DNA from: Pseudonocardia sp. SCN 73-27
GTDB taxonomy: Bacteria > Actinomycetota > Actinomycetes > Mycobacteriales > Pseudonocardiaceae
DNA: 64,000 nt
Assembly: GCA_001725415.1 (NCBI GenBank)
Contig: MEGH01000002.1
Location: 1 to 64,000 of the forward strand
Direction: 5' to 3'
Each line of letters starts with the position of its first letter. Within the stretch, counting starts at the first letter, position 1. The notes under the pieces were generated by a model. It searched no databases, was not told the DNA's origin, and worked only from the letters and a program-made list of their open reading frames with translations. Both the position numbers and the translations under genes were made by a program. Positions 1-64,000 of this stretch are shown here, piece by piece.

Positions 1-177
1 TCGTCGGGGTAGATGTCGCAATCCACACCGGACCTGGAGGCCCTCACCTATATCAAGATCATTCCGGCCGTGTCGTACTCAACCTCCGTGGGCAGTACAG
101 CTAATCCTCGCGGCCGCTGTGTTGCTTGCCGTGGGATGCGGGCTCCTCGGCGTGCGGCGGCGCGCGGGTCGCAACGG

Positions 178-801
178 ATGATTCTCGGGTGGGCACGGCG
201 GGCGGTGCCGGCCGCTGTCGTGGCAGCCGTCGTCACGGGCGGTGTGTTGTGGGCGATCTCGGGGAGGCATTCTCCCGCTCCCACGGCACCTCCGAGATCG
301 GAATCCATCGTCACCGCACCCGTCGCAGCCGACGTCGCACCGCCGCAACGGCTCCGGATTCCTGCGATCGGCGTGGACACGACGCTGACGACGCTCACCA
401 CGGATCCGAGTGGAGCGCTCGTGCCGCCGGTCAATCCCGACATCGTGGGCTGGTACACCGGCGGGCCGGTGCCGGGCGCAGTCGGTCCTGCCGTGCTGGC
501 CGGGCACGTCGACTCGCGTGCCGGCCCCGGGGTGTTCTTCCGGCTCCGCGACCTGCGCGCTGGCGACCGTATCGAGGTGGGGCGGGGCGACGGATCATGG
601 TCGGCGTTCACCGTCACCGGATCCGTGCGGACGCCGAAGGCGGCCTTCCCGACCGACGCCGTGTACGCCCCGACTCCCGGACCCGAACTGCGCCTGGTCA
701 CCTGCGGCGGCACGTTCGACGCCGCCGCGCACAGCTACCGCGACAACGTTGTGGTCGCCGCCATCCCGTCCGACACACCCGTATGGAGCATCTCCGACTG
801 A
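178..801 (+). CDS. Class F-type sortase-like membrane-anchored protein
   Basis: Predicted 207-residue protein with one N-terminal hydrophobic segment (residues about 8-28) after an Arg pair, so it is probably anchored with its catalytic domain outside. The domain reads like actinobacterial class F sortases: [11 protein letters not shown] opens it, VLAGHVDS carries the catalytic His, and LRLVTCGG carries the catalytic Cys. The distal Arg is probably in SYRDNVVV. Sortases of this group are transpeptidases acting on cell-wall or surface proteins; no LPXTG substrate is seen nearby. The start at 178 puts the anchor at the N-terminus. In-frame ATGs at 136 and 13 would add basic, non-conserved residues, and no start has a convincing ribosome site. 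Bases 1-177 hold nothing else I recognise. Family call is firm, substrate unknown. Confidence 0.8.
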
Positions 802-874
802 GTCGAACAGCCCTCCGACACGCCCGGCGGGGATTGCTCCGAACACCTCTGCGCTCGGCACCGAATGTCATGAC

Positions 875-3520
875 ATGGGGGTAGAGGACAAGACAGGGGG
901 AACGGCCGCCGGCGGCGACCCGAGAGCTGCGTTCATCGGCAGGACCGACGAGTTGCGGAGGGTCCGCGCAGCACTCGGTCCGGACGGTCCAGGAAGTGTC
1001 GTCCTTTGTGGCGCACCAGGTGTCGGCCGGACCAGGCTGGCCAGGGAGATCGCCGAGCTGGCGCGGCGTACCGGACGGCCCGTCGGCTGGGCCGCCGGAA
1101 TGACGGCGTCGAGCCGAGTCCCGCTCGGTGCACTGGCACATCTCGTTCCAGGGCTCGACGCGGGCCAGCCGACGCTCACCCAGCTCCAACAGTCGCTCGT
1201 GGCGCTGGAGGCGCCGACGGGGCTGCTCGTCATCGATGACGCTCATCTGCTCGACGAGCTATCCCTGACGCTCCTGCACCGCATCGTCCTGCTCAGGTCC
1301 GTATCGCTGCTGGTGATCGTGCCCGCGGACACCAACGACGAGACCATCCGAGCGCTCTGGCACGACGGGCTGGCGGAGCGCATCGACGTCGGTCCGCTCT
1401 CCCGCGACGACGTCAGCGCGCTGGCCGAGGCCGTTCTCGACGGCAGGCTCGCGTCGCGTACCCGGTCGCTGCTGTGGACGCTCTCGTCGGGAAGCCCGGA
1501 GTACCTGCTCGAGCTCGTCGCTGCGGGTCACGAGACCCGACGTCTGGTCCGGCGGGAAGGCGTGTGGCACTGGATCGGAGACATCGAACCGACCGATCGG
1601 CTCCTCGGGACGGTCGAAGCGCGACAGGGTGAGCTCACCGACCCCGAGCGCGAGGCCCTGGAACTTGTCGCGGTTCGCGGCGAGATGGAGCTGTCGGATC
1701 TGGCTGACAGCACCGACGCCGACTGCCTTGCCGGACTCGAGCGTCGCGGGCGCCTCGTCGCTCGTGATCGAGGATCGGACTCGGTCGTGGCCCTGTCCGA
1801 CCCCCTGCATGCAGCGCTCCTGCGCGCGTCGGCACCCTCCGTGCTCAAGCGGTCGGTGCATGTCGGCCGCATCGTCGAGCTTTCGGCGATCTCGTCGGAG
1901 AACGCTCTCGGGAGCCATCACGTCGCCGAGCGCCTCGCACTGGCCGCGCTCGCCGGCGCACGCGATCGCGAGCAGGCCGAGCATGCCCAGCTCGTCGCGG
2001 CACTCGCGGAATCGCTGCGGTGGCAGGGCCGCCCCGTCGAGGCTGACAGGGTCCTCGTGACCCCACCATCCGATCACAGCTCGGACCAGCTCCTGGTCCG
2101 CGCGCTGAACCTGGCGATCGGACTGGGGCGCCACCGTGAAGCCGCGTCGCTGCTGAGCGCTGCCGCCGACGTCGAGGAGTACGGCTCGGCCGACCTCGTG
2201 CGGTTCAGGGCGGTCGGGGCGCTCCTCGCGGTACATGCAGGCGGACCCGCTGCGGCTGCCGCGGCATTCGAGGCCGCAGCCCTCTCTGACGACATCGGAC
2301 CTCGGGAGCGGCCCTGGGTGTGCATCACGGCCGCGACCGGGCTCGCTGCGCTGGGCCTCAGCAGTCGATGCCTGGCCGTCGTCGCGCGGTATCGCGTCAC
2401 TGCGGATAACGCCCCTCCGATCGTCGAGGCGCGCTTCGTCCGGCTGTCGCTGCTGCGGGCGGAACTGCGGGCCCGCTGCGTCGACGGCGACGTCGATCTG
2501 GCGTTCGAGCGAGCCGCCGACGACCACCGAGCGGCGCACGATCGTCCCCGATCGGCCGAGGACGCGACGATCGGCACCCTGCTGGGCGTGGTCGAGCTCG
2601 CAGCGGGCCGGGTGGCAGCCGCCGGGGATCGGCTCTCCGAGGCGATCGGATCGCTGGTCACCGCCGACCCGGTGGGGATGCTGCAGCTGTGCAAGGCACG
2701 GCTCGCCGAGACCCATGCCCACCGCGGCGACGCCGATGCGGCAGAACGGGTTCTTCGAAGCGGGGGACCGTCGGCCATCGCGGCGAACGGCCAGCCGGAC
2801 GCGATGGTCGCGCGTGCGTGGATCGCGGCAGTCCGCGGTCGTCGTGACGACGGGGTGCGGCTGTGTCTGGATGCGGCCGCGGCCGCCGACGGCCAGCCGA
2901 CCCTGGCGGCCTACGCGTTGCATGCGGCGGTCCGGCTCGGTGGCGCGCCAGGCGCTGCCGACCCATTGCGGTGCATAGCGCAGGAGACCGATGCGCCGCT
3001 CATCGCGGCCTACGCCGACCACGGCGACGCGGCAGCGGTCTCGTCGGGCGATCGACTCGACGAGATGTCCCACCGGTTCGCCGCGATCGGGGCGCCCCTG
3101 CTCGGAGCCTCCGCCGCCGGCCAGGCTGCCCACGCCCATGGCGAACGCGGAATGCATCGTGCAGCGGCCGAGTCGGCCCGTCGTGCGCAGGAAGCGAGTC
3201 GAACCTGTGGGGCGAACCCGCCCCCGGGCGTCGACCGGCTCGCCGCCCCCATCCCGTTGACACGACGGGAGAGCCAGATCACCGCCCTCGCGGCGCAGGG
3301 GCTTAGCAACCAGATCATCGCCGAGCGTCTGGTGCTGTCCGTCCGCACCGTCGAGACTCATCTGGCCAACGCCTACGCCAAGCTCGGGGTGAACGGCCGT
3401 GGCGCGCTTTCCGCGGCGCTGCGGCGGGAGACATCTGGTTCGCGGGAGATCGAAACCGAGTGGCATCGCAACACCGGCATCGAATCCCCGGCACGGTCGG
3501 CGGCTCCGTCGGCCGGATGA
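875..3520 (+). CDS. Large LuxR-family (LAL) ATPase transcription regulator
   Basis: 881-residue regulator of the LAL type: an N-terminal AAA/NTPase domain, a long alpha-helical TPR-like middle and a C-terminal LuxR/NarL HTH (about residues 805-865). The HTH includes [19 protein letters not shown] and [17 protein letters not shown]. The P-loop at about 46-53 reads GAPGVGRT, with Arg where the Walker A Lys is expected. A Walker B-like [10 protein letters not shown] follows near residue 115. ATG 875 starts right before the domain; upstream codons are arginine-rich shadow sequence. It lies alone between the sortase gene and a hairpin, so no target operon is evident. LAL proteins usually sense small inducers; no ligand can be inferred here. 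Confidence 0.85.
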
Positions 3521-3546
3521 GCGTCGCCGACGACGCGCGACGCAGG

Positions 3547-3581
3547 CGTGCCCCGGCAGGATGACCGGCTGCCGGGGCACG
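3547..3581. terminator. Hairpin terminator after the LAL regulator
   Basis: A perfect 13-bp inverted repeat, CGTGCCCCGGCAG at 3547-3559 and its complement at 3569-3581, sits 26 bases after the regulator stop. There is no U-run, as is common in actinobacteria. It could also serve the minus-strand remnant that ends at 3599. Confidence 0.75.
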
Positions 3582-3598
3582 TTCAGCGAACGAGAGCG

Positions 3599-3849
3599 TC
3601 AGGAGTCCTGGTCGCCGCCCTGCGCGTACTGGTCCGCGTTCTGGTCCTGGGCCGACTTCGCACCGTTGTCCTGGGTGTTGCGGCTGTGGACGCCGTTGTC
3701 CTGCCAGACCGACTGGTCGGCGTCGGAGGAGTTGAACGCCCCGCTGAGGCCACCGACGTCGGAAAGGTTGACAGCCGGGTTGGCCTGCGCTGCCGAAAGA
3801 CCAGTGACAGGCCCGGACGTGCTGGACCCGCAAGCACTGGAGACCCCCG
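3599..3849 (-). pseudogene. Remnant of a small secreted D/Q/N-rich protein
   Basis: On the minus strand an open frame ending with TGA at 3599-3601 encodes a protein-like tail. It has a possible signal-peptidase site (LSAAQANPAVNLSDVGG) followed by a hydrophilic segment rich in Asp, Gln and Asn (DQSVWQDNGV and AQDQNADQYAQGGDQDS). This composition differs from the Arg-rich shadows on other frames. No ATG, GTG or TTG lies in frame before it enters the reverse strand of the FAS1 gene, so the hydrophobic start of a signal peptide is missing. I read it as the 3' remnant of a secreted small protein cut by a rearrangement. A chance frame is possible. Confidence 0.3.
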
Positions 3850-4533
3850 ATGAAGAAGCCTCTCCGACTCGCCGCCGCAGCCGCCATCGCCGCCCTCACG
3901 GTCACTCTCGCGGCCTGTGGCGGTGGGTCCGGCTCCAGCTCGACCACCACCTCCTCCGCTCCCATGTCGTCGTCCGCCGCGGCCTCCTCCTCGGCCGCCG
4001 CATCGACCGGTGTGACCACCAACGCCGACGTCTTCGGCCCGGCCTGCAGCCAGCTCCGGCAGGGCGACGCCCCCGGCTCGCTCAACAACATGGGCCCGCA
4101 GCCCGTCGCCAGCGCGGCCAGCACCAACCCGCTGCTCACCACGCTCGTGACGGCCGTCGGCAAGGTCCCCGGCCTGGCCGACACCCTCAACAGCCAGAAG
4201 GCGATCACCGTGTTCGCCCCGTACAACGGCGCGTTCGAGGCCGTCCAGAAGTCGCTGGGCGACCAGGCCTTCAACGGCCTGCTGGCCAACCCCACCCAGC
4301 TGGGCGCCCTGCTGAGCTACCACGTCGTCCCGCAGCGCTACGACGCCAAGGGCCTCATCGCGGCCGGCACCACGACCGAGCTGGCCGGTGGCACGCTCAA
4401 GATCGGTGGTACCGCCGAGGCGCCGACGGTGACCGACGGCAAGGGCAACACCGCGAACATCCTGTGTGGCAACATCCCGACCTCGAACGCGACCGTGTTC
4501 GTGATCGACGAGGTGCTCATGCCTGCCAGCTGA
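3850..4533 (+). CDS. FAS1 (fasciclin) domain lipoprotein
   Basis: 227-residue lipoprotein. The signal peptide has a Lys pair, an Ala/Leu core and the lipobox LAACGG, so acylation at Cys24 is expected. A Ser/Ala-rich linker follows, then one FAS1 domain: NPLLTTLVTAVGKVPGLAD, ITVFAPYNGAFEAV, LLSYHVVPQRYDA and ATVFVIDEVLMPAS. It resembles the mycobacterial MPT70/MPT83 group, cell-surface proteins with presumed adhesion roles. ATG 3850 directly starts the signal peptide. It is monocistronic and followed by a strong hairpin. Confidence 0.92.
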   Translation: MKKPLRLAAAAAIAALTVTLAACGGGSGSSSTTTSSAPMSSSAAASSSAAASTGVTTNADVFGPACSQLRQGDAPGSLNNMGPQPVASAASTNPLLTTLVTAVGKVPGLADTLNSQKAITVFAPYNGAFEAVQKSLGDQAFNGLLANPTQLGALLSYHVVPQRYDAKGLIAAGTTTELAGGTLKIGGTAEAPTVTDGKGNTANILCGNIPTSNATVFVIDEVLMPAS

Positions 4534-4548
4534 TCGCAGACGAGACGA

Positions 4549-4587
4549 GACGAGGGGCGGGTGCCGGACCGGCACCCGCCCCTCGTC
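4549..4587. terminator. Strong hairpin terminator after FAS1 gene
   Basis: A 19-bp perfect inverted repeat (arms 4549-4567 and 4569-4587, GACGAGGGGCGGGTGCCGG and complement) begins 15 bases after the FAS1 stop codon. It is among the most stable hairpins in the window. Confidence 0.85.
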
Positions 4588-4672
4588 GTGTTGCCTGCGC
4601 GGTCGTGGCGCGGCCCTCACGCCGCCGGCACCGAGAGGAACTCGAGGATCTCGATCGTTCCGCCCAGCCGGT

Positions 4673-5920
4673 GTGGGGGTGCCCTGGTTGCCGAATCCGC
4701 CGTGGCGCGGCCCAGTACGAACGCGGCGCGGCAAGGCCCGTTTCGACGTGAGATGCGCGGTTCGAGTGGCGTCCGCTTTTACACTGACCAAGGTGGTGTG
4801 CGACCAGCCCCGTGACGGGCCGGTCGCGGGCTTCGTCAAGGCGCTCATCGCACCGGAGTACGGAGGCGCGAAGTTCACGTCGCTCCAGTTCGTACTCGCG
4901 GTCGAGGAGATCGCTCGCGTCGACGTCAACGTCGCCTCGGCGGTACTGGGCACTGGTCTGGGGCTCTACGCGATCAACAACTTCGGCACCGAGGAGCAGA
5001 AGAAGCGATTCCTCCCCCCGTTCTGCGGTACCGAGCCGAAGCTCGCTGCGATCGCCTACACGGAGGTCACAGGTGGCGCGAACTACGACACTCCTGATCC
5101 CAAGGTCGGCGTTCAGACGTTCGCCCGGATCGAGGGCGACGAGATCGTGCTGAACGGTGCCAAGCACTACACCACCAACGCCTCCGGCTGGGACGGCAAG
5201 GGTGCCGACCTGATCGCCGTCGTGTGTCGGACCGATCCGGCCAAACCGCCGCAGGAGTCGCTCGCGATCGTGATGGTCGAGCAGGGGACGCCCGGTGTCG
5301 AGATCACCGGCATGATCGATACGATCGGCCACCGGGCCACGAACTCCCCTCGGGTGGAGTTCAGGGATGTGCGGGTACCGCTCAGCAACATGATCGGTCA
5401 GCCGGGTGACGGCATCAAGATGGTGAAGAGCGCGTTCTCGTGGACGTGCGCACCGATCGGCGCCGCCTGCGTCGGACGGATGCGGGCCGCCTTCGAGTAT
5501 GCGTACGAGTTCGCCAAGACCGACAACCGCAGTGGCCCGCACCCTGTCATCGAGTACCAGAACGCCGGCTACATGCTTGCCGACATCAAGATGCGCATCG
5601 AAGCGGCGCGGTACCTGTCGTGGAAGGCTGCCGACCACTTCGACAAGACTGATGGGCAGGACCGCGAGCTGGCGAACATCACGAAGGTGTACGCCTCGGA
5701 GCTCTCTGTGCAGACGGTCTACGACGCCATGCGCCTTGTCGGGGTCGACGGCTACGGCGACAAGACGCCGATCGCAGCGATCATGCAGGACGTTCTTTGC
5801 TTCCCCGTCTATGACGGAGGGAACATGGGTGTCCGGCGCCGGGCTCTGCACGAGATGCTGCAGGAGCCCAGCTACGACCACCTGGCCCTGTCGGAGAACC
5901 GGCTATCGACGGCCGGCTGA
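4673..5920 (+). CDS. Acyl-CoA dehydrogenase, apparently 5'-truncated
   Basis: From about residue 55 this is a good acyl-CoA dehydrogenase: ALIAPEYGG, VEEIARVDVNVAS, the flavin-contacting region AIAYTEVTGG and a normal C-terminal helical domain. The first 50-60 residues of the family (the helical N-domain that normally precedes xxPEYGG) are not recognisable. The sequence upstream of FVKALIAPEYGG reads as unrelated Arg/Pro-rich codons, and no start has a good ribosome site. Where most family members have the catalytic Glu in YEGT, this one has YDGGN, an Asp. It is probably a truncated gene or a recombination product. It could be expressed from GTG codons near 4796, but a folded enzyme is doubtful. 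A hairpin follows. Confidence 0.6.
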   Translation: MGVPWLPNPPWRGPVRTRRGKARFDVRCAVRVASAFTLTKVVCDQPRDGPVAGFVKALIAPEYGGAKFTSLQFVLAVEEIARVDVNVASAVLGTGLGLYAINNFGTEEQKKRFLPPFCGTEPKLAAIAYTEVTGGANYDTPDPKVGVQTFARIEGDEIVLNGAKHYTTNASGWDGKGADLIAVVCRTDPAKPPQESLAIVMVEQGTPGVEITGMIDTIGHRATNSPRVEFRDVRVPLSNMIGQPGDGIKMVKSAFSWTCAPIGAACVGRMRAAFEYAYEFAKTDNRSGPHPVIEYQNAGYMLADIKMRIEAARYLSWKAADHFDKTDGQDRELANITKVYASELSVQTVYDAMRLVGVDGYGDKTPIAAIMQDVLCFPVYDGGNMGVRRRALHEMLQEPSYDHLALSENRLSTAG

Positions 5921-5958
5921 CGGGAGAACCGAGCTCCTGGCCGACGAGTGATTCCGAG

Positions 5959-5992
5959 GACGGCGTGCGGACGTGCCTGTCCGCACGCCGTC
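5959..5992. terminator. Hairpin terminator after acyl-CoA dehydrogenase
   Basis: Perfect 14-bp inverted repeat, GACGGCGTGCGGAC at 5959-5972 and its complement at 5979-5992, with a 6-base loop, 38 bases after the stop codon. Confidence 0.8.
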
Positions 5993-6910
5993 TCGGCGTT
6001 CTGACGAACGCGTCTGGAACGCGATCCGGCTTCGGCGTCACGGCTCGCTGCGATCCCTCGAACCGCGGCCTCGAGGTGTGCGGGTACCTCGCCCATCGCC
6101 TGTGCCTCGCGGAGGTTGTCCTCATCGAGGTGCCCAGCAAGTTCCCGGCTGTCGCCGAGGGACTTCTTTGCAGAATGCAGGCGAGTGAAGGCCGTCGACA
6201 ACTGAACCTTGCACGACACGGCGGGCTGGCGGGGGACGACCGTCAGCTTCCTACGCGTTGCCTGCTCGGGGCCGGCGGAGCCTGGCCCGACGTCTGTAAA
6301 CGCCGTGGACGCCCGCTGCCTGCGCCATCCATAGATGCCTCTCCGTGGGTACATCTTTGCAGACCGGCTCCGTCAAGAGCCCCATTGACCTGAACTCGAA
6401 GTCACATACACCCCCGACGCCACCATCGCGCTCGCGGTCGGGAGCGTCCGGAAGGGGCGCCGCCGCGCGAATGAGGACGGGAATCTGCCTGCCGACGCGT
6501 CCCAGGTGCCGAGGGAGCGGGTGGGGGCGTGCGCGGTGTCGGGTGTCCTGGTCCGCGTGGCCGGGGCGTTCCGGATCCGTCTGGACATGTCTCACGCGGG
6601 CCCAGAACCTGCGCTCGTTCTCCACACCCTTATGCGTCTCGGCCCCCGGAGCCGGGGGTCGTGGCCGGAGGCCAGGTCACGTCGTAGGTGGGCGCGGGTC
6701 GTTCGTCTTCTCCTCGAGGGGCACTGGTCAGGCTCTCCCGGGCGCCACAGTCCGGGCGGCGCCGTTCGTCCCGCGCCCGGACCGGCAACCGGCCGGGTGT
6801 CGGGCGGGCCTCACAGGGGGCTCTCGCGGTCTCTTTGGCCTCTGCGTCTGCACGGGTGCGCGGCGGGATGCTGGGGGTGTCAGGGAGAAGGTGGAGATCA
6901 TGAGGTTCAC
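5993..6910. other. Gene-poor stretch of about 0.9 kb
   Basis: No frame here has protein-like composition or a recognisable motif; the open frames are Arg/Pro/Gly-rich shadows. One short hairpin (7-bp arms CCCCCGG/CCGGGGG) sits at 6643-6658. Base composition is slightly less biased around 6350-6420 than in the coding parts. I see no transposase, tRNA or attachment site. Confidence 0.5.
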
Positions 6911-7280
6911 GTGAAGGACACAACGGCGACGGTGCTCGTCGCGGCGGTCGTAGTGCCGCACGTGGCTACCTGGTGCGCGGGGGCATGCCGTTCATTCAGG
7001 ACCCGCGTGGCATGGCAGCGCCGCGCCGGTGCTGGGCGTTGCGGCCGCGCTCCTCGCGGTTCGGCGGTGGTTCGCCCCCGGTGTGCTGCAGCGTACGGCG
7101 CTGCTCACCGGGACGGCCGCCCTCGGACTGGGCGTCGCGGCGCTGTGGACGGAGAACGAGGTCCTGCTGGCGACGTTCGTGGGAGCGATCGTGCTGACCT
7201 GGGCCCTCGGTGAGCTCATCCACGTCCGGGAGCAGCCGGTGGCACACCTGCCGACCGGGCACGCGGCCGGACACGCTTGA
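6911..7280 (+). pseudogene. Small membrane protein gene with two apparent frameshifts
   Basis: Three consecutive pieces in three frames read as one membrane protein of about 124 residues. GTG 6911 begins MKDTTATVLVAAVVVPHV; the text continues at 6964 in the next frame as GYLVRGGMPFIQDPRGMAA; from 7029 it continues in the third frame as VLGVAAALLAVRRWF to the stop at 7280. The joined product has three hydrophobic helices and a short polar tail. A purine-rich ribosome site (AAGGTGGAG) precedes 6911. Each joint is consistent with a one-base change, so this is either a decaying gene or one with indel errors in the read. Translation only from 7029 would lack the first helix. Function unknown. Confidence 0.55.
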
Positions 7281-7340
7281 CACCCCCGGGGACGCAGCCA
7301 TCCGGCGGCGGCCCCGCACCCATTCTGGGAGGAGACAACG

Positions 7341-7778
7341 ATGACCCTCCGCACCGCCCTGGTCCTGCGTGGGAGCCGGGTGTTCGGTGGCCTGATGATC
7401 GGCGGCGCGGGGCTGAACACTGCGCTGCTGGCGGCCGCACCCGAGAGCTACGCCGCGCTGGGCGCGTGGCTCGACGGCCCGGCTGCGCTCCGGCGGCTGT
7501 GGGCGGGCACCATGAGTGCCCATCCGTACGTGTGGGTACCGCTCGTCGGGATCGGGTTCGAGTTCGGCATCGGAATCCTGGCGCTGGCCCGACGACCGCG
7601 CCGCCGGTTGGTCGGGCTGCTCGGCATCGCCCTGTTCCACGTCGGGCTGCTCGTGATGGGCCTGTGGTGGTGGGCACTGCCAGTCCTGGCACTTCTGATG
7701 CCCCTGCTGGTCGGCACCTGGCGGGACATCGATCTTCATCGGAGCCCGAGCGATGCAGTGACCGGCGCGGTGGGATGA
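7341..7778 (+). CDS. Four-helix membrane protein, unknown function
   Basis: 145-residue hydrophobic protein with about four transmembrane helices (roughly residues 14-32, 62-82, 88-106 and 108-124). It starts at ATG 7341 behind a good GGGAGGAG ribosome site and ends in a short polar tail. I recognise no catalytic motif. It follows the frameshifted small membrane gene by 60 bases on the same strand, so the two may share a transcript. The nearby divergent membrane genes and DevS/DevR genes suggest a stress or respiratory context; this is inference. Confidence 0.75.
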   Translation: MTLRTALVLRGSRVFGGLMIGGAGLNTALLAAAPESYAALGAWLDGPAALRRLWAGTMSAHPYVWVPLVGIGFEFGIGILALARRPRRRLVGLLGIALFHVGLLVMGLWWWALPVLALLMPLLVGTWRDIDLHRSPSDAVTGAVG

Positions 7779-8279
7779 CCGGGATGCGGCTGGAGGCGCC
7801 GCCGCGTACAGCACGATCGTGCCCGTGCCGGAGTGCCTCGTCGAGGAGGTCACGCGGCCGCAGCCGCGGCTATGTCGAGGTGTGCTCGTTCGGGCGTAGG
7901 GGCCAGCGGTCCTGGCCCGGCTGCCGTACGCGGTCGCAGGACGGTTTCGACGAGCAGCGCGGCGTCACACACCCTTCCCCGGCTGTGCCGGCCGGCTTGG
8001 AGACGGCCGCCCTCGAACGGTTCTACGCCGACGTGACGTGGGCGGGGTCCTTGAGCGACGGATGGGCCCGTGCACCCCGGTCATGGCCGCCCCGGCAAGG
8101 CGGCAAGGGCGTGCATGCCCGGCTCCGCGGACGGGATCTGGATCATCGCGGAACCGACAGGACCAGTCCCACGCTGACGACGCTCTCGTCCCTACTTGTC
8201 GCCTGAGCTGGGTGGAGCTGTGGCTGCGTCGGTAGCGAGTACCACGCGACGCCCGACGACAACCGCGGCCACGCCGACG
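7779..8279. other. Intergenic stretch without a recognisable gene
   Basis: About 500 bases between two convergent membrane-protein genes. The open frames on both strands are Arg/Ser-rich with no motif and no ribosome site. I see nothing functional here beyond possible transcript ends. Confidence 0.4.
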
Positions 8280-8855
8280 TCATGTCCGGCCGGGATCGAC
8301 GAGCTCGTCCACAGGACCGGCAGCGCACGTCAGCATCGACCAGGTCCGTGGAACCTCTACTCCCAGGTGAGGAACGCGAGGTGGGCGCCCGGTCGGGCGG
8401 CACTGTCGCACGGCTTCAGGTCCGCTGATGGTTCGCACGAGCGCGGGGGCCAGCAGCGTCGCAACCGGTACCAGGATCCAGAGACGGCCCTGGGTGAGGT
8501 CGTAGTCCGCGAGCAGGGTCGGCCACGAGGTCCCGAACACGTAGTGCCCGACGCCGAACTCGAACGCCAGGGTCAGCGCCGTCCAGGTCGACCCGACCGC
8601 CAGGGCCGTGCGCGTGTCCGGCAGCGGACGGCGACGGTGCAGCGCCGCGGTGTAGAGCCCGATGGCGATGATCAGGATGTTCGTGGCGAGCTGCCTGGCA
8701 GCGGTCTCGCCGACGAGGTTCTGGTAGCCGACAACGCGCAAGGTGCCGTTGGCGAAGGCCAGCGCGGCCAGCCCCACCCACCCCGTGAGCCAGAACCGCC
8801 AGATGTGGGTCCGGGTCATGTGACGGACCTGGACGCGCCGCAGACGGGCTCTCAT
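8280..8855 (-). CDS. Multi-helix membrane protein, unknown function
   Basis: 191-residue protein with about four transmembrane helices: LTGWVGLAALAFANGTLRVV, LATNILIIAIGLYTAAL, ALAVGSTWTALTLAFEF and LWILVPVATLLAPALV. The pattern TLRVVGY plus FEFGVGHYV recalls small actinobacterial integral membrane proteins often annotated only as hypothetical. ATG 8855 has an excellent AAGGAGGG site seven bases upstream; the alternative ATG 8819 lacks one. The last 35 residues after the fourth helix look non-conserved. It is divergent from the acyltransferase gene, and the gap between them holds a DevR-like box. Confidence 0.75.
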   Translation of the reverse strand: MRARLRRVQVRHMTRTHIWRFWLTGWVGLAALAFANGTLRVVGYQNLVGETAARQLATNILIIAIGLYTAALHRRRPLPDTRTALAVGSTWTALTLAFEFGVGHYVFGTSWPTLLADYDLTQGRLWILVPVATLLAPALVRTISGPEAVRQCRPTGRPPRVPHLGVEVPRTWSMLTCAAGPVDELVDPGRT

Positions 8856-8994
8856 GCCGACCCTCCTTGGTCACGGACGAGTGTCGCCGCCTCGGCTCCG
8901 CCGGGCCCAGGGCCGTGGGTTTCGCGTACTCAGGTCGTCGGTCCTTGTGCGGCAGCGGTTCCGGCCGGGACCGCGGGCTGGAGGGAGCCGATGC

Positions 8995-9008
8995 GCGACT
9001 TTGGTCCC
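8995..9008. promoter_or_regulatory. DosR/DevR-like box
   Basis: GCGACTTTGGTCCC matches 12 of 14 positions of the core of the mycobacterial DosR/DevR consensus (GGGACTWWAGTCCC, allowing W as A or T). It lies between the divergent genes starting at 8855 and 9066. A DevR-like regulator is encoded at 19382-20026. Binding is inferred from resemblance only. Confidence 0.5.
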
Positions 9009-9065
9009 TACCGGTCGGGCCCTCGGGCTGCAGCCACGCGGGGGCCTCCGGGCGAGGCTGCTTCC

Positions 9066-10262
9066 ATGACGACGAGCCGCGAGCGGTCTCCGCGGCGGCG
9101 CTACCCCCACCTGGACGACCTGAAGGTGCTCCTGGTCGCCTGGGTGATCGGATGCCACGCGCTTCTGGGCTACTCCGCGGTGGGCGGCTGGGCCTACGAC
9201 GAGGTGCACGAGGTGACCTTCGCCCCGGGTGTCGAGTTCGTGTTGGTCGCGCTCCTGGGGCCGTCGGGGCTGTTCGTGATCGGGTTGTTCTTCTTCGTCG
9301 CGGGCCTGTTCACCGAGGCGGCGGTCCGCCGGCACGGGCCGGGGCACTACGCGGTGGACCGGGTGGTGCGCCTGGGAGTGCCCTGGCTGGTATCCGCGCT
9401 GCTCGTGTGGCCGCTGTCGGTCTGGGTGGCGTACGCGGCGGCGGGCAGGAAGGTGTCGCCGTGGTGGGTGTTCGTGCACCGCGAACCCTTCCTCGACTCC
9501 GGCTCGCTGTGGTTCGCGCTGGTCCTCGTGCTGTTCTCGGTCGCGTTCGTGCTCGTCGGGGCGGTGGTCCCGGCCGTGCGGCGTCCGGCACCGCGCGGCC
9601 CTTCCGGCGGGGTGCGGCTCGCGCTGGTGGCCGCGGGGATCGCGGTCACCTCGGTGGTGGTGCGGGTGTGGTTCCCGGCGCGCAGTGGGCAGGTCGCCGA
9701 TCTGCACCTGTGGCAGTGGCCGCAGTGCCTCGGGATGTTCCTGCTCGGGATCGCGGCCGCCCGGCAGGGCTGGGCCGCGCACGTGCCGGACCGAGCTCGC
9801 CGTGCGTGCGGGTGGGTCACGCTGGTCGTGCTGGTGGCCTTGCCGCCGGTCGCCCTCCTCAGCGGGCTGCAGGACGTCGCCCGGGACGCCGCGCCGTACC
9901 TGGGCGGATGGTCCTGGCAGGCTGCGGCGACCGCCCTCGTGGAGGCGGTCCTGGTCACCGCCGGGTCGGTGTGGCTGGTAGGCCTCGCGGAGCGGCGGCT
10001 GCACGGCGCCGGCGAGCGCGCGCGCCGCTGGTCACAGGCGGCCTTCGCCGCCTTCGTCGTGCAGGGGCCGGTGCTGATGCTCGCGGCCGCCGCGTTGCGG
10101 CCGTTGCCCGCGCCGGCGGAGGTCAAGGCGCCGATCGTGGCGGTGGCGGCGGTGGCGGCGTGCTTCTGGTTGGGTGGGCGCTTCACCGACGCGGCCGCGC
10201 GACTGCGGGAGCGCCGGCTCGTCGGAGGCCCCCCGCCCCGGTCCGTCGAGGAGCCGCGGTGA
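9066..10262 (+). CDS. Acyltransferase-3 family membrane protein
   Basis: 398-residue integral membrane protein of the acyltransferase-3 family. YPHLDDLKVLLVAWVIGCHA holds the early conserved residues and first helix. RVVRLGVPWLVSALLVWPL follows, and about ten helices in all run to residue 385. Members move acyl groups onto extracytoplasmic sugars or lipids; the substrate cannot be told. ATG 9066 is preferred because it gives the usual short cytoplasmic leader. An upstream in-frame ATG at 8991 has a GGAGGG site but overlaps the DevR-like box. Its last bases overlap the next gene (GTGA), implying translational coupling to the hydrolase. Confidence 0.8.
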   Translation: MTTSRERSPRRRYPHLDDLKVLLVAWVIGCHALLGYSAVGGWAYDEVHEVTFAPGVEFVLVALLGPSGLFVIGLFFFVAGLFTEAAVRRHGPGHYAVDRVVRLGVPWLVSALLVWPLSVWVAYAAAGRKVSPWWVFVHREPFLDSGSLWFALVLVLFSVAFVLVGAVVPAVRRPAPRGPSGGVRLALVAAGIAVTSVVVRVWFPARSGQVADLHLWQWPQCLGMFLLGIAAARQGWAAHVPDRARRACGWVTLVVLVALPPVALLSGLQDVARDAAPYLGGWSWQAAATALVEAVLVTAGSVWLVGLAERRLHGAGERARRWSQAAFAAFVVQGPVLMLAAAALRPLPAPAEVKAPIVAVAAVAACFWLGGRFTDAAARLRERRLVGGPPPRSVEEPR

Positions 10263-11173
10263 CGCGCTCGGCCGTCGGCCCGGGGCCGCTGCGGCTGCAC
10301 CACGTCGACTTCGGCGGCCCGCCCTGCGCGCCGGTGGTGGTGTGCGTGCACGGCCTGGGCGGCTCGCACCTCAACTGGGATCTGCTGGCGCCGCTGCTGT
10401 CCGCGCGCTACCGGGTACTGGCCGTCGACCTGCCCGGCTTCGGGCTGAGCCCACCGCGCCGCGGGCCGGCGACCGTTCGTCGGAACGTGGCCGCGCTGGC
10501 CGCGTTCATTCGCGGATGCGACGGCCCGGTGACGCTCGTCGGGAACTCGATGGGCGGGCTGATCGCAGTGCTGACGGCTGCCCGGCATCCGGAGCTGGTC
10601 CGGGCGCTGGCGCTGCTCGACCCGGCGCTGCCCGCCCCGGGCCGGGTGCTGCGCTCACCGGCCGGGCTCGCGCAGCTGGTCGCCTACGCCGTGCCCGGGG
10701 TCGGGGAGCGGCTGCGCCGCGCCCGCCGGCGGCGCATCGGCGCCCACGCGGCGTTCGCGGAGACGCTGCGGACGGGCGGGATCGACCCCGAGAGCCTGCC
10801 GCCGGATCTGGTGGCCCGCTCCGTGGCCCTCGTCGAGCAGCAGGACGACGTGGCCGGCGCCGACCGCGCCTACCTGTCGGCCTCACGGTCGCTGGCCTGG
10901 GCGATGGTGCGGGCGCACGCCTACTACGCAGCCATGGCGGCCGTGCGGGCGCCCGTGCTGCTCGTGCACGGCGCACAGGATGGGCTCGTCCCCGTCGGCG
11001 CAGCGCGGGCGGTCGTCCGCCGCCGTCCGGAATGGCGGTACGTGGAGCTGGCCGGCGTGGGACACATGCCGCAGCTGCAGGACCCGAAGCGGGTCATCGA
11101 GGTGCTCGTGCCCTGGCTCGATTCGATGGACGAGCACCAGACGCCCGAAGTGGAGCCGTTCCTGCCGCCGTGA
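10259..11173 (+). CDS. Alpha/beta hydrolase
   Basis: 304-residue alpha/beta-hydrolase. VVVCVHGLGGSHLNW forms the oxyanion-hole loop, LVGNSMGGLIAV carries the nucleophile Ser in a G-N-S-M-G elbow, PVLLVHGAQDGLVP carries the acid, and LAGVGHMPQLQDP carries the catalytic His. It is soluble with no signal peptide. The GTG start overlaps the acyltransferase stop, so the two are cotranslated. Esterase, lipase or C-C hydrolase activities are all possible, and a lipid or surface-acyl role is the natural guess from the partner gene. Confidence 0.88.
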   Translation: MTRSAVGPGPLRLHHVDFGGPPCAPVVVCVHGLGGSHLNWDLLAPLLSARYRVLAVDLPGFGLSPPRRGPATVRRNVAALAAFIRGCDGPVTLVGNSMGGLIAVLTAARHPELVRALALLDPALPAPGRVLRSPAGLAQLVAYAVPGVGERLRRARRRRIGAHAAFAETLRTGGIDPESLPPDLVARSVALVEQQDDVAGADRAYLSASRSLAWAMVRAHAYYAAMAAVRAPVLLVHGAQDGLVPVGAARAVVRRRPEWRYVELAGVGHMPQLQDPKRVIEVLVPWLDSMDEHQTPEVEPFLPP

Positions 11174-11274
11174 GGGGGTCCCGCGTCCCTGCCGCCGCCA
11201 CGGGTGCCTCCCGGAGGCTGGGCGCGACGACGAACACCCCGTCCTCGGCCCGCGTCCACGAACGGCTGGACACC

Positions 11275-11385
11275 GCACCGCGGTAAGGCGGTGCTGCAGC
11301 ATGCCACCTGCCCGGTGGCGGTCCTGGGCTCAGGGAGGAGCGGTGAGCCCGAAACGGCCGGCTCCGGCGCATTCCGCGCGCCGGA
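11275..11385. terminator. Two hairpins between convergent genes
   Basis: GCACCGC/GCGGTGC (11275-11294) and TCCGGCGC/GCGCCGGA (11363-11385) are perfect inverted repeats between the plus-strand hydrolase and the minus-strand Pta gene. The second ends three bases from the Pta stop codon. They probably terminate both transcripts. Confidence 0.6.
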
Positions 11386-11387
11386 GG

Positions 11388-13496
11388 TCAGCCCTGGGCC
11401 TGGATGGCGGTGATCGCGACCGTCGTGACGATGTCGGCGACGGTCGCGCCGCGGGACAGGTCGTTGACCGGCTTCGCGAGCCCCTGCAGGATCGGGCCGA
11501 TCGCGACGACGCCCGCGGTGCGCTGCACGGCCTTGTAGGTGTTGTTCCCGGTGTTCAGGTCGGGGAAGACGAAGACGTTGGCCCGGCCCGCGACCTCGTC
11601 GTCGGGCAGCTTCATCCGGGCGATCTCGGTGTCGACAGCGGCGTCGTACTGTATGGGTCCGGCCACCGGTAGCTCCGGTCGCCGCCGCCGGACGAGCGCG
11701 GTGGCCTGGCGCACCAGGTCGACGTCCGCCCCTGCTCCGGACTCGCCGGTCGAGTAGGAGAGCATGGCGACGCGGGGCTCGATGCCGAAGCGCGCAGCGG
11801 TGCCCGCCGCGGAGAGCGCGATCTCCGCGAGCTGCTCGGGGTCGGGATTGGGCACCACCGCGCAGTCGGCGTAGACGACGACGTGGTCGGGCAGGCACAT
11901 CAGGAACGCGCTCGACACCAGCGACACCCCGGGGGCCGTGCGGATGACCTCGAACGCGGGCCGGATGGTGTGGGCGGTGGTGTGGGTGGCTCCGGACACC
12001 ATGCCGTCGGCCCCGTTCGTGCCACCCCGGCGCACCATCATGGTGCCGAAGTAGGTGCCGTCGGCCATCAGGTCCAACGCCAGCGGCAGGGCCACCCCGC
12101 GGTGTCGGCGCTGCTCGGCGTAGACGCGCGCGAACTCCTCCCGCCACGGCGACGTCGCCGGGTCGACGATGCGGACGTCGGGCAGGGTGAGCCCGAGCGC
12201 CTTGGCGCGGCTGCGGACGTCCCGTTCCGGACCGAGCAGGGTGAGGTCGACCACCCCGCGCAGCAGTAGTTGCTCCGCGGCGCGCAGGATGCGTTCGTCG
12301 TCGCCCTCGGGCAGTACGATGTGTCGGCGGTCGGCGCGGGCGCGTTCGAGCAGCCGCTGCTCGAACATGAGCGGGGTGAGCCGGGTGGGCCGGGTGACGT
12401 CGAGCCCGGCGAGCATCGCGTCGGTGTCGACGTGGTCCTCGAACAGGCGCAGCGCCGCGGCGAGCTTGCGATCGTCGCCTGGGCGCAGCGCCGCCCGGAC
12501 CCGGTTGACCGCGGACACGGTGTCGTAGGTGTCCTGCGCGACGGCGAGGACGGGCACCCCCGTGCCCGCCAGCCCGCAGGCGAGCTCGCGCACCACCGGT
12601 TCCACCGCCTCGCCGGTGCCGCCGGTCAGCACGAGGCCGGCGACCGCGGGGAACGTCCCGGACAGGTGCGCGGCGAGCGTGCCGGCGACGAGGTCCGCCC
12701 GGTCGCCCGGGGTGATGACGAGATCTGCGTCCGCCACCCGGCCGAGGAAGTGCGGCAGACCCATCGCCCCGACGATCACCCGCTCGATGGGCCGGGCATC
12801 CCTTGGATTGCCGGCGACCACCTCCGCATCGAGTGCCGCCGCCACCTCCCCGACGGTGGGCGCTGCAAGCAGCGGCAGCTCGGGCAACGCGCCGGTCGGC
12901 ACCCCTGATGCGGCCGAGGCCAGCCCGGCCCGGACCGCCTCGAGCGTCGCCGGGTCGACGCGGTTGCACACCACGCCCAGCACCTCGCAGTTGCGCTCGG
13001 CGAGGGCGGCGAGGTCTCGCCGGACGGCATCGAGGACCTGGGGCGCGGTCCGACCTCGGCCGCCGACCACGAGCACCACCGGCGCGCTCAGGTGCACGGC
13101 GACGGCGGCGTTGAGGTCCACCTCGGTGGCGGGGGAGCCGGTGAGGTCCGTGCCCTCGACGACGACGGCGTCGGCACTCGCGGCCACTGCCGACCACCCC
13201 TCCCACACCCGGCCGAGCAGCTCGTTGCGAGAGCTTCCGGTTGTCAGGTCGGCGGCGGTGAGGGCGAAGGACGCCTGATAGGTCTGCGGGAGGTGGTAGC
13301 GCCGCCGGACGAGCTCGATGTCCGGATCCGGGGGATCGGCGGCGGCGACCACTGGCCGGAAGAAAGCTGTGCGCCCCACCCTTCGGGAGAGCACCTCGAA
13401 CAGGCCGAGCACGACCGCGGACTTGCCGCTGCCCGGCTCGAGGGCCGTGACGTAGACCCCGACGGAACGCCCGTTCTGCTCCTCCGGTGTCCTCAC
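11388..13496 (-). CDS. pta: Phosphate acetyltransferase
   Basis: 702-residue long-form Pta, interconverting acetyl-CoA and acetyl phosphate. The N-terminal P-loop/BioD-like part begins VYVTALEPGSGKSAVVLGLF, a DRTGG-type middle domain follows, and the C-terminal PTA_PTB domain includes RLTPLMFEQRLLERARADRR, VLPEGDDERILRAAEQLL and the terminal region with DGMVSGATHTTAHTIRPAF. GTG 13496 starts the domain; the longer upstream frame is unrelated sequence. It lies 103 bases downstream of the ABC exporter genes on the same strand. Phosphoketolase and acetate kinase lie 7 kb away, so together they make acetate and ATP from sugar phosphates. Confidence 0.93.
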   Translation of the reverse strand: MRTPEEQNGRSVGVYVTALEPGSGKSAVVLGLFEVLSRRVGRTAFFRPVVAAADPPDPDIELVRRRYHLPQTYQASFALTAADLTTGSSRNELLGRVWEGWSAVAASADAVVVEGTDLTGSPATEVDLNAAVAVHLSAPVVLVVGGRGRTAPQVLDAVRRDLAALAERNCEVLGVVCNRVDPATLEAVRAGLASAASGVPTGALPELPLLAAPTVGEVAAALDAEVVAGNPRDARPIERVIVGAMGLPHFLGRVADADLVITPGDRADLVAGTLAAHLSGTFPAVAGLVLTGGTGEAVEPVVRELACGLAGTGVPVLAVAQDTYDTVSAVNRVRAALRPGDDRKLAAALRLFEDHVDTDAMLAGLDVTRPTRLTPLMFEQRLLERARADRRHIVLPEGDDERILRAAEQLLLRGVVDLTLLGPERDVRSRAKALGLTLPDVRIVDPATSPWREEFARVYAEQRRHRGVALPLALDLMADGTYFGTMMVRRGGTNGADGMVSGATHTTAHTIRPAFEVIRTAPGVSLVSSAFLMCLPDHVVVYADCAVVPNPDPEQLAEIALSAAGTAARFGIEPRVAMLSYSTGESGAGADVDLVRQATALVRRRRPELPVAGPIQYDAAVDTEIARMKLPDDEVAGRANVFVFPDLNTGNNTYKAVQRTAGVVAIGPILQGLAKPVNDLSRGATVADIVTTVAITAIQAQG

Positions 13497-13599
13497 TCGC
13501 CCGTCCGGTCGGGATGTGCGCAACCCTGTCACCGTCCACCCTGCAGCGATATCGATCAAGTCGTGGCCAGGACAGCGGGAGCGCAGGGGTACCACGCCC

Positions 13600-15252
13600 T
13601 CATGTGGTGTCCCCGTCCATTCGGAAGGTGCGCGCTGCGAGCAATGCGGCAGCGACGAGCCACGCGACCAGCACGCCGACACCGACCCAGTTCACGGTCG
13701 GCCCACCAGGGGCGAGGGCGTCGGCGAGGCCGTTCGCGAGGTGCTTCAGCGGGAGGAACGCGCCGACGGTGCTCATCCAGGCCGGGGTGTGGCCGGTGGG
13801 GAAGACGTCGGAGAAGAACGACAGGGGGAGCAGGATGCCCAGGCCGACGGCAGTCACCGCCTTGCTGCTCGGCAGGGTGCCGGCGAGGGCGAACCCGCAC
13901 GCGGCGAGGGTCGTGGTCCCGAGTACCAGCAGGGTGATCGCCAGGGGGACGCCGGTGAACGAGACGGGCACGTCGAGGAACACCGTGCCGACGCCGAGGA
14001 CGAGTACCCCCGTGAGCAGGGCGACGATCAACGCCGAGGCCGTCTGCCCGGCGAGATGGAGTCTCAGCGGCAGCGGGGTGCCGCGCAGCCGCTTGAGCAC
14101 GCCGCGGTCGCGGGCCACCGCGACCGTCCCCGGAACGTTGACGAACGAGGCCACCGCCGTGCCCCAGGTGGTCATCCCGGCGGCGAGGAAAAGGCCGAAG
14201 GGCACCCCCGTGGCGCCGGTGTCGGCGCCGCCGGTGATCGTCAGTGTGAAGGCGAAGATCGCCACCGGCATGACCACGGTGAAGAAGACCGACCCGGGGT
14301 CGCGCCAGGTCCTCAGCAGGGCCCATCGGACCTGGGCGAGCAGCAGCGCGGCGGCGCCCGGCCGGCCGGGCGCCGATGCCCGGATCGAGCGTGCCGACGG
14401 TCGGGCGACGGGAAGCACCGGGGCTGCGGGCGCCGCCCTCCTGGTCTTCCGCCGAGCAGGCTCCCAACGGAAGGCCAGGGTGGCGATAACAACGCCGGCC
14501 AGCCCCCAGGCGAAAAGCACTCCCAGCGCGCCGAGGTCCCATCCCGAGCCCGGGTGGAACGGGGTGAACTGGTGGCGGAGCGCGTCGGTGAAGGGCTTGA
14601 GGGGGAACACCGAGGCGGTCGCCGATGCCCATCCAGGCAGCTCCCCCACGGTGAACAGGCCGGAGAGGAAGCCGAGGACGACCGCGCCGGCGATGGAGGC
14701 GGCCTGCGCCACGGCGGCCGACGACGCGACGGCCGCGACAGCCAGCCCCAGCGCGGCGAAGCAGGCAACCCCGACGACCAGCGTGACCAGGGTGGCCAGG
14801 GCCGTCCGCCATACGATCTGGACGTCGTAGGCGACGATGCCGACGAGCAGCATGGTGAGCACCGAGCCGACGGCGAACGCGACCGCGCTGCCGATGCGTC
14901 CGGCGAAGTAGATCCAGGCGGGTAGCGGTGTGCCGTGCACCCGCTTGAGCACCTTCTGGTCGCGAGCCGTCGACAGGGAGATCGCGACGGTGGGGAAGGC
15001 AGCGTAGAGCACGCCCATGGCGATGGCGGTGGGGGTGACGAACTGCATCACCCGCACGCCACCGGCGCCGTCGACGGTGGCGTTCCCGGCCAGGAACCCG
15101 ATCACGATCAGCCAGGTGAGGGGGAACAGGAAGGTGAACACGAACACGACCCGGGTGCGCCACAGCTCCCGCGTGGCGTGCACGACCTGGTCCAGCACCA
15201 GCCGCCTCGCGCGGGGCCGTAGTCCGGAGACCGTCCGTGTCGGCGCGGTCAT
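13600..15252 (-). CDS. Fused double ABC-2 type exporter permease
   Basis: 550-residue membrane protein made of two ABC-2 permease repeats in one chain. Each repeat has the family loop (ARDQKVLKRVHGTPLPAWIY in the first, ARDRGVLKRLRGTPLPLRLH in the second) followed by about five helices; a Pro/Ala/Arg-rich linker at about 270-300 joins them. Usually two such subunits dimerise, so this single chain could form the whole pore. It overlaps the ATPase gene by four bases (ATGA). Export of a drug, lipid or polymer is plausible, with no clue to which. Confidence 0.88.
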   Translation of the reverse strand: MTAPTRTVSGLRPRARRLVLDQVVHATRELWRTRVVFVFTFLFPLTWLIVIGFLAGNATVDGAGGVRVMQFVTPTAIAMGVLYAAFPTVAISLSTARDQKVLKRVHGTPLPAWIYFAGRIGSAVAFAVGSVLTMLLVGIVAYDVQIVWRTALATLVTLVVGVACFAALGLAVAAVASSAAVAQAASIAGAVVLGFLSGLFTVGELPGWASATASVFPLKPFTDALRHQFTPFHPGSGWDLGALGVLFAWGLAGVVIATLAFRWEPARRKTRRAAPAAPVLPVARPSARSIRASAPGRPGAAALLLAQVRWALLRTWRDPGSVFFTVVMPVAIFAFTLTITGGADTGATGVPFGLFLAAGMTTWGTAVASFVNVPGTVAVARDRGVLKRLRGTPLPLRLHLAGQTASALIVALLTGVLVLGVGTVFLDVPVSFTGVPLAITLLVLGTTTLAACGFALAGTLPSSKAVTAVGLGILLPLSFFSDVFPTGHTPAWMSTVGAFLPLKHLANGLADALAPGGPTVNWVGVGVLVAWLVAAALLAARTFRMDGDTT

Positions 15253-16181
15253 GTCGCCGCGGCTTCGGAGATCGGATGCTCGCCGTGCGCAGAGACCAGG
15301 TCGAGGTAGACGTCCTCGAGAGAGGGGCGGGTGACGGTCAGGGCGGGCAGCTCGATGCCCCGGGTGGTCGCCCAGCTGGTGAGCCGGTGCAGTGCGGCCG
15401 TCGGCTCGGGGGTGCGGAGCTGCCACTCCAGCCCCTCTGTGGCCAGCGGCCCGCCGAGGTCGGGCAGGTCGCCCAGGTTCGTGCCCGGGGGCAGGCGGAA
15501 AGTGAGCACGGAGCCCTGCCGGGCGGCGCCACCGATCTCGGCAGGGGTGCCCAGGGCGACGAGCCTGCCGGCCACGACGACCCCGACCCGGTCGGCCAGG
15601 TGCTGGGCCTCGTCCATGTAATGGGTGGTCAGCAGCACCGTCTTGCCCAGGCCTCGCAGCATCTCCACCAGGTCCCAGGCCCGCCGGCGGGCGGACGGGT
15701 CGAAGCCCGTGGTCGGCTCGTCGAGGAACAGCAGCTCGGGGTCACCCACCAGCCCGAGGGCCAGGTCGAGCCGGCGACGCTGCCCGCCGGACAGGGTCTT
15801 GACCTTCGCGTCGCGCTTGTCGACCAGCCCGACCCGCTCGATCACCTCGTCGGCCGCGAGGCGCCGTGGGTACAGCCCGCGGTACAGGCGGACCAGCTCG
15901 CGGACGGTGAAGTCCTCCTCGAACCCGGCTTCCTGCAACACGATCCCGATCCGCTCCCGGTAGTCTCGTCCTCCGGTTTGGGGGTCGAAGCCGAGCACGT
16001 GGACGTATCCGGAGGTCCGTCGGCGATGGCCCTCCAGGATCTCCACAGCAGTCGTCTTGCCGGCCCCGTTGGGGCCGAGCAGCGCGAAGACCTCGCCGGT
16101 CTCGACGGTGAACGACATCCCGTCCACTGCACGCAGCGTTCCGTAGTCCTTACGCAGGTCGGCGACCTCGATCGCGCTCAC
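15249..16181 (-). CDS. ABC exporter ATP-binding protein
   Basis: 310-residue ATPase. Walker A LLGPNGAGKTT, Q-loop VLQEAGF, signature LSGGQRRRLDLALGLVG, Walker B LLFLDEPTTGFD and switch TTHYMDEAQ are all intact. The C-terminal 80 residues resemble the drug-resistance (DrrA-like) extension. GTG start. It partners the fused ABC-2 permease directly downstream. Confidence 0.93.
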   Translation of the reverse strand: MSAIEVADLRKDYGTLRAVDGMSFTVETGEVFALLGPNGAGKTTAVEILEGHRRRTSGYVHVLGFDPQTGGRDYRERIGIVLQEAGFEEDFTVRELVRLYRGLYPRRLAADEVIERVGLVDKRDAKVKTLSGGQRRRLDLALGLVGDPELLFLDEPTTGFDPSARRRAWDLVEMLRGLGKTVLLTTHYMDEAQHLADRVGVVVAGRLVALGTPAEIGGAARQGSVLTFRLPPGTNLGDLPDLGGPLATEGLEWQLRTPEPTAALHRLTSWATTRGIELPALTVTRPSLEDVYLDLVSAHGEHPISEAAAT

Positions 16182-16430
16182 GGGCAGCCTCTCGTAGCTG
16201 GTGGAGCCAGCCTCGCGGCGAGCTCACCCCGGCAGAAGGGGCCATCGGCTCCGTGACCGGGGCCGTCGGGCCGGGTCCGCCCCGGGCCACAAGGCCGACC
16301 TCGTCCCGACCGTCTCGCCGGCCCTCCCTCTGGCCCCGATTCGGACGCCGCCGTCACTGACGACGGCCCACCGAGTGGAGAGGAATGCGGTTCCCCTCCC
16401 TGCTGGTCTCGGATGATCTCGGGTGGCGGC

Positions 16431-17050
16431 TCAGGCGCGCGGGACGACCAGCACCGGGCACGCGCGTGCAGGACTGCAGCCCGAGTGGTCAGACCCGGCT
16501 CCGCCGGCCCGTCCAGGCGCGGCCCACCGACGACGAGCAGGTCGGCGGGCAGGGTCTCGTCGAGCACCTCAGGGGCCAGGCCCGCACGAGGTCGCCGCCC
16601 ACGGCGCCGGTCGTCGCCACCGTCTCCTCGAGCAGGCGGCGTCCCCGGTCGGCCGCCTCGCTCGGGCCGACGCTGCGCTCGCCGAAGGAGCGGGGCACGG
16701 CGTGCACGAGCCGCAGACGAGCCCCGAACGTCTCGGCCGCGGGCACCGCGGCTTCGACGACCGGGGCGTCGGCGTCGTGCTCCTGCACCGCGGCGACCAC
16801 TCGCCGCGGTGCTGCTGCGCCGGCGCGGCGGAGGAACAGCACGGGACCGCCGGCTCGCCGGTCCACCGCCGACACGGCGAGCGCGGACCGGGCAGGGACC
16901 GCGGCGCACGGCGATCTGCGCAGGGTCGCCGAAGCCGGGTGGGCCGGACGACGACGCCATCACGAGGGCGAGGGCGCCTTCGGCGTGGTCGAGCAGGGGG
17001 CGGAGTTGTTGAGTGTGCCCACGCTCCCCCACGATCTGAAAACCACTCAC
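16431..17050 (-). pseudogene. Universal stress protein gene with about three frameshifts
   Basis: Read across frames, this minus-strand segment gives a universal-stress-type domain. From about 16875 it reads VSAVDRRAGGPVLFLRR, VVEAAVPAAETFGARLRLVH and RGRRLLEETVATTGAVGGDL. In another frame it continues EVLDETLPADLLVVGGPRLD and LTTRAAVLHAR, and in a third it ends CPVLVVPRA-stop at 16431-16433. N-terminal text from 17050 (LRPLLDHAEGALALVMASS) is in the first frame. Frame changes fall near 16880, 16580 and 16460. No single frame encodes a complete protein, so it is decayed or contains read errors. USPs of this kind are classic members of DosR-type regulons. Confidence 0.6.
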
Positions 17051-17271
17051 AACGCCGAGCCGGTGATCGGCGTTGACAGATGCACCGAGGCTCGATCTGG
17101 ACTGGGTCGGGGCCTGATGGGATGGTCATGTGTGAGTTGCGCGCCGGCTCGGGGCAACCCGACGGGTGGCCGAGCCACGGCCGCGCAGACAGACCGGGGA
17201 GAGAAGTCCAGGCGCGAGCAGTCCTGGGGGGGCGGTCGTCATCGGGCGAGTCGTCCCTGGGTGGGGGTGTG

Positions 17272-19086
17272 ATGGCTGACGTTGCTGGTCGAGACCGCGG
17301 GGCCCTGCCGCCGCCGCGCCCGGACCATGTCGCCGACGAGCAGGACGCCCACGGCGGGTTCGCATTCGTCGAGGTTCCGCGTCTGGAGCTGGACGAGCTG
17401 CTGGGGCAGCTGGTCGAGCGGGCGCAGGAGGTGATGGCAAGCCAGGGGCGGCTGCGGGGGCTGTTGCGCGCGCACCAGCAGGTGGGCGCGGATCTGGAGT
17501 TGTCGGTGGTGTTGCGGCGTATCGCCGAGGCGGCGCGGGAGTTGGTGGGCGCCCGCTACGCGGCGTTGGGGGTGATCGGCTCGGACGGGCATCTCATCCA
17601 GTTCATCCACGCGGGCATGCCCGATGACACGGCCGCCGTGATCGGGAACCTGCCGCAGGGCAAGGGCCTGCTCGGGGCGCTGATCGACACCCCGGAACCG
17701 ATCCGGATCCCGCACCTGTCTCACGACAACCGCTCCTCGGGGTTCCCGGCGGGGCATCCCCCGATGGACAGCTTTCTCGGGGTGCCGATCCGGATCCGCG
17801 ACGAGGTGTTCGGCAACCTCTACCTGGCCGAAAGTACCCGGGGTGAGTTCAACGCCGAGGACGAGCAGCTGACCTTGGCGCTGGCCGCGTCTGCGGCGGT
17901 GGCCATCGACAATGCCCGCCTCTACGCCGTGGCCCGCGCACGCGGACAGTGGCTGCGCGCCGCGGCCACGTTGACCGAGACGGTGCTGGCCCCCGTCGAG
18001 CCCGTGACCGCCGGCACGTACGAGCGGGGCCTTGAGAAGGACCCGCTCACCATGATCGCGAAGTGTTGCCAGAAGATCGCGGATGCCGACGTGACCTCGG
18101 TGTGGCTTCCGACCCCCGACGGGCAGCGGTTCCGCGCCGCGATCACGGTGGGCTCCGAGGGCGCGCTGGGTGTCGAGGGCCCACCGGTCCTGGAGGCTGC
18201 CGGTGATCATCCGGTGTTCCGTGAGGCCGTGGATGCCGGTACACCGTCGCGTGTGAAGTCCCCGGACGGCGACGTGAACGGTCTCGTCCCGCAGAGTCTG
18301 GACGTGGGCCCGATGATGGTGCTGCCGCTGCGCGATCCACGCAGCGGACGCGGTGTGGTGACCGTCGTACGCCGTCGCGGCCGCCCGGTGTTCACCGCTG
18401 AGGATGTGGACATGGCCGCCGGGTTCACCAACCAGGCCGCGGTCGCGCTGGGGCTGGCTCAGGCGCGGGCCGACCAGGAACGGCTGGTGCTGCTCGACGA
18501 GCGCGACCGTATCGCCGCGGACCTGCACGACCACATCATCCAGCAGCTGTTCGTCACAGGGCTGTCGCTGCACAGCGCCGCGGCCGGGATGCCGGCGGGG
18601 CGGGCGACCGAGCGTGTCCTTGACGCGGTGCGTGATCTCGATTCGGTCATCGGTCAGATCCGCACCACGATCTTCGCCCTCAACCAGCCGCCGACCGAGG
18701 GGGCTCAGGGGCTGCGCGCTCAGGTGTCGAACGTGCTCTCCGAACTGACCGCCGTGCTCGGGTTCGAGCCCATGCTGCGGTTCACGGGCCCGATCGAGAC
18801 CATTGCCGGGCCCGAGCTCGCACCCGATCTGCTCGCCGTGACACGTGAGGCGTTGACCAACATCGCCCGCCACGCTCACGCCACGACGGCCCAGGTGGAA
18901 CTGACCGCGGCCGGGGGTGAGCTGATCCTGCAGGTCAGCGATGACGGCGTCGGCATGCCGGTCGACGGTCGCAGGTCCGGGCTTCGGAACATGCGTCGCC
19001 GCGCCGAGCAGCGCGGCGGCCGCTTCACCCTCGAGCCACGCGACCCTCGGGGCACGGTCCTGACCTGGGTTGTTCCTACCGGCTGA
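17272..19086 (+). CDS. DevS/DosT-like GAF sensor histidine kinase
   Basis: 604-residue cytosolic sensor kinase. Two GAF domains (about 60-210 and 230-380) precede a HisKA_3 dimerisation domain with DRIAADLHDHIIQQLF (phospho-His near residue 420) and a HATPase domain (ALTNIARHAHATTAQVEL, VSDDGVGMP, GLRNMRRRAEQRGGRF). Architecture and motifs follow mycobacterial DevS/DosT, redox or O2/NO/CO sensors. The GAF-A segment GHPPMDSFLGVPIRI keeps a His in the HPPM stretch that I believe corresponds to the haem ligand region, not verified. ATG 17272 was chosen after a GTG. It converges with a DevR-like regulator, its likely partner. Confidence 0.88.
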   Translation: MADVAGRDRGALPPPRPDHVADEQDAHGGFAFVEVPRLELDELLGQLVERAQEVMASQGRLRGLLRAHQQVGADLELSVVLRRIAEAARELVGARYAALGVIGSDGHLIQFIHAGMPDDTAAVIGNLPQGKGLLGALIDTPEPIRIPHLSHDNRSSGFPAGHPPMDSFLGVPIRIRDEVFGNLYLAESTRGEFNAEDEQLTLALAASAAVAIDNARLYAVARARGQWLRAAATLTETVLAPVEPVTAGTYERGLEKDPLTMIAKCCQKIADADVTSVWLPTPDGQRFRAAITVGSEGALGVEGPPVLEAAGDHPVFREAVDAGTPSRVKSPDGDVNGLVPQSLDVGPMMVLPLRDPRSGRGVVTVVRRRGRPVFTAEDVDMAAGFTNQAAVALGLAQARADQERLVLLDERDRIAADLHDHIIQQLFVTGLSLHSAAAGMPAGRATERVLDAVRDLDSVIGQIRTTIFALNQPPTEGAQGLRAQVSNVLSELTAVLGFEPMLRFTGPIETIAGPELAPDLLAVTREALTNIARHAHATTAQVELTAAGGELILQVSDDGVGMPVDGRRSGLRNMRRRAEQRGGRFTLEPRDPRGTVLTWVVPTG

Positions 19087-19381
19087 CCCCGTCCTGCGGG
19101 CCCGTCGAACCCGCCTTGCCCTCCGAGTCCCGACAAGAAGCGCCCGCTTGTGGTCACCGCGAACTCGCCCACCTGCCGACCATCGACAGATTGGCGACGT
19201 GCCAATGGCGACATCCGCGGCCTGCCCGGCGGGCGTCAGGCCCGTTCGATTCGACCGTCGACGAGCGGCCCGGCTCCGCTCCGCCGAGCTTGTACCTCGG
19301 ACCACCGAGGAACCGAGGAGCCGCCAAGGCGTCCTGGTTCGACAGATTCACAGTCCGAGGGCCGAGGAGTACCGCGGCGTC
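19087..19381. other. Intergenic region between convergent kinase and regulator
   Basis: About 295 bases with no protein-like frame and no clear hairpin; it simply separates the two convergent signalling genes. Confidence 0.4.
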
Positions 19382-20026
19382 TCACTCGGCGGCGCGGCGG
19401 CGCTCAGCGTATACGGCGGCCTCCGTTCGGCGGGAGAATCCGAGCTTGTGCAGGAGTGACGAGACGTAGTTCTTCACCGTCTTCTCCGCCAGGTACATTT
19501 CGGCACCGATCTGCTTGTTGGTGAGACCGGCGGCGATGTAGTCGAGGATGCGACGCTCCTGCGGTGAGAGCTCTGCGTAACGCGGATCCTCGGTCTTCGC
19601 CGGCTGCCGGAGACGATCGAGCACGCGGGCGGTCGCGTTCGGGTCGAGCAGGGAGCCGCCGGCCGCAACGGTGCGCACCGCGCCGATCAGGTCGCTTCCG
19701 ACGACCTGCTTGAGCAGGTACCCCGAGGCGCCCGCCATGATCGCGCCGAAGAGCGCCTCGTCATCGGAGAACGAGGTCAACATCAGGCACGCCGGCGGCG
19801 GCGAGACGGAGGATCGGACGTCGCGGCAGACCGTGACGCCGTCGCCGTCAGGCAATCGCACATCGAGGATGGCGACGTCCGGGCGTGCGGCCGGAATACG
19901 GGAGAGCGCCTGAGCCGTCGTGCCGGCTTCTCCGACGACCTCGATGTCGTGCTCGGTCTCGAGGAGCTGCGCGATGCCGCGCCGGACGATTTCGTGGTCG
20001 TCGAGCAGGAACACCGAGATGGCCAC
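19382..20026 (-). CDS. DevR/DosR-like response regulator
   Basis: 214-residue NarL-family regulator. The receiver domain has FLLDDHE, phosphorylatable Asp in LDVRLPDGDG, LTSFSDD and switch Lys in YLLKQ. The C-terminal LuxR HTH has LSPQERRILDYIAAGLTNKQ followed by LAEKTVKNYVSSLLHKLG, very close to mycobacterial DosR. The GTG start follows an AGGAGG site. It converges with the DevS-like kinase. It presumably acts on DosR-type boxes such as the one at 8995. Confidence 0.9.
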   Translation of the reverse strand: MAISVFLLDDHEIVRRGIAQLLETEHDIEVVGEAGTTAQALSRIPAARPDVAILDVRLPDGDGVTVCRDVRSSVSPPPACLMLTSFSDDEALFGAIMAGASGYLLKQVVGSDLIGAVRTVAAGGSLLDPNATARVLDRLRQPAKTEDPRYAELSPQERRILDYIAAGLTNKQIGAEMYLAEKTVKNYVSSLLHKLGFSRRTEAAVYAERRRAAE

Positions 20027-20661
20027 CGGACCTCCTGTTGTGAGCCGTCGAGATCACCGTAGCGCCTCGACGTTTCGCGCTTGCACGTTCGATCTGCAGA
20101 TGCTCCGCCGAGGGCGGATCCGGCAGCGCGTGACCCATTCGCCGGTACGGGCTGGTGGCGGCATTGCGTATCCGCGTTTCGGGAACCATGAACCAGACGG
20201 CCGTTGAACAGTCGAGTTGCAGAATGAACACGTCGACGTCGAACTGGTGGCGGTGACTCGGTTCGGTCGGCCGGGCTGGATGTCCGTACTCTGCGGCCGC
20301 GCGGACGAGTGCCGGTGACGACCTTCGAGGCCGTCGTGTGTCGCGAGTCCGCTCAGTAGCTCTCGTCGGAGACTCCGCAGACCGTCGTTGCGGTGATCAT
20401 GGCGCGCCGGAAGACCGCGTGGCGGCCCGAAGGCTCCACCGACGGATCGCGGTCCCGGGCTCGCACTGGGGTCGTCGTCGACGCTGTGACCGGACCTGAG
20501 GGCCCGGCCGGCCGATCAGGGGTAGCCCGGAGTGCGGAGTCCCCGGAGGATCACCGGGTACACCTACACTGGTCGGCTTTGGTCACATGGGTGATCCCGG
20601 AGCGCTCACCCGGGCCGCCTGCCGCTGGACTCGACGAGACCGTGAGAACGGGAGCCTTGTG
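20027..20661. other. Long upstream region of phosphoketolase operon
   Basis: About 635 bases with no protein-like frame. It must hold the divergent promoters of the DevR-like gene and the phosphoketolase operon. CGGACCTGAGGGCC at 20491-20504 weakly resembles a DosR box (11 of 14 under a degenerate consensus). No riboswitch or tRNA is recognised. Confidence 0.4.
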
Positions 20662-23016
20662 GTGCCATCGACTCCGTCCGATGACCTGGGCCTGCTCGAC
20701 GCGTGGTGGCGGGCCGCGAACTATCTGTCGGTCGGGCAGATCTACCTGCTCGACAACCCGCTGTTGCGCGAGCCGTTGGCGGCCGAGCACGTCAAGCCGC
20801 GGCTTCTCGGCCACTGGGGTACGACCCCGGGGTTGAATCTGCTGTACGCGCACATGAACCGGGCGATCCGAGCCCGCGACGTGAACGCGCTCTACGTGAC
20901 GGGGCCCGGGCACGGCGGTCCCGGCCTGGTCGCCAATGCCTACCTCGACGGGACCTACAGCGAGATCTACTCCGGCATCGGGGAGGACTACGACGGGCTG
21001 CGCGCGTTGTTCCGCCAGTTCTCCTTCCCCGGCGGGGTGCCCAGCCACGTCGCTCCCGAGACGCCCGGCTCGATCCACGAGGGCGGCGAGCTCGGCTACG
21101 CCCTGGTCCACGCGTACGGCGCGGTGTTCGACAACCCCGACCTGCTGGCGCTCTGCGTGGTGGGCGACGGCGAGGCCGAGACCGGCCCGCTCGCCACGAG
21201 CTGGCACTCGAACAAGTTCCTGGACCCCCGCCGCGACGGGGTGGTCCTGCCCGTCCTGCACCTCAACGGCTACAAGATCGCCAACCCGACGGTGCTCGCC
21301 CGGATCCCCGAGGAGGAGCTCGCCGCGCTGATGCGGGGCTACGGCTACGCGCCCCGGTTCGTCACGGCCGGGATCGAGACCGACCACCTCGCCGTGCACG
21401 CCGAGCTCGCCGCGACCCTCGACGCCGCCCTGGACGAGATCGCCGCCATCAAGGCGGACCCGCCCGGCGGCCGCCCCGCGTGGCCGATGATCGTGCTGCG
21501 CACCCCGAAGGGCTGGACGGGCCCGCGGGAGGTCGACGGGAAGCCGGTGGAGGGCACCTTCCGCGCCCACCAGGTCCCGCTCGCGGGCACCCGGACGGAC
21601 AAGCGCCACCGCGCCCTGCTCGAGGAGTGGATGCGCAGCTACCGGCCCGAGGAGCTGTTCGACAGCACCGGCCGGGTCGTGCCGGAGATCCGCGCCCTGG
21701 CCCCAGCGGGGGAGCGGCGGATGAGCGCCAATCCGCACACCAACGGCGGACTGGTCCTGCGCGACCTCGCCGTGCCGGACTTCCGGACCTACGCGGTGCC
21801 CGTGGAGAGGCCCGCCGTCGAGCAGAGCGAGGCCACCCGCGTCCTGGGCGAGTTCCTGCGGGACGTGATGCACCGCAATCCCGACCGCTTCCGGCTCTTC
21901 GGGCCCGACGAGGTGGCGTCCAACCGGCTGCAGGCAGTGTTCGAGGAGACCGACCGGGCGTGGGACGCGCGCATCGAGCCCGGCGACGAGCACCTGGCCC
22001 CGGGCGGGCGGGTGATGGAGGTGCTCTCCGAGCACCTCTGCCAAGGCTGGCTGGAGGGCTACCTGCTCACCGGCCGGCACGGGTTGTTCACCAGCTACGA
22101 AGCGTTCATCCACATCGTCGACTCGATGCTGAACCAGCACGCCAAGTGGCTCAAGACCACCCGGCACATCCCGTGGCGGGCCCCGCTCGCGTCGCTGAAC
22201 TACCTGCTGTCCAGCCACGTGTGGCGACAGGACCACAACGGCTTCTCCCACCAGGACCCCGGCTTCCTCGACCTCGTCGTGAACAAGAAGGCCGAGATCA
22301 CCCGGGTGTACCTGCCACCGGACACCAACACCCTGCTGTCGGTGGCCGACCACTGCCTGCGCAGCCGCCACTACGTCAACGTGATCGTCGCCGGCAAGCA
22401 GCCGCAGCTGAACTATCTCTCGATGGACGAGGCGATGGCGCACTGCAACCGCGGCCTGGGCATCTGGGATTGGGCGTCGACCCCTGCCGCGGACGGCGCC
22501 GACGAGCCGGACGTGGTGCTGGCCTGCTGCGGCGACATCCCCACCCTGGAGACGCTCGCGGCCACGGCGCTGCTGCGCGAACACCTGCCCGAGCTGCGGG
22601 TCCGGGTGGTCAACGTCGTCGACCTGATGCGGCTGCAGCCCGACCACGAGCATCCGCACGGCCTGTCCGACCGCGAGTTCGACGCGCTGTTCACCCCTGA
22701 CCGGCCGGTGATCTTCGCTTTCCACGGCTATCCGTGGCTGATCCACCGGCTGACCTACTCCCGCAACGGGCACCACAACCTGCACGTGCGCGGCTACAAG
22801 GAGGAGGGCGCGACCACCACGCCGTTCGACATGGTGATGCTCAACGACCTCGACCGCTTCCACTTGGTCATGGACGTGATCGACCGGGTGCCCTCGCTGG
22901 GCAGCCGGGCCGCAACCCTGCGCCAGCACATGGCCGACCGCCGCCTCGCCGCCCGCGCCTACACCCGCGAGCACGGCGAGGACGACCCGGAGATCGCGAA
23001 CTGGCGGTGGGCATGA
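20662..23016 (+). CDS. xfp: Xylulose-5-phosphate/fructose-6-phosphate phosphoketolase
   Basis: 784-residue thiamine-diphosphate enzyme splitting xylulose-5-P or fructose-6-P with phosphate to acetyl-P. Family hallmarks are intact: [43 protein letters not shown]-binding [31 protein letters not shown], and C-terminal [13 protein letters not shown] with [19 protein letters not shown]. Two GTG codons (20659, 20662) follow a GGGAG site. The stop overlaps the acetate kinase ATG, so the two are coupled. With Pta this yields acetate plus ATP, or feeds acetyl-CoA, without needing oxygen. Confidence 0.95.
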
Positions 23017-24068
23017 GGGTGCTGGTCGTCAACGCCGGCTCGTCGAGCCTCAAGCTGCGGCTGCTCGGGCCCGACGACGAGGTGGAGCGGACCGCCGACA
23101 TCGGGCCGGGCGCCGACCTCGACGGCGTCGTCGGCGACTGGCCGAGGCCCGACGTCGTCGGCCACCGGGTGGTGCACGGCGGCACCCGGTTCACCGACCC
23201 GGTCGTGATCGACACGGGGGTCCGCAAAGAGCTCGAGGGCCTCTCGGCGCTGGCGCCGCTGCACCAGCCCAAGTCCCTCGCGGGGCTCGACGCCGTGACC
23301 GACCTGCTGCCCGACGTCCCGGCCGTCGCGTGCTTCGACACCGCGTTCCACACCACGATCCCGGACGCCGCCGCGACCTATGCCGTCCCGCGGGAGTGGC
23401 GTGAGCGGTACACCCTGCGCCGCTACGGCTTCCACGGCCTCTCCCACGCCTGGTGCTCGGCCCGCGTGGCCGAGCTGACCGGGGCACGGCGGCTCGTGAC
23501 CGCCCACCTGGGCGCGGGGGCTTCCCTCACCGCGGTTCTCGACGGGCACAGTGTGGACACCACCATGGGCTTCACCCCGCTCGAGGGGCTGGTCATGGCG
23601 ACCCGCTCCGGCAGCGTCGACCCCGGGCTGGTGCTGTGGCTGGAGGAGCACGAGCACCTGAGCCCGCACGAGGTCGCCGAGACGCTGGAGAAGCGGTCCG
23701 GGCTCGCGGCGCTGGCCGGCACACCGGACATGCGCGAGGTGCTGAGTGGTGCGGGGCGAGGCGAACCGGACGCCGTGCTCGCCCTCGACGTCTACGTCCA
23801 CCGGCTGGCGGCGGGGATCGCCGCGATGGCGGCCGCGGCGGGCGGGCTGGAGGCGCTGGCGTTCACCGGCGGGGTCGGCGAGCACGCTTCGGAGGTCCGT
23901 GCTCGGGCTGCTGAGCGGCTCGCCTTTCTCGGCGTCGCCGTGGACCCCACCCGTAACGACACCACCGACGGCGAGATCACCCTTCCCGGCGCCCTCGTCC
24001 GCACCTTCGTCGTCGCTGCCCGCGAAGACCTCGAGATCGCCCGCGGCACCCGAGCCGCGATGCGATGA
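23013..24068 (+). CDS. ackA: Acetate kinase
   Basis: 351-residue acetate kinase, slightly shorter than the usual 390-400. Present are [70 protein letters not shown] with [19 protein letters not shown], and [10 protein letters not shown]. It converts acetyl-P from the phosphoketolase to acetate with ATP formation. The ATG overlaps the phosphoketolase stop (ATGA). It is followed by a 450-base gap with a hairpin. Confidence 0.95.
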
Positions 24069-24516
24069 CCCCGCCACGCCGCGCGAGCCCCGGTCGGACT
24101 GGGTGCAGGAGCCGTTCCACAGCACTGAAGGTGATCCAGCCTGTCGGCAGCGGCTGAGCCGTCCGCCCGGGTGTCGTGCGAGCTCTTCGGTGCAGTCGTA
24201 GCTCGGCAGCACGTCCGCGTCAGTCGGCGTCTGATGGCCGCCGCGGGGTTGCTGACCCCACAGGCCCGGACCGGGTCTTGGTGTTCAACCAAGACCTACC
24301 CTCGCGGCGTGTGACGGGTCACGGGAGCCGGCGCTCGCTGAGCACGGTGGGACGGTTGACGTGCACCGATCGGGGCCGGTGAGCAGCGTGTGGCAACGAC
24401 ATCGTCCCGATGACGTGTTCGTGTGGATCGCCGCCCCGTTGGCGCTCCACGCCGCCGGCCCTTCGCCGATCCGGTACAGCTCCTGTCGGAGGGGCGGCGT
24501 CCGGGTGGGCGGACGG
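24069..24516. other. Intergenic region between convergent ackA and TetR gene
   Basis: No protein-like frame. The one structured element is a hairpin at 24274-24296, listed separately. Confidence 0.4.
24274..24296. terminator. Hairpin, likely bidirectional terminator
   Basis: A 9-bp perfect inverted repeat GGTCTTGGT/ACCAAGACC with a 5-base loop, between the convergent ackA and TetR genes. It is 205 bases from the ackA stop, far for a terminator, so it could instead be a protein-binding palindrome. Confidence 0.45.
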
Positions 24517-25185
24517 TCAGCGTTCGTCAGGATGACGCCCTGCGGGTCGGTGGGGCTTTCGGTCGCGCATGATCGCAAGGGTCTCGGTCGACGGCGTCGA
24601 GTTCAGGATGGCCGCGGTGGTGTCGACGAGGTGACTCACGAAGAGCCTTTGGTCGCCGGCGCGGCCGGCGCGCGCACGGCGTCCCAACTCAGTGATCGCG
24701 TGGCAGATCGCCGTGTAGCGCACGTGCAGGCGGACCGCGTCGGGGGTGAGGAACGGCTCGACGGCCCGCCGCCACCGGTACAGGCTGCTGCCGGGGTCGT
24801 CCAGCGTGCCGGGTTCGATCATCGGGTTCGGGCCGTTGACCAGCTCGGCGTAGACCTGCAGAAACGCCGGTCCGCCCGGGGGTGATGTCAGCTCATCGGC
24901 GTAGGGCTGCACGAGCGCGGCCGTCAGCGCTCGCGGGTCGGCGTTCCCGGCAGCCTCGTAGGCGTCGAGCATCGCGTGCCGTCGTGCTTCGACAGGGCCG
25001 AGGTGGGCCTTCAGGATCGCTCGTAGTAGCCCGTCGCGGCCGTGGAAGTGGTACTGGACGGCGGCCGCGTTGGTCGCCCCCGCCTCCCGGTTGATCTCGC
25101 GAAGGCTGACGCCCTCGACGCCGCGTTCTGCGAACAACCGGGTGGCGGTGGCGACGAGGCGGTCCGCGGTCGTCGAGGTGCTCAC
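24517..25185 (-). CDS. TetR-family regulator
   Basis: 222-residue repressor. The N-terminal HTH reads LVATATRLFAERGVEGVSLR, then REAGATNAAAVQYHF and GRDGLLRAILKAH, the form seen in TetR regulators of lipid catabolism (AtuR/KstR2-like). The C-terminal ligand domain is helical. The GTG start is 35 bases after the acyl-CoA dehydrogenase stop on the same strand, so they form one operon. It probably controls that operon through palindromes at 26531-26582. Its ligand is likely an acyl-CoA; this is inference. Confidence 0.88.
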   Translation of the reverse strand: MSTSTTADRLVATATRLFAERGVEGVSLREINREAGATNAAAVQYHFHGRDGLLRAILKAHLGPVEARRHAMLDAYEAAGNADPRALTAALVQPYADELTSPPGGPAFLQVYAELVNGPNPMIEPGTLDDPGSSLYRWRRAVEPFLTPDAVRLHVRYTAICHAITELGRRARAGRAGDQRLFVSHLVDTTAAILNSTPSTETLAIMRDRKPHRPAGRHPDER

Positions 25186-25220
25186 CGGGCCATCATCCCG
25201 CGGCCGGTCGATCGCGCCCC

Positions 25221-26519
25221 TCAGTACTGGGCGACGACGTGCTCCAACAGACCGTCGAGGTAGCGGCGGGCTGCCGCCTCCCGCGTCGGCAGGTGGTAGC
25301 TCGGGAACAGTTCGGTGGCCGGGGTGTAGTGCCGCAGCACCTGCCGGGCGAGAACCTGCTTGTGCACCTCGGTCGGCCCGTCGGCCAACGCCATGGTCTC
25401 GGCGTCGACCATCATCCGCGAGAACGGCATCTCGTTGGAGATGCCGATCGAGCCGTGCAGGTGCAGAGCCCGGAGCACGACGTCGTGGGCGACCTTGGCC
25501 ATGGCGACCTTCACCGCGGAGATGTCGCCACGGACGCGTCTGTAGTCCTGGTGCTTGTCGATGAGCCACGCCGTTCGCAGCACGAGCAGCCGGAACTGTT
25601 CGATCTCGATCCAGCTGTCGGCGATGCGTTCCTGGGTCATCTGCAGCTCGCCGAGGGTGCCACTGCGGACCCGCCGCGACACGGCGCGTTCGCACATCAT
25701 GTCGAACGCCTGGCGGGCCATGCCGATGGTGCGCATCGCGTGGTGGATCCGCCCGCCGCCGAGCCTCGTCTGAGCGATCGCGAACGCTTCGCCCTCACCG
25801 CCGAGCATGTTCGCGGCCGAGACGTGAACGTCGGTGAGTCGCAGGTAGGCGTGCTCGCCGTCCTCCGCCCCTTCGGTCCCGACACCGACGTGACGGATGA
25901 TCTCCAGTCCGGGGGTGGCCGCGGGAACGATGAACAGGGACATGCCGTGGTGGGCGCCGGCGTGAGGGTCGGTCGAGGCCATGACGATGAAGAACGCGGC
26001 GTAGCGGGCGTTGGTCTGGAACCACTTCTCCCCGTCGATGACCCACCTGTCGCCGTCACGGCGTGCGGTCGTGGTGAACAGGCCCGGGTCGGAACCTGCC
26101 TGCGGCTCGGTCATCGAGTAGCAGGAGGTGATCCGCCCCTCGAGCAGCGGGTACAAGTACTCGGCCTTCTGCTCTGGGGTGCCGAAGCGGGCGAGGATCT
26201 CGGCGTTGCCCGAGTCGGGTGCCTGGGACCCGAACACCGACGGTGCCCAGGTGGACCTCCCGAGGATCTCGTTGAGCAGGGCGAGCTTCACCTGTCCGTA
26301 GCCCTGGCCGCCGAGCTCGGGACCGAGGTGGCAGGCCCAGAGGTCCTTTTCGCGGACCTTCGCCCGTAGTCGTTCGAGGACGGCGACGGTGTCAGGGTTC
26401 GTCTTGTCGAACGGCGAGCCCAGCACGAGGTCCAATGGTTCGACCTCATCGCGGACGAAGTGGTCCGCCCAGGCGAGTCGCTCTGCGTAGGCGCTGTCGG
26501 TCTCGAAGTCCCATGCCAC
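25221..26519 (-). CDS. Acyl-CoA dehydrogenase
   Basis: 432-residue acyl-CoA dehydrogenase of the longer bacterial group related to ACAD10/11. Motifs: LGPELGGQGYGQVKLALLNE, CYSMTEPQAGSDPG, WVIDGEKWFQTNA, LGGGRIHHAMRTIGMARQAF, HLHGSIGISNEMPFSRMM and ALADGPTEVHKQVLARQVLR near the active site. GTG 26519 gives the usual N-terminus; the longer frame begins in the promoter palindromes. It heads a two-gene operon with a TetR regulator and lacks the LacI-type operator of the genes to its right, so its control appears separate. Confidence 0.9.
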   Translation of the reverse strand: MAWDFETDSAYAERLAWADHFVRDEVEPLDLVLGSPFDKTNPDTVAVLERLRAKVREKDLWACHLGPELGGQGYGQVKLALLNEILGRSTWAPSVFGSQAPDSGNAEILARFGTPEQKAEYLYPLLEGRITSCYSMTEPQAGSDPGLFTTTARRDGDRWVIDGEKWFQTNARYAAFFIVMASTDPHAGAHHGMSLFIVPAATPGLEIIRHVGVGTEGAEDGEHAYLRLTDVHVSAANMLGGEGEAFAIAQTRLGGGRIHHAMRTIGMARQAFDMMCERAVSRRVRSGTLGELQMTQERIADSWIEIEQFRLLVLRTAWLIDKHQDYRRVRGDISAVKVAMAKVAHDVVLRALHLHGSIGISNEMPFSRMMVDAETMALADGPTEVHKQVLARQVLRHYTPATELFPSYHLPTREAAARRYLDGLLEHVVAQY

Positions 26520-26530
26520 GCGAAGAGAAT

Positions 26531-26582
26531 AATTCAGTTGAATCACTCTGAACAGCCACAATGATGTGTGATGAAGTCATCA
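26531..26582. promoter_or_regulatory. Two palindromes, candidate TetR operators
   Basis: ATTCAGTTGAAT (26531-26542, arms ATTCA/TGAAT) and TGATGAAGTCATCA (26569-26582, arms TGATGA/TCATCA) are perfect inverted repeats just upstream of the acyl-CoA dehydrogenase start. They are AT-rich islands in a GC-rich sequence. Autoregulation by the TetR gene of the same operon is the simplest reading. Confidence 0.5.
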
Positions 26583-26687
26583 TGAGTCGATCGATTTCAT
26601 CGTGGAACCCGAGTCCGCACCCGGTGCCAGGACGAACGCACACAGGTTGCCCTCTACCTGTGCTGATCGGGTGTGTCGGGGCGGCTG

Positions 26688-27554
26688 CTAGAGGGCGCCT
26701 GGCACCAGCTTTGGCACCGAGCCGCCGTCGACGCGAAGCTGGACTCCGGTCACGTACCTGGACTCGTCGGACGCCAGGAAGAGCACGGCGTTGCTGACGT
26801 CGAGGGGTTCGACCCAGGGGATCGGCATGGCTTGAGACGTGGTCAGTGCCGGAAGCACATCGTCGAGGGTCGGGTGCTCCAGGTCGGGTCGGAAGACCTG
26901 GTAGAGGTCCGGATGGTGGAGCATGTCGGTGTCACACGCCGTCGGATGAACGGCGTTCACGCGGATCATGCGAGGAGCCATGGCGAGGGAGAGCTGGCGC
27001 ACGTACTGGGCCAACGTCTGTTTCGAGAAGGAGTAGCCGAGGCCGCCGGGACCGAGCCGAGGGTTGTCCACGGCGCCTGGCACGAACGAGGCGGTCGAAC
27101 CGATCGCCACCACGGAAGCGCCGTCGTCGAGGTGCGGGTACGAGACCGCGACTGTGTTGATCACCCCGACGAGGTTCGTGTCGACCACCTGGGTGAACGC
27201 GTCGGGCGGGAGGCTTCCCATCGGGTAGTTGCCGGCGTTGGCCACGACCACATCCAGCCGGCCGAGTTGCTCGACGCCGTCGTCCACGGCCACGCGCAGT
27301 GCCGATCGGTCAGCCACATCGGCCTCGTGAATGACCTTCCGGCGCGCGAGCATCGTGACGAGCTCGCGGGTCTGTTCGAGGTCCTCCCGCGTTCCCGGCG
27401 GATGCGACACGTGCGTGAGTGATCCGCAGATGTCGATGCCGATGATGTCGGCGCCTTCCTCCGCACAGCGGACTGCGTGACTACGCCCCTGCCCCTTCGC
27501 GGCACCGGTGATCAGTACGACCTTGCCCTCGAGCCGCCCTTGGGTGGGGCTCAT
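26688..27554 (-). CDS. Mycofactocin-type short-chain dehydrogenase
   Basis: 288-residue SDR with the motif set of the mycofactocin-coupled subfamily: VVLITGAAKGQGRSHAVRCA, EEGADIIGIDICG, VVVANAGNYP, a lengthened loop near 160-180, the catalytic YSFSK, and VTGVQLRVDGGSVPKL at the end. Such enzymes oxidise alcohols with a tightly bound nicotinamide re-oxidised through mycofactocin; the mycofactocin genes themselves are not in the window. ATG 27554 gives the usual short leader; GTG 27578 is an alternative. A LacI-type site lies 44 bases upstream of 27554, placing the gene in the regulon. Confidence 0.85.
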   Translation of the reverse strand: MSPTQGRLEGKVVLITGAAKGQGRSHAVRCAEEGADIIGIDICGSLTHVSHPPGTREDLEQTRELVTMLARRKVIHEADVADRSALRVAVDDGVEQLGRLDVVVANAGNYPMGSLPPDAFTQVVDTNLVGVINTVAVSYPHLDDGASVVAIGSTASFVPGAVDNPRLGPGGLGYSFSKQTLAQYVRQLSLAMAPRMIRVNAVHPTACDTDMLHHPDLYQVFRPDLEHPTLDDVLPALTTSQAMPIPWVEPLDVSNAVLFLASDESRYVTGVQLRVDGGSVPKLVPGAL

Positions 27555-27597
27555 CGGGTCTGCGCCCGTCTCTGCCACATGCGATGACGGTCGCAGG

Positions 27598-27609
27598 TAA
27601 ATCGTTTAA
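27598..27609. promoter_or_regulatory. LacI-type operator, site 1
   Basis: TAAATCGTTTAA, 10 of 12 matches to the palindrome TTAAACGTTTAA, upstream of the minus-strand SDR gene. Confidence 0.6.
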
Positions 27610-27708
27610 TGGCAAGGTGAGGAGCCTGAGCCACGACCCGACGGTGCGGCCGGCCGGTTGACTGTGGTCGTGGTGGCGCTGTCTCCCCCGACTGTCAAGC
27701 TGGGCGTG

Positions 27709-27720
27709 GTAAACGTGTAA
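27709..27720. promoter_or_regulatory. LacI-type operator, site 2
   Basis: GTAAACGTGTAA, 10 of 12 matches, ending nine bases before the GTG start of the thioredoxin-fold gene, where a bound repressor would block initiation. Confidence 0.6.
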
Positions 27721-27729
27721 CATCGCAGC

Positions 27730-28338
27730 GTGGTTGCCTTCCTCTCGGTCGAGCGGGTTCGCCGGAGTCGTCTCGATGCGTTCACCTTCGACGAGTTCGT
27801 CGAGTTCGACAGCGACTATGGCCATGCCTATCGAGCGAACAGCGATGCCGTGAGGTTCACGCGGGACGAGGTGGCCCGGCTCGGCGCTGTGACCACCCCG
27901 GTCGACCTCTTGGCGGTGGTCGACCGAGCGTGCACGGATGTCATCGCGACGCTGCCCATCATGGTCGAGCTCGCCGCGCTGACGCCGGGTCTTCGGCTGT
28001 CGATCTTGCCGCGAACGGGCGCAGGTGCGGACCTTGCCGAGCTGTTCCGGCATGAGGGCGTGAGCAAGGTCCCGACGTACGCAGTCGTCGATGGCTCGGG
28101 AGAAGTCCTGGGTTTGATCGTCGAACGGACGGTTGCCGTCGGCGAACGGATCGCCGGCTTCGTGGCCGTGCTGGAGGCGGACGGGCTGTTCCCCGTACGG
28201 GAGAGTCAGCGGGCCGAGGTGATGCGCCGGGTCGTCGGCCACCGCTCGACCCTGCGCGAGATCGAACGGGCGAGCATCGTCGCCGCGGTCCTCCAGATGG
28301 TCGGCCGTCCGGACGGCGACGGGCCGGCCGGGGCGTAG
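27730..28338 (+). CDS. Thioredoxin-fold protein lacking CxxC
   Basis: 202-residue protein whose middle follows the pattern of thioredoxin_9-type proteins. ACTDVIATLPIMVELAALTP stands where the redox helix begins, then LRLSILPR, then LFRHEGVSKVPTYAVVDGSG with the cis-Pro strand. The usual CxxC is reduced to a single Cys (about residue 60), so a classic disulfide reductase role is unlikely. It may be a chaperone, a bacilliredoxin-like or a monothiol protein. GTG 27730 follows operator site 2 closely. It is transcribed towards the RibBA operon but has its own control element. No substrate can be named. Confidence 0.65.
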   Translation: MVAFLSVERVRRSRLDAFTFDEFVEFDSDYGHAYRANSDAVRFTRDEVARLGAVTTPVDLLAVVDRACTDVIATLPIMVELAALTPGLRLSILPRTGAGADLAELFRHEGVSKVPTYAVVDGSGEVLGLIVERTVAVGERIAGFVAVLEADGLFPVRESQRAEVMRRVVGHRSTLREIERASIVAAVLQMVGRPDGDGPAGA

Positions 28339-28341
28339 GAC

Positions 28342-28370
28342 TTGACGGTCCGGCAGACCCCTCCTACCCT
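28342..28370 (+). promoter_or_regulatory. Promoter of the ribBA catabolic operon
   Basis: TTGACG (28342-28347), a 17-base spacer and TACCCT (28365-28370) resemble a housekeeping promoter. The operator begins four bases after the -10 box, so the start of transcription would fall within it. Confidence 0.6.
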
Positions 28371-28374
28371 CTCC

Positions 28375-28386
28375 TTAAACGTTTAG
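28375..28386. promoter_or_regulatory. LacI-type operator, site 3
   Basis: TTAAACGTTTAG, 11 of 12 matches to the palindrome, between the -10 box and the RibBA start of the longest operon (28407-39020). Confidence 0.8.
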
Positions 28387-28406
28387 CGTAGGAGTGGCTC
28401 GAGTCG

Positions 28407-29675
28407 ATGAGGAAGGGGGGCGACATGCTGACAGGTCCGCGCGATCTCGATGGCGTCGTCGACGCAGCTCTGTCCCGGCTTCGGAGCGGAGGAATGGTCC
28501 TCGTCGTCGACGACGAGGACCGGGAGAACGAGGGCGACCTCGTCATGGCAGCCGAGTTCGCCACGCCGGAGAAGCTCGCGTTCATCATCGCGCACACCAG
28601 CGGGATCGTGTGCGTCGCGGTCACCAACGACCGCGCCGACGAGCTCGATCTCCCTCTGATGACCCGGAAAGGTGACGACCCCCGTGGTACCGCGTTCACC
28701 ATCTCGGTGGACAGACGTCTGGGTACCACCACCGGCGTCTCGGCTGCGGATCGGTCTGCAACCGTCCTGACGCTCGCCGACCCGTCGGCCCGCCCGCGGG
28801 ACCTGTGCCGGCCGGGTCACGTCTTTCCTCTGCGTGCGCGCCCGGGTGGCGTCCTGCAGCGTGCGGGTCACACCGAAGCCGCGGTCGACCTGTGCAGACT
28901 CGCCGGTCTCCCGCCGATCGGCGTCCTGGCCGAGGTGACCAACCCTGACGGTTCGATGGCGCGGTGCGCGGACCTGCGGGAGTTCGGAGCCCGCCACGAC
29001 ATTCCACTGATCGCGGTCGCCGACCTCGTCCGCTACCGCAACACGTTCGAATCCCTGGTGCACCGGGAGTCGAGCGGTCCCATCACCGTGAGCGATGACG
29101 AATGGACCGCTGTTGCGTACACGGCGACGACCGACGACGTCGAACACGTCGCGCTCGTCCTCGGCGACGTCGATCAGCGGTCGTCCGGCGACGAGACGCC
29201 GCCGATCCTCGTCCGCGTGCACTCCGAATGCCTGACCGGGGACGTGTTCGGCTCACGCCGGTGCGACTGCGGGGAACAGCTGGCTTCCTCACTGGCCCGC
29301 ATCGCCCGGGCCGGGCGGGGAGTGGTCGTGTACCTCCGCGGCCACGAGGGGCGCGGAATCGGCCTGGCGCACAAGCTGCGTGCCTACACCCTGCAGGACC
29401 GCGGGCTCGACACAATCGACGCCAACCTCGCCCAGGGACTCCCGGCTGACTCGCGTGAGTACGGCGTCGGCGCGCAGATTCTGCTCGACCTCGGAGTCCG
29501 GACCGTCCGCCTCATGACCAACAACCCGGACAAGGTCCGCGGCCTGTCGGGCTACGGGGTCGACATCGTCGAACGTGAGCCGGTCGACGTCCCGCCGAAC
29601 CCGGCGAACCTCACCTACCTCACGACGAAGCGTGAGCGGATGGCCCACATGCTGCGCCTGCCGGAGACCTCATGA
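28407..29675 (+). CDS. ribBA: Bifunctional DHBP synthase / GTP cyclohydrolase II
   Basis: 422-residue fusion making both riboflavin precursors. The RibB half (1-205) has VVDDEDRENEGDLVMAAEFA, VSAADRSATVLTLAD, RPGHVFPLRARPGGVLQRAG and HTEAAVDLCRLAG. The RibA half has the zinc Cys set in HSECLTGDVFGSRRCDCGEQ and then YLRGHEGRGIGLAHKLRAY and LLDLGVRTVRLMTNNPDKV. All key residues look intact. No ribD, ribE or ribH is nearby. It is the first gene of a catabolic operon with a LacI-type operator, so I infer an inducible second copy raising flavin supply for the flavoenzymes of this regulon. The ATG is preceded by GAGTCGATGAGG, a weak ribosome site. Confidence 0.93.
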   Translation: MRKGGDMLTGPRDLDGVVDAALSRLRSGGMVLVVDDEDRENEGDLVMAAEFATPEKLAFIIAHTSGIVCVAVTNDRADELDLPLMTRKGDDPRGTAFTISVDRRLGTTTGVSAADRSATVLTLADPSARPRDLCRPGHVFPLRARPGGVLQRAGHTEAAVDLCRLAGLPPIGVLAEVTNPDGSMARCADLREFGARHDIPLIAVADLVRYRNTFESLVHRESSGPITVSDDEWTAVAYTATTDDVEHVALVLGDVDQRSSGDETPPILVRVHSECLTGDVFGSRRCDCGEQLASSLARIARAGRGVVVYLRGHEGRGIGLAHKLRAYTLQDRGLDTIDANLAQGLPADSREYGVGAQILLDLGVRTVRLMTNNPDKVRGLSGYGVDIVEREPVDVPPNPANLTYLTTKRERMAHMLRLPETS

Positions 29676-29700
29676 TCCTCCACATCGACGGAGCTGCCCG

Positions 29701-31188
29701 GTGACGATCTCGCTTGTTCTCGATGTCGCTCAGGCGATGAACCCGGACCGCGTGGCCCTGGGCGCGGGCGCCGATACGCTCGACACGACCCGCCTCCGAC
29801 GCCTGGCTCACGGAGGTGCCTCTGTCCTGCGGGCACGTCGTGTCGGCACGGTTTCCTTCGTGGGGGTCAATTCGCCTGCCTTCCCCGTGACCCTGTTCGC
29901 GGGTGCGGTGGCGGCCGTGCCCGTCGCTCCGCTCAACTACCGGCTGGCGGCGGCGCAGCTCCGTGACCTGGTGGCCCGGCTGGACAGGCCGCTCGTGGTG
30001 GCGGACGAGGAGTTCGTTCCCGCTCTCGACGGCGTGGGCGCCGAGGTGGTGACGACCGGCCGGTGGCTGGAACTGGCGGCGGAGTCGGACGTCGACGACG
30101 GCCCTGGCCCGGACGATGACGACCCCGCGGTCCTGCTGTTCACCAGCGGTACGACGTCCGAGCCGAAATGCGTCATCCTCAGGCATCGGAACCTGGAGTC
30201 CTATGTGTTCGGGACGGTCGAGCCGGGTTCCGCCTCGGTCGAGGAGGCCGCCCTGGTGAGCGTTCCGCCCTATCACGTAGCAGGCGTGGGGACGGTACTG
30301 ACGAACCTGTGGGGGGGCCGCCGCCTGCTCTACCTGTCGAACTTCACGGCGGCCGAATGGGTCCGGACCGTGGTGGCCGAAGGCGTGACATTCGCGATGG
30401 TGGTGCCCACGATGCTCGCGAGGATCGTCGACGAGCTCGATGCCACCGGAGCCGCGGTGCCCGGGCTGCGCTCCCTCGCCTACGGCGGAGCTCCGATGAC
30501 CCCGGCGGTGCTCGAACGGGCCATGGACCTCATGCCGCAGGTGGACTTCGTCAACGCCTACGGACTCACGGAGACGAGCTCCACCATCGCCGTGCTGGGT
30601 CCGGACGACCATCGAACCGCCAGGGGCTCCGTCGACCCGGCGGTCCGGGCACGGCTGCGTTCGGTCGGCCGGCTGATTCCGGGCATCGAGGGTGCCGTCA
30701 GGGACGATGACGGTGCCGAGCTGCCACCCGGGCAGGCGGGTCAGCTCTGGGTGCGGGGGAGCCAGGTGTCCGGCGAGTACGCGGGGAGTGGCCCCGGGCT
30801 CGACGCGCACGGTTGGTTCGACACCCACGACCGCGCGTTCCTGGACGCCGACGGATTCCTCTACATCGAGGGGCGCACCGACGACGTCATCATCCGCGGC
30901 GGGGAGAACATCGCGCCGAGCGTCATCGAGGACGTCATCGCCGAACTGGCCGGGGTGTCGGAGGTCGCCGTGCTCGGCGTGCCCGACCCGGAGTGGGGTG
31001 AACGTATCGCCGCGGTGGTGGTTCCGCGGGCCGGCGTCCCGCTCACTGCGCTCGAGGTCGAGACGTGGGCGCGTGCCCGGCTGCGCGGATCGCGGACTCC
31101 GGACGAGATCCATCTGCGCAGCGAGCTCCCTCGCAACGAGATGGGGAAGATCGTTCGACGCTCGCTGCGCGCAGAGCTCGCCACCTGA
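29701..31188 (+). CDS. AMP-forming acyl-CoA synthetase
   Basis: 495-residue adenylate-forming ligase. Motifs: LLFTSGTTSEPKCVILRH (a divergent phosphate loop), VSVPPYHVAGVGT, NAYGLTETSSTIAV, GWFDTHDRAFLDADGFLYIE, RTDDVIIRGGENIAPS and the catalytic Lys in NEMGKIVRR. It activates a carboxylic acid to its CoA thioester; the acid is unknown. GTG 29701 is 25 bases after ribBA, in one operon with an amidohydrolase, a DUF35/thiolase-like pair, an esterase, a monooxygenase and a CoA-transferase. Confidence 0.9.
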   Translation: MTISLVLDVAQAMNPDRVALGAGADTLDTTRLRRLAHGGASVLRARRVGTVSFVGVNSPAFPVTLFAGAVAAVPVAPLNYRLAAAQLRDLVARLDRPLVVADEEFVPALDGVGAEVVTTGRWLELAAESDVDDGPGPDDDDPAVLLFTSGTTSEPKCVILRHRNLESYVFGTVEPGSASVEEAALVSVPPYHVAGVGTVLTNLWGGRRLLYLSNFTAAEWVRTVVAEGVTFAMVVPTMLARIVDELDATGAAVPGLRSLAYGGAPMTPAVLERAMDLMPQVDFVNAYGLTETSSTIAVLGPDDHRTARGSVDPAVRARLRSVGRLIPGIEGAVRDDDGAELPPGQAGQLWVRGSQVSGEYAGSGPGLDAHGWFDTHDRAFLDADGFLYIEGRTDDVIIRGGENIAPSVIEDVIAELAGVSEVAVLGVPDPEWGERIAAVVVPRAGVPLTALEVETWARARLRGSRTPDEIHLRSELPRNEMGKIVRRSLRAELAT

Positions 31189-31244
31189 TCGACGACCGGG
31201 CGCCGGTCGAACACCGAGACACCTGCCGGGCGGGCGGGGAAGGG

Positions 31245-32504
31245 ATGAACATCATGTCCGAACGCACACTCCCGAAGATCATCAGCGTGGACGACCACGT
31301 CGTCGAACCCCCGCATCTCTTCGAGCGCTGGCTGCCGAAACGGTTCCTCGACCGCGCCCCCCGGGTCGAGCGGCGCTGGATCGACATGGAGACCGACGCC
31401 TACAACGACACCGAGGTGGCCGAGGGCGAGGGCCTGCCGGCCGACGTGTGGGTCTACGGGGACTCGATGTACGTCCCGCGGCGGCCGGTCCTGATCCTCA
31501 AGGACGTCGAGACCTCCGCCGCGATGCGCGACAAGGAGCCCGTCACCTACGACGAGATGGACCCGGCCTGCTACGTCCCTGCAGAGCGGCTGAAGGCGAT
31601 GGACTCCCAGCACGTCGAGGCCTCGCTCGGGTTCCCGTCCTTCCCGCGCTTCTGCGGACAGGCGTTCAGTGAGCAGTACCGAGACGACCGCGAGCTCGGC
31701 CTTGCCTGTGTGCGGGCCTACAACGACTGGATGGTCGAGGAGTGGTGCGGGGACTCCGGGGGCAGGCTCATCCCCGCGCAGGTCGTGCCGCTGTGGGACG
31801 CGCAGCTGGCTGCGGACGAGGTCAGGCGCAATGCCGCCCGCGGCGTGCGTGCCGTGACCTTCAGCGAGATCGTCGGCCACCTCGGGTTCGCGACCATCCA
31901 CGACCGGAACTGGGACCCGTTCTTCGCGGCGTGTGAGGAAACGGGAACGGTGGTTTGCATGCACATCGGCTCGGCGTCGCTGATGATGCAGCCCCCGCCG
32001 GGCTCCCCGACGGTGGTGGTGCCCATCCTCCAGTTCGCCAACTCCTATGCGTCGATGGCCGACTTCGTCTTCTCGGGGGTCCTGGACCGGTTCCCGCAGC
32101 TCAAGCTGGCGTACTCCGAGGGCCAGGCAGGATGGATGCCCTACGCGATGGAACGGATGGACCACGCCTATCGTCACCACACGTGGGCGCTGGGTGAGCA
32201 GCGGATCGAGGAGCTGCCCTCAACCTACGTGCGGCGCAACATGTACGGCTGTGTGTTCGCCGACCGGCATGCCATCTCGCACGCCCGGGAGATCGGGACG
32301 GACAACCTGATGTTCGAGGTGGACTTCCCCCATGCGGACGGCCCGTATCCGAACACGTACGCCCATCTCGAGCGCCAGTTCGAGGGTATCGACGACGAGA
32401 TCACCTACAAGATCATTCGGGGGAACGCGATCCGGGTGTTCGAGCTCGGGTTCGACCGGGAGCTCGCCGGAGCCCCGACCGGCGACGTCCCGGTCACGGC
32501 CTGA
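31245..32504 (+). CDS. ACMSD-type amidohydrolase
   Basis: 419-residue TIM-barrel protein of the amidohydrolase_2 family. ISVDDHVVEPPHLFERWLP carries the first metal ligands, CMHIGSAS a central His and FEVDFPHADGPYP the distal Asp. Members include decarboxylases such as ACMSD and hydrolases of C-C or C-N bonds, so a decarboxylation or ring-opening step is possible. ATG 31245 follows GGGGAAGGG; ATG 31254 is an alternative. The stop overlaps the next gene (TGATG). A second, divergent member lies at 47369-48607. Confidence 0.85.
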   Translation: MNIMSERTLPKIISVDDHVVEPPHLFERWLPKRFLDRAPRVERRWIDMETDAYNDTEVAEGEGLPADVWVYGDSMYVPRRPVLILKDVETSAAMRDKEPVTYDEMDPACYVPAERLKAMDSQHVEASLGFPSFPRFCGQAFSEQYRDDRELGLACVRAYNDWMVEEWCGDSGGRLIPAQVVPLWDAQLAADEVRRNAARGVRAVTFSEIVGHLGFATIHDRNWDPFFAACEETGTVVCMHIGSASLMMQPPPGSPTVVVPILQFANSYASMADFVFSGVLDRFPQLKLAYSEGQAGWMPYAMERMDHAYRHHTWALGEQRIEELPSTYVRRNMYGCVFADRHAISHAREIGTDNLMFEVDFPHADGPYPNTYAHLERQFEGIDDEITYKIIRGNAIRVFELGFDRELAGAPTGDVPVTA

Positions 32505-32950
32505 TGTCGATGGGGGCGGTCGATGTCGGGACGACCTCCTCGTCCGGCGAAGGGGGCGGAAGACCTGTGCCGCGCCCGTCCGCCCTCACACGGCCGTTCT
32601 GGGACGCGTGCCGGGTGGGACGCCTGACCGTGCAGCGGTGCACCCGCTGCCAGGGGTACGTCTTCGTCCCGCAGGAGTTCTGCCGTCACTGCCGTTCGAC
32701 CACGCTGACCTGGGTCGAGACCGCGGGAACCGGGCGCATCGTGACCTACACGGTGGTGTGGCGCCCGCAGACGCCGGCGTTCACGGCGCCGTACGTCGTG
32801 GCCGTGGTCGAGCTGGACGAGGGATATCAGATGATCAGCAACATCGTCGGGAGCGATGCGGCCGGGGCTGCGGTCGGCGACCGGGTCCGGGTGCGGTTCG
32901 TCCGGGTGAGCGAGGCCGTCACCCTCCCGTGCTTCGAGCTCGCGGCATGA
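32504..32950 (+). CDS. DUF35 OB-fold zinc-ribbon protein
   Basis: 148-residue acyl-CoA-binding partner protein. The rubredoxin-like zinc ribbon is complete with four Cys (RCTRCQGYVFVPQEFCRHC), followed by an OB-fold (GRIVTYTVVWRP, PYVVAVVELDEG). DUF35 proteins pair with thiolase-like subunits, as in the ChsH2/Ltp2 retro-aldolase of steroid side-chain degradation. The start overlaps the amidohydrolase stop and its own stop overlaps the thiolase-like gene (ATGA), implying a stoichiometric complex with the latter. Confidence 0.9.
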   Translation: MSMGAVDVGTTSSSGEGGGRPVPRPSALTRPFWDACRVGRLTVQRCTRCQGYVFVPQEFCRHCRSTTLTWVETAGTGRIVTYTVVWRPQTPAFTAPYVVAVVELDEGYQMISNIVGSDAAGAAVGDRVRVRFVRVSEAVTLPCFELAA

Positions 32951-34077
32951 GTCGCGCGTCGCGGCGGGCGGTGATCATCGGCGCCTCCAACACCCGGCAG
33001 GCCCGGACCCTGCCGGGGGAGACGTCGGGGTCGGTCACTCTCGCAGCGACCCGGCTCGCGCTCGGGGACGCCGGCCTGGACCTCGCCGACGTCGACGGTC
33101 TCACCGCGCTGCCGGGTCTCGACTACGCCTCGGGATCCGACGCGTTCGGCTACGCACTCGGACTGCCGACCTTCTGGACCGGGCGCGCTGTGCCCGGTCC
33201 TGCCGCGGTTGTCGAGGCGGCCCAGGCGATCGAGTGGGGACTGTGCGACACGGTGCTGCTCGCCGGTGGCCAGGCCGGCCTCTACACCGATCGGGGGTCG
33301 GTGGCGCCGTGGACGAGACCCAGCCATGAGTTCATCGAGTGCTGGGGACTCATGACGCCGGCGGAATGGGCTCTGTCGGCGCGCGAGTACATGCACCGCT
33401 ATTCGGTGAAACCGGAACGGATCGCCTACATCGCTTCGGTGATCCGCAACAACGGATCCCGCAATCCGGAGGCCGTCTACCACGGCAGGGGCCCGTTCAC
33501 CCCCGACGACATCCTTGCGTCCCGCATGATCGCAGACCCGTACCACCTGCTCGACTGCTGCACGACGAGCGAAGGCGGCAGCGCCGTCGTGCTCACCACC
33601 GCCGAGCGCGCGCGGGACCTCGACCGGACAGGTGTCGAGGTGCTCGGTGGCGGGTGGGACAGCTGGGGCCCGTCCTACACCCATCCGCCGACGTACGACC
33701 GCGCCGCGACATGGGGCCGCAAAGCCGGCGCGGCTGCGTTCGCACGTGCCGGGATTTCCCGCGACGACGTCGACGTGTTCGAGTTCTATGACAACTTCTC
33801 CTGGGAGATCGTGCGCTACTTCGAGGCGCTCGGCTACTGCGAGGCGGGAGAGGGGCCGGACTTCGTGGCCGAGGGTGCCATCGAGGTCGGTGGCCGCTAC
33901 CCGGTCGTCACCGATGGCGGCACGATGTCGCACTCCCACACCGGTGAGTCGCAACGGCTGCAGCGGGTGGTCCAGGCGGTTCGCCAACTCCGCGGCGAGA
34001 GCGCCGCGAACCAGGTTCCCGATGCCCGGGTGGCGGTCGTGACCGTCGTAGGCGAAGTCGTTCTGCTCGGCGTGTAG
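32947..34077 (+). CDS. Thiolase-like (Ltp2-type) protein
   Basis: 376-residue thiolase-fold protein of the lipid-transfer/SCP-x-related group: LALGDAGLDLADVDGLTA, LLDCCTTSEGGSAVVLTT, ISRDDVDVFEFYDNFSWE and TDGGTMSHSHTGESQRLQ. At the position where thiolases carry the nucleophilic Cys the sequence is PGPAAVVEAAQAIEW, with no Cys. That fits a retro-aldolase or another non-thiolytic activity as in Ltp2. It is translationally coupled to the DUF35 partner. A second pair lies at 57422-59046. Confidence 0.87.
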   Translation: MSRASRRAVIIGASNTRQARTLPGETSGSVTLAATRLALGDAGLDLADVDGLTALPGLDYASGSDAFGYALGLPTFWTGRAVPGPAAVVEAAQAIEWGLCDTVLLAGGQAGLYTDRGSVAPWTRPSHEFIECWGLMTPAEWALSAREYMHRYSVKPERIAYIASVIRNNGSRNPEAVYHGRGPFTPDDILASRMIADPYHLLDCCTTSEGGSAVVLTTAERARDLDRTGVEVLGGGWDSWGPSYTHPPTYDRAATWGRKAGAAAFARAGISRDDVDVFEFYDNFSWEIVRYFEALGYCEAGEGPDFVAEGAIEVGGRYPVVTDGGTMSHSHTGESQRLQRVVQAVRQLRGESAANQVPDARVAVVTVVGEVVLLGV

Positions 34078-34102
34078 CGCGGGGCCGCCAGGGAGGTGGA
34101 GC

Positions 34103-35053
34103 GTGACCTATTGGGATCCGGAGCTGCGGACCGCACTGGACCGCAGCAGGGGCGAGCTGCCGGCGACGATCACGCCGGATCTGATCCCGCTGCTGCAGAA
34201 CGCATCCGTTCAGACGGACGACGCGGTGACCACCCTTGAACAACGCTTCGCGGTGCGGCTGGAGCAGCGCGCGGTCGGCTCGTCGGTCGATGTCGTCGTC
34301 GCGCGGCCCTCGGCCGTGAGGTCGCCTGCGCCGGTGATCTTCTTCGTGCACGGCGGCGGCATGGTCATGGGCAGCCCCGTGCACGGGCTCGATCTCGTCC
34401 TGCCCTGGGCGGTCGCAGCAGGGGCGGTGGTGGTGTCCGTGGGGTACCGCCTCGCCCCGCAACACCCGGATCCCGTACCGGCCGACGACTGTCGTGCCGC
34501 GCTGCTCTGGACGGTTGCCCATGCCGATGGGCTCGGCATCGATCCGGGGCGGATCGTCCTGGCGGGGCACAGCGCGGGGGGCGGGCTGGCCGCCGGGCTC
34601 GCGCTGCGGATGCGGGACGAGGGGGGCTTGAGGCTGCGCGGGCAGCTGCTCATGTGCCCGATGCTCGACGATCGGGAGAGTACGCCGTCGAGCGTGGAGC
34701 TGGACGGCGATGGGGTGTGGGACCGGACCTCGAACACGACGGGCTGGACCGCACTCCTCGGCGACCGCCGCGGCGGCCCGGACGTCGGTGTCCACGCCGC
34801 GCCGGCGCGGGCGACGGATCTGTCGGCCCTGCCGCCCACCTACATCGACGTCGGCTCGGCAGAGACGTTCCGCGACGAGGTCGTCGGGTTCGCCTCGCGC
34901 ATCTGGCACGGCGGGGGTGCGGCCGAGCTGCACGTGTGGCCGGGTGCCTACCACTGTTTCGAGATCGTCGCGCCGGAGGCGGGCGTCGCGCGGGCCGCGC
35001 TGGCGGCCCGGCGCGCCTGGGCACTCCGCGCGCTCGGACCCCTTTCCCGGTGA
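34103..35053 (+). CDS. HSL-family alpha/beta hydrolase (esterase)
   Basis: 316-residue esterase of the hormone-sensitive-lipase family. The oxyanion HGGG is in IFFVHGGGMVMGSPV, the nucleophile in VLAGHSAGGGLAAGLALRM, the acid near PTYIDVGSAETFRDE and the His in WPGAYHCFE. GTG 34103 follows a strong GGGAGGTGG site. Its place directly before a Baeyer-Villiger-type monooxygenase suggests it hydrolyses the ester product of that enzyme, a common pairing. Confidence 0.9.
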   Translation: MTYWDPELRTALDRSRGELPATITPDLIPLLQNASVQTDDAVTTLEQRFAVRLEQRAVGSSVDVVVARPSAVRSPAPVIFFVHGGGMVMGSPVHGLDLVLPWAVAAGAVVVSVGYRLAPQHPDPVPADDCRAALLWTVAHADGLGIDPGRIVLAGHSAGGGLAAGLALRMRDEGGLRLRGQLLMCPMLDDRESTPSSVELDGDGVWDRTSNTTGWTALLGDRRGGPDVGVHAAPARATDLSALPPTYIDVGSAETFRDEVVGFASRIWHGGGAAELHVWPGAYHCFEIVAPEAGVARAALAARRAWALRALGPLSR

Positions 35054-35118
35054 GCCGTCGCTCCTCCGGGAGCCCAGTAGCCCGGCATCGTGCCGGACCT
35101 CGTATCGCGGAGGCGAAC

Positions 35119-36630
35119 ATGACTTCATCGGACCCGACGCCGGCCGGGAGTGCCGCAGTCCCGGGCACCCACGTGCACGACGTGATCGTCATCGGCGCAG
35201 GACCCGGTGGCGTCTGCGCAGCCGTCCTGCTGCGACAGCGCGGCATCCACGACGTCGTGGTGCTCGAGCGCTCGGGCGGGATCGGCGGTACGTGGTACAA
35301 CAACCGCTACCCGGGCCTGGCGTGCGACGTCCCCACGGACCTGTACTCCTACAGCTTCTTCCAGGACTTCGACTGGTCGCGACAGTTCGCGCGCCGCCAC
35401 GAGATGTGCGCCTACGTGCAGGAGGCGGCCGTCCGTTTCGGGGTCGCCGACCGCGTCGTGTGCAACGCCGGGGTCGAGTCGGCGAACTGGGACGACGCAG
35501 ACTCGCAGTGGACGTTGCGCACCACGTCGGGTGTGGTGTATCGCGCGCGTACCGTCATCGGGGCCGTCGGGATGTTCAACGAGCCGGTCCGGCCGGACAT
35601 CCCCGGCCTCGACTCGTTCGAGGGCACCGTCCTGCACACCGCGGAGTGGCCCGATGACGACTACTCCTTCCTGGAGGGGAAGGTTGTCGGGGTGATCGGT
35701 GCCGCTGCTAGCGCGATCCAGGTCGTGCCCACCATCGCCCCCCTGGTGGCCGAGCTGGAGGTGTTCCACCGAACCCCGCAGTGGGTGTTCCCCAAGGACG
35801 ACATGGTGTTCAGCGACGAGGCACGCGCCGAGCGCCAGGCGGATCCGTCCATCGTCGCCGCCCTCCGCAAGGAGAGCACCGAGTTCGTGGACACACTCTG
35901 CGACTTCAACAACGACGAGCTGATGGCGGGTCTGCGGGAGAAGGCCATGGAGAACCTCGCCGGCGTCGCCGACGAGGAGATCCGAGCCCGGTTCATGCCG
36001 GTGCTGCCCATCGGGGCCCAGCGCACCCTGCTCAGCTCGGAGTACTACCCGACCTTCAACCGCGAGAACGTCTACCTCGTCACCGATCCGATCGTCGGGA
36101 TTCACCGCAACCGGGTCGTGACCGAGTCCGGCGTTCCGCACCCGCTCGATGTCCTGATCCTCGCGACGGGTTATGCCGCCCACAAGTTCCTGTCCGTCGT
36201 GGACGTCGTGGGCCGGGACGGACTGAGGCTGCGCGAGCAGTGGTCGGACGGTGCGTACGCGTACAAGGGGATGGCCGTCGACGGCTTCCCCAACCTGTTC
36301 ATGCTGTACGGCCCGAACACGAACGGCGGGTCGATCATCGACAAGCTCGAGACCCAGTCGCGCTACGTCGTCGACAAGATCGCGTACATCCTGCAGGAGG
36401 ACCTGGCGTCGCTCGAGGTCCGTTCCGACGCCGTTGCGACGTACAACGCGCAGCTGCAGCAGGATCTGGCGGGCATCCGTGCCTGGCAGGTCGAGGGCAG
36501 CCGCTACTTCCGGGCCCCGTCCGGGCGGGTCGTCACCCAGTGTCCGTACAACCCCACCGAATACGACGCGCTGACCCGGCTCGACGACTCTGCCGACTAC
36601 ACGGCGACGACCCGTACCGCGACCCTGTGA
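35119..36630 (+). CDS. Baeyer-Villiger-type flavin monooxygenase
   Basis: 503-residue flavoprotein monooxygenase. The FAD Rossmann motif is VIVIGAGPGGVCAAVLL, then GGIGGTWYNNRYPGLACDVP. The Baeyer-Villiger fingerprint FxGxxxHxxxWP is present as FEGTVLHTAEWPDD. The second (NADPH) Rossmann motif reads GVIGAAASAIQVV, with Ala replacing the middle Gly, a deviation worth testing. ATG 35119 follows GCGGAGGCG. It is likely to convert a ketone to an ester or lactone. The stop overlaps the CoA-transferase GTG. Another monooxygenase starts at 63420. Confidence 0.9.
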   Translation: MTSSDPTPAGSAAVPGTHVHDVIVIGAGPGGVCAAVLLRQRGIHDVVVLERSGGIGGTWYNNRYPGLACDVPTDLYSYSFFQDFDWSRQFARRHEMCAYVQEAAVRFGVADRVVCNAGVESANWDDADSQWTLRTTSGVVYRARTVIGAVGMFNEPVRPDIPGLDSFEGTVLHTAEWPDDDYSFLEGKVVGVIGAAASAIQVVPTIAPLVAELEVFHRTPQWVFPKDDMVFSDEARAERQADPSIVAALRKESTEFVDTLCDFNNDELMAGLREKAMENLAGVADEEIRARFMPVLPIGAQRTLLSSEYYPTFNRENVYLVTDPIVGIHRNRVVTESGVPHPLDVLILATGYAAHKFLSVVDVVGRDGLRLREQWSDGAYAYKGMAVDGFPNLFMLYGPNTNGGSIIDKLETQSRYVVDKIAYILQEDLASLEVRSDAVATYNAQLQQDLAGIRAWQVEGSRYFRAPSGRVVTQCPYNPTEYDALTRLDDSADYTATTRTATL

Positions 36631-39020
36631 ACGACGATCCCCTCGCCGGACTCCGCGTCGCCGATCTGTCCGGTGGCATCGCCGGTGGCTACTGCACGAA
36701 GCTGCTGGTCGATGCCGGTGCCGATGTGGTCGGGCTCGAGGATCTGTCCGGTGACCCACTGCGGTCCTGGTCGGCGACCGGAGCCGACACCCGCTCGTCG
36801 GACGGTGCCCTGTTCCGGTACCTCGCGGCGGGGAAGCAGAGCGTCGTCGTCGACCCGGCGTCGTCAGCGGACGTCGACGCGGCCCTGGGCCTGCTCTCCC
36901 GCTGTGACGCCATCGTCTGGGGGCCGGGATCGGCGCTGGCCAAGCACCCGCGGTTTGCGCCGGCTGCCCTCGCGCAACGCTTCCCCGCGGTACCCGTCGT
37001 GTCCGTCACTCCGTTCGGACTGGACGGGCCCTGGGCCGGCCGTGCCGCCACCGAGTTCACCCTGCAGGCCTGGGCGGGTGGGATCGGCTGGCGAGGAACA
37101 CCGGGGCGGCCCCCCGTGGCGGTGGGTGGGCGCGTGGGGGAGTGGGTCGCCGGCGTGTACGCCGCGAACGCGCTGCTGGCCTCCGTCAGTGAGCGCGGCC
37201 GCGGCGGGGTGCTCGACGTCGCTGTCCTCGACGCGGTGGCGCTGACCCTGACGAACATGCATCCGGTCACCTATTTCTCGGAGGCCGGCCGCCCCCGGGA
37301 CCCACGACCGATGTCGCTCATACCGGGGAACCACCGCACCCGTGACGGATGGGTCGGGTTCATGACAGGGACCGGGCAGCAATGGCTCGACTTCTGCGTG
37401 CTCGTCGAGCGTTTCGACTGGCTGGCGGACGACTCTCTGATCCGCGCGAGCGTGCGTGAGACGCGCAGGGAGGAGATCGCCGGGCACGTCGACGCCTGGG
37501 CCGCCGACCGGACAACGGACGAGATCGTTCGGCTGGCCGCGGACCTCCGGGTCCCGGTTGCCCCGCTCGGCGACGGACGGACGATCCCGCAGGTCGACCA
37601 CTTCGTCGACCGGGGGATGCTCGGCCCGGCCGCCGACGGCTCCTTCCTCCAGCCGCGTCGGCCGTACCGGCTCGGCGACGCCCCGCTCCCGGCGCCCCGG
37701 CCGGCGCCGGCTCTCGGCGCGGACACGGCACGCTGGATCGGCGGGCCGCCCGCCGTCGAGGCTCCGGGTGCCTGCCTCACGTCCCGCCCATTCGCCGGTC
37801 TCCGGATCGTGGAGCTGGCCGCGTTCTGGGCGGGGCCGTCGGCGGCACATCTGTTCGCGCAGCTCGGTGCCGAGGTGATCAAGATCGAGTCACCCGCGCG
37901 TCCGGACGGCATGCGCACCGTCTCCACACGGGGACTCGACGAACCGGACTGGTGGGAGCACGCGCCGCTCTACCACGCGGTCAACACCGGCAAGCTCGGT
38001 GTGGGCCTGCGACTCGACCGCCCGGCAGGTCGGGAGGTGCTCGACCGCCTGCTCGGCGCGAGCGACGTGTTGATCGAGAACTTCAGTCCGCGCGTCGTCG
38101 AGTCATGGGGTCTTGATCGGCAGCGCGTCCAGTCCCTCAACCCCCGGCTGATCATGGTCCGGATGCCGGCGTTCGGGCTGGGCGGGCCGTGGCGGGATCG
38201 GACCGGGTTCGCTCAGACGATGGAGCAGGCGGCCGGGATGGCCTGGGTGACCGGCCATCCGGACGCGGCCCCAGTGGTACCGAGTGGGGTGTGCGATCCG
38301 CTTGCCGGCGCACACGCCGCGTTCGCCCTCCAGGTCGCCCTGGCCGAGCGTGCGCGAACGGGCCGTGGCACCGTCGTCGAGGTCCCCATGGTGCACAGCG
38401 CCCTCAACATCGCCGCCGAGCAGGTCGTGGAGGCATCCGCCTACGGCACCGTGCTGGGACGGCAGGGCAACCGCGGCGTGGCCGCGGCGCCGCAGAACCT
38501 GTATCGCGTGACCGGGCCCGACGACGGGACCGGCGGCCCGTACATCGCACTGGCAGTGGAGACCGACGCACAGTGGCGCGCTCTCACCTCCGTGCTGGGA
38601 GACCCGGCTTGGGCGCTGGATCCGGCACTTGCGACGGCGGCAGGTCGGCGTGCGGCCGAGGACGCGGTCGACGAGCAGTTGGCGGAGTGGTTCGCACCCC
38701 GCACCGCGGACGAGGTGGTCGAGCGGCTGTGGCCGGCGGGAGTGCCCGTCGCCCGGGTCACCATGCCGCACGACCCGGCCCGGGAGCAGCTCGACGCGCG
38801 CGGCTTCTACTCCGTCGTCGAGCAACCGGGGGTCGGGCGGGTCGGTGTGGCCGGTCTCCCGGTGCGCTTCCCGACCCCGCTGGGTCCCGTCGCCCCCGCG
38901 CCGCTGCTGGGGCAGCACAACCACGACGTACTTGGCCGGGTGCTCGGGATGAGCGCGGCAGAGATCGCCGCGTTGGAGGCGGATGGCACAGTCGGCGCGG
39001 GGTTCTGCTCCGACATCTGA
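36627..39020 (+). CDS. Double-domain family III CoA-transferase
   Basis: 797 residues containing two CaiB/BaiF CoA-transferase units in tandem, about 1-360 and 380-797, where the family is usually about 400. The first unit opens with LAGLRVADLSGGIAGGYCTK and is divergent. The second opens with FAGLRIVELAAFWAGPSAAH and has the canonical GAEVIKIESPARPDGMR, VLIENFSPRVVESWGLD and VSGVCDPLAGAHAAF-like regions. Probably only the second is fully active. It transfers CoA between acids. Last gene of the ribBA operon, followed by a hairpin. Confidence 0.88.
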   Translation: MNDDPLAGLRVADLSGGIAGGYCTKLLVDAGADVVGLEDLSGDPLRSWSATGADTRSSDGALFRYLAAGKQSVVVDPASSADVDAALGLLSRCDAIVWGPGSALAKHPRFAPAALAQRFPAVPVVSVTPFGLDGPWAGRAATEFTLQAWAGGIGWRGTPGRPPVAVGGRVGEWVAGVYAANALLASVSERGRGGVLDVAVLDAVALTLTNMHPVTYFSEAGRPRDPRPMSLIPGNHRTRDGWVGFMTGTGQQWLDFCVLVERFDWLADDSLIRASVRETRREEIAGHVDAWAADRTTDEIVRLAADLRVPVAPLGDGRTIPQVDHFVDRGMLGPAADGSFLQPRRPYRLGDAPLPAPRPAPALGADTARWIGGPPAVEAPGACLTSRPFAGLRIVELAAFWAGPSAAHLFAQLGAEVIKIESPARPDGMRTVSTRGLDEPDWWEHAPLYHAVNTGKLGVGLRLDRPAGREVLDRLLGASDVLIENFSPRVVESWGLDRQRVQSLNPRLIMVRMPAFGLGGPWRDRTGFAQTMEQAAGMAWVTGHPDAAPVVPSGVCDPLAGAHAAFALQVALAERARTGRGTVVEVPMVHSALNIAAEQVVEASAYGTVLGRQGNRGVAAAPQNLYRVTGPDDGTGGPYIALAVETDAQWRALTSVLGDPAWALDPALATAAGRRAAEDAVDEQLAEWFAPRTADEVVERLWPAGVPVARVTMPHDPAREQLDARGFYSVVEQPGVGRVGVAGLPVRFPTPLGPVAPAPLLGQHNHDVLGRVLGMSAAEIAALEADGTVGAGFCSDI

Positions 39021-39029
39021 CACGGCGTT

Positions 39030-39056
39030 GCGGCCGGTCCCGTGTGAACCGGCCGC
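39030..39056. terminator. Bidirectional hairpin terminator
   Basis: A 9-bp perfect repeat GCGGCCGGT/ACCGGCCGC with a 9-base loop lies ten bases after the CoA-transferase stop and twelve bases before the stop of the convergent small gene. Confidence 0.75.
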
Positions 39057-39067
39057 GGCAGCCGGGC

Positions 39068-39388
39068 TCAGTCGGACGCGGGGAGCGGCTTGGCGGCCTT
39101 GATCTCCAGCGGGACGCCGTCGAGAGCGAGGGACCCTGCCCCGGCCCGGGTGCAGAGCACCTCGAGCGTGCCTGCAGCGTCGACGTACCGCTTCCCGAGC
39201 AGGGTGCCCGAGGCCGCGCCGGGATCCACGGGCTGACGGTCCGTGACGGCCACCGGTTCGGTGCCGACGGCCGCACCACCGCAGGTCAGTGCTGTCGGGG
39301 TGGCTGCGGCCCGGATGACGATGAGCTCGGTCTCGCAGGTCGAACTGTGCAGCTTCAGGCCCGGGCGCAGGGTGGCGGGGGTGGTCAT
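39068..39388 (-). CDS. Small conserved Cys-containing protein
   Basis: 106-residue soluble protein with spaced Cys residues in HSSTCETELIVIR, ALTCGGAA and LEVLCTRAG, plus GTLLGKRYVDAAGTLEVL and KAAKPLPASD. I recall similar uncharacterised actinobacterial proteins beginning LKPGxxLxSxxCxTE near catabolic genes; I cannot name a function. Three Cys could bind metal. ATG follows a GGAAGGAC site. It lies 42 bases downstream of the gamma-glutamyltransferase gene, so both probably respond to the same operator. Confidence 0.75.
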   Translation of the reverse strand: MTTPATLRPGLKLHSSTCETELIVIRAAATPTALTCGGAAVGTEPVAVTDRQPVDPGAASGTLLGKRYVDAAGTLEVLCTRAGAGSLALDGVPLEIKAAKPLPASD

Positions 39389-39430
39389 CGAGGTGTCCTT
39401 CCGGTTCGATCGGTTCGAGGTCGGTGGGGG

Positions 39431-41257
39431 TCAGCGGCCGGCGGCATAGCCCTCCATCCCCCGGGGGTTGGCCCCGGCGAGCAGCGTTCCGTCGGGCGCG
39501 CGGCCCACGGCGCACATCCGGCTCAGCGACCATGGACCGCATCGCTGGATCAGGTGTCCGCGTCGCGACAGCTCCTCCAACGTCGCCTGCGGGAATCGGT
39601 CCTCGACGAGCACCCGGCCGGGCGATGCGGTGCGCGGATGGAACGACGAGGGGAAATGGGCCGTGTGGAACACGGGCCGGTCGATCGCCTCCTGCAGGTT
39701 GTCCGCATGGACCGTGACCCCGAGCAGGAACTGCAGTGCCCACTGGTCCTGCTGGTCCCCGCCAGGGGTGCCGAACGCGACGACCGGCATCCCGTCGCGT
39801 ACTGCCAGCCCGGGGCTGAGTGTCGTCCGCGGCCGCTTGCCACCTCGGACGACGTTGGGGTGACGGGGGTCGAGATCGAACATCTGCATGCGGGTCCCCA
39901 GCGCGAAGCCGAGGCCCGGCACGATCGGTGAGCTCTGGAGCCAGCCCCCGCTGGGCGTCGCCGAGACCATGTTGCCGAACCGGTCGGCCACGTCGACGTG
40001 GCAGGTGTCCCCGGCGTGGACGGTGGCGCGGCCGTCGAGCACGGGCTCGGCACGCGCGGCGGCGACGGTGGGCTCCCCACCGCCGACGTCGAGCGGCCCC
40101 GCAGCGCTGTGGACGGGACCGACCACCGGTGGTCGTCCGTCCGGGGACCCCGGCCGCTGCTCGGTCGATGCCTCCGCGCCGATCAGCCGTCGCCTCTCGA
40201 GTGCATAGGTCTCGCTCAGCAGGGTCGCGAGCGGCACGTCGGCGAAGTCCGGATCGGCGTACCAGGCCTCCCGGTCCGCGAACGCGAGCTTGGCCGCCTC
40301 CACGATCGTGTGGACGTGGTCCGCACCCTCGGGATCGAGGTCGTCGAGGGCGAGTCCGTCCAGCAGGGCGAGCTGCTGCAGGAGAACCGGCCCCTGGCTC
40401 CACGGGCCCGGTTTGCCGACCGTCATCCCCCGGAAGTCGAGGGTGGTGGCCTTCTCCCAGGTGCTGTGCCAGCCGGCCAGGTCGTCGGCGTCGAGCAGCC
40501 CGCGGTGGCGACGGCCGGTGCCGTCCCTGAGCTCGGCCCGCTCCAGGAAGCCCGCGATGCGCTCCGCGATCGGGCCGCGGTAGAACGCGTCGCGCGCGGC
40601 GTCGATGCGGGCGTTCCGATCCCCGCCCCGCGCGGCGCCTGCGTCGAGCAGGCACCGGTAGGCCGCGGCGAGATCGGGATTGCGGAGGGTCGAGCCGGTG
40701 ACCGGCGGGGCCCCGTGCGGCAGGTAGACGGCGGCCGAGGACGGCCAGTCCGCGGCCAGGAGCCCGGCCACCGTGTCGACGGTGCCCGACAGCCCGGCGC
40801 TCACCGGCCATCCTGCGGCGGCATAGGCGTGCGCGGGTTCCAGTACCTGGTCGAGGGAGAGCGTCCCGCGATCGCGCAGCAGGAGCAGCCAGCCGTCGAC
40901 GGCCCCGGGCACACAGGCCGCCAGCAGGCCGGTCCCCGGGATCGCATCGAGTCCCAGCTCGGCGAAGGTGTCCGGCGACGCCTCGCGTGGGGCGGTCCCC
41001 TGTGCGCACAGCACCTCGATCTCACCGACGGCGCTGTCCCACAGCACGACGGGCAGATCCCCGCCCGGTCCGTTGAGGTGCGGTTGCACGACCTGCAGGA
41101 CGAATCCGGCCGCCACCGCCGCGTCGAACGCGTTCCCGCCAAGCTCGAGCATGCGCATGCCGGCTCCGGACGCCAGCCAGTGGGTGGACGACACCATGCC
41201 GAACGAGCCCCGCAGCTCCGGACGGGTGGTGAATCGCTGACCGCGCCCGACCTCCAT
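39431..41257 (-). CDS. Gamma-glutamyltransferase family hydrolase
   Basis: 608-residue Ntn-hydrolase of the gamma-glutamyltranspeptidase family: GMVSSTHWLASGAGMRMLEL, GGNAFDAAVAAGFVLQVV, HLNGPGGDLPVVL, KLAFADREAWYADP, and the autocleavage/catalytic segment GDTCHVDVADRFGNMVSAT. The nucleophilic Thr is kept, while the second Thr of the usual TTH is Cys. The C-terminal part has GFALGTRMQMFDLDPRHPN and FGTPGGDQQDQWALQ. No signal peptide is visible, so it may act in the cytosol on a gamma-glutamyl or other amide. GGAGGT site; operator site 4 upstream. Confidence 0.9.
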   Translation of the reverse strand: MEVGRGQRFTTRPELRGSFGMVSSTHWLASGAGMRMLELGGNAFDAAVAAGFVLQVVQPHLNGPGGDLPVVLWDSAVGEIEVLCAQGTAPREASPDTFAELGLDAIPGTGLLAACVPGAVDGWLLLLRDRGTLSLDQVLEPAHAYAAAGWPVSAGLSGTVDTVAGLLAADWPSSAAVYLPHGAPPVTGSTLRNPDLAAAYRCLLDAGAARGGDRNARIDAARDAFYRGPIAERIAGFLERAELRDGTGRRHRGLLDADDLAGWHSTWEKATTLDFRGMTVGKPGPWSQGPVLLQQLALLDGLALDDLDPEGADHVHTIVEAAKLAFADREAWYADPDFADVPLATLLSETYALERRRLIGAEASTEQRPGSPDGRPPVVGPVHSAAGPLDVGGGEPTVAAARAEPVLDGRATVHAGDTCHVDVADRFGNMVSATPSGGWLQSSPIVPGLGFALGTRMQMFDLDPRHPNVVRGGKRPRTTLSPGLAVRDGMPVVAFGTPGGDQQDQWALQFLLGVTVHADNLQEAIDRPVFHTAHFPSSFHPRTASPGRVLVEDRFPQATLEELSRRGHLIQRCGPWSLSRMCAVGRAPDGTLLAGANPRGMEGYAAGR

Positions 41258-41281
41258 CGCTCTACCTCCGTCGCTCGTGCA

Positions 41282-41293
41282 TTAAACGTTTGA
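41282..41293. promoter_or_regulatory. LacI-type operator, site 4
   Basis: TTAAACGTTTGA, 11 of 12 matches, 25 bases upstream of the gamma-glutamyltransferase ATG. On the minus strand a TAGCAT -10-like element precedes it by two bases. Confidence 0.75.
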
Positions 41294-41328
41294 CCATGCT
41301 AGTCGCGCTGACCGTCCGGGGACAGTGA

Positions 41329-41358
41329 TTGACCGGTCGGGCTCTCTCTCTTTAGACT
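41329..41358 (+). promoter_or_regulatory. Promoter of the cupin/VOC operon
   Basis: TTGACC (41329-41334), an 18-base spacer and TAGACT (41353-41358). The operator begins three bases later, overlapping the expected transcription start. Confidence 0.65.
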
Positions 41359-41361
41359 ACC

Positions 41362-41373
41362 TTAAACGTTTAT
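41362..41373. promoter_or_regulatory. LacI-type operator, site 5
   Basis: TTAAACGTTTAT, 11 of 12 matches, between the -10 box and the ribosome site of the cupin gene. With site 4 it forms a divergent pair 80 bases apart centre to centre, close enough for looping. Confidence 0.8.
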
Positions 41374-41391
41374 CAACAAGCCGAGGTGAGC

Positions 41392-41805
41392 ATGTCCGCT
41401 GCGGATGACACCGCCGAGTTGTACGCGAGCGCGGTCGGGTCGACCGTGCTGTTCGAGAACGACCGGGTCCGGGTGTGGGAGATGATCCTGCAGCCCGGCG
41501 AGCACTGCGAGTACCACCAGCACCGCAACGACCACGTCATCCTGTACTCCCAGGCCGCGACCATGCGGGGCCAGGAGCTCGGGGACGAGGGCTGGGGCAT
41601 CGTCCAGGACGCCGAGCCGGGCTTCGTGCTCTACCGGACCGTCGGGCACACCGCGCCGTTGACGCCGCACCGGCTCAAGAACCTCACCGATGCCCCCGTC
41701 ACCCACTACATCGTCGAGCTCCTGGAGCCCTCCCCGAGCCCGACCGTGCAGCCCTGGCAGCACAACGACCGCGGGCGGTTCCGCCCGGTCGGCCAGAACT
41801 CGTGA
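41392..41805 (+). CDS. Small cupin-fold protein
   Basis: 137-residue single cupin. VRVWEMILQPGEHCEYHQHR gives the first metal-binding motif with two His, HVILYSQAATMRG continues the barrel, and HTAPLTPHRLKNL supplies the later His. Such proteins are dioxygenases, isomerases or lyases, or bind small ligands. ATG 41392 follows AGCCGAGGTGAG. The stop overlaps the VOC-family gene, so they are coupled. Confidence 0.8.
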   Translation: MSAADDTAELYASAVGSTVLFENDRVRVWEMILQPGEHCEYHQHRNDHVILYSQAATMRGQELGDEGWGIVQDAEPGFVLYRTVGHTAPLTPHRLKNLTDAPVTHYIVELLEPSPSPTVQPWQHNDRGRFRPVGQNS

Positions 41806-42479
41806 TCGAGGTCCGCGGTCTGCACCACCTCGGGCTCACCGTGACCGATCGGACCGCCTCCTGCTCGTGGGCGCGAGCCGCCGGCTACGGCGAGCCGGTG
41901 CTGCTCTCCCTCGCCGGTGCGGACCCGGCGGTGGGCAACGGCCTGCCCGAGGCGTCGCTGGAAGTCGCCTTCGTGTCGGCGCCCGGTCTCACCCTCGAAC
42001 TCGTGCAGTTCGACCCGCCGGCCGGCTCGACGGTGGGACCTGGCGACCGCGCCTTCGGGGCCGTTCCGGTATGGGCAGCGGCTGCGGCGGACCACGACCC
42101 GGAGGGACGCCCCGGCGTCCCGGGCAACGATCCTCTCCCACTGCGCCTGACGAGCGCGGATGTCGACTCCACGTCCCGGTTGCTCGGCGTGCTCGGTTTC
42201 GCCACAGCCGGCCCTCTCGGGGCGTCCGGCGCGACCGTGGTCGGTCATGGAGCGCGGGTGGAGATCGCGGCGGTCGACGGGGGCCGCCCGGTCCCGGCGA
42301 ACAAACCCGGCCGGGTTCACCTCGGTCTCGAGGTGGCCGACCTCGGGGCGGCCACGGTGGAGCTCGCGGCCCATGGCTACGGACTGGTGTCGAGCCCGCG
42401 CGTCCACGGGGACCTGTCGTGGGTCTTCGTCGCGCACCCCGAAGGCCCCGGTATCGAGCTCATCGCGACCGGCGCGTGA
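41802..42479 (+). CDS. VOC-superfamily (glyoxalase-like) protein
   Basis: 225-residue protein with two betaalphabetabetabeta modules: VRGLHHLGLTVTD opens the first, LRLTSADVDSTSRLLGVLGF the second, and VFVAHPEGPGIELIATG ends it with the usual metal Glu. Members are isomerases, extradiol dioxygenases or epimerases such as methylmalonyl-CoA epimerase. GTG start overlaps the cupin stop. Substrate unknown. Confidence 0.82.
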   Translation: MIEVRGLHHLGLTVTDRTASCSWARAAGYGEPVLLSLAGADPAVGNGLPEASLEVAFVSAPGLTLELVQFDPPAGSTVGPGDRAFGAVPVWAAAAADHDPEGRPGVPGNDPLPLRLTSADVDSTSRLLGVLGFATAGPLGASGATVVGHGARVEIAAVDGGRPVPANKPGRVHLGLEVADLGAATVELAAHGYGLVSSPRVHGDLSWVFVAHPEGPGIELIATGA

Positions 42480-42589
42480 GCGACCTTGCTCCACCAGCCA
42501 CCGGCAGGTGATCGGTCCGGGCTCGCGAGAGCCGACCGCCGGTCCGTCGCGGCCCCGTGCGACGGACCGGGGCGGCACCTGCATCTGCG

Positions 42590-44026
42590 TCAGCCCGCAG
42601 GCAGCAGGATGCTCTTGACCTCGAGGAACTCCTCGAGGCCGAAGGGTCCGAACTCGCGGCCGTTGCCGGACTGCTTGTAGCCGCCGAAGGGCGCCTCGGG
42701 GTCGTACGAACCGCCATTGACCAGGACCTGACCGGCCTGCAGTCGGCGCGCCACTGCCGCGGCTCGGTCCGTGTCGGTTGCCCACACGCCCCCGGCGAGC
42801 CCGTACGCCACCGCGTTGGCGATCTCGACGGCATGGTCGTCGCCGTCGTGGGGCATGATGCTCAGGACCGGCCCGAAGATCTCCTCCTGGGCGATCGACA
42901 TGCCGGGCTGGACGTCGGAGAACACGGTGGGCCGCACGTAGAAGCCCTTGTCGATCCCGGTGGGTGCTCCCGGCCCGCCGGCCACGAGGGTCGCCCCGTC
43001 AGCGATCCCGCTGTTGATGTAGTCCTGGACGCGGTCCCGCTGTGATGCCGAGGCGAGCGGTCCGAGCTGGGTGTCCTCGTCGAACGGGTCCCCGACCTTC
43101 AGTTGCGCGACGGTGGCGGCGGCCACCTGCTCCGCCAGGCCGAGTCGCGCACGGGGAACCAGCAGACGGGTCTGGGCCGCACACGTCTGCCCCGAGTTCA
43201 GGTAGCTGCCCTGGACGCCGCCGCTCACCGCCGCGGCGAAGGCGTCGTCGTCGAGGTCGTCGAGCAGGATGTTCGCCGACTTCCCGCCGAGCTCGAGGGT
43301 CACCCGCTTGACCGTTCCCGCCGCGACCCGGGTGATCTGCTTCCCGGCGGCCGTCGAGCCGGTGAACGACACCATGTCGACGTCCGGGTGGCCGACGAGC
43401 GCCTCGCCCGCAACCGCGCCGACACCCGTGACCATGTTGAATACGCCTGCAGGCAGGCCGACCTCGTCCGCGACCTCTGCCAGGACGAAGGCTGCGGACG
43501 GGGCGACCTCGCTGGGTTTGAGCACCACTGTGCAGCCGGCGACCGTCGCATAGGCGATCTTCGCGACGGCCTGGTGCAGGGGGTAGTTCCACGGGGTGAT
43601 GCAGCCGACGACGCCGATCGGCTCGCGGCGGATCACGGTGGTTCCCCGGCGGGACTCGAACGCGTAGGAGCCCCCCACGGCGGCGGCCGTGCCCAGGTTG
43701 TGGATCGGAAGACCGACCTGGATCATGCGTGCTGCGGTGACGCTCATGCCGGTCTCCCGGGCGATGGCCGCCGCGATGGCCTCGGTCCTCTTCGCGATGC
43801 CATCGGCGATCTTCCTCAGATAGTCCGCTCGGATCTCGACAGGTGACGCAGACCAGCCCGGAAGCGCCCCCCTGGCCGCCGAGACCGCCGCATCGACATC
43901 GGTCGCCATCCCGGCCGGCACCGAGTACATGACCTGCTCGGTGATCGAGTCCACCACGTCGAGTGTGTGGTCGGACGTGGGAGGCACCCACGACCCGTCG
44001 ATGTAGAACCTGCCGTAAGTGGTCAT
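42590..44026 (-). CDS. NAD(P)-dependent aldehyde dehydrogenase
   Basis: 478-residue aldehyde dehydrogenase. GCITPWNYPLHQAVAKIAYA, FTGSTAAGKQI, the general base Glu in VTLELGGKSANILLDD, the catalytic Cys in SGQTCAAQTRLL and EIFGPVLSIMPHDGDD are all intact. It oxidises an aldehyde to acid, most naturally the product of the divergent alcohol dehydrogenase. Both start regions share operator site 6 in a gap of about 100 bases. Confidence 0.93.
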   Translation of the reverse strand: MTTYGRFYIDGSWVPPTSDHTLDVVDSITEQVMYSVPAGMATDVDAAVSAARGALPGWSASPVEIRADYLRKIADGIAKRTEAIAAAIARETGMSVTAARMIQVGLPIHNLGTAAAVGGSYAFESRRGTTVIRREPIGVVGCITPWNYPLHQAVAKIAYATVAGCTVVLKPSEVAPSAAFVLAEVADEVGLPAGVFNMVTGVGAVAGEALVGHPDVDMVSFTGSTAAGKQITRVAAGTVKRVTLELGGKSANILLDDLDDDAFAAAVSGGVQGSYLNSGQTCAAQTRLLVPRARLGLAEQVAAATVAQLKVGDPFDEDTQLGPLASASQRDRVQDYINSGIADGATLVAGGPGAPTGIDKGFYVRPTVFSDVQPGMSIAQEEIFGPVLSIMPHDGDDHAVEIANAVAYGLAGGVWATDTDRAAAVARRLQAGQVLVNGGSYDPEAPFGGYKQSGNGREFGPFGLEEFLEVKSILLPAG

Positions 44027-44071
44027 TCCCGGGACAGTAGCGTCACTGGAACGGCTGGCCTAGGTTAATCC

Positions 44072-44083
44072 TTAAACGTGTCA
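44072..44083. promoter_or_regulatory. LacI-type operator, site 6
   Basis: TTAAACGTGTCA, 10 of 12 matches, the only site between divergent aldehyde and alcohol dehydrogenase genes, so it may control both. Confidence 0.7.
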
Positions 44084-44125
44084 CTCGGCCACGCGGAGTC
44101 GCTGGCCCGGCGGGAGGAGCTTGAT

Positions 44126-45241
44126 TTGTCTGTACACGCCATCGGGACGCGGGGTGGCGGCACGCCGTGGGAGAAGATCGACGTCGACTTCGACCCCCCC
44201 GGCCCGGGAGAGGTCCAGATACGCATCGCCTACGCCGGGTTGTGCCACTCCGACGAGCACGTGCGGATCAACACCGACGGCCGGTACCCGATGATCGCCG
44301 GCCACGAGGGCTCAGGGGTCGTCGAGGCGGTGGGGCCTGCCGTCGACAGAGTGTCGGTGGGCGACCACGTCGTGCTGTCCTTCATCCCGGCGTGTGGCCA
44401 GTGCACGTGGTGCGCCACGGGCAACCAGAACCTGTGCGACCAGGGCGCGATGCTCATGCACGGCGGCCGCCCGGACGGCACCTTCCGAGCCCGGCGTGAG
44501 GGCGAGGAGTGGGGGCAGCAGTGCTGCCTGGGCTCGTTCGCCGAACGGGTCGTCGTCCACCAGTGGTCCTGCGTCCGTATCGATCCCGACATCCCGCTCG
44601 ACGCCGCGGCCCTGGTGGGCTGCGGGGTCCCGACGGGCTACGGTGCGGCGGTCAATGCCGCGGGTGTCGCCGCGGGTGACGTCGTGGTCGTCTTCGGCAG
44701 TGGAGGCGTCGGCATCAACGCGGTACAGGGCGCGGCGCTCGCCGGTGCGTCGGAGGTCGTCGTCGTCGACCCGGTGGCCTTCAAACGGGACTTCGCGCTC
44801 AAGCACGGTGCCACGCAGGCGTTCGCAACGGCGGCAGAGGCGACCGAGTATGTCTTCGGCATCAGCAACGGACAAGGCGCGCACAAGAGCATCGTCGTTC
44901 CGGGGACGACCGACTCCGTCGTGGCCCGCGAAGCCTTCGACATCCTCAACAAGAACGGGGTCGAGGTCATCGTCGGCCAGTCGGCCGGCGCGCTCGACGA
45001 GAGCATCGTCCTGCCGGGCACCATCCTCAGCTTCTACCAGCGCACCGTGAAGGGGACGCTGTACGGCGGGTGCAACCCGCTCGCCGACATCCCCAAGCTC
45101 CTCGACCTCTACCGGCGGGGACGCATCGTCGTCGACGAGCTCATCACCCGACGCTACGGGCTCGATGACGTCGAGCAGGGCTACACCGACATGAATGCCG
45201 GCCTCAACATCCGAGGCCTGCTCGAGATCAACCCGCAATGA
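44126..45241 (+). CDS. NDMA-dependent-type zinc alcohol dehydrogenase
   Basis: 371-residue medium-chain zinc dehydrogenase of the NDMA-dependent group. YAGLCHSDEHVRI and AGHEGSGVVEAVG give catalytic zinc ligands, CGQCTWCATGNQNLC the four-Cys structural zinc, and VVVFGSGGVGINAVQGAAL the nicotinamide fold. This group is thought to hold its cofactor tightly and depend on mycofactocin. The longest frame opens at GTG 44078, but that codon lies inside operator site 6. TTG 44126 sits eight bases after a good GGAGG and is preferred. The stop overlaps the luciferase-like gene. Confidence 0.88.
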   Translation: MSVHAIGTRGGGTPWEKIDVDFDPPGPGEVQIRIAYAGLCHSDEHVRINTDGRYPMIAGHEGSGVVEAVGPAVDRVSVGDHVVLSFIPACGQCTWCATGNQNLCDQGAMLMHGGRPDGTFRARREGEEWGQQCCLGSFAERVVVHQWSCVRIDPDIPLDAAALVGCGVPTGYGAAVNAAGVAAGDVVVVFGSGGVGINAVQGAALAGASEVVVVDPVAFKRDFALKHGATQAFATAAEATEYVFGISNGQGAHKSIVVPGTTDSVVAREAFDILNKNGVEVIVGQSAGALDESIVLPGTILSFYQRTVKGTLYGGCNPLADIPKLLDLYRRGRIVVDELITRRYGLDDVEQGYTDMNAGLNIRGLLEINPQ

Positions 45242-46221
45242 CCGTCGACCTCGTCACGGGCGCCCGCCAGGCCCTGGGGCCGGTAGGGGCCTTCCTGCCC
45301 AACATCTTCGGTCAGCCCGTCCCGCCGGCCGGGGTGCAGGTCGAGGCGGTGCAACGGCTGGAGGAGGCCGGCGTCCGGACGGCGTGGAACAACGAGGGTG
45401 TCGGGGGCAGGGATGCGCTGGTCCAGCTGGCGGTCCTCCTGGCCTCGACCCGCCGGATGACGTTCGCGCCGGCCGTCGCGAACATGTGGGCCCGGCCGCC
45501 GGAGACCGCCCACGGAGGCGCGGCGCTCCTGGCGGAGGCCTACCCGGGCCGGTTCGTGCTGGGCCTCGGCGTGGGCTATGCGATGCACGCCGAGCTCGTC
45601 GGGGGATCGTTCGACCAGCCGCTGTCGGTGGCCCGCGCCTACCTGGAACGGATGGACCGCGCTCCTGCCGGAATGCCGATCCCGCCGCGGACCTACGCTC
45701 GGATTCTCGCTGCGAACGGGCCGCGGATGACGGCGCTGGCCGCGGAGATCGCGGACGGCGCGATCCCGACTGTCGCCCCGGTCGCCCATACCGCGTGGGC
45801 TCGCGGTGTGCTGGGCCCGGACAAGCTGCTGGTGGTGGGCCTCACTGCCGCTCTGGACGACGACCCGGAGCGGGCGCGCGCACTGGCCCGCCGGTTCGTG
45901 GCTACGACGATCGCGCCGAACCCATGGGGCGCGGCGAACCTGCGCCGGTTCGGCTTCGGTCCTGAGGAGGTGGCGGCCGGATCCGACCGGGTCGTCGACG
46001 CGGTGGTGGCACACGGCGGGGTCGACGCGATCCTCGCCCGGGTGCGTGCCCATCTCGACGCGGGTGCGGACCACGTGCGGCTGAGCCTCGTGGTCCCGGA
46101 CTTCGGCACGGGTGTCGATCAACTGGAGCGGGTGGGGCCGGCCTTCGCCGCGTTCGCCGCGCTTGCCGACGTCGCTGCCCGTCCGGCGGCTGCTGTCGCG
46201 GTGGCCCGCGGGGACGTGTGA
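45238..46221 (+). CDS. Luciferase-like (LLM) oxidoreductase, probably F420-type
   Basis: 327-residue TIM-barrel protein of the LLM superfamily: EEAGVRTAWNNEGVGGRDAL, LASTRRMTFAPAVANMWARP, AEAYPGRFVLGLGVGYAMHA, ARILAANGPRMTALAAEIAD and LDAGADHVRLSLVVPD. The pattern (ANMWARPP, LGLGVG) is like F420-dependent reductases of actinobacteria rather than FMN monooxygenases, but this is a judgement. ATG overlaps the alcohol dehydrogenase stop, so alcohol oxidation and this step belong together. Confidence 0.83.
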   Translation: MTVDLVTGARQALGPVGAFLPNIFGQPVPPAGVQVEAVQRLEEAGVRTAWNNEGVGGRDALVQLAVLLASTRRMTFAPAVANMWARPPETAHGGAALLAEAYPGRFVLGLGVGYAMHAELVGGSFDQPLSVARAYLERMDRAPAGMPIPPRTYARILAANGPRMTALAAEIADGAIPTVAPVAHTAWARGVLGPDKLLVVGLTAALDDDPERARALARRFVATTIAPNPWGAANLRRFGFGPEEVAAGSDRVVDAVVAHGGVDAILARVRAHLDAGADHVRLSLVVPDFGTGVDQLERVGPAFAAFAALADVAARPAAAVAVARGDV

Positions 46222-46250
46222 CCTCTGGGGATTCCTCGATCGTCTCACGG

Positions 46251-46320
46251 TGTCCCGGACCGGCTGTCCCGGACCGGCTGTCCCGGACCGGCTGTCCCGG
46301 ACCGGCGGTCCCGGTACGGG
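46251..46320. repeat. Tandem 14-bp repeat between convergent genes
   Basis: TGTCCCGGACCGGC occurs four times without change (46251-46306), followed by one degraded copy (GGTCCCGGTACGGG, 46307-46320). Each unit contains CCGGACCGG, itself an inverted repeat, so the transcript could fold into several alternative hairpins. It lies 30 bases after the luciferase-like stop and 15 before the convergent SDR stop, and may act as a terminator. Confidence 0.9.
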
Positions 46321-46334
46321 TCGTGACACGAAGG

Positions 46335-47168
46335 TCAGCGACTGCGGCGAGCGGAGTCCGACAGATCGGTGAGGAGCCGGTCGGCTCGTCGGCGGGCGCG
46401 TTCGAGGGCCGATGCGCTCGCCGTCACGTAGAGCCGGTCCTCCTCGATGCCCCGGAGCGTCAGCTCGGCGACGTCCCTGGGATCGACCATGGTCTCGTGG
46501 TCGGTCCTGAACGATTCGCGGATGCCGTCCGGATCGGCGAGCCGCGGATCGTCCGGGGGCGGGGCGACACCGAAGTTCGTCATCGGTGTGCGGACCGGGC
46601 CTGGACAGACCACCGTCACCCCGACACCGGGTGCGACCACGTCGAGCTCCGCCGCGAGCACCTCCGACACCGCGACGGCGGCGTGCTTGCTCATCATGTA
46701 GTCGCCGTTGCCGGGGACGATGCTCAGCCCGGACATCGACGCCATGGTGACCACGTGCCCGGAGCCCCTCGCGACCAGGTGGGGCACGAAGGCCCGGATG
46801 CCGTTGACGACGCCCCACGTGTTGACCCGGGTGATCCGCTCCCATCGTTCGGGCGGGATGGTCCAGACGTGGCTCAACGCGTCGATGACACCGGCGTTCA
46901 GGCAGACGACGTCGACCTTGCCGAAGCGGCGCAGACAGGCCGCGGCGAGCTCCGTCATCGCCGCCGCGTCCCCGACATCGACCGTGAAGGTGGCGGCGCG
47001 CGCACCCTCGTCCGTCACGATCGCGGCGGCGCGGACCAGCTCGTCCTCGTCGACGTCGACGAGCGCCACCTCCAGCCCACGCCGGGCGAACGTGCGGGCG
47101 AGCTCGAGACCGATCCCCTTGGCCGCTCCGGTCACGACAGCGACCCGACCCTTCCCGAGCGCGGTCAT
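46335..47168 (-). CDS. Short-chain dehydrogenase/reductase
   Basis: 277-residue classical SDR: VAVVTGAAKGIGLELARTFA (TGxxxGIG), VCLNAGV, the catalytic Ser in MASMSGLS and the Tyr-Lys in YMMSKHAAV, followed by VCPGPVRTPM. It interconverts an alcohol and a ketone. ATG 47168 starts at the Rossmann strand; GTG 47207 would add a non-conserved leader. Operator site 7 lies about 50 bases upstream. Confidence 0.88.
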   Translation of the reverse strand: MTALGKGRVAVVTGAAKGIGLELARTFARRGLEVALVDVDEDELVRAAAIVTDEGARAATFTVDVGDAAAMTELAAACLRRFGKVDVVCLNAGVIDALSHVWTIPPERWERITRVNTWGVVNGIRAFVPHLVARGSGHVVTMASMSGLSIVPGNGDYMMSKHAAVAVSEVLAAELDVVAPGVGVTVVCPGPVRTPMTNFGVAPPPDDPRLADPDGIRESFRTDHETMVDPRDVAELTLRGIEEDRLYVTASASALERARRRADRLLTDLSDSARRSR

Positions 47169-47216
47169 CCAGTGGGCCCCGCCGTCTTCAGCCGCATGTT
47201 CCGGCACGCTAACAGG

Positions 47217-47228
47217 TGAAGCGTTTAA
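47217..47228. promoter_or_regulatory. LacI-type operator, site 7
   Basis: TGAAGCGTTTAA, 10 of 12 matches, upstream of the minus-strand SDR gene. Confidence 0.6.
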
Positions 47229-47271
47229 GCCAAAGCTGTGCGAAGTCGGCGTGGTGCGGAGGCCTGTCGTG

Positions 47272-47301
47272 TTGACCGCCGCGGGGCGATGGTCCTACGC
47301 T
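47272..47301 (+). promoter_or_regulatory. Promoter of the second amidohydrolase operon
   Basis: TTGACC (47272-47277), an 18-base spacer and TACGCT (47296-47301), with the operator beginning two bases later. Confidence 0.6.
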
Positions 47302-47303
47302 GG

Positions 47304-47315
47304 TTAAACGTTTAG
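47304..47315. promoter_or_regulatory. LacI-type operator, site 8
   Basis: TTAAACGTTTAG, 11 of 12 matches, directly after the -10 box of the amidohydrolase operon. Confidence 0.8.
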
Positions 47316-47368
47316 ACACCATGGTGGCGCCGCCTTCGGCTCGCCCCGGTCCGCCAGAGGAGACGACT

Positions 47369-48607
47369 GTGTCAACGGCAATCACGCCCCAGCTCCACGC
47401 CGCCGAGCCGCTTCCGTTCTTCGGCCGTGCGATCGACATCGACACGCACGAGATGATCCCCTTCCACATGTGGCCGGAGTACTACGGCCAGCAAGTGGCG
47501 GACCGGCTCAAGGGACTGGAGAACAACCGCTTCTTCAACGACAACGGCGGCAACACCATCGTGCGCCCGGACATCACGTCCGACAGCACCGAGATCTCAC
47601 CTGAGACGGTCTGGAACACCAAGGGCGTGGCCGCCCCCGGCGCCTTCGACATGCGTCGCCGGTGCGAGGTCCTAGACGCCATGGGCGTATCGCGGTCGCT
47701 GTTGTTCCCCGGGTTCGGCCTCACCGCTCTCCTCATGCGCACGGCGCCCGAATGGGTCGCCGCGGCGATGGACCTCGGTATGGACGCCGCCGGGACCCGC
47801 GAGCTTGGGATCATGGCGCTCGACGCGTCGAACCAGCTGATGGTCGACAAGATCGTCGGCCTCGACGCTGCGCGGGTCCGGAAGGTGGTCGTCCTCCCGA
47901 CGGAGAACCTCGACGACATGATGCGGGACATGACGAGGTTCCTCGAGCAGGGAGCACGGGCGGTGTGGGTGCCGAGCGGGATGCCGCCCGCCGGAACCTC
48001 GCCCGCCGACCGTCGGCTCGACGACTTCTGGCGCCTCGCGGCCGACAACGACGTTCCCGTATTGCTGCACATCGGCACCGACTTCACTTTTCCGGCGTCG
48101 GGGAACTGGCCCGCCAACGTGCCGGCCTTCGTGCCCCCGCAGGCATCGGCCGAGTTCGTGATCAGTCCCTACGCCGGTGCGACGCTGTCATTCGCGATCG
48201 AGAACTTCCTCGCCACGATGGTCCTCGGCGGGGTGTTCGAGCGGGTGCCCCACCTGCGGTTCGGGGCCGTCGAGCTCGGCGCGCAGTGGCTGGGGTCGTT
48301 CGCGGAGCGCCTGGACCTGTGGGCGAAGATCTACCCCGGTGCACTCAAGGGCGTCTTGTCGATGACGCCGTCGGAGTATCTCGCGCGGAACGTCCGCGTC
48401 ACCCCGTTCCACTTCGAGCCGGTCGACGTCTACCTGGAGCGCTACCCCGAGCTGGTGAGCTGCTACTCCTACTCCAGTGACTACCCGCACGTCGAGGGCG
48501 GCACCGACACGATGCGCAAGCTGTACTCGAAGGTTGCGCCCCTCGGCGACGATGTCGTCGAGAAGTTCTTCGTGGAGAACGGCGCATGGCTCACGCCCGG
48601 CGCGTGA
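47369..48607 (+). CDS. ACMSD-type amidohydrolase (second)
   Basis: 412-residue amidohydrolase_2 member: AIDIDTHEMIPFHMWPEYYG with the first ligands, PVLLHIGTDFTFPA with a His, and YSSDYPHVEGGTDTMRKLYS with the distal Asp. It is only distantly similar to the protein at 31245-32504, so it likely acts on a different intermediate. GTG 47369 follows GAGGAG with good spacing, whereas ATG 47321 lies right after the operator and has no ribosome site. The stop overlaps the kinase-like gene. Confidence 0.85.
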   Translation: MSTAITPQLHAAEPLPFFGRAIDIDTHEMIPFHMWPEYYGQQVADRLKGLENNRFFNDNGGNTIVRPDITSDSTEISPETVWNTKGVAAPGAFDMRRRCEVLDAMGVSRSLLFPGFGLTALLMRTAPEWVAAAMDLGMDAAGTRELGIMALDASNQLMVDKIVGLDAARVRKVVVLPTENLDDMMRDMTRFLEQGARAVWVPSGMPPAGTSPADRRLDDFWRLAADNDVPVLLHIGTDFTFPASGNWPANVPAFVPPQASAEFVISPYAGATLSFAIENFLATMVLGGVFERVPHLRFGAVELGAQWLGSFAERLDLWAKIYPGALKGVLSMTPSEYLARNVRVTPFHFEPVDVYLERYPELVSCYSYSSDYPHVEGGTDTMRKLYSKVAPLGDDVVEKFFVENGAWLTPGA

Positions 48608-49683
48608 GCAGCCCTGGCCGGACGGCGGCGCGACGTGGCCGCGCCGGCGAAGGGCTCACCGAACCCGGCGACCTGCGCGCCTGGATGGATGCCCGCTCGC
48701 TCGGCCACGGTCCGCTCGAGGACGTCGTGCTGCTCACCGGCGGGACCCAGAACGTCCTGCTGCGCTTCCGGCGGGACGGCACCGAGTATGTGCTTCGCCG
48801 TCCCGCCGACGGCGCCTTCGACGACCAGATCATCGTTCGGGAGACGCGGGTGCTGGCCGCTCTCTCGGGTACCGACGTCCCACACCCGCGCCTGCTCGCG
48901 TGCGAGCTCGACCGGAGCGTGCTCGGCTTCCCGTTCTTGCTCATGGAGCCGATCGACGGCGTTGTCGCCACCGAGGGCTGGCCGCCCGGCTTCGCCGACG
49001 ACGCCGAGGCGATGGCCCGGGTGGGAGTGAGCTCGGTCGAGGCTCTCGCCCGGCTCAGCCGGGTCGAGCCCGGCCGGGTCGGCCTCGAGGACCTCGCCAG
49101 GCCGGGGGACTTCCTCGAACGACAGGTGCCGCGATGGCGCTGGCAGCTGACGTCGTACGAGCAGGTCGAGGGCTACGTCCCGCTGCCTGCTCTGCCGGTC
49201 CGGACGGTGGAGCGGTGGCTCGAGTCGGGCAGGCCCCCGTCGGGGGCCGTCGCGCTGCTGCACGGCGACGCCCATCTCGGCAACGTGATGTTCCGGCAGG
49301 CCGACGGCTGCGCGCTCGCCCTCGTCGACTGGGAGCTGGCAACGATCGGTGATCCGCTGCTCGACCTGGCAGAGTTTCTCGTCTGCTGGCCGGGGCCGGG
49401 AGGCGGGGGTCTCTGCACCGAGATCCTCCCGCTCGCGCCCACCGTGGGGCTCGCGACGAAGGAGGAGCTGCTCAGGGTGTATGGCGAGGTCTCGGGGCGC
49501 GACGTCTCAGGGATCGAGTGGTACGAGGTCCTTGCGGCCTACCGCCTCGCGGTCTTGTTGGAGGGCAGCTCGGCCCGCGCGCAGGCGGGTCGTGGTGACG
49601 AGGCGACGGGCGCGGTCCTGCACCGTGTCGCCGTGTCGCTCATGGAGTGGGCCGCCGATCGAACGAGCTGCGGCATCCGATGA
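48604..49683 (+). CDS. APH-fold kinase, ACAD10/LvaA-like
   Basis: 359-residue aminoglycoside-phosphotransferase-fold kinase: a nucleotide region around LTGGTQNVLLRF, catalytic LLHGDAHLGNVMF and metal-binding LVDWELATIGDPLLDLAEF. The DWExATxGDP form is that of ACAD10-type kinases and of LvaA, which phosphorylates 4-hydroxyacyl-CoA in levulinate catabolism, rather than drug-resistance enzymes. GTG 48604 overlaps the amidohydrolase stop; ATG 48586 is possible. Followed by an SDR with ATGA overlap and convergent with an acyl-CoA ligase, the same enzyme set as in the Lva pathway. Confidence 0.82.
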   Translation: MSSPGRTAARRGRAGEGLTEPGDLRAWMDARSLGHGPLEDVVLLTGGTQNVLLRFRRDGTEYVLRRPADGAFDDQIIVRETRVLAALSGTDVPHPRLLACELDRSVLGFPFLLMEPIDGVVATEGWPPGFADDAEAMARVGVSSVEALARLSRVEPGRVGLEDLARPGDFLERQVPRWRWQLTSYEQVEGYVPLPALPVRTVERWLESGRPPSGAVALLHGDAHLGNVMFRQADGCALALVDWELATIGDPLLDLAEFLVCWPGPGGGGLCTEILPLAPTVGLATKEELLRVYGEVSGRDVSGIEWYEVLAAYRLAVLLEGSSARAQAGRGDEATGAVLHRVAVSLMEWAADRTSCGIR

Positions 49684-50414
49684 TCGATCTCTCGATGTCG
49701 GGCCGCACGGTGGTGGTGACCGGGGGATCGGCCGGCATCGGCAACGGCATCGCCCGCATCTTCGCCGCCCAGGGTGCGGCCGTCCACGTGACCGGAACGC
49801 GGGCCCGGGCGGACGAGTACGACGGGGTGGACGGGTCGGATCTCGACGGTCTGCAGTACCACCGGCTCGACGTCACCCAGGCCGACGACGTCCGTGACTT
49901 CCTCGTCGGGACATCGGTCGACGTGCTGGTGAACTCGGTGGGCACCGTCGCCTACGGCCGCGCGGAGTACGACCCTGCGATCTTCGAACGGGTGGTCGAC
50001 GTCAACCTCAACGGGATCATGCGGTGCTGCGTCCGGTTCCGTCCCGAGCTGGCCGCGGCCGGAGGGGCGATCGTCAACGTTGCGTCCACCTCGTCATTCA
50101 TCGCGACGCCGGGGCAGCCCGCCTACAGCGCGAGCAAGGGGGGGCTGGTGACACTCACCCGCTCCCTCGCCGACGCATGGGCTGTCGAGGGCATCCGTGT
50201 CAACGCTGTCGCGCCGGGGCTCGTGGCCACCCGGCTGACCCGGGTCAGCCGCGAGCGCGAGCAGGTCTACGAGGAGTCCATTCGGTCGATCCCGCTCCGT
50301 CGGTGGGGCACTCCGGCGGAGATGGGGTCGGTGGCGCTGTTCCTGGCGTCGCCGCTGGCCTCCTACATCACCGGACAGGTCGTGGTCGTGGACGGCGGTC
50401 TGACCCTCCGGTGA
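49680..50414 (+). CDS. Short-chain dehydrogenase/reductase
   Basis: 244-residue classical SDR: VVVTGGSAGIGNGIARIFAA, VLVNSVGTVAYG (NSVG instead of NNAG), Ser in VNVASTSSF, catalytic YSASK, VNAVAPGLVATRLT and ITGQVVVVDGGLTL. ATG overlaps the kinase stop, forming a coupled three-gene unit with the amidohydrolase. A 3-hydroxyacyl or secondary-alcohol substrate is plausible from context. Confidence 0.9.
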   Translation: MIDLSMSGRTVVVTGGSAGIGNGIARIFAAQGAAVHVTGTRARADEYDGVDGSDLDGLQYHRLDVTQADDVRDFLVGTSVDVLVNSVGTVAYGRAEYDPAIFERVVDVNLNGIMRCCVRFRPELAAAGGAIVNVASTSSFIATPGQPAYSASKGGLVTLTRSLADAWAVEGIRVNAVAPGLVATRLTRVSREREQVYEESIRSIPLRRWGTPAEMGSVALFLASPLASYITGQVVVVDGGLTLR

Positions 50415-50499
50415 CGCGGGCGTCCCCAGCGGCCCGGTGGACGTACGAACGCACGAGACAGACCGACCGACGCCGGTCTGCCTCGTGCCGTGACCGCTC

Positions 50500-52140
50500 T
50501 CAGCCGGCAGGCTTCTCCCGCAGCGCGGCCCGGCGCAGCTTGCCGACCTCGGTGCGAGGGAGCGCGGACGCGAACTCGACCACGCGCGGTACTGCAAACT
50601 TGCCGACGCTCCTCGACACGGCATCGCGCACCCGGTCGGCCAGGGCGGGCCCGGCGGCGGCCGCCTGGTCGGCGACGGCGACCACTTTCACCACTGCGCC
50701 CCGCTCGGCGTCGTGGTGGCTGACGGCGGCGGCCTCGGTGATCTCGGCCAGTTCGAGCACCGCGCTCTCGACCTCGACGGGGCTGATGTTGTGCCCGGCG
50801 ATGACCATGATGTCGTCGTCGCGGCCGCTGATCGTCCATGCTCCTCCGGGCTCCTCCCGGACGGCACGGTCCTCCGTGACGTAGACGTCGTCGACCCACC
50901 GTTGGGCCCAGAGGTCTGGAGCGTTGACGTAGCCGGTGGACATCGGGAAGCGGGGGCGGCGGATCGCGACGAGTCCCGGCTCACCCGGGGCGACCGGCCG
51001 GCCGTCGCGCTGGGCCAGGTATGCGTCGAAACCCGGGACCGCCCCTGCCAGGGAGCCCGGCCGTTGAGAGCCGGTCGGTGAGGTCACGGTGTCCGCCAGG
51101 ACCATGCCGATCTCGGAGAGTCCGTAGCCGTTCCGGATCGGGGGCGCACCGAGTGCCGCCCAGTCACCTGCGACTGCCTCGGTCAGTGGTTCACCCGCGA
51201 CGACGACGTTGCCGAGCCGGGGCGGGAACCCACGTTCGCGGAAGGTGCTGGTGAGGCGGCGGACGGCCGACGGTGCCGTCGCCATCACGGTCACCGCCTC
51301 TTCGACCGCCACCCGGTGCCAGTTCTCTGGGACGAACGAGGTCCCCGAGTAGACGACCAGCGGCCGACCCGTGGCGAGGACGGCCGCGCCGGTCGTGTAG
51401 AGCCCGTATGCCCATCCCGGATCGGCGGTTGAGAAGACGGATCCGGTCGTCCCGCCCACCACGTGACGGACGTAGGGCAGCACGGACAGCAGGGCCCCGT
51501 GGGGCATCGCGCATCCCTTCGGGGCCCCGGTGGTACCGCTGGTGAAGAGGATGGTCGCCAGATCGTGGACGGTGGTCGTCGTGATCGGTCCGTCGGTGGT
51601 GACCGCATCGATTTCGTCCCAGAGCCACGGACGCACGGCGTGCTCGGGTCGGACGCGGCCGCAGGCGAGCACGAAGGGGTCGAGGCTGTGCCGGTTCATG
51701 GCCTCGTCGAGCGTCTCGAGGTACGCCGAGTCCGCCACGACGGTGTGAACGTCGGCGGCGACCATCCGCAGTCCGATGGCATCGGCCCCGAATCCTCCGA
51801 ACAGTGGTACGAACACCAGCCCGGAGCGCCACGCCGCGACGGCGACGATCCACGTCTCCACCTGCCGTGACAACAGCCCGGCGACCCGGTCGCCGGGTCG
51901 GAGCCCGTTGTCGTGCAGGACTCGGGCCAACCGGGCTGCGGCACGGTCGAGCTCGCCGTACGTCCAACGGTCGCGGCTGCCGTCCGGGTGCACGACCGTC
52001 AGCGCGACACCGGACCGTCGGGAGTAGCGGGAGCAGACCTCGTGCCCGGTGTTGAAGTCACCACCGAACGGGGATCGGTCGACGGCCCTCGCCACCTCGA
52101 CCCATTCGCGGTCGGCGTCGGACGGGTCGAGACGTGCCAT
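50500..52140 (-). CDS. AMP-forming acyl-CoA synthetase (second)
   Basis: 546-residue adenylate-forming ligase nearer to acetyl/medium-chain types: ATILFTSGTTGAPKGCAMPH, FSTADPGWAYGLYTTGAAVL, NGYGLSEIGMVLADT, DDIMVIAGHNISPVEVES and the catalytic Lys in RTEVGKLRRAALR. ATG follows AAGGAGAAG. An operator (site 9) begins 11 bases upstream. It converges with the kinase/SDR operon. Confidence 0.9.
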   Translation of the reverse strand: MARLDPSDADREWVEVARAVDRSPFGGDFNTGHEVCSRYSRRSGVALTVVHPDGSRDRWTYGELDRAAARLARVLHDNGLRPGDRVAGLLSRQVETWIVAVAAWRSGLVFVPLFGGFGADAIGLRMVAADVHTVVADSAYLETLDEAMNRHSLDPFVLACGRVRPEHAVRPWLWDEIDAVTTDGPITTTTVHDLATILFTSGTTGAPKGCAMPHGALLSVLPYVRHVVGGTTGSVFSTADPGWAYGLYTTGAAVLATGRPLVVYSGTSFVPENWHRVAVEEAVTVMATAPSAVRRLTSTFRERGFPPRLGNVVVAGEPLTEAVAGDWAALGAPPIRNGYGLSEIGMVLADTVTSPTGSQRPGSLAGAVPGFDAYLAQRDGRPVAPGEPGLVAIRRPRFPMSTGYVNAPDLWAQRWVDDVYVTEDRAVREEPGGAWTISGRDDDIMVIAGHNISPVEVESAVLELAEITEAAAVSHHDAERGAVVKVVAVADQAAAAGPALADRVRDAVSRSVGKFAVPRVVEFASALPRTEVGKLRRAALREKPAG

Positions 52141-52150
52141 GGACTTCTCC

Positions 52151-52162
52151 TTATACGTTTTG
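52151..52162. promoter_or_regulatory. LacI-type operator, site 9
   Basis: TTATACGTTTTG, 9 of 12 matches, close to the start of the minus-strand acyl-CoA ligase. Confidence 0.5.
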
Positions 52163-52301
52163 ATCGCCCTCGGCGATCACGGAGTCGCACTCTCGAGCGG
52201 ACATCCGTCTGGACGAGGGCAGGCGGTGAGGCGGTGAGGCGGACTCTACTGGCGGACGGCGATGCCATCCATGAGCGCGAGCAGACCTTTACTCGCGAGG
52301 G

Positions 52302-52313
52302 CTAAACGTATAA
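52302..52313. promoter_or_regulatory. LacI-type operator, site 10
   Basis: CTAAACGTATAA, 10 of 12 matches, upstream of the transporter operon on the plus strand. Confidence 0.6.
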
Positions 52314-52636
52314 GGTCACGGCTCACCAGCTAGGACAGGCAGCGGCGACCGCTCGACGGCAGGTCGAGCTCGCCGACAGGAACCGGTCACCGGCACGGAG
52401 GCCACTGATGCAGGCTGCGACGTCGATCCAGCCGTGTCATTCGGGTCGAGAGCCACCCGGGTGTCCTGACGCCGACAACGAGAACCCTTCGCGCCGTGCG
52501 CGACCGGCACAGCGAACCGATCCGGGTTCCCCATCCCGAACGCACGACGAACCAGCAACGGAGGCTGGCCCGAGATGACACCACAGAGCACGTTCACGTC
52601 TGCAACGGAGCACGGCGTGCGGCAGAGGGCCGCGCG

Positions 52637-53827
52637 ATGAGGCGCGGCCTCGTGCTCGCCGTGGCCGCAGTCGCCGCGCTGGCCCTCGCCGCCTGCGGGT
52701 CCGCGGGGGCCGCCGGTTCGAACGGCGGCTCGACCGGGACGGCTACTGGTAGCGAATGGGTCATCGGCAGCATCATCGACCAGACCGGGTCGAGCTCGCC
52801 GACATATGCTCCCACCGCGAACACGCTCAAGGCCTGGGTCAGTCATGTCAATGACAACGGCGGTATCGACGGCCATCCACTCCGTCTGATCATCAAGGAT
52901 TCGGCCAGCTCGCCGTCGGCAGGGCTCCAGGCGGCGAACGAGCTCGTCGCGCAGAAGGTCATCGCCTTCGTGCAGGGTGGTTCCTCCGTCGCGTCGAGCT
53001 TCGCGAAGGTCATCGGGGCTGCGGGTATCCCCGTCATCTGCGGGGCGCCTTCGGCCGCCCCCCCCTACGGCGTGGACAAGAACTTCTACCCCTGCGTGCC
53101 CGGTGCGCTCGCCGAGACCAACCTCCTGGTGAAGACGGCGGTGGAGCAGGACAAGCGGAAGATCGGCGTGATCTCGTGCGTCGAGTCGGCCGCGTGCACC
53201 GCGGCGACGAAGGCGATGGAGGCTTCCGCCGCCAAGTACGGCGCGACAGTCCTGGCGCAGAACGTGTCGTTCAGCTCGCCCAACTTCGCCCCCGCTTGTC
53301 TGAGCATGAAGGCCGCCGGTGTCCAGGCTCTCTTCCCGCTGGGCCCGCCGCCCGTCGTCAAGGCGATCGTCGAGCAGTGCGGCCAGCAGGACTTCAAACC
53401 GACCTACATCGCAAACTCGCTGGCACCGTTCTGGCTGAACAACCCGAACGTGTCCGGCTTCATCGGGCTCTCGGAGAACTTCCCCTACTTCGCCGACACG
53501 CCGGTGGCCACCAAGTACCGGGAGGTCATGCAGAAGTACAACCCGGAGGCACTCGCCGTCAACCAGGACACCAACGGAACGATCTGGGCGACCGGTCTGT
53601 TGTTCGAGGCCGCGGCGAAGGCCGGCAAGCTCGGTGACAACCCGACGCCCGCCGACGTGGTCAACGGCCTCAACTCGTTGTCGAACGAGACCCTCGGTGG
53701 GGCCAGCGGACCGCTGACCTTCACCAACGGCAACCGCTCCAACACCTGCGGATTCGTGGTGGGGATGGACGGCACCAAGTTCACGACGCCGTTCGGCACC
53801 GATCCCATCTGCGACAACGCCGCCTGA
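52637..53827 (+). CDS. Branched-chain-type ABC substrate-binding lipoprotein
   Basis: 396-residue Peripla_BP_6 protein. The signal peptide MRRGLVLAVAAVAALALAAC ends in a lipobox, so it is membrane-tethered outside the cell. The body reads GSIIDQTGSSSPTYAPTANT, VNDNGGIDGHPLRLIIKDSA and EQCGQQDFKPTYIANS, typical of LivK-like receptors for amino acids, aromatic acids or other carboxylates. Six Cys in the mature part may form disulfides. It is followed by the fused importer at 53947. Ligand unknown but presumably the inducer of this regulon or its precursor. Confidence 0.9.
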   Translation: MRRGLVLAVAAVAALALAACGSAGAAGSNGGSTGTATGSEWVIGSIIDQTGSSSPTYAPTANTLKAWVSHVNDNGGIDGHPLRLIIKDSASSPSAGLQAANELVAQKVIAFVQGGSSVASSFAKVIGAAGIPVICGAPSAAPPYGVDKNFYPCVPGALAETNLLVKTAVEQDKRKIGVISCVESAACTAATKAMEASAAKYGATVLAQNVSFSSPNFAPACLSMKAAGVQALFPLGPPPVVKAIVEQCGQQDFKPTYIANSLAPFWLNNPNVSGFIGLSENFPYFADTPVATKYREVMQKYNPEALAVNQDTNGTIWATGLLFEAAAKAGKLGDNPTPADVVNGLNSLSNETLGGASGPLTFTNGNRSNTCGFVVGMDGTKFTTPFGTDPICDNAA

Positions 53828-53946
53828 CAGCAGCCGGGGTCCCCGGGCCGGGGCCGGCGACGACGGTCGAGAGACGTCGCTTCCGGTGATTCCGCGGCCC
53901 GGGGCACCCCGCGCCAGGGTCGAGCTCGTCTGAAGAGGAGCCACGC

Positions 53947-56676
53947 ATGAGCGATCTTCTCCCTTACATCTTCATCGGCTTGGCGAGTGGGTCGGTCTAT
54001 GCGCTCGCCGGAGTCGGTCTCGTCCTCACCTTCAAGACGTCCGGGATCTTCAACTTCGCCCACGGTGCCCTGGGCACCGCCGCGGCGTACGTCTTCTACT
54101 CGCTGCACTTCGAGGCCGGCATGCCCTGGCCCCTCGCCGCCCTGATCTCGGTGGCGATCCTCGGGCCGCTGCTCGGTATCGGTTTCGAGTGGTTCGGCCG
54201 GGGCCTGTCCCGCACGTCCATGGTGTGGCGCATCGTCGCGACGGTGGGCATCCTGATCTCCATCCAGGGCCTGGTCACCGTGATCTACGGCCCCAACAGC
54301 CGGCCGTTCGAGCACTTCCTGCCGGTCACCACCTTCACGGTGTTCGGGGCGAACGTCACATGGGAGCAGCTGATCATCGCCGTCACGGCCCTGGTCGCGA
54401 CGTTCGGGCTCTGGTTGTTCTTCCGGACCAACCGCGTCGGCATCGCCATGCGCGCTGTCGTGGACGATCCCGAGAACCTGGCGATCACGGGTACGAGCCC
54501 GGCGATGATCCGGCGCTGGGCGTGGGTGATCGGCTGTTGCTTCGCGACCCTGTCCGGCTTGCTGCTCGCACCCAGCACGAGTCTCGAGCCGACGGTGCTG
54601 ACACTCCTCGTCGTCCAGGCGTTCGGTGCAGCGGCCGTTGGCGGATTCTCGAGTCTGCCACTGACCTACGTCGGTGGCCTCGCCATCGGGGTCGCAACCT
54701 CGGTCATCTCCATGTACAGCGGCGGGCTGGGCTCCGTCCTGGGCGGTGTGCCGGCCAGCCTGCCGTTCCTCGTGCTGTTCCTCGTCCTGCTCGTCGCCCC
54801 GAAGTCGAAGCTGTCGGCCAAGGAGGTCGCAGTCCGGAGCCGTCCGCTGCTGTGGCGGGCGCCCGGTCGCGCCCAGGTCCTGCTGGGAGTCGTGCTGGTC
54901 GCTGTCCTCGCGACCGTGCCGGCCTTCGTCGGGATCGCCCTGTCCCAGTGGACGCTGATGCTCACGCAGGTCATCCTCTTCCTGTCGCTGGGGCTGCTGG
55001 TCCGCTCGGGCGGTCAGGTCTCCCTGTCGCAGGTCTCGTTCGCCGCGATCGGCGCGGTCGCCTTCTCCCGGCTCGCGCTGGATGCCGGTCTGCCCTGGCT
55101 GCTCGCGCTCGTGCTGGCGGGGCTTGTCTGCGTGCCGGTCGGTGTCGTGCTCGCGGTCCCGGCGGTCCGGCGCTCGGGGCTCTACCTCGCCCTGGCCACG
55201 TTCGGGTTCGCCGTCCTGCTGGAGCGGATGTTCTACCAGACGGACTGGATGTTCCACGCCGACGGCAGCGGGGTGGAGGTCCCGACGCCGTCCGTCCCGT
55301 GGCTCTCGACGACCGAGGGCTACTACTACCTGGTCCTCGCCATCACCGTGGTGATCGCCGTGGGGGTCGTGGCGCTGACCCGGGGCCGCCTCGGCCGCCT
55401 GCTGAGCGGGATCTCCGATTCCCCGCTCGCGCTGTCCGCGCAGGGGACGAGCACCACCGTGACGCTCGTCCTCGTGTTCTGCGTCTCCGCCTTCATCGCC
55501 GGCATCTCGGGTGCGCTGTCCGGAGCCGTGCTCGGAACCGTGACGGGGGGCAACTACGCGCCCTTCACGTCACTGGTGATCGTGGCGACACTCATGATCG
55601 CGGCCGGACGTACCCCGTGGTACGCGGTGATGGCGGCCGTTCCGCTGGTGCTCGGTCCGGTGTACATCCCCGCCGACGGCGTGGAGGAGTACCTGCACCT
55701 GTTGTTCGGCGTCGCTGCGGTCATCGTGGCGCTGCGGGGCCAGGTGCCGTTCCCGGGTATGCAGCGGCTGATCGACCGGCTGTTCCGCCGCGCGGCGGCC
55801 GAGCCGCACGCCGTGCCGGCACCCGATCCGGTCCGGGCCGTGCCGCCCGCGGTCCGAGCGGTCGATGCGCCTGCACTGGCCGCCGACGCCGTCCAGGTGC
55901 GGTACGGCGGTCTCCTCGCGGTGCGCGACGTGACGCTGCAGGTCGAGAGTGGCCTGATCACCGGTCTGATCGGCCCGAACGGCGCAGGGAAGACGTCCAT
56001 GATCAACGTGTGCTCCGGACTGGTGCGCCCGGACCAGGGGACGCTGTCCTTCGACGGGAAGTCGCTGCTGCGCAAGGGGATAGCGGCGCGCGCCCGGCTC
56101 GGCATCGGGCGCAGCTTCCAGCAGATGGAGCTGTTCGAGAGCCTGACCGTCGGGGAGAATCTCGCGCTCGGCGGAGAGGGCGCCATGGCCGGCGCGGGGG
56201 TGCTCAGCCAGGTCGTGGTGACCCCGTCCGAGCGCCGGGAGCTGGACGCCCGCGTCGCCGAGGCCGCCCGTCGGGTCGGCCTGAGGGAGCTGCTGGACGT
56301 CCAGGTCAGCGCGCTGTCCACCGGGCAGCGGCGGCTGGTCGAATTCGGACGGTGCCTCGTCGGGCCCTCTCGGACGCTGCTGCTGGACGAACCGTCGAGC
56401 GGTCTGGACCACATCGAGACGGCGGAATTCGGTCGTGTGCTCAGGGAGGTCGTGGACGAGCGAGGGATCGGCGTCCTGCTTGTCGAACACGACATGGATC
56501 TGGTGATGAGCGTCTGCGACGTCATCTACGTCATGGAGTTCGGCTCGATCATCTTCACAGGCACACCTGCGGAGGTCCGCGCCAGCGCGGCCGTTCGGGC
56601 GGCCTACCTCGGCTCGGAGGATGTCGGCGAACCGAACCACCGGACCGCAGCACCGACGAAGGAGGCGATCGTCTGA
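53947..56676 (+). CDS. Fused LivH-LivM-LivG ABC importer
   Basis: 909 residues joining three subunits. Residues 1-290 are a LivH permease (IFNFAHGALGTAAAYVFY, IAMRAVVDDPENLAITG, FGAAAVGGFSSLPLTYVGG). About 300-610 is a LivM permease (LVRSGGQVSLSQVSFAAIGA, SGLYLALATFGFAVLLERMF). About 640-890 is a LivG ATPase with GLIGPNGAGKTSMINVCSG, a variant signature ALSTGQRRLVEFGRCL (T for the second-position Gly) and RTLLLDEPSSGLDH. GAGGAG site before the ATG. The second ATPase follows with TGATG overlap. One chain thus supplies the whole membrane channel. Confidence 0.93.
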   Translation: MSDLLPYIFIGLASGSVYALAGVGLVLTFKTSGIFNFAHGALGTAAAYVFYSLHFEAGMPWPLAALISVAILGPLLGIGFEWFGRGLSRTSMVWRIVATVGILISIQGLVTVIYGPNSRPFEHFLPVTTFTVFGANVTWEQLIIAVTALVATFGLWLFFRTNRVGIAMRAVVDDPENLAITGTSPAMIRRWAWVIGCCFATLSGLLLAPSTSLEPTVLTLLVVQAFGAAAVGGFSSLPLTYVGGLAIGVATSVISMYSGGLGSVLGGVPASLPFLVLFLVLLVAPKSKLSAKEVAVRSRPLLWRAPGRAQVLLGVVLVAVLATVPAFVGIALSQWTLMLTQVILFLSLGLLVRSGGQVSLSQVSFAAIGAVAFSRLALDAGLPWLLALVLAGLVCVPVGVVLAVPAVRRSGLYLALATFGFAVLLERMFYQTDWMFHADGSGVEVPTPSVPWLSTTEGYYYLVLAITVVIAVGVVALTRGRLGRLLSGISDSPLALSAQGTSTTVTLVLVFCVSAFIAGISGALSGAVLGTVTGGNYAPFTSLVIVATLMIAAGRTPWYAVMAAVPLVLGPVYIPADGVEEYLHLLFGVAAVIVALRGQVPFPGMQRLIDRLFRRAAAEPHAVPAPDPVRAVPPAVRAVDAPALAADAVQVRYGGLLAVRDVTLQVESGLITGLIGPNGAGKTSMINVCSGLVRPDQGTLSFDGKSLLRKGIAARARLGIGRSFQQMELFESLTVGENLALGGEGAMAGAGVLSQVVVTPSERRELDARVAEAARRVGLRELLDVQVSALSTGQRRLVEFGRCLVGPSRTLLLDEPSSGLDHIETAEFGRVLREVVDERGIGVLLVEHDMDLVMSVCDVIYVMEFGSIIFTGTPAEVRASAAVRAAYLGSEDVGEPNHRTAAPTKEAIV

Positions 56677-57425
56677 TGGGCGTCGACACCGAGGTTGTGC
56701 GGCTGTCCGAGGTGGAGGCCGCCTACGGGCGCACCACCGTCCTGCGCGACATCGACCTCACGATCCGGCAGGGCTCGGTCGTGGGACTGCTGGGAGCCAA
56801 CGGGGCCGGCAAGACCACGTTGCTCCGGGTCGTCGCCGGGCTCCTCCGCCCGCGGGCCGGGCAGATCCTGCTCGACGGCCAGGACGTGACCACGACGGCG
56901 CCCCACCTTCGCAACCGCGCGGGAGTCTGCCTCATCCCGGAGGGGCGGGGGATCTTCCGGTCGCTGACCGTGCGCGAGAACCTGGTGCTCTTCCTGCCCC
57001 GGCACGCCTCGCCGCGCGACGACATCGAGGCGGGTGTCGAGGCGTTCCCCATCCTGGGCAAACGGCTCTCGCAGACCGCGGGGAGCCTCTCCGGCGGCGA
57101 GCAGCAGATGCTGGCGGTGGCCAAGGCCTTCCTCACGAGGCCGAAGGTCGTGCTCGCCGACGAGCTGTCCCTCGGCCTTGCCCCGAAGATCATCGACGAG
57201 ATCTACGCCTCGCTGCGGACGCTGCGTGACGAGGGCATCACCCTTCTGATCGTGGAGCAGTACGTGCACCGCATCCTGGAGTTCGCCGACGACATCAACG
57301 TGCTCTCGCGCGGCCGGGTCTCCTGGTCGGGTGCGGCGTCGGAGATCGACGAGGAGTCCTTGCTCACCAAGTACCTGGGCGACCAGGAGGTCGAGGTCCT
57401 CAGCGGCGCCCGAGGGCCCGAGTGA
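56676..57425 (+). CDS. LivF-type ABC ATPase
   Basis: 249-residue ATPase: LLGANGAGKTTLLRVVAGLL, LIPEGRGIFRSLTVRENL, LSGGEQQMLAVAKAFLTRPK, VLADELSLGLAPKIIDEI and IVEQYVHRILEFADDINVLS. The Walker B region reads VVLADELSLGLA where LLDEPSLGLA is usual. It pairs with the ATPase half of the preceding fusion. Coupled on both sides by short overlaps. Confidence 0.93.
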   Translation: MGVDTEVVRLSEVEAAYGRTTVLRDIDLTIRQGSVVGLLGANGAGKTTLLRVVAGLLRPRAGQILLDGQDVTTTAPHLRNRAGVCLIPEGRGIFRSLTVRENLVLFLPRHASPRDDIEAGVEAFPILGKRLSQTAGSLSGGEQQMLAVAKAFLTRPKVVLADELSLGLAPKIIDEIYASLRTLRDEGITLLIVEQYVHRILEFADDINVLSRGRVSWSGAASEIDEESLLTKYLGDQEVEVLSGARGPE

Positions 57426-58609
57426 GGCACTCGCGCGCGGCGGCTGAGGCGTCGGAGGGCGCGATCGTCGGGCTCGGTATGACGGTCGCGGCGCGGGCCG
57501 ACGGGCGGTCGGCCGCGGACTTCGCCGCCACCGCGGTCCGGGCCGCGGTCGCCGATGCCGGCCTGCGGATGGAGGACGTCGATGGCCTGATCGTGTCCTG
57601 CGGGCGCGGCGGCGGGGTCGACATCACGCTCGCCCGTGAGCTTGGCCTCGGTGACCTCGGCATCCTCACGCAGATGGCCCAGGCCGGCTCCACCGCGAAC
57701 GCCCAGGTCCAGATGGCGTGCCTGGCGGTGCGGGGCGGCCTCGCCTCGACCGTTGTCTGCGTCCATGCCGACGCGCCGCTGCAGCCATCGGTGCGTACGG
57801 GGGAGACCTACCGCCGGCCCACCCCTGCGGTTGGGGTGGGGCTGCCCGCGCTCGCGCTGCCGGGCGCGCCCCGAACGGCCACGGCGGGATATGCCCTCGC
57901 CGCGCGCCGGCACATGGCGCACTACGGCACGACCAGCGAGCAGTTCGGCGCTGTCGCGGTCGCACAGCGCGAGTGGGCCTCGCGGAACCCGCTCGCGCGC
58001 TTCCGCGAGCCGATGACGATCGCCGACCACCAGGCGTCGCGGGAGATCGTGGACCCGCTCCGGCTCTTCGACTGCTGCATGGTCAGCAACGGCGCCGTCG
58101 CGGTGGTCGTGACCTCCGCGGACCGCTCGCACGACCTCGCCCGTCCCGGTGTCCACGTCTGGGGATGGGCTCAGACCCATCCCAGCTACCGGATGGCCCG
58201 GGACTCGTCCTGGGGGCTGCGGACCGGCGCCGCGGTGGCCGGGCCGAAGGCGATGAAGAGGGCGGGTGTCGGCCCGGACGACATCGACGTGCGGCAGATC
58301 TACGACTGCTTCACATACACCGTCCTCGTCACCCTCGAGGATTACGGGTTCTGCGAGAAGGGTGAAGGAGGCGCACTCGCCGAGAGCGGTGCGCTCGCTC
58401 CCGGGGGCCGGCTTCCTACGAACACGGGTGGAGGTCAGCTGTCGAGCTTCTACCTGTGGGGGATGACCCCGTTGTCCGAGGCGGTGCTGCAAGTGCGGGG
58501 CACGGCCGGTGACCGCCAGCTCGATCGTCACGACGTCGCGATCGTCAGCGGCAACGGCGGGATCCTTGCCCACCACAGCACCCTCGTCCTGGGCGCGGGT
58601 CCCCGATGA
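57422..58609 (+). CDS. Thiolase-like (Ltp2-type) protein (second)
   Basis: 395-residue thiolase-fold protein: AVADAGLRMEDVDGLIVSCG, LFDCCMVSNGAVAVVVTSAD, VGPDDIDVRQIYDCFTYTVL and PTNTGGGQLSSFYLWGMTPL. The thiolase nucleophile position reads QAGSTANAQVQMACLAV with no Cys at the expected place, as in the first paralogue (32947-34077). GTG overlaps the LivF stop, and its own stop overlaps the DUF35 ATG. It is probably the catalytic half of a retro-aldolase or acyl-transfer complex. Confidence 0.85.
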   Translation: MRHSRAAAEASEGAIVGLGMTVAARADGRSAADFAATAVRAAVADAGLRMEDVDGLIVSCGRGGGVDITLARELGLGDLGILTQMAQAGSTANAQVQMACLAVRGGLASTVVCVHADAPLQPSVRTGETYRRPTPAVGVGLPALALPGAPRTATAGYALAARRHMAHYGTTSEQFGAVAVAQREWASRNPLARFREPMTIADHQASREIVDPLRLFDCCMVSNGAVAVVVTSADRSHDLARPGVHVWGWAQTHPSYRMARDSSWGLRTGAAVAGPKAMKRAGVGPDDIDVRQIYDCFTYTVLVTLEDYGFCEKGEGGALAESGALAPGGRLPTNTGGGQLSSFYLWGMTPLSEAVLQVRGTAGDRQLDRHDVAIVSGNGGILAHHSTLVLGAGPR

Positions 58610-59046
58610 TCGAACCCGGAGAACCGACGTTCCGGGTGGAGCGGGACGAGGTCTCGGCGACCTTCTTCGACGCCGCCCGGGAGAACCGCCTGCTGCTGCG
58701 CAAATGCGTTGTCTGCGGGCGGTTGTACCCGCCCTACCAGCTCCGGTGCGTGGACGGTGACGAGTTCACCTGGCAGCCCGCCGCCGGCAGGGCGGTCCTC
58801 CGGTCGTGGGCGGTCGACCACGGTCGTCCGCTGACCCCCGAGCTCGCGCCGCCGGACGGCGGGCCCGCGCTCGTCGGGATGGTCGAGCTCGACGAAGGCC
58901 CGTGGATGAGCGTGGCGCTCGTCGGCACGCCACCCGGGGCGTTGCACGAGGGCCTCGAGATGACAGTCGAATTCGTCGCGCTCGGAGGTGGCGAACCGGT
59001 CCCCGTGTTCGCGCCGGCCGGCGCAGTGGAAGGAGAGCTCCGATGA
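58606..59046 (+). CDS. DUF35 OB-fold protein (second)
   Basis: 146-residue DUF35 protein partnering the thiolase-like protein before it. The zinc ribbon LRKCVVCGRLYPPYQLRCVDG has only three of the usual four Cys, the last being replaced, so zinc may be weak or absent. The OB-fold follows (LVGMVELDEGPWMSVALVG). Overlaps on both sides show tight coupling with the thiolase-like gene and the enoyl-CoA hydratase. Confidence 0.85.
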   Translation: MIEPGEPTFRVERDEVSATFFDAARENRLLLRKCVVCGRLYPPYQLRCVDGDEFTWQPAAGRAVLRSWAVDHGRPLTPELAPPDGGPALVGMVELDEGPWMSVALVGTPPGALHEGLEMTVEFVALGGGEPVPVFAPAGAVEGELR

Positions 59047-59822
59047 CAGATGTCCCCGACGACGTGGTCCTCGTGGAGAGGCGGGGTCAGGTCGGCATCA
59101 TGACCCTGAACCGGCCGAGGGTGCACAACGCGGTCAGCCGAGAGGTGACCGAGAAGATGGCGGTCGCGATCGAGACGTTCGAGGCCGACGACGACATCCG
59201 GGTCCTGGTCGTCACCGGCGCCGGTGAGCGGACCTTCTGCGCAGGCGCGGACCTCAAGGCCCTCATGACGTTGCGCCCCAGCGTGCGTGAGCTGGGCGGG
59301 TTCGCGGGCATCACGGCCCGCGCCTTCCGCAAGCCGATCATCGCTGCGGTCAACGGCACCGCGGTCGGCGGCGGGATGGAGATCTGTCTCGCCTGCGACC
59401 TCGTCGTGGCCGAGGAGCACGCCTCCTTCGGGCTGCCGGAGGTCCGTCGGGGCATCATCGCCGCCGCGGGCGGCGTGGAGCGGCTGACGAGACGGCTTCC
59501 CCCGGCCGTCGCGATGGAGATCATCCTGACCGCCGAGCGCGTCGGGGCCCGGCGGGCACTCGAGCTCGGCCTGGTCAACCGGGTGGTCCCGCGCGGGACC
59601 GCGGTGGAGGCCGCGCTCGAGCTCGCCGCTCTGATCGCCCTGGGTGCGCCCATGGCGATCGAGTACTCGAAGGCGGTGGCCCGGACGGTGATGGCCCAGG
59701 GCGAGGCCGAGGCGCTCGCCGAATGGGCGGTGCTGCGCCAGGCCGTCATGGACAGCGATGATGCGGACGAGGGTGTCCAGGCCTTCGCCGAGAAGCGGGC
59801 GCCCCGATGGACGGGGAAGTAG
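59043..59822 (+). CDS. Enoyl-CoA hydratase/isomerase
   Basis: 259-residue crotonase: VGIMTLNRPRVHNAVSREV, GERTFCAGADLKALM (oxyanion hole), AAVNGTAVGGGMEICLACDL and FGLPEVRRGIIAAAGGVERL. The two hydratase Glu positions are both Glu, so water addition to an enoyl-CoA is likely. It hands a 3-hydroxyacyl-CoA to the SDRs or to the thiolase-like/DUF35 pair. Overlaps the lactonase gene by 16 bases. Confidence 0.92.
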   Translation: MTDVPDDVVLVERRGQVGIMTLNRPRVHNAVSREVTEKMAVAIETFEADDDIRVLVVTGAGERTFCAGADLKALMTLRPSVRELGGFAGITARAFRKPIIAAVNGTAVGGGMEICLACDLVVAEEHASFGLPEVRRGIIAAAGGVERLTRRLPPAVAMEIILTAERVGARRALELGLVNRVVPRGTAVEAALELAALIALGAPMAIEYSKAVARTVMAQGEAEALAEWAVLRQAVMDSDDADEGVQAFAEKRAPRWTGK

Positions 59823-60697
59823 CCCTGCGCGGCGGAGCGGCCCGGCTCGAGCTCGTGGCCGAGAACCTGCAGTTCGCCGAGTGTCCCCGCTGGCACGACG
59901 GGAAGCTTTGGTTCTCCGACATTTTCGCGCGTCGGGTGATCCGCCTGGACGAGACGGGGCGGGCCGAGACGATGCTGCAGCTCCCCGAACCCGACCTGCC
60001 GGCAGGTCTCGGGTTCCTCCCGGACGGCCGACTGCTCCTGGCGAACCTCGCCCGGCCCGTCGTGCTCCGGCTCGAGGCCGACGGCAGCGTGTCGACCCAT
60101 GCGGACCTGACCGGGCTCGCAGTCGGACCGCTGAACGACATGGTGGTCGACCGGTGGGGCCGGGCGTACGTGGGCGCGAGCGGCACCGACGACTTCGACG
60201 CGCCTCGACCGCTCGCCGGGACGGGCAGCATCATCCGGGTCGACCCGGACGGCACGGCCCGCGTCGTGGCGTCGGAGATGGACGCCCCCAACGGTCCGGT
60301 GATCACCGCGGACGGGGGGCGGTACATCGTCGCGTCGGTCCCCGCCCGACAGCTCACCGGGTTCGACATCGGGCCCGACGGATCGCTGTCACGCCGCCGG
60401 ATCTGGGCCGACCTCGCCCCGGGAACCTCCGACGGCCTCACGGTCGACGCAGAGGACGGCGTGTGGACCTGCTGGCCCCAGGGCGAGCAGTGCCGGCGGG
60501 TGGTCGAGGGTGGCGAGGTCACGGACGTGATCACCCTGCCGGGCCGGATGCCGGTGGCTGCGTGCCTGGGCGGGGCGGACGGTCACAGCCTGTTCGTCCT
60601 GAGCATCACCACGGGCCGCGCCAGCATCGCCGAGCGGCGGAGCCGGTCCGTCGTCGAGAGGAGCCGGGTCGACGTCCCGGCGGGAAGGGCAGGCTGA
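59807..60697 (+). CDS. SMP-30/gluconolactonase-type lactonase
   Basis: 296-residue six-bladed propeller of the SMP-30 family. Metal ligands are visible as Glu in FAECPRWHDGKLWFSDI, Asn in GPLNDMVVDRWGRAYVG and Asp in GTSDGLTVDAEDGVWTCWPQ, with APNGPVITADG contributing another Asn. These calcium or zinc enzymes open lactones. In a cluster with two Baeyer-Villiger-type enzymes, hydrolysis of a lactone product is the natural role (inference). Confidence 0.88.
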   Translation: MDGEVALRGGAARLELVAENLQFAECPRWHDGKLWFSDIFARRVIRLDETGRAETMLQLPEPDLPAGLGFLPDGRLLLANLARPVVLRLEADGSVSTHADLTGLAVGPLNDMVVDRWGRAYVGASGTDDFDAPRPLAGTGSIIRVDPDGTARVVASEMDAPNGPVITADGGRYIVASVPARQLTGFDIGPDGSLSRRRIWADLAPGTSDGLTVDAEDGVWTCWPQGEQCRRVVEGGEVTDVITLPGRMPVAACLGGADGHSLFVLSITTGRASIAERRSRSVVERSRVDVPAGRAG

Positions 60698-60700
60698 GGC

Positions 60701-62008
60701 ATGCAGACAGGCATCACCTTCGGGCTGCAGCTCCCGCGGCCGTGGGGTCCCGGTTCGGAGCGTCGTCTGTTCGCAGAAGCCCTCGACCAGGTCGAGCTCG
60801 CGGACCGGCTCGGGTTCGACCACGCCTGGACCGTGGAGCAGCATTTCTTGGAGGAGTACTCACACTCCTCGGCTCCGGAGCTGTTCCTGGCTGCGGCGAG
60901 CCAGCGCACGTCCACCATCCGGCTCGGGCACGGCGTGGTGCTCACCCCGCCCGGGTACAACCATCCGGCGCGGGTCGCGGAACGGATCGCGACACTCGAC
61001 CTGGTATCGGGAGGCCGCGTCGACTTCGGATTCGGGGACTCGAAGTCCCGCGTGGAGCTCGAGGGCTTCGGCGTGGACGCGGGTGCGCGGCGCGCGATGT
61101 CGCTGGAGGCCGTCGAGCAGATCGCGGACATGATGGCGCTCGAGCCGTATCCGGGACACCGCGGCGAGCACTTCGCCATGCCCGCGCGCAATGTGGTGCC
61201 CAAGCCCGTGCAGAAGCCCCATCCGCCACTGTGGATCGCCTGCTCCGACGACGCAACCGTGCAGCTCGCGGCCCGCCTCGGCGTCGGCGCCCTCGCGCAC
61301 TCGTTCTTCGACGCAGCCGAGGCCGCGCACGTCGTGGCCGGGTACTACGAGACCTTCAGGCGGGAGTGTGTGCCCATCGGGCACGTCGTGAACCCCGCCG
61401 TCGCGATGGTCGACCCGTTCTACTGTCACGAGGACGGGGCGACCGCGACGGCAGTGGGGATGCGTGCCCACGGTTTCCGCACCTACGCGGCACGGCACTA
61501 CTACTCCTTCGGCCGGCACCGGCCCGGGTACACCGATCTCGCGGCCAACGCGGAGGTCGTCCGCGCCGAGCTCGGCGGGGACGTCCCTCTCCGTGGCGGG
61601 CATGCGATCGGCACTCCTGGCGAGATCGCCCAGCACCTCAGGGGGCTGGAGGCCGCCGGCGTCGATCAGGTGATCCTCACCCATCAGGCGGGGGGCCTGA
61701 CCCACCAGCAGGTGTGCGAGTCGCTCGAGCTGTTCGCCCGCGAGGTCCGGCCCGCCCTGCTGCCCGGGGAACAGGAAAGGCTGCGGAGGCGCGAGGCAGA
61801 GCTGGCTCCCCACATCGCCGCCGCGCTCGAGCGGAAGGCCCGTCGCCAGGCACCGGGCCGGGACGCCGTGCCGCTCTGCGACGCCTACGGCCTGTCGCGT
61901 GAGACGGACGTCGAGCTGGTGGGGCTGGCCGACATGAGCGAGTCCACCCGCGCGGCCATCCTCGAGCTGAACCGGTTGAAGGCGATCGCGCTGCGCCTGG
62001 AGCCGTGA
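60701..62008 (+). CDS. Luciferase-like flavin monooxygenase
   Basis: 435-residue LLM protein of the bacterial luciferase/alkanal monooxygenase type: LADRLGFDHAWTVEQHFLEE, SSAPELFLAAASQRTSTIRL, HGVVLTPPGYNHPARVAERI and LDLVSGGRVDFGFGDSKSRV. The EQHF and YNHP motifs are those of FMNH2-dependent monooxygenases. The C-terminal 90 residues are charged and helical. It would need reduced flavin, consistent with RibBA in the regulon. Last gene of the transporter operon; it converges with lacI-type gene ten bases away. Confidence 0.88.
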   Translation: MQTGITFGLQLPRPWGPGSERRLFAEALDQVELADRLGFDHAWTVEQHFLEEYSHSSAPELFLAAASQRTSTIRLGHGVVLTPPGYNHPARVAERIATLDLVSGGRVDFGFGDSKSRVELEGFGVDAGARRAMSLEAVEQIADMMALEPYPGHRGEHFAMPARNVVPKPVQKPHPPLWIACSDDATVQLAARLGVGALAHSFFDAAEAAHVVAGYYETFRRECVPIGHVVNPAVAMVDPFYCHEDGATATAVGMRAHGFRTYAARHYYSFGRHRPGYTDLAANAEVVRAELGGDVPLRGGHAIGTPGEIAQHLRGLEAAGVDQVILTHQAGGLTHQQVCESLELFAREVRPALLPGEQERLRRREAELAPHIAAALERKARRQAPGRDAVPLCDAYGLSRETDVELVGLADMSESTRAAILELNRLKAIALRLEP

Positions 62009-62018
62009 GCGCCGCGGG

Positions 62019-63116
62019 TCAGCGGTCGCGTGCGGGACCGGTCGAGCCGCGGGGGATGTAGACCGCCGAGTCCTCGACGATGACGTCCGTGATGGGTTTT
62101 CCGTCGAGGGCGTCGAGCATCGCGGCGGCCGCTGCCCGGCCGATCTTGTCGTAGTCCGACCTGATGCTGCTCAGCGGCGTGCGCAGCAGGGGAGCGGCGT
62201 CGGAGTCGGACAGTGCGACGACGGACAGGTCCTCCGGTACCCGGATCCCGAGCTCCTCGCAGACGGACAAGATGTCCAGTGCGACGGCCATCGTCGCGAA
62301 GATGGCCGTCGGTGGGCGCCGCTTGTTCAGCGTCGCGATCAGCAGGTCCCGCACCTCATCGCGGCTGTGGCCGGCTTTGAGGTCCAGCCACTTGACACGG
62401 CGGGCGGGCACGAACAGCTTGTGCGTGAAGATGTCGCGGTTCACAGCGAATTCAGCGACGACGCGATGACCGAGTGCGGTGAGGTGTGAGATCGCCGCCT
62501 CGTAGGCCGGGCTGCCGTTCATGGAAACCAGCGGCAGACTCGTGCAGTCGTCGCTGCGGAAGCCGACCGCTATGACCGGGACCCCCGCCTGCTCGTAGAG
62601 CGACAAGGAGTCTGCCTGCTGGGCGTTCCAGTAGAACAAGCCGTCGACGCGGTGGGCGATGAAGCGCCGCAGCAGGGTGTCGATGTCGACCCCGGAACTG
62701 GTCACGACGGACAGCAGGACGTTGTACCCCACCGACTCCATCTGCCCGATCATGCTCTGGAACACGGTCATCAGCTCGTTGCGCGGATGGCCGTCGAAGT
62801 TCACCGCCATGCCGATCGTCATCGACCTGACGTTGCGCATGCTCCGTGCCGCGAGATTGGGGATGTACCCGAGCTCCTTCGCCGCGGCGAGGACGCGCTC
62901 GAGGTTCTCCGGCGAGACCGGCAAGCCGTTGAGCGCCTTCGATACCGTCGCGGTCGAACACCCCGCGGCCGCGGCAACGGCGTGAAGGGTGGCCGCTCGC
63001 CTGCCGGTGGTCGTGCTCCTGCGGGTCCGGCGTGCCGGACCGTCGGCGCCCGCAGGAGAGGTCTCGGCGCCGTCGCCGGCGGCTACGGCGCCGGCATCAC
63101 CAGGAGGTCTCGCCAC
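62019..63116 (-). CDS. LacI-family repressor, likely regulator of the cluster
   Basis: 365-residue LacI/GalR regulator with an unusual 40-residue Ala/Arg-rich leader. The HTH (about 43-66) reads TLHAVAAAAGCSTATVSKAL, and the hinge is YIPNLAARSMRNVRS, with Met where PurR/LacI have the operator-wedging Leu. The periplasmic-binding-fold effector domain follows: DGLFYWNAQQADSLSLYEQ, VAEFAVNRDIFTHKLFVPAR and VPEDLSVVALSDSDAAPLL. LacI proteins bind palindromes with a central CG, as in TTAAACGTTTAA. A site (63142) precedes its own GTG start, so autoregulation is expected. It lies between the transporter operon and the second monooxygenase. Confidence 0.9.
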   Translation of the reverse strand: MARPPGDAGAVAAGDGAETSPAGADGPARRTRRSTTTGRRAATLHAVAAAAGCSTATVSKALNGLPVSPENLERVLAAAKELGYIPNLAARSMRNVRSMTIGMAVNFDGHPRNELMTVFQSMIGQMESVGYNVLLSVVTSSGVDIDTLLRRFIAHRVDGLFYWNAQQADSLSLYEQAGVPVIAVGFRSDDCTSLPLVSMNGSPAYEAAISHLTALGHRVVAEFAVNRDIFTHKLFVPARRVKWLDLKAGHSRDEVRDLLIATLNKRRPPTAIFATMAVALDILSVCEELGIRVPEDLSVVALSDSDAAPLLRTPLSSIRSDYDKIGRAAAAAMLDALDGKPITDVIVEDSAVYIPRGSTGPARDR

Positions 63117-63141
63117 TGCGGGAGCATAGCAATGTTCGGGC

Positions 63142-63153
63142 GTAAACGTGTCA
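63142..63153. promoter_or_regulatory. LacI-type operator, site 11
   Basis: GTAAACGTGTCA, 9 of 12 matches, 25 bases upstream of the LacI-family gene start. Confidence 0.55.
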
Positions 63154-63250
63154 CCTCCCTGGTCAGGACCGAGAGATACGCGTCGGCTCCTTTCGCCTCG
63201 GGGCGGGCCGTGTTGCGCGTCGTCGGCGGAGGAGGTCGGGACAGTTGTCG

Positions 63251-63262
63251 GAAAACGTTTAA
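63251..63262. promoter_or_regulatory. LacI-type operator, site 12
   Basis: GAAAACGTTTAA, 10 of 12 matches, in the same intergenic region, on the side of the plus-strand monooxygenase. Confidence 0.6.
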
Positions 63263-63419
63263 GGCGGTAGCGTCAGGCTCTCGAAGCCGCGATCCACAGC
63301 TGCGGAACCACCGGCGCGAGCCCCGGTATCGGGACGGGCGCGCCGCGGCAGCACAGGCGCCGGTGCGGCCTCACCGCGCGCCGGCCGGTCCGTGCGCAGA
63401 CCCGAAGGGATGACGAGCA

Positions 63420-64000
63420 ATGGGCATCGTGGATGACGACCGCGATCACCCCACCGAGGTGGACGTGATCATCGTCGGTGCAGGTTTCGCAGGCCTCGGA
63501 ATGGCGATCCGGCTGGCCCGATCCGGGGAGCACTCGTTCCTCGTCCTCGAGCGTGGCGCCGACGTGGGTGGAACCTGGCGGGACAACACCTACCCGGGCG
63601 TCGCCTGCGACGTCCCGTCCCACCTGTACTCCTTCTCGTTCCTGCCGAACGCGCGGTGGTCACGGGTGTTCTCCCCGGGCGGGGAGATCCAGGAGTACCT
63701 ACGCAGGGCGGCCGAGGACGAAGGAATCCTGCCGAACGTCCGGCTGAACGCCGACATGCTGGCCGGTACCTGGGACGCGGTGGGGCAACGGTGGACCGTC
63801 ACCACCTCGGGCGGCGTGTACACCGGCCGGTACCTGGTGCTCGCCGCCGGACACCTGGCCGACGAGAAGCTCGCGCAGATCCCGGGCATGGACTCCTTCA
63901 GCGGTGAGCTCTTCCACTCCGCGCGCTGGAACCACGACGTGTCGCTCGAGGGCAAGCGGGTCGGCGTAGTGGGTTCGGGCGCCTCGGCGATCCAGATCGT
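63420..64000 (+). CDS. Baeyer-Villiger-type flavin monooxygenase (partial)
   Basis: First 193 residues of a monooxygenase cut by the window end. The FAD motif is VDVIIVGAGFAGLGMAIRLA, then GADVGGTWRDNTYPGVACDV. The fingerprint FxGxxxHxxxW is present as FSGELFHSARWNHD, and the second Rossmann motif VGVVGSGASAIQIV is canonical, unlike in the paralogue at 35119. ATG 63420 begins shortly before the FAD strand. Operator site 12 upstream puts it in the regulon, so the cluster continues beyond the right edge. Confidence 0.9.
   Translation, partial: MGIVDDDRDHPTEVDVIIVGAGFAGLGMAIRLARSGEHSFLVLERGADVGGTWRDNTYPGVACDVPSHLYSFSFLPNARWSRVFSPGGEIQEYLRRAAEDEGILPNVRLNADMLAGTWDAVGQRWTVTTSGGVYTGRYLVLAAGHLADEKLAQIPGMDSFSGELFHSARWNHDVSLEGKRVGVVGSGASAIQI

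Follow-up and report, generated by a model that had tools for sequence, protein, structure and literature searches.

The window, a 64,000-nucleotide stretch at the start of a contig (C2) of Pseudonocardia sp. SCN 73-27, holds from 26.7 kb onward a run of genes on both strands, arranged as follows; positions past its end are given on C2.

26688..27578 (−), SDR
27730..28338 (+), thioredoxin_9-domain protein
28407..39020 (+), presumed operon: RibBA, acyl-CoA ligase, PtmU3/DitZ-like amidohydrolase-family protein, OB_ChsH2_C (DUF35) protein, thiolase, Abhydrolase_3, type I BVMO, double-domain CoA-transferase III
39431..41257 (−), gamma-glutamyltranspeptidase
41386..42479 (+), 139-aa protein without Pfam match, glyoxalase-family protein
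42590..44026 (−), aldehyde dehydrogenase
44126..46221 (+), NDMA-dependent-type alcohol dehydrogenase (likely start), F420-type LLM oxidoreductase
46335..47207 (−), SDR
47321..50414 (+), PtmU3-like amidohydrolase-family protein, APH-type kinase, SDR
50500..52140 (−), acyl-CoA ligase
52496..62008 (+), presumed operon: substrate-binding protein, fused LivH-M-G type protein, LivF type ATPase, thiolase, OB_ChsH2_C protein, enoyl-CoA hydratase, SMP-30 family protein, LLM oxidoreductase
62019..63116 (−), LacI-family regulator, predicted repressor of all sites (PF00356, 43.2 bits, cut-off 27; PF13377)
63420..64000 (+), first part of a BVMO-like gene (C2:63420-64922), the leading gene of a presumed operon that extends to ~C2:73.9 kb

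The LacI-family protein has, besides its DNA-binding domain, a periplasmic-binding-protein-like sensor domain (PF13377, 76.7 bits, cut-off 26.5), so that both domains of the regulator proposed by a sequence-only reading lie above their cut-offs. It aligns to LacI-family proteins of solved structure, CcpA among them, over their DNA-binding domains. The recognition helix STATVSKALNG is identical in the LacI of a congener, G017, and in both proteins the hinge PNLAARSMR places a Met in the minor-groove position, where the family usually has Leu. The NCBIfam PurR model gives the protein 71.9 bits against a cut-off of 501. No further HTH regulator turned up when proteins of the 26.7-81 kb block were scanned with Pfam (short ORFs mostly unscanned); a second regulator among those scanned was rejected, LacI being their sole HTH protein.

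Twelve sites resembling the palindrome TTAAACGTTTAA precede these genes, all of them as claimed in the earlier reading with 9-11 of 12 positions matched. Each is a predicted operator.

27598..27609 (−), SDR gene 26688-27578(−); 2 mismatches
27709..27720 (+), thioredoxin_9-domain gene 27730-28338; 2 mismatches, no convincing promoter
28375..28386 (+), RibBA operon; 1 mismatch, TTGACG-17-TACCCT with 4 bp between −10 and site
41282..41293 (−), gamma-glutamyltranspeptidase gene 39431-41257(−); 1 mismatch
41362..41373 (+), 139-aa protein and glyoxalase genes; 1 mismatch, TTGACC-18-TAGACT 3 bp upstream
44072..44083 (no single strand), common to the aldehyde dehydrogenase gene 42590-44026(−) and the NDMA-type alcohol dehydrogenase gene (+); 2 mismatches, no convincing promoter
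47217..47228 (−), SDR gene 46335-47207(−); 2 mismatches, within the −35/−10 spacer
47304..47315 (+), amidohydrolase-family (PtmU3-like) gene 47321/47369-48607; 1 mismatch, TTGACC-18-TACGCT 2 bp upstream
52151..52162 (−), AMP-dependent ligase gene 50500-52140(−); 3 mismatches, abuts the Shine-Dalgarno sequence, no convincing promoter
52302..52313 (+), ABC-transporter operon (52496 onward); 2 mismatches, overlaps the −10
63142..63153 (−), LacI gene itself; 3 mismatches, no convincing promoter
63251..63262 (+), BVMO operon from 63420; 2 mismatches, within the −35/−10 spacer

Allowing three mismatches, the window contains 13 matches to TTAAACGTTTAA against 0.48 expected, and the maximum of 100 shuffles was 3; the match at 44065 overlaps that at 44072 and was left out as a separate site, leaving the twelve. 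With at most two mismatches, the 6.95-Mb home genome has 12 such places, 11 of which fall inside 49 kb of this one contig, ten within the window and one 12 kb past its end (C2:76157, with a weaker neighbour at 76182). Among 32 palindromes built of five A/T, CG and five A/T and counted at up to two mismatches, TTAAACGTTTAA has 11 matches in 26-81 kb and none in 0-26 kb; the next best reach 4 and 3, three more show a single match and the others 0. Swapping its centre for GC, AT or TA leaves no match, and CG stands at the centre of 13/13 sites in the symmetrised count. Clear conservation ends at 12 bp, the next positions being mostly G or C and hard to separate from the 70% G+C background.

Intergenic DNA makes up 4.8% of 26.6-81 kb in our gene models, and 14 of the 16 matches listed (up to three mismatches, as far as 78245) are fully intergenic, largely as the sequence-only reading had it. 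The match at 78245 lies inside a gene and is probably due to chance. The site at 44072 overlaps the longest-ORF start of the alcohol dehydrogenase; 43 bp farther downstream is a TTG whose Shine-Dalgarno sequence matches at 6/6, making 44126 (+) the likely start. The site claimed before the LacI gene is present at 63142, 26 bp from the longest-ORF start, and the 27598 site is 20 bp from the longest-ORF start of its SDR gene and 44 bp from an ATG at 27554.

Analysis of promoter geometry revealed a recognisable promoter that is overlapped or abutted by the site in 6 of 15 orientations in the home genome. A perfect TTGAC-17/18-TANNNT lies 2-6 bp before the sites at 28375, 41362 and 47304, and before those at 1430517 and 1457378 in G017. 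For the other nine home-genome orientations, the best −35/−10 pair was no better than 200 shuffles at p 0.05, with p of 0.4 or more at 27709, 44072 (+), 52151, 63142 and 76157 (both orientations), and near 0.2 at 27598, 44072 (−) and 41282 (p 0.185, despite a TAGCAT 2 bp upstream). Three of the five G017 orientations likewise lack a pair better than shuffles.

The same association recurs in G017, whose LacI is 58% identical to the home protein: all four of its sites genome-wide lie in a 27-kb stretch with the LacI orthologue, among homologues of the catabolic genes, and RibBA is preceded by a site in both genomes. Across 62 genomes of the genus, places with at most one mismatch carry the exact core TAAACGTTTA only in the home genome and G017, the two with a close LacI that covers the DNA-binding domain. 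Congener G023 has no sites, and its LacI homologue is without a detectable DNA-binding domain. G017 further encodes a LacI paralogue with a different recognition helix, SLMSASRALSG; a perfect, CG-centred TGGTAACGTTACCA lies 81 bp before the paralogue ORF and occurs exactly once in that genome. A thiolase homologue (76%) is found both in the site-free G023 stretch and in the G017-paralogue stretch, and an SMP-30 homologue (57%) in the latter, which is also site-free; gene content alone therefore does not track the sites. As only two genomes carry the system, the comparative evidence consists of one pair and one apparent loss. Clustering in the genome scan, co-location in G017, the G023 loss and the paralogue's palindrome together favour assigning the palindrome to a LacI-type protein, as first suggested.

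Farther afield, even samples of larger groups, comprising 298 genomes at order level and 394 at class level, gave LacI matches at E <= 1e-60 in the home genome only. An alignment search of named genomes returned at least 80 relatives, with 25-32% identity among the matches listed and therefore no named orthologue among them; two sites at up to one mismatch occur in 1.52 Mb. On plasmids, matches to LacI, BVMO and amidohydrolase were all under 60% identity.

We propose, with a probability of roughly 0.88, that the 62019-63116 protein is a pathway-specific repressor acting through the TTAAACGTTTAA-type sites of ~15 transcription units, its own gene among them. A LacI dimer would bind operators that overlap the core promoter, either just downstream of the −10, within the spacer or over the −10 itself, and would block RNA polymerase until a substrate or intermediate releases it. 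The releasing compound would probably be polycyclic and terpenoid- or steroid-like, or its CoA thioester. The hinge Met, the short core, the orientations lacking a recognisable promoter and the homologues in site-free stretches weigh against this reading. The sites, their clustering, the promoter overlap at 6/15, the co-location with LacI orthologues and the paralogue's own palindrome were computed; we infer binding, repression as opposed to activation, inducer, substrate and operon borders.

The most serious alternative, still rather unlikely, is that LacI binds these sites but depends on a co-repressor or acts partly as an activator, like CcpA or PurR, instead of being released by substrate. 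The core AAACGTTT resembles the PurR operator. The family does include the co-repressor-dependent PurR and CcpA, according to excerpts of a LacI-family survey (PMC4052901). At the recognisable promoters, however, the site overlaps −10/+1 or the spacer and is thus in a repressing position, and a local LacI gene with its own upstream site is typical of local LacI regulators in the same excerpts (PMC4052901).

It is improbable that the palindrome serves as operator for a different regulator, whether TetR-like or not and whether encoded within the cluster or elsewhere, with LacI a mere neighbour or target. Palindromes this long also fit other dimeric HTH families, and the LacI gene of G017 has a TetR gene ~1.3 kb away. 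This TetR gene was rejected as the binder, however, since it is conserved at 79% beside the LacI remnant of site-free G023, whereas its relative in the site-bearing home genome has only 31% identity and lies on another contig; in the home cluster, the Pfam-scanned proteins include no TetR. The sites instead accompany a LacI that has its DNA-binding domain, and a LacI paralogue has a CG-centred palindrome of its own. A central CG is usual in LacI operators, being present for 1173 of 1251 TFs with even palindromes in the survey excerpts (PMC4052901).

Still less probably, the 12-mer serves as an element of the promoter or leader, for instance one used by an alternative sigma factor: at most genes it is tens of bp or less from the start codon, and an ordinary promoter is unrecognisable at 9/15 orientations, but it is palindromic, shifts relative to −35/−10 (after −10, in the spacer, on −10) and has only 12 places (up to two mismatches) in 6.95 Mb. 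Chance or compositional enrichment is refuted by the genome scan, the window shuffles, the palindrome-variant counts and the G017 sites, and a dispersed repeat with conserved flanks by flanks that vary between sites without conservation, leaving both with negligible probability.

For the preferred repressor reading, the regulon would not end at 63.4 kb as first thought, with sites continuing to C2:76157; it probably comprises ~44 genes in ~15 units by position over ~50-54 kb, ending near 81 kb. The earlier proposal of ~30 genes under one local repressor is supported as to the local LacI and falls short in gene number, and its "one undescribed route" would follow from gene content. The predicted targets are, by Pfam, CoA-ester enzymes, BVMO, LLM enzymes, dehydrogenases and the like; carbohydrate catabolic targets were not found among them, the sole sugar-reminiscent gene being of the SMP-30/gluconolactonase family. 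A thioesterase role for the PtmU3-like amidohydrolases was rejected, as PtmU3 is described in excerpts of two reports as a non-heme dinuclear hydroxylase (PMC10811679, PMC7782822). The genes present point to a substrate that is polycyclic and terpenoid- or steroid-like. We tentatively suggest, at somewhat below even odds, that the LacI sensor shifted from sugars to such a compound or its CoA ester and came to rule a ~44-gene, 54-kb supercluster via 13-14 operators, including RibBA for its own flavin supply and amidohydrolase-type oxygenases predicted to be dinuclear, with the system kept, changed in specificity (the paralogue) or lost in congeners.

The operator list proposes which of the ~44 genes share one pathway, whose substrate should become apparent from the inducer that frees the repressor. 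A large LacI regulon over a route with many BVMOs, luciferase-like oxidoreductases and oxygenases predicted to be dinuclear would be an immediate handle. It would also make available an inducible actinobacterial expression system whose operator is short and which has a paralogue that differs in specificity. A search of titles and abstract starts found no LacI regulator of a catabolic cluster or of terpenoid, steroid or BVMO genes.

The cluster resembles in its large size the dit resin-acid (diterpenoid) clusters of Pseudomonas and Paraburkholderia, which hold ligases and a thiolase; it has acyl-CoA ligases and thiolases, and one of its proteins is close to a PDB entry with the name DitZ, which we take to be a member of a dit cluster and on which nothing relevant was found in the literature. 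On the Pfam matches, it differs in its wealth of BVMO and LLM enzymes, and a ditA1-type ring-hydroxylating/Rieske dioxygenase had no Pfam match among the scanned cluster proteins (short ORFs mostly unscanned). The P. abieticivorans dit cluster spans 34.6 kb with 24/24 expected genes, according to an excerpt of its report (PMC10710418).

PurR of gamma-proteobacteria similarly governs many operons through one LacI-family protein. Its operator has the AAACGTTT core, as here. PurR differs in being global, in acting mainly on purine biosynthesis and in using co-repressors, as far as the survey excerpts go (PMC4052901), and its kinship to the present protein is at family level only.

Compared to local LacI-family repressors of the LacI, RbsR and MalR type, the predicted system has the same HTH and periplasmic-binding-like sensor, the even CG-centred palindrome, a site before its own gene and operators at promoters. 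It differs in its ~44 genes in 15 units by position, non-sugar targets, 12-bp core and hinge Met. In the survey excerpts, most published motifs are 16-22 nt long, 93% of the 1288 regulons published comprise at most 20 genes, and carbohydrate accounts for 176 of the 182 groups with assigned pathways (PMC4052901). Because the LacI regulons described there are mostly small and sugar-related (PMC4052901), the regulon predicted here would be an unusual one.

Scanning the 64-kb window for TTAAACGTTTAA at up to three mismatches returned 13 matches (the one at 44065 overlaps that at 44072), where 100 dinucleotide shuffles gave 0.48 on average and never more than 3. The scan reproduced the twelve distinct palindromes and the match scores of the sequence-only reading. 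Among 32 comparable A/T palindromes with a central CG, the counts for 26-81 kb were 11 for TTAAACGTTTAA, which ranked first and had no match in 0-26 kb, and 4 and 3 for the runners-up. Across the 99 contigs of the home genome (6.95 Mb), all four places with one mismatch lie within the window, which is C2:1-64000, and the 12 places with up to two mismatches comprise 10 in the window, C2:76157 on the same contig and C91:2334. The genome-wide clustering proposed by that reading is thus borne out by 11 of 12 places. At up to three mismatches there are 47 places, 16 within C2:27.6-78.3 kb and 31 elsewhere, and a reversed control pattern gave 19. With the 10-bp core at up to one mismatch, seven of ten places fall in the window.

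The sole place with up to two mismatches off the cluster, C91:2334-2345 (TTGAACGTTGAA), sits immediately 3' of TACAGT and is followed by a gene that is glyoxalase-like by eye, in the same geometry as in the cluster; it is possibly a distant regulon member or the site of another regulator. The three-mismatch matches in the home genome also include five exact copies of TTCAACGTCTAC on either strand (C4:274341, C8:128133, C27:83744, C44:29334 and C64:8211), perhaps a separate motif.

With transcription units called from position alone, the site-adjacent set comprises about 15 units with some 44 genes in all and reaches about 81 kb. The cluster is therefore larger than the 36 kb first proposed.

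Transcription units of the site-adjacent set
SDR unit
thioredoxin_9 protein unit
28.4-39.0 kb, RibBA operon, eight genes
GGT unit
139-aa protein and glyoxalase unit
ALDH unit
ADH and LLM unit
SDR unit at 46335-47207(-)
amidohydrolase-family protein, APH and SDR unit
acyl-CoA ligase unit
52.5-62.0 kb, transporter/thiolase operon, eight genes
62019-63116(-), LacI unit
63.4 to about 73.9 kb, BVMO operon, eight genes, extending beyond the window; one member lacks a Pfam match
one side of 76157, LLM and P450 unit
other side of 76157, to about 81 kb, SDR, zinc-type dehydrogenase, GMC oxidoreductase and another zinc-type dehydrogenase

Two proteins have fused architectures. The CoA-transferase family III protein at 36627-39020(+), about 797 aa, carries two domains in a single chain and has a same-size homologue (63%) in the relative G017. 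The 909-aa branched-chain-type ABC protein at 53947-56676(+) joins two permease stretches and an ATPase, and a nearly full-length 31% homologue occurs in another relative, G023. To the left of the regulon lie a GAF histidine kinase, 17080-19086(+), and a phosphoketolase/acetate kinase pair, 20587-24068(+), at which the window scan at up to three mismatches found no motif.

Gene models were longest ORFs picked by codon-position G+C and then hand-adjusted; by these models only 4.8% of 26.6-81 kb is intergenic. Fourteen of the 16 motif matches are fully intergenic, largely as the sequence-only reading had proposed for all its sites, given its choice of starts, the exceptions being 44072, which is half genic, and 78245, past the window and wholly genic. 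An alternative ADH start, TTG 44126, has a 6/6 Shine-Dalgarno match and would leave 44072 intergenic. A perfect TTGAC-17/18-TANNNT promoter, with 2-6 bp from the -10 to the operator, was found at 28375, 41362 and 47304, and at 1430517 and 1457378 in G017. The operator lies within the -35/-10 spacer at 47217 and 63251, and on the -10 at 52302. Compared with 200 single-base shuffles, the promoter pair was better at p 0.05 in 6 of 15 home and 2 of 5 G017 orientations, and no better in the other nine and three. The operator over the core promoter, where recognisable, fits repression.

The LacI protein has 365 aa, with PF00356 and PF13377 both over cut-off, and solved LacI-family proteins align over its length, including the DNA-binding part. 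As had been noted, a site precedes its own gene, 26 bp upstream of the longest-ORF start. It is the only HTH protein among the Pfam-scanned cluster proteins (short ORFs mostly left out); the nearest other one noticed is a LuxR-type response regulator, 19382-20026(-), beside the histidine kinase, left of the sites and likewise lacking the motif. By comparative evidence, the operator array and its assignment to the local LacI protein as putative binder are well supported; the protein would act as a repressor, released by an inducer.

Among 149 relatives, home included, LacI was found at E <= 1e-40 in three: the home genome, G017 (58%, and a second match at 44%) and G023 (48%, residues 134-364 only, with one internal TGA). 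All four places with up to two mismatches in G017 (7.4 Mb) lie at C1:1430237, 1430517, 1431916 and 1457378, flanking LacI at 1437.2 kb among homologues of cluster genes, which agrees, in this one relative, with the predicted conservation of the motif; a further three-mismatch match lies at 1400790 in the 80 kb fetched. The homologues in 1.40-1.48 Mb are RibBA (73%), BVMO (74%), the double CoA-transferase (63%), GGT (51%), the 139-aa protein (84%), glyoxalase (52%), thiolase (77%), SMP-30 (71%), LLM (67%), GMC oxidoreductase (71%) and an amidohydrolase (84% over 237 of 438 residues). Ahead of RibBA, both genomes share one promoter-operator layout. The G017 amidohydrolase, C1:1459141-1460387, is split across two reading frames, by either sequencing error or decay.

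G023 (6.6 Mb) has no place at up to two mismatches, nor any match at up to three within the 60 kb of sequence that surrounds the LacI remnant, and no DNA-binding domain was seen by eye in three forward frames of the roughly 420 bp upstream. Good sites are absent from this stretch and from that of the G017 paralogue, and both encode thiolase (76%) and some other homologues, which counts against gene content as a marker. The TetR gene near LacI in G017 is 79% conserved beside the remnant in G023, a genome without sites at up to two mismatches, and the home genome offers just a 31% relative, on a different contig. The sites thus do not track TetR, and this made the already improbable reading that another regulator binds them slightly less probable still.

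In the genus scan, 9 of 62 genomes have any one-mismatch place; among those places the exact TAAACGTTTA core occurs only in the home genome and G017 (a core with both outer letters altered would escape), and the other seven genomes carry one or two variants instead. TGAAACGTTTAA, on either strand, occurs once each in G048, G034, G030, G022 and G010, none of which has LacI at E <= 1e-40, and is possibly the site of a different conserved regulator.

The recognition helix CSTATVSKALNG and the hinge PNLAARSMR are common to the home and G017 LacI proteins; in the G017 paralogue the two read LSLMSASRALSG and PNVAARRMR. The 60 kb around this paralogue contain one three-mismatch motif match and none better. 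The paralogue ORF is preceded, at a distance of 81 bp, by the perfect 14-bp palindrome TGGTAACGTTACCA, which overlaps the divergent gene at its longest-ORF start and has a single exact copy in G017, other places carrying two mismatches. This candidate operator suggests that site specificity follows the recognition helix, and being one site it is supportive rather than conclusive.

Among the cluster BVMOs, one is similar to steroid, cyclohexanone and phenylacetone monooxygenases, and a second aligns to 5mq6, a polycyclic-ketone monooxygenase, over 576 residues. The amidohydrolase-family (PF04909) proteins at 31188-32504(+) and 47321-48607(+) match PtmU3 and DitZ, and by eye the DxH, H, E and DxxHx(D/E) positions are retained in both, a ligand pattern known from dinuclear non-heme oxygenases; in the 47321-48607 protein the last position is Glu, as in PtmU3. 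These positions align with the dinuclear site described for AibH2 and PtmU3 (PMC7782822, PMC10811679), and PtmU3 is presented as a beta-hydroxylase of diterpenoid biosynthesis with CoA-ligated substrates (PMC7782822). Further genes encode acyl-CoA ligases, thiolase/OB_ChsH2_C pairs, CoA-transferases and an SMP-30/gluconolactonase-family protein. From the BVMOs, amidohydrolases, CoA-ester and SMP-30 genes, our best guess is a polycyclic, terpenoid- or steroid-like substrate; RibBA would fit alongside the many flavin enzymes.

Titles and abstract openings in the literature revealed no LacI regulator of such a catabolic route. In a LacI survey (PMC4052901), 1198 of 1288 regulons have at most 20 genes, 176 of the 182 groups to which a pathway was assigned concern carbohydrates, 72% of regulators are self-regulated, and 1251 of 1303 recognise even palindromes, 1173 with a central CG, the even motifs being 16-22 nt long. 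The present case shares the architecture of the regulons described there but differs in size, targets and its 12-bp core. It is an ordinary LacI device on an unusually large, non-sugar regulon.
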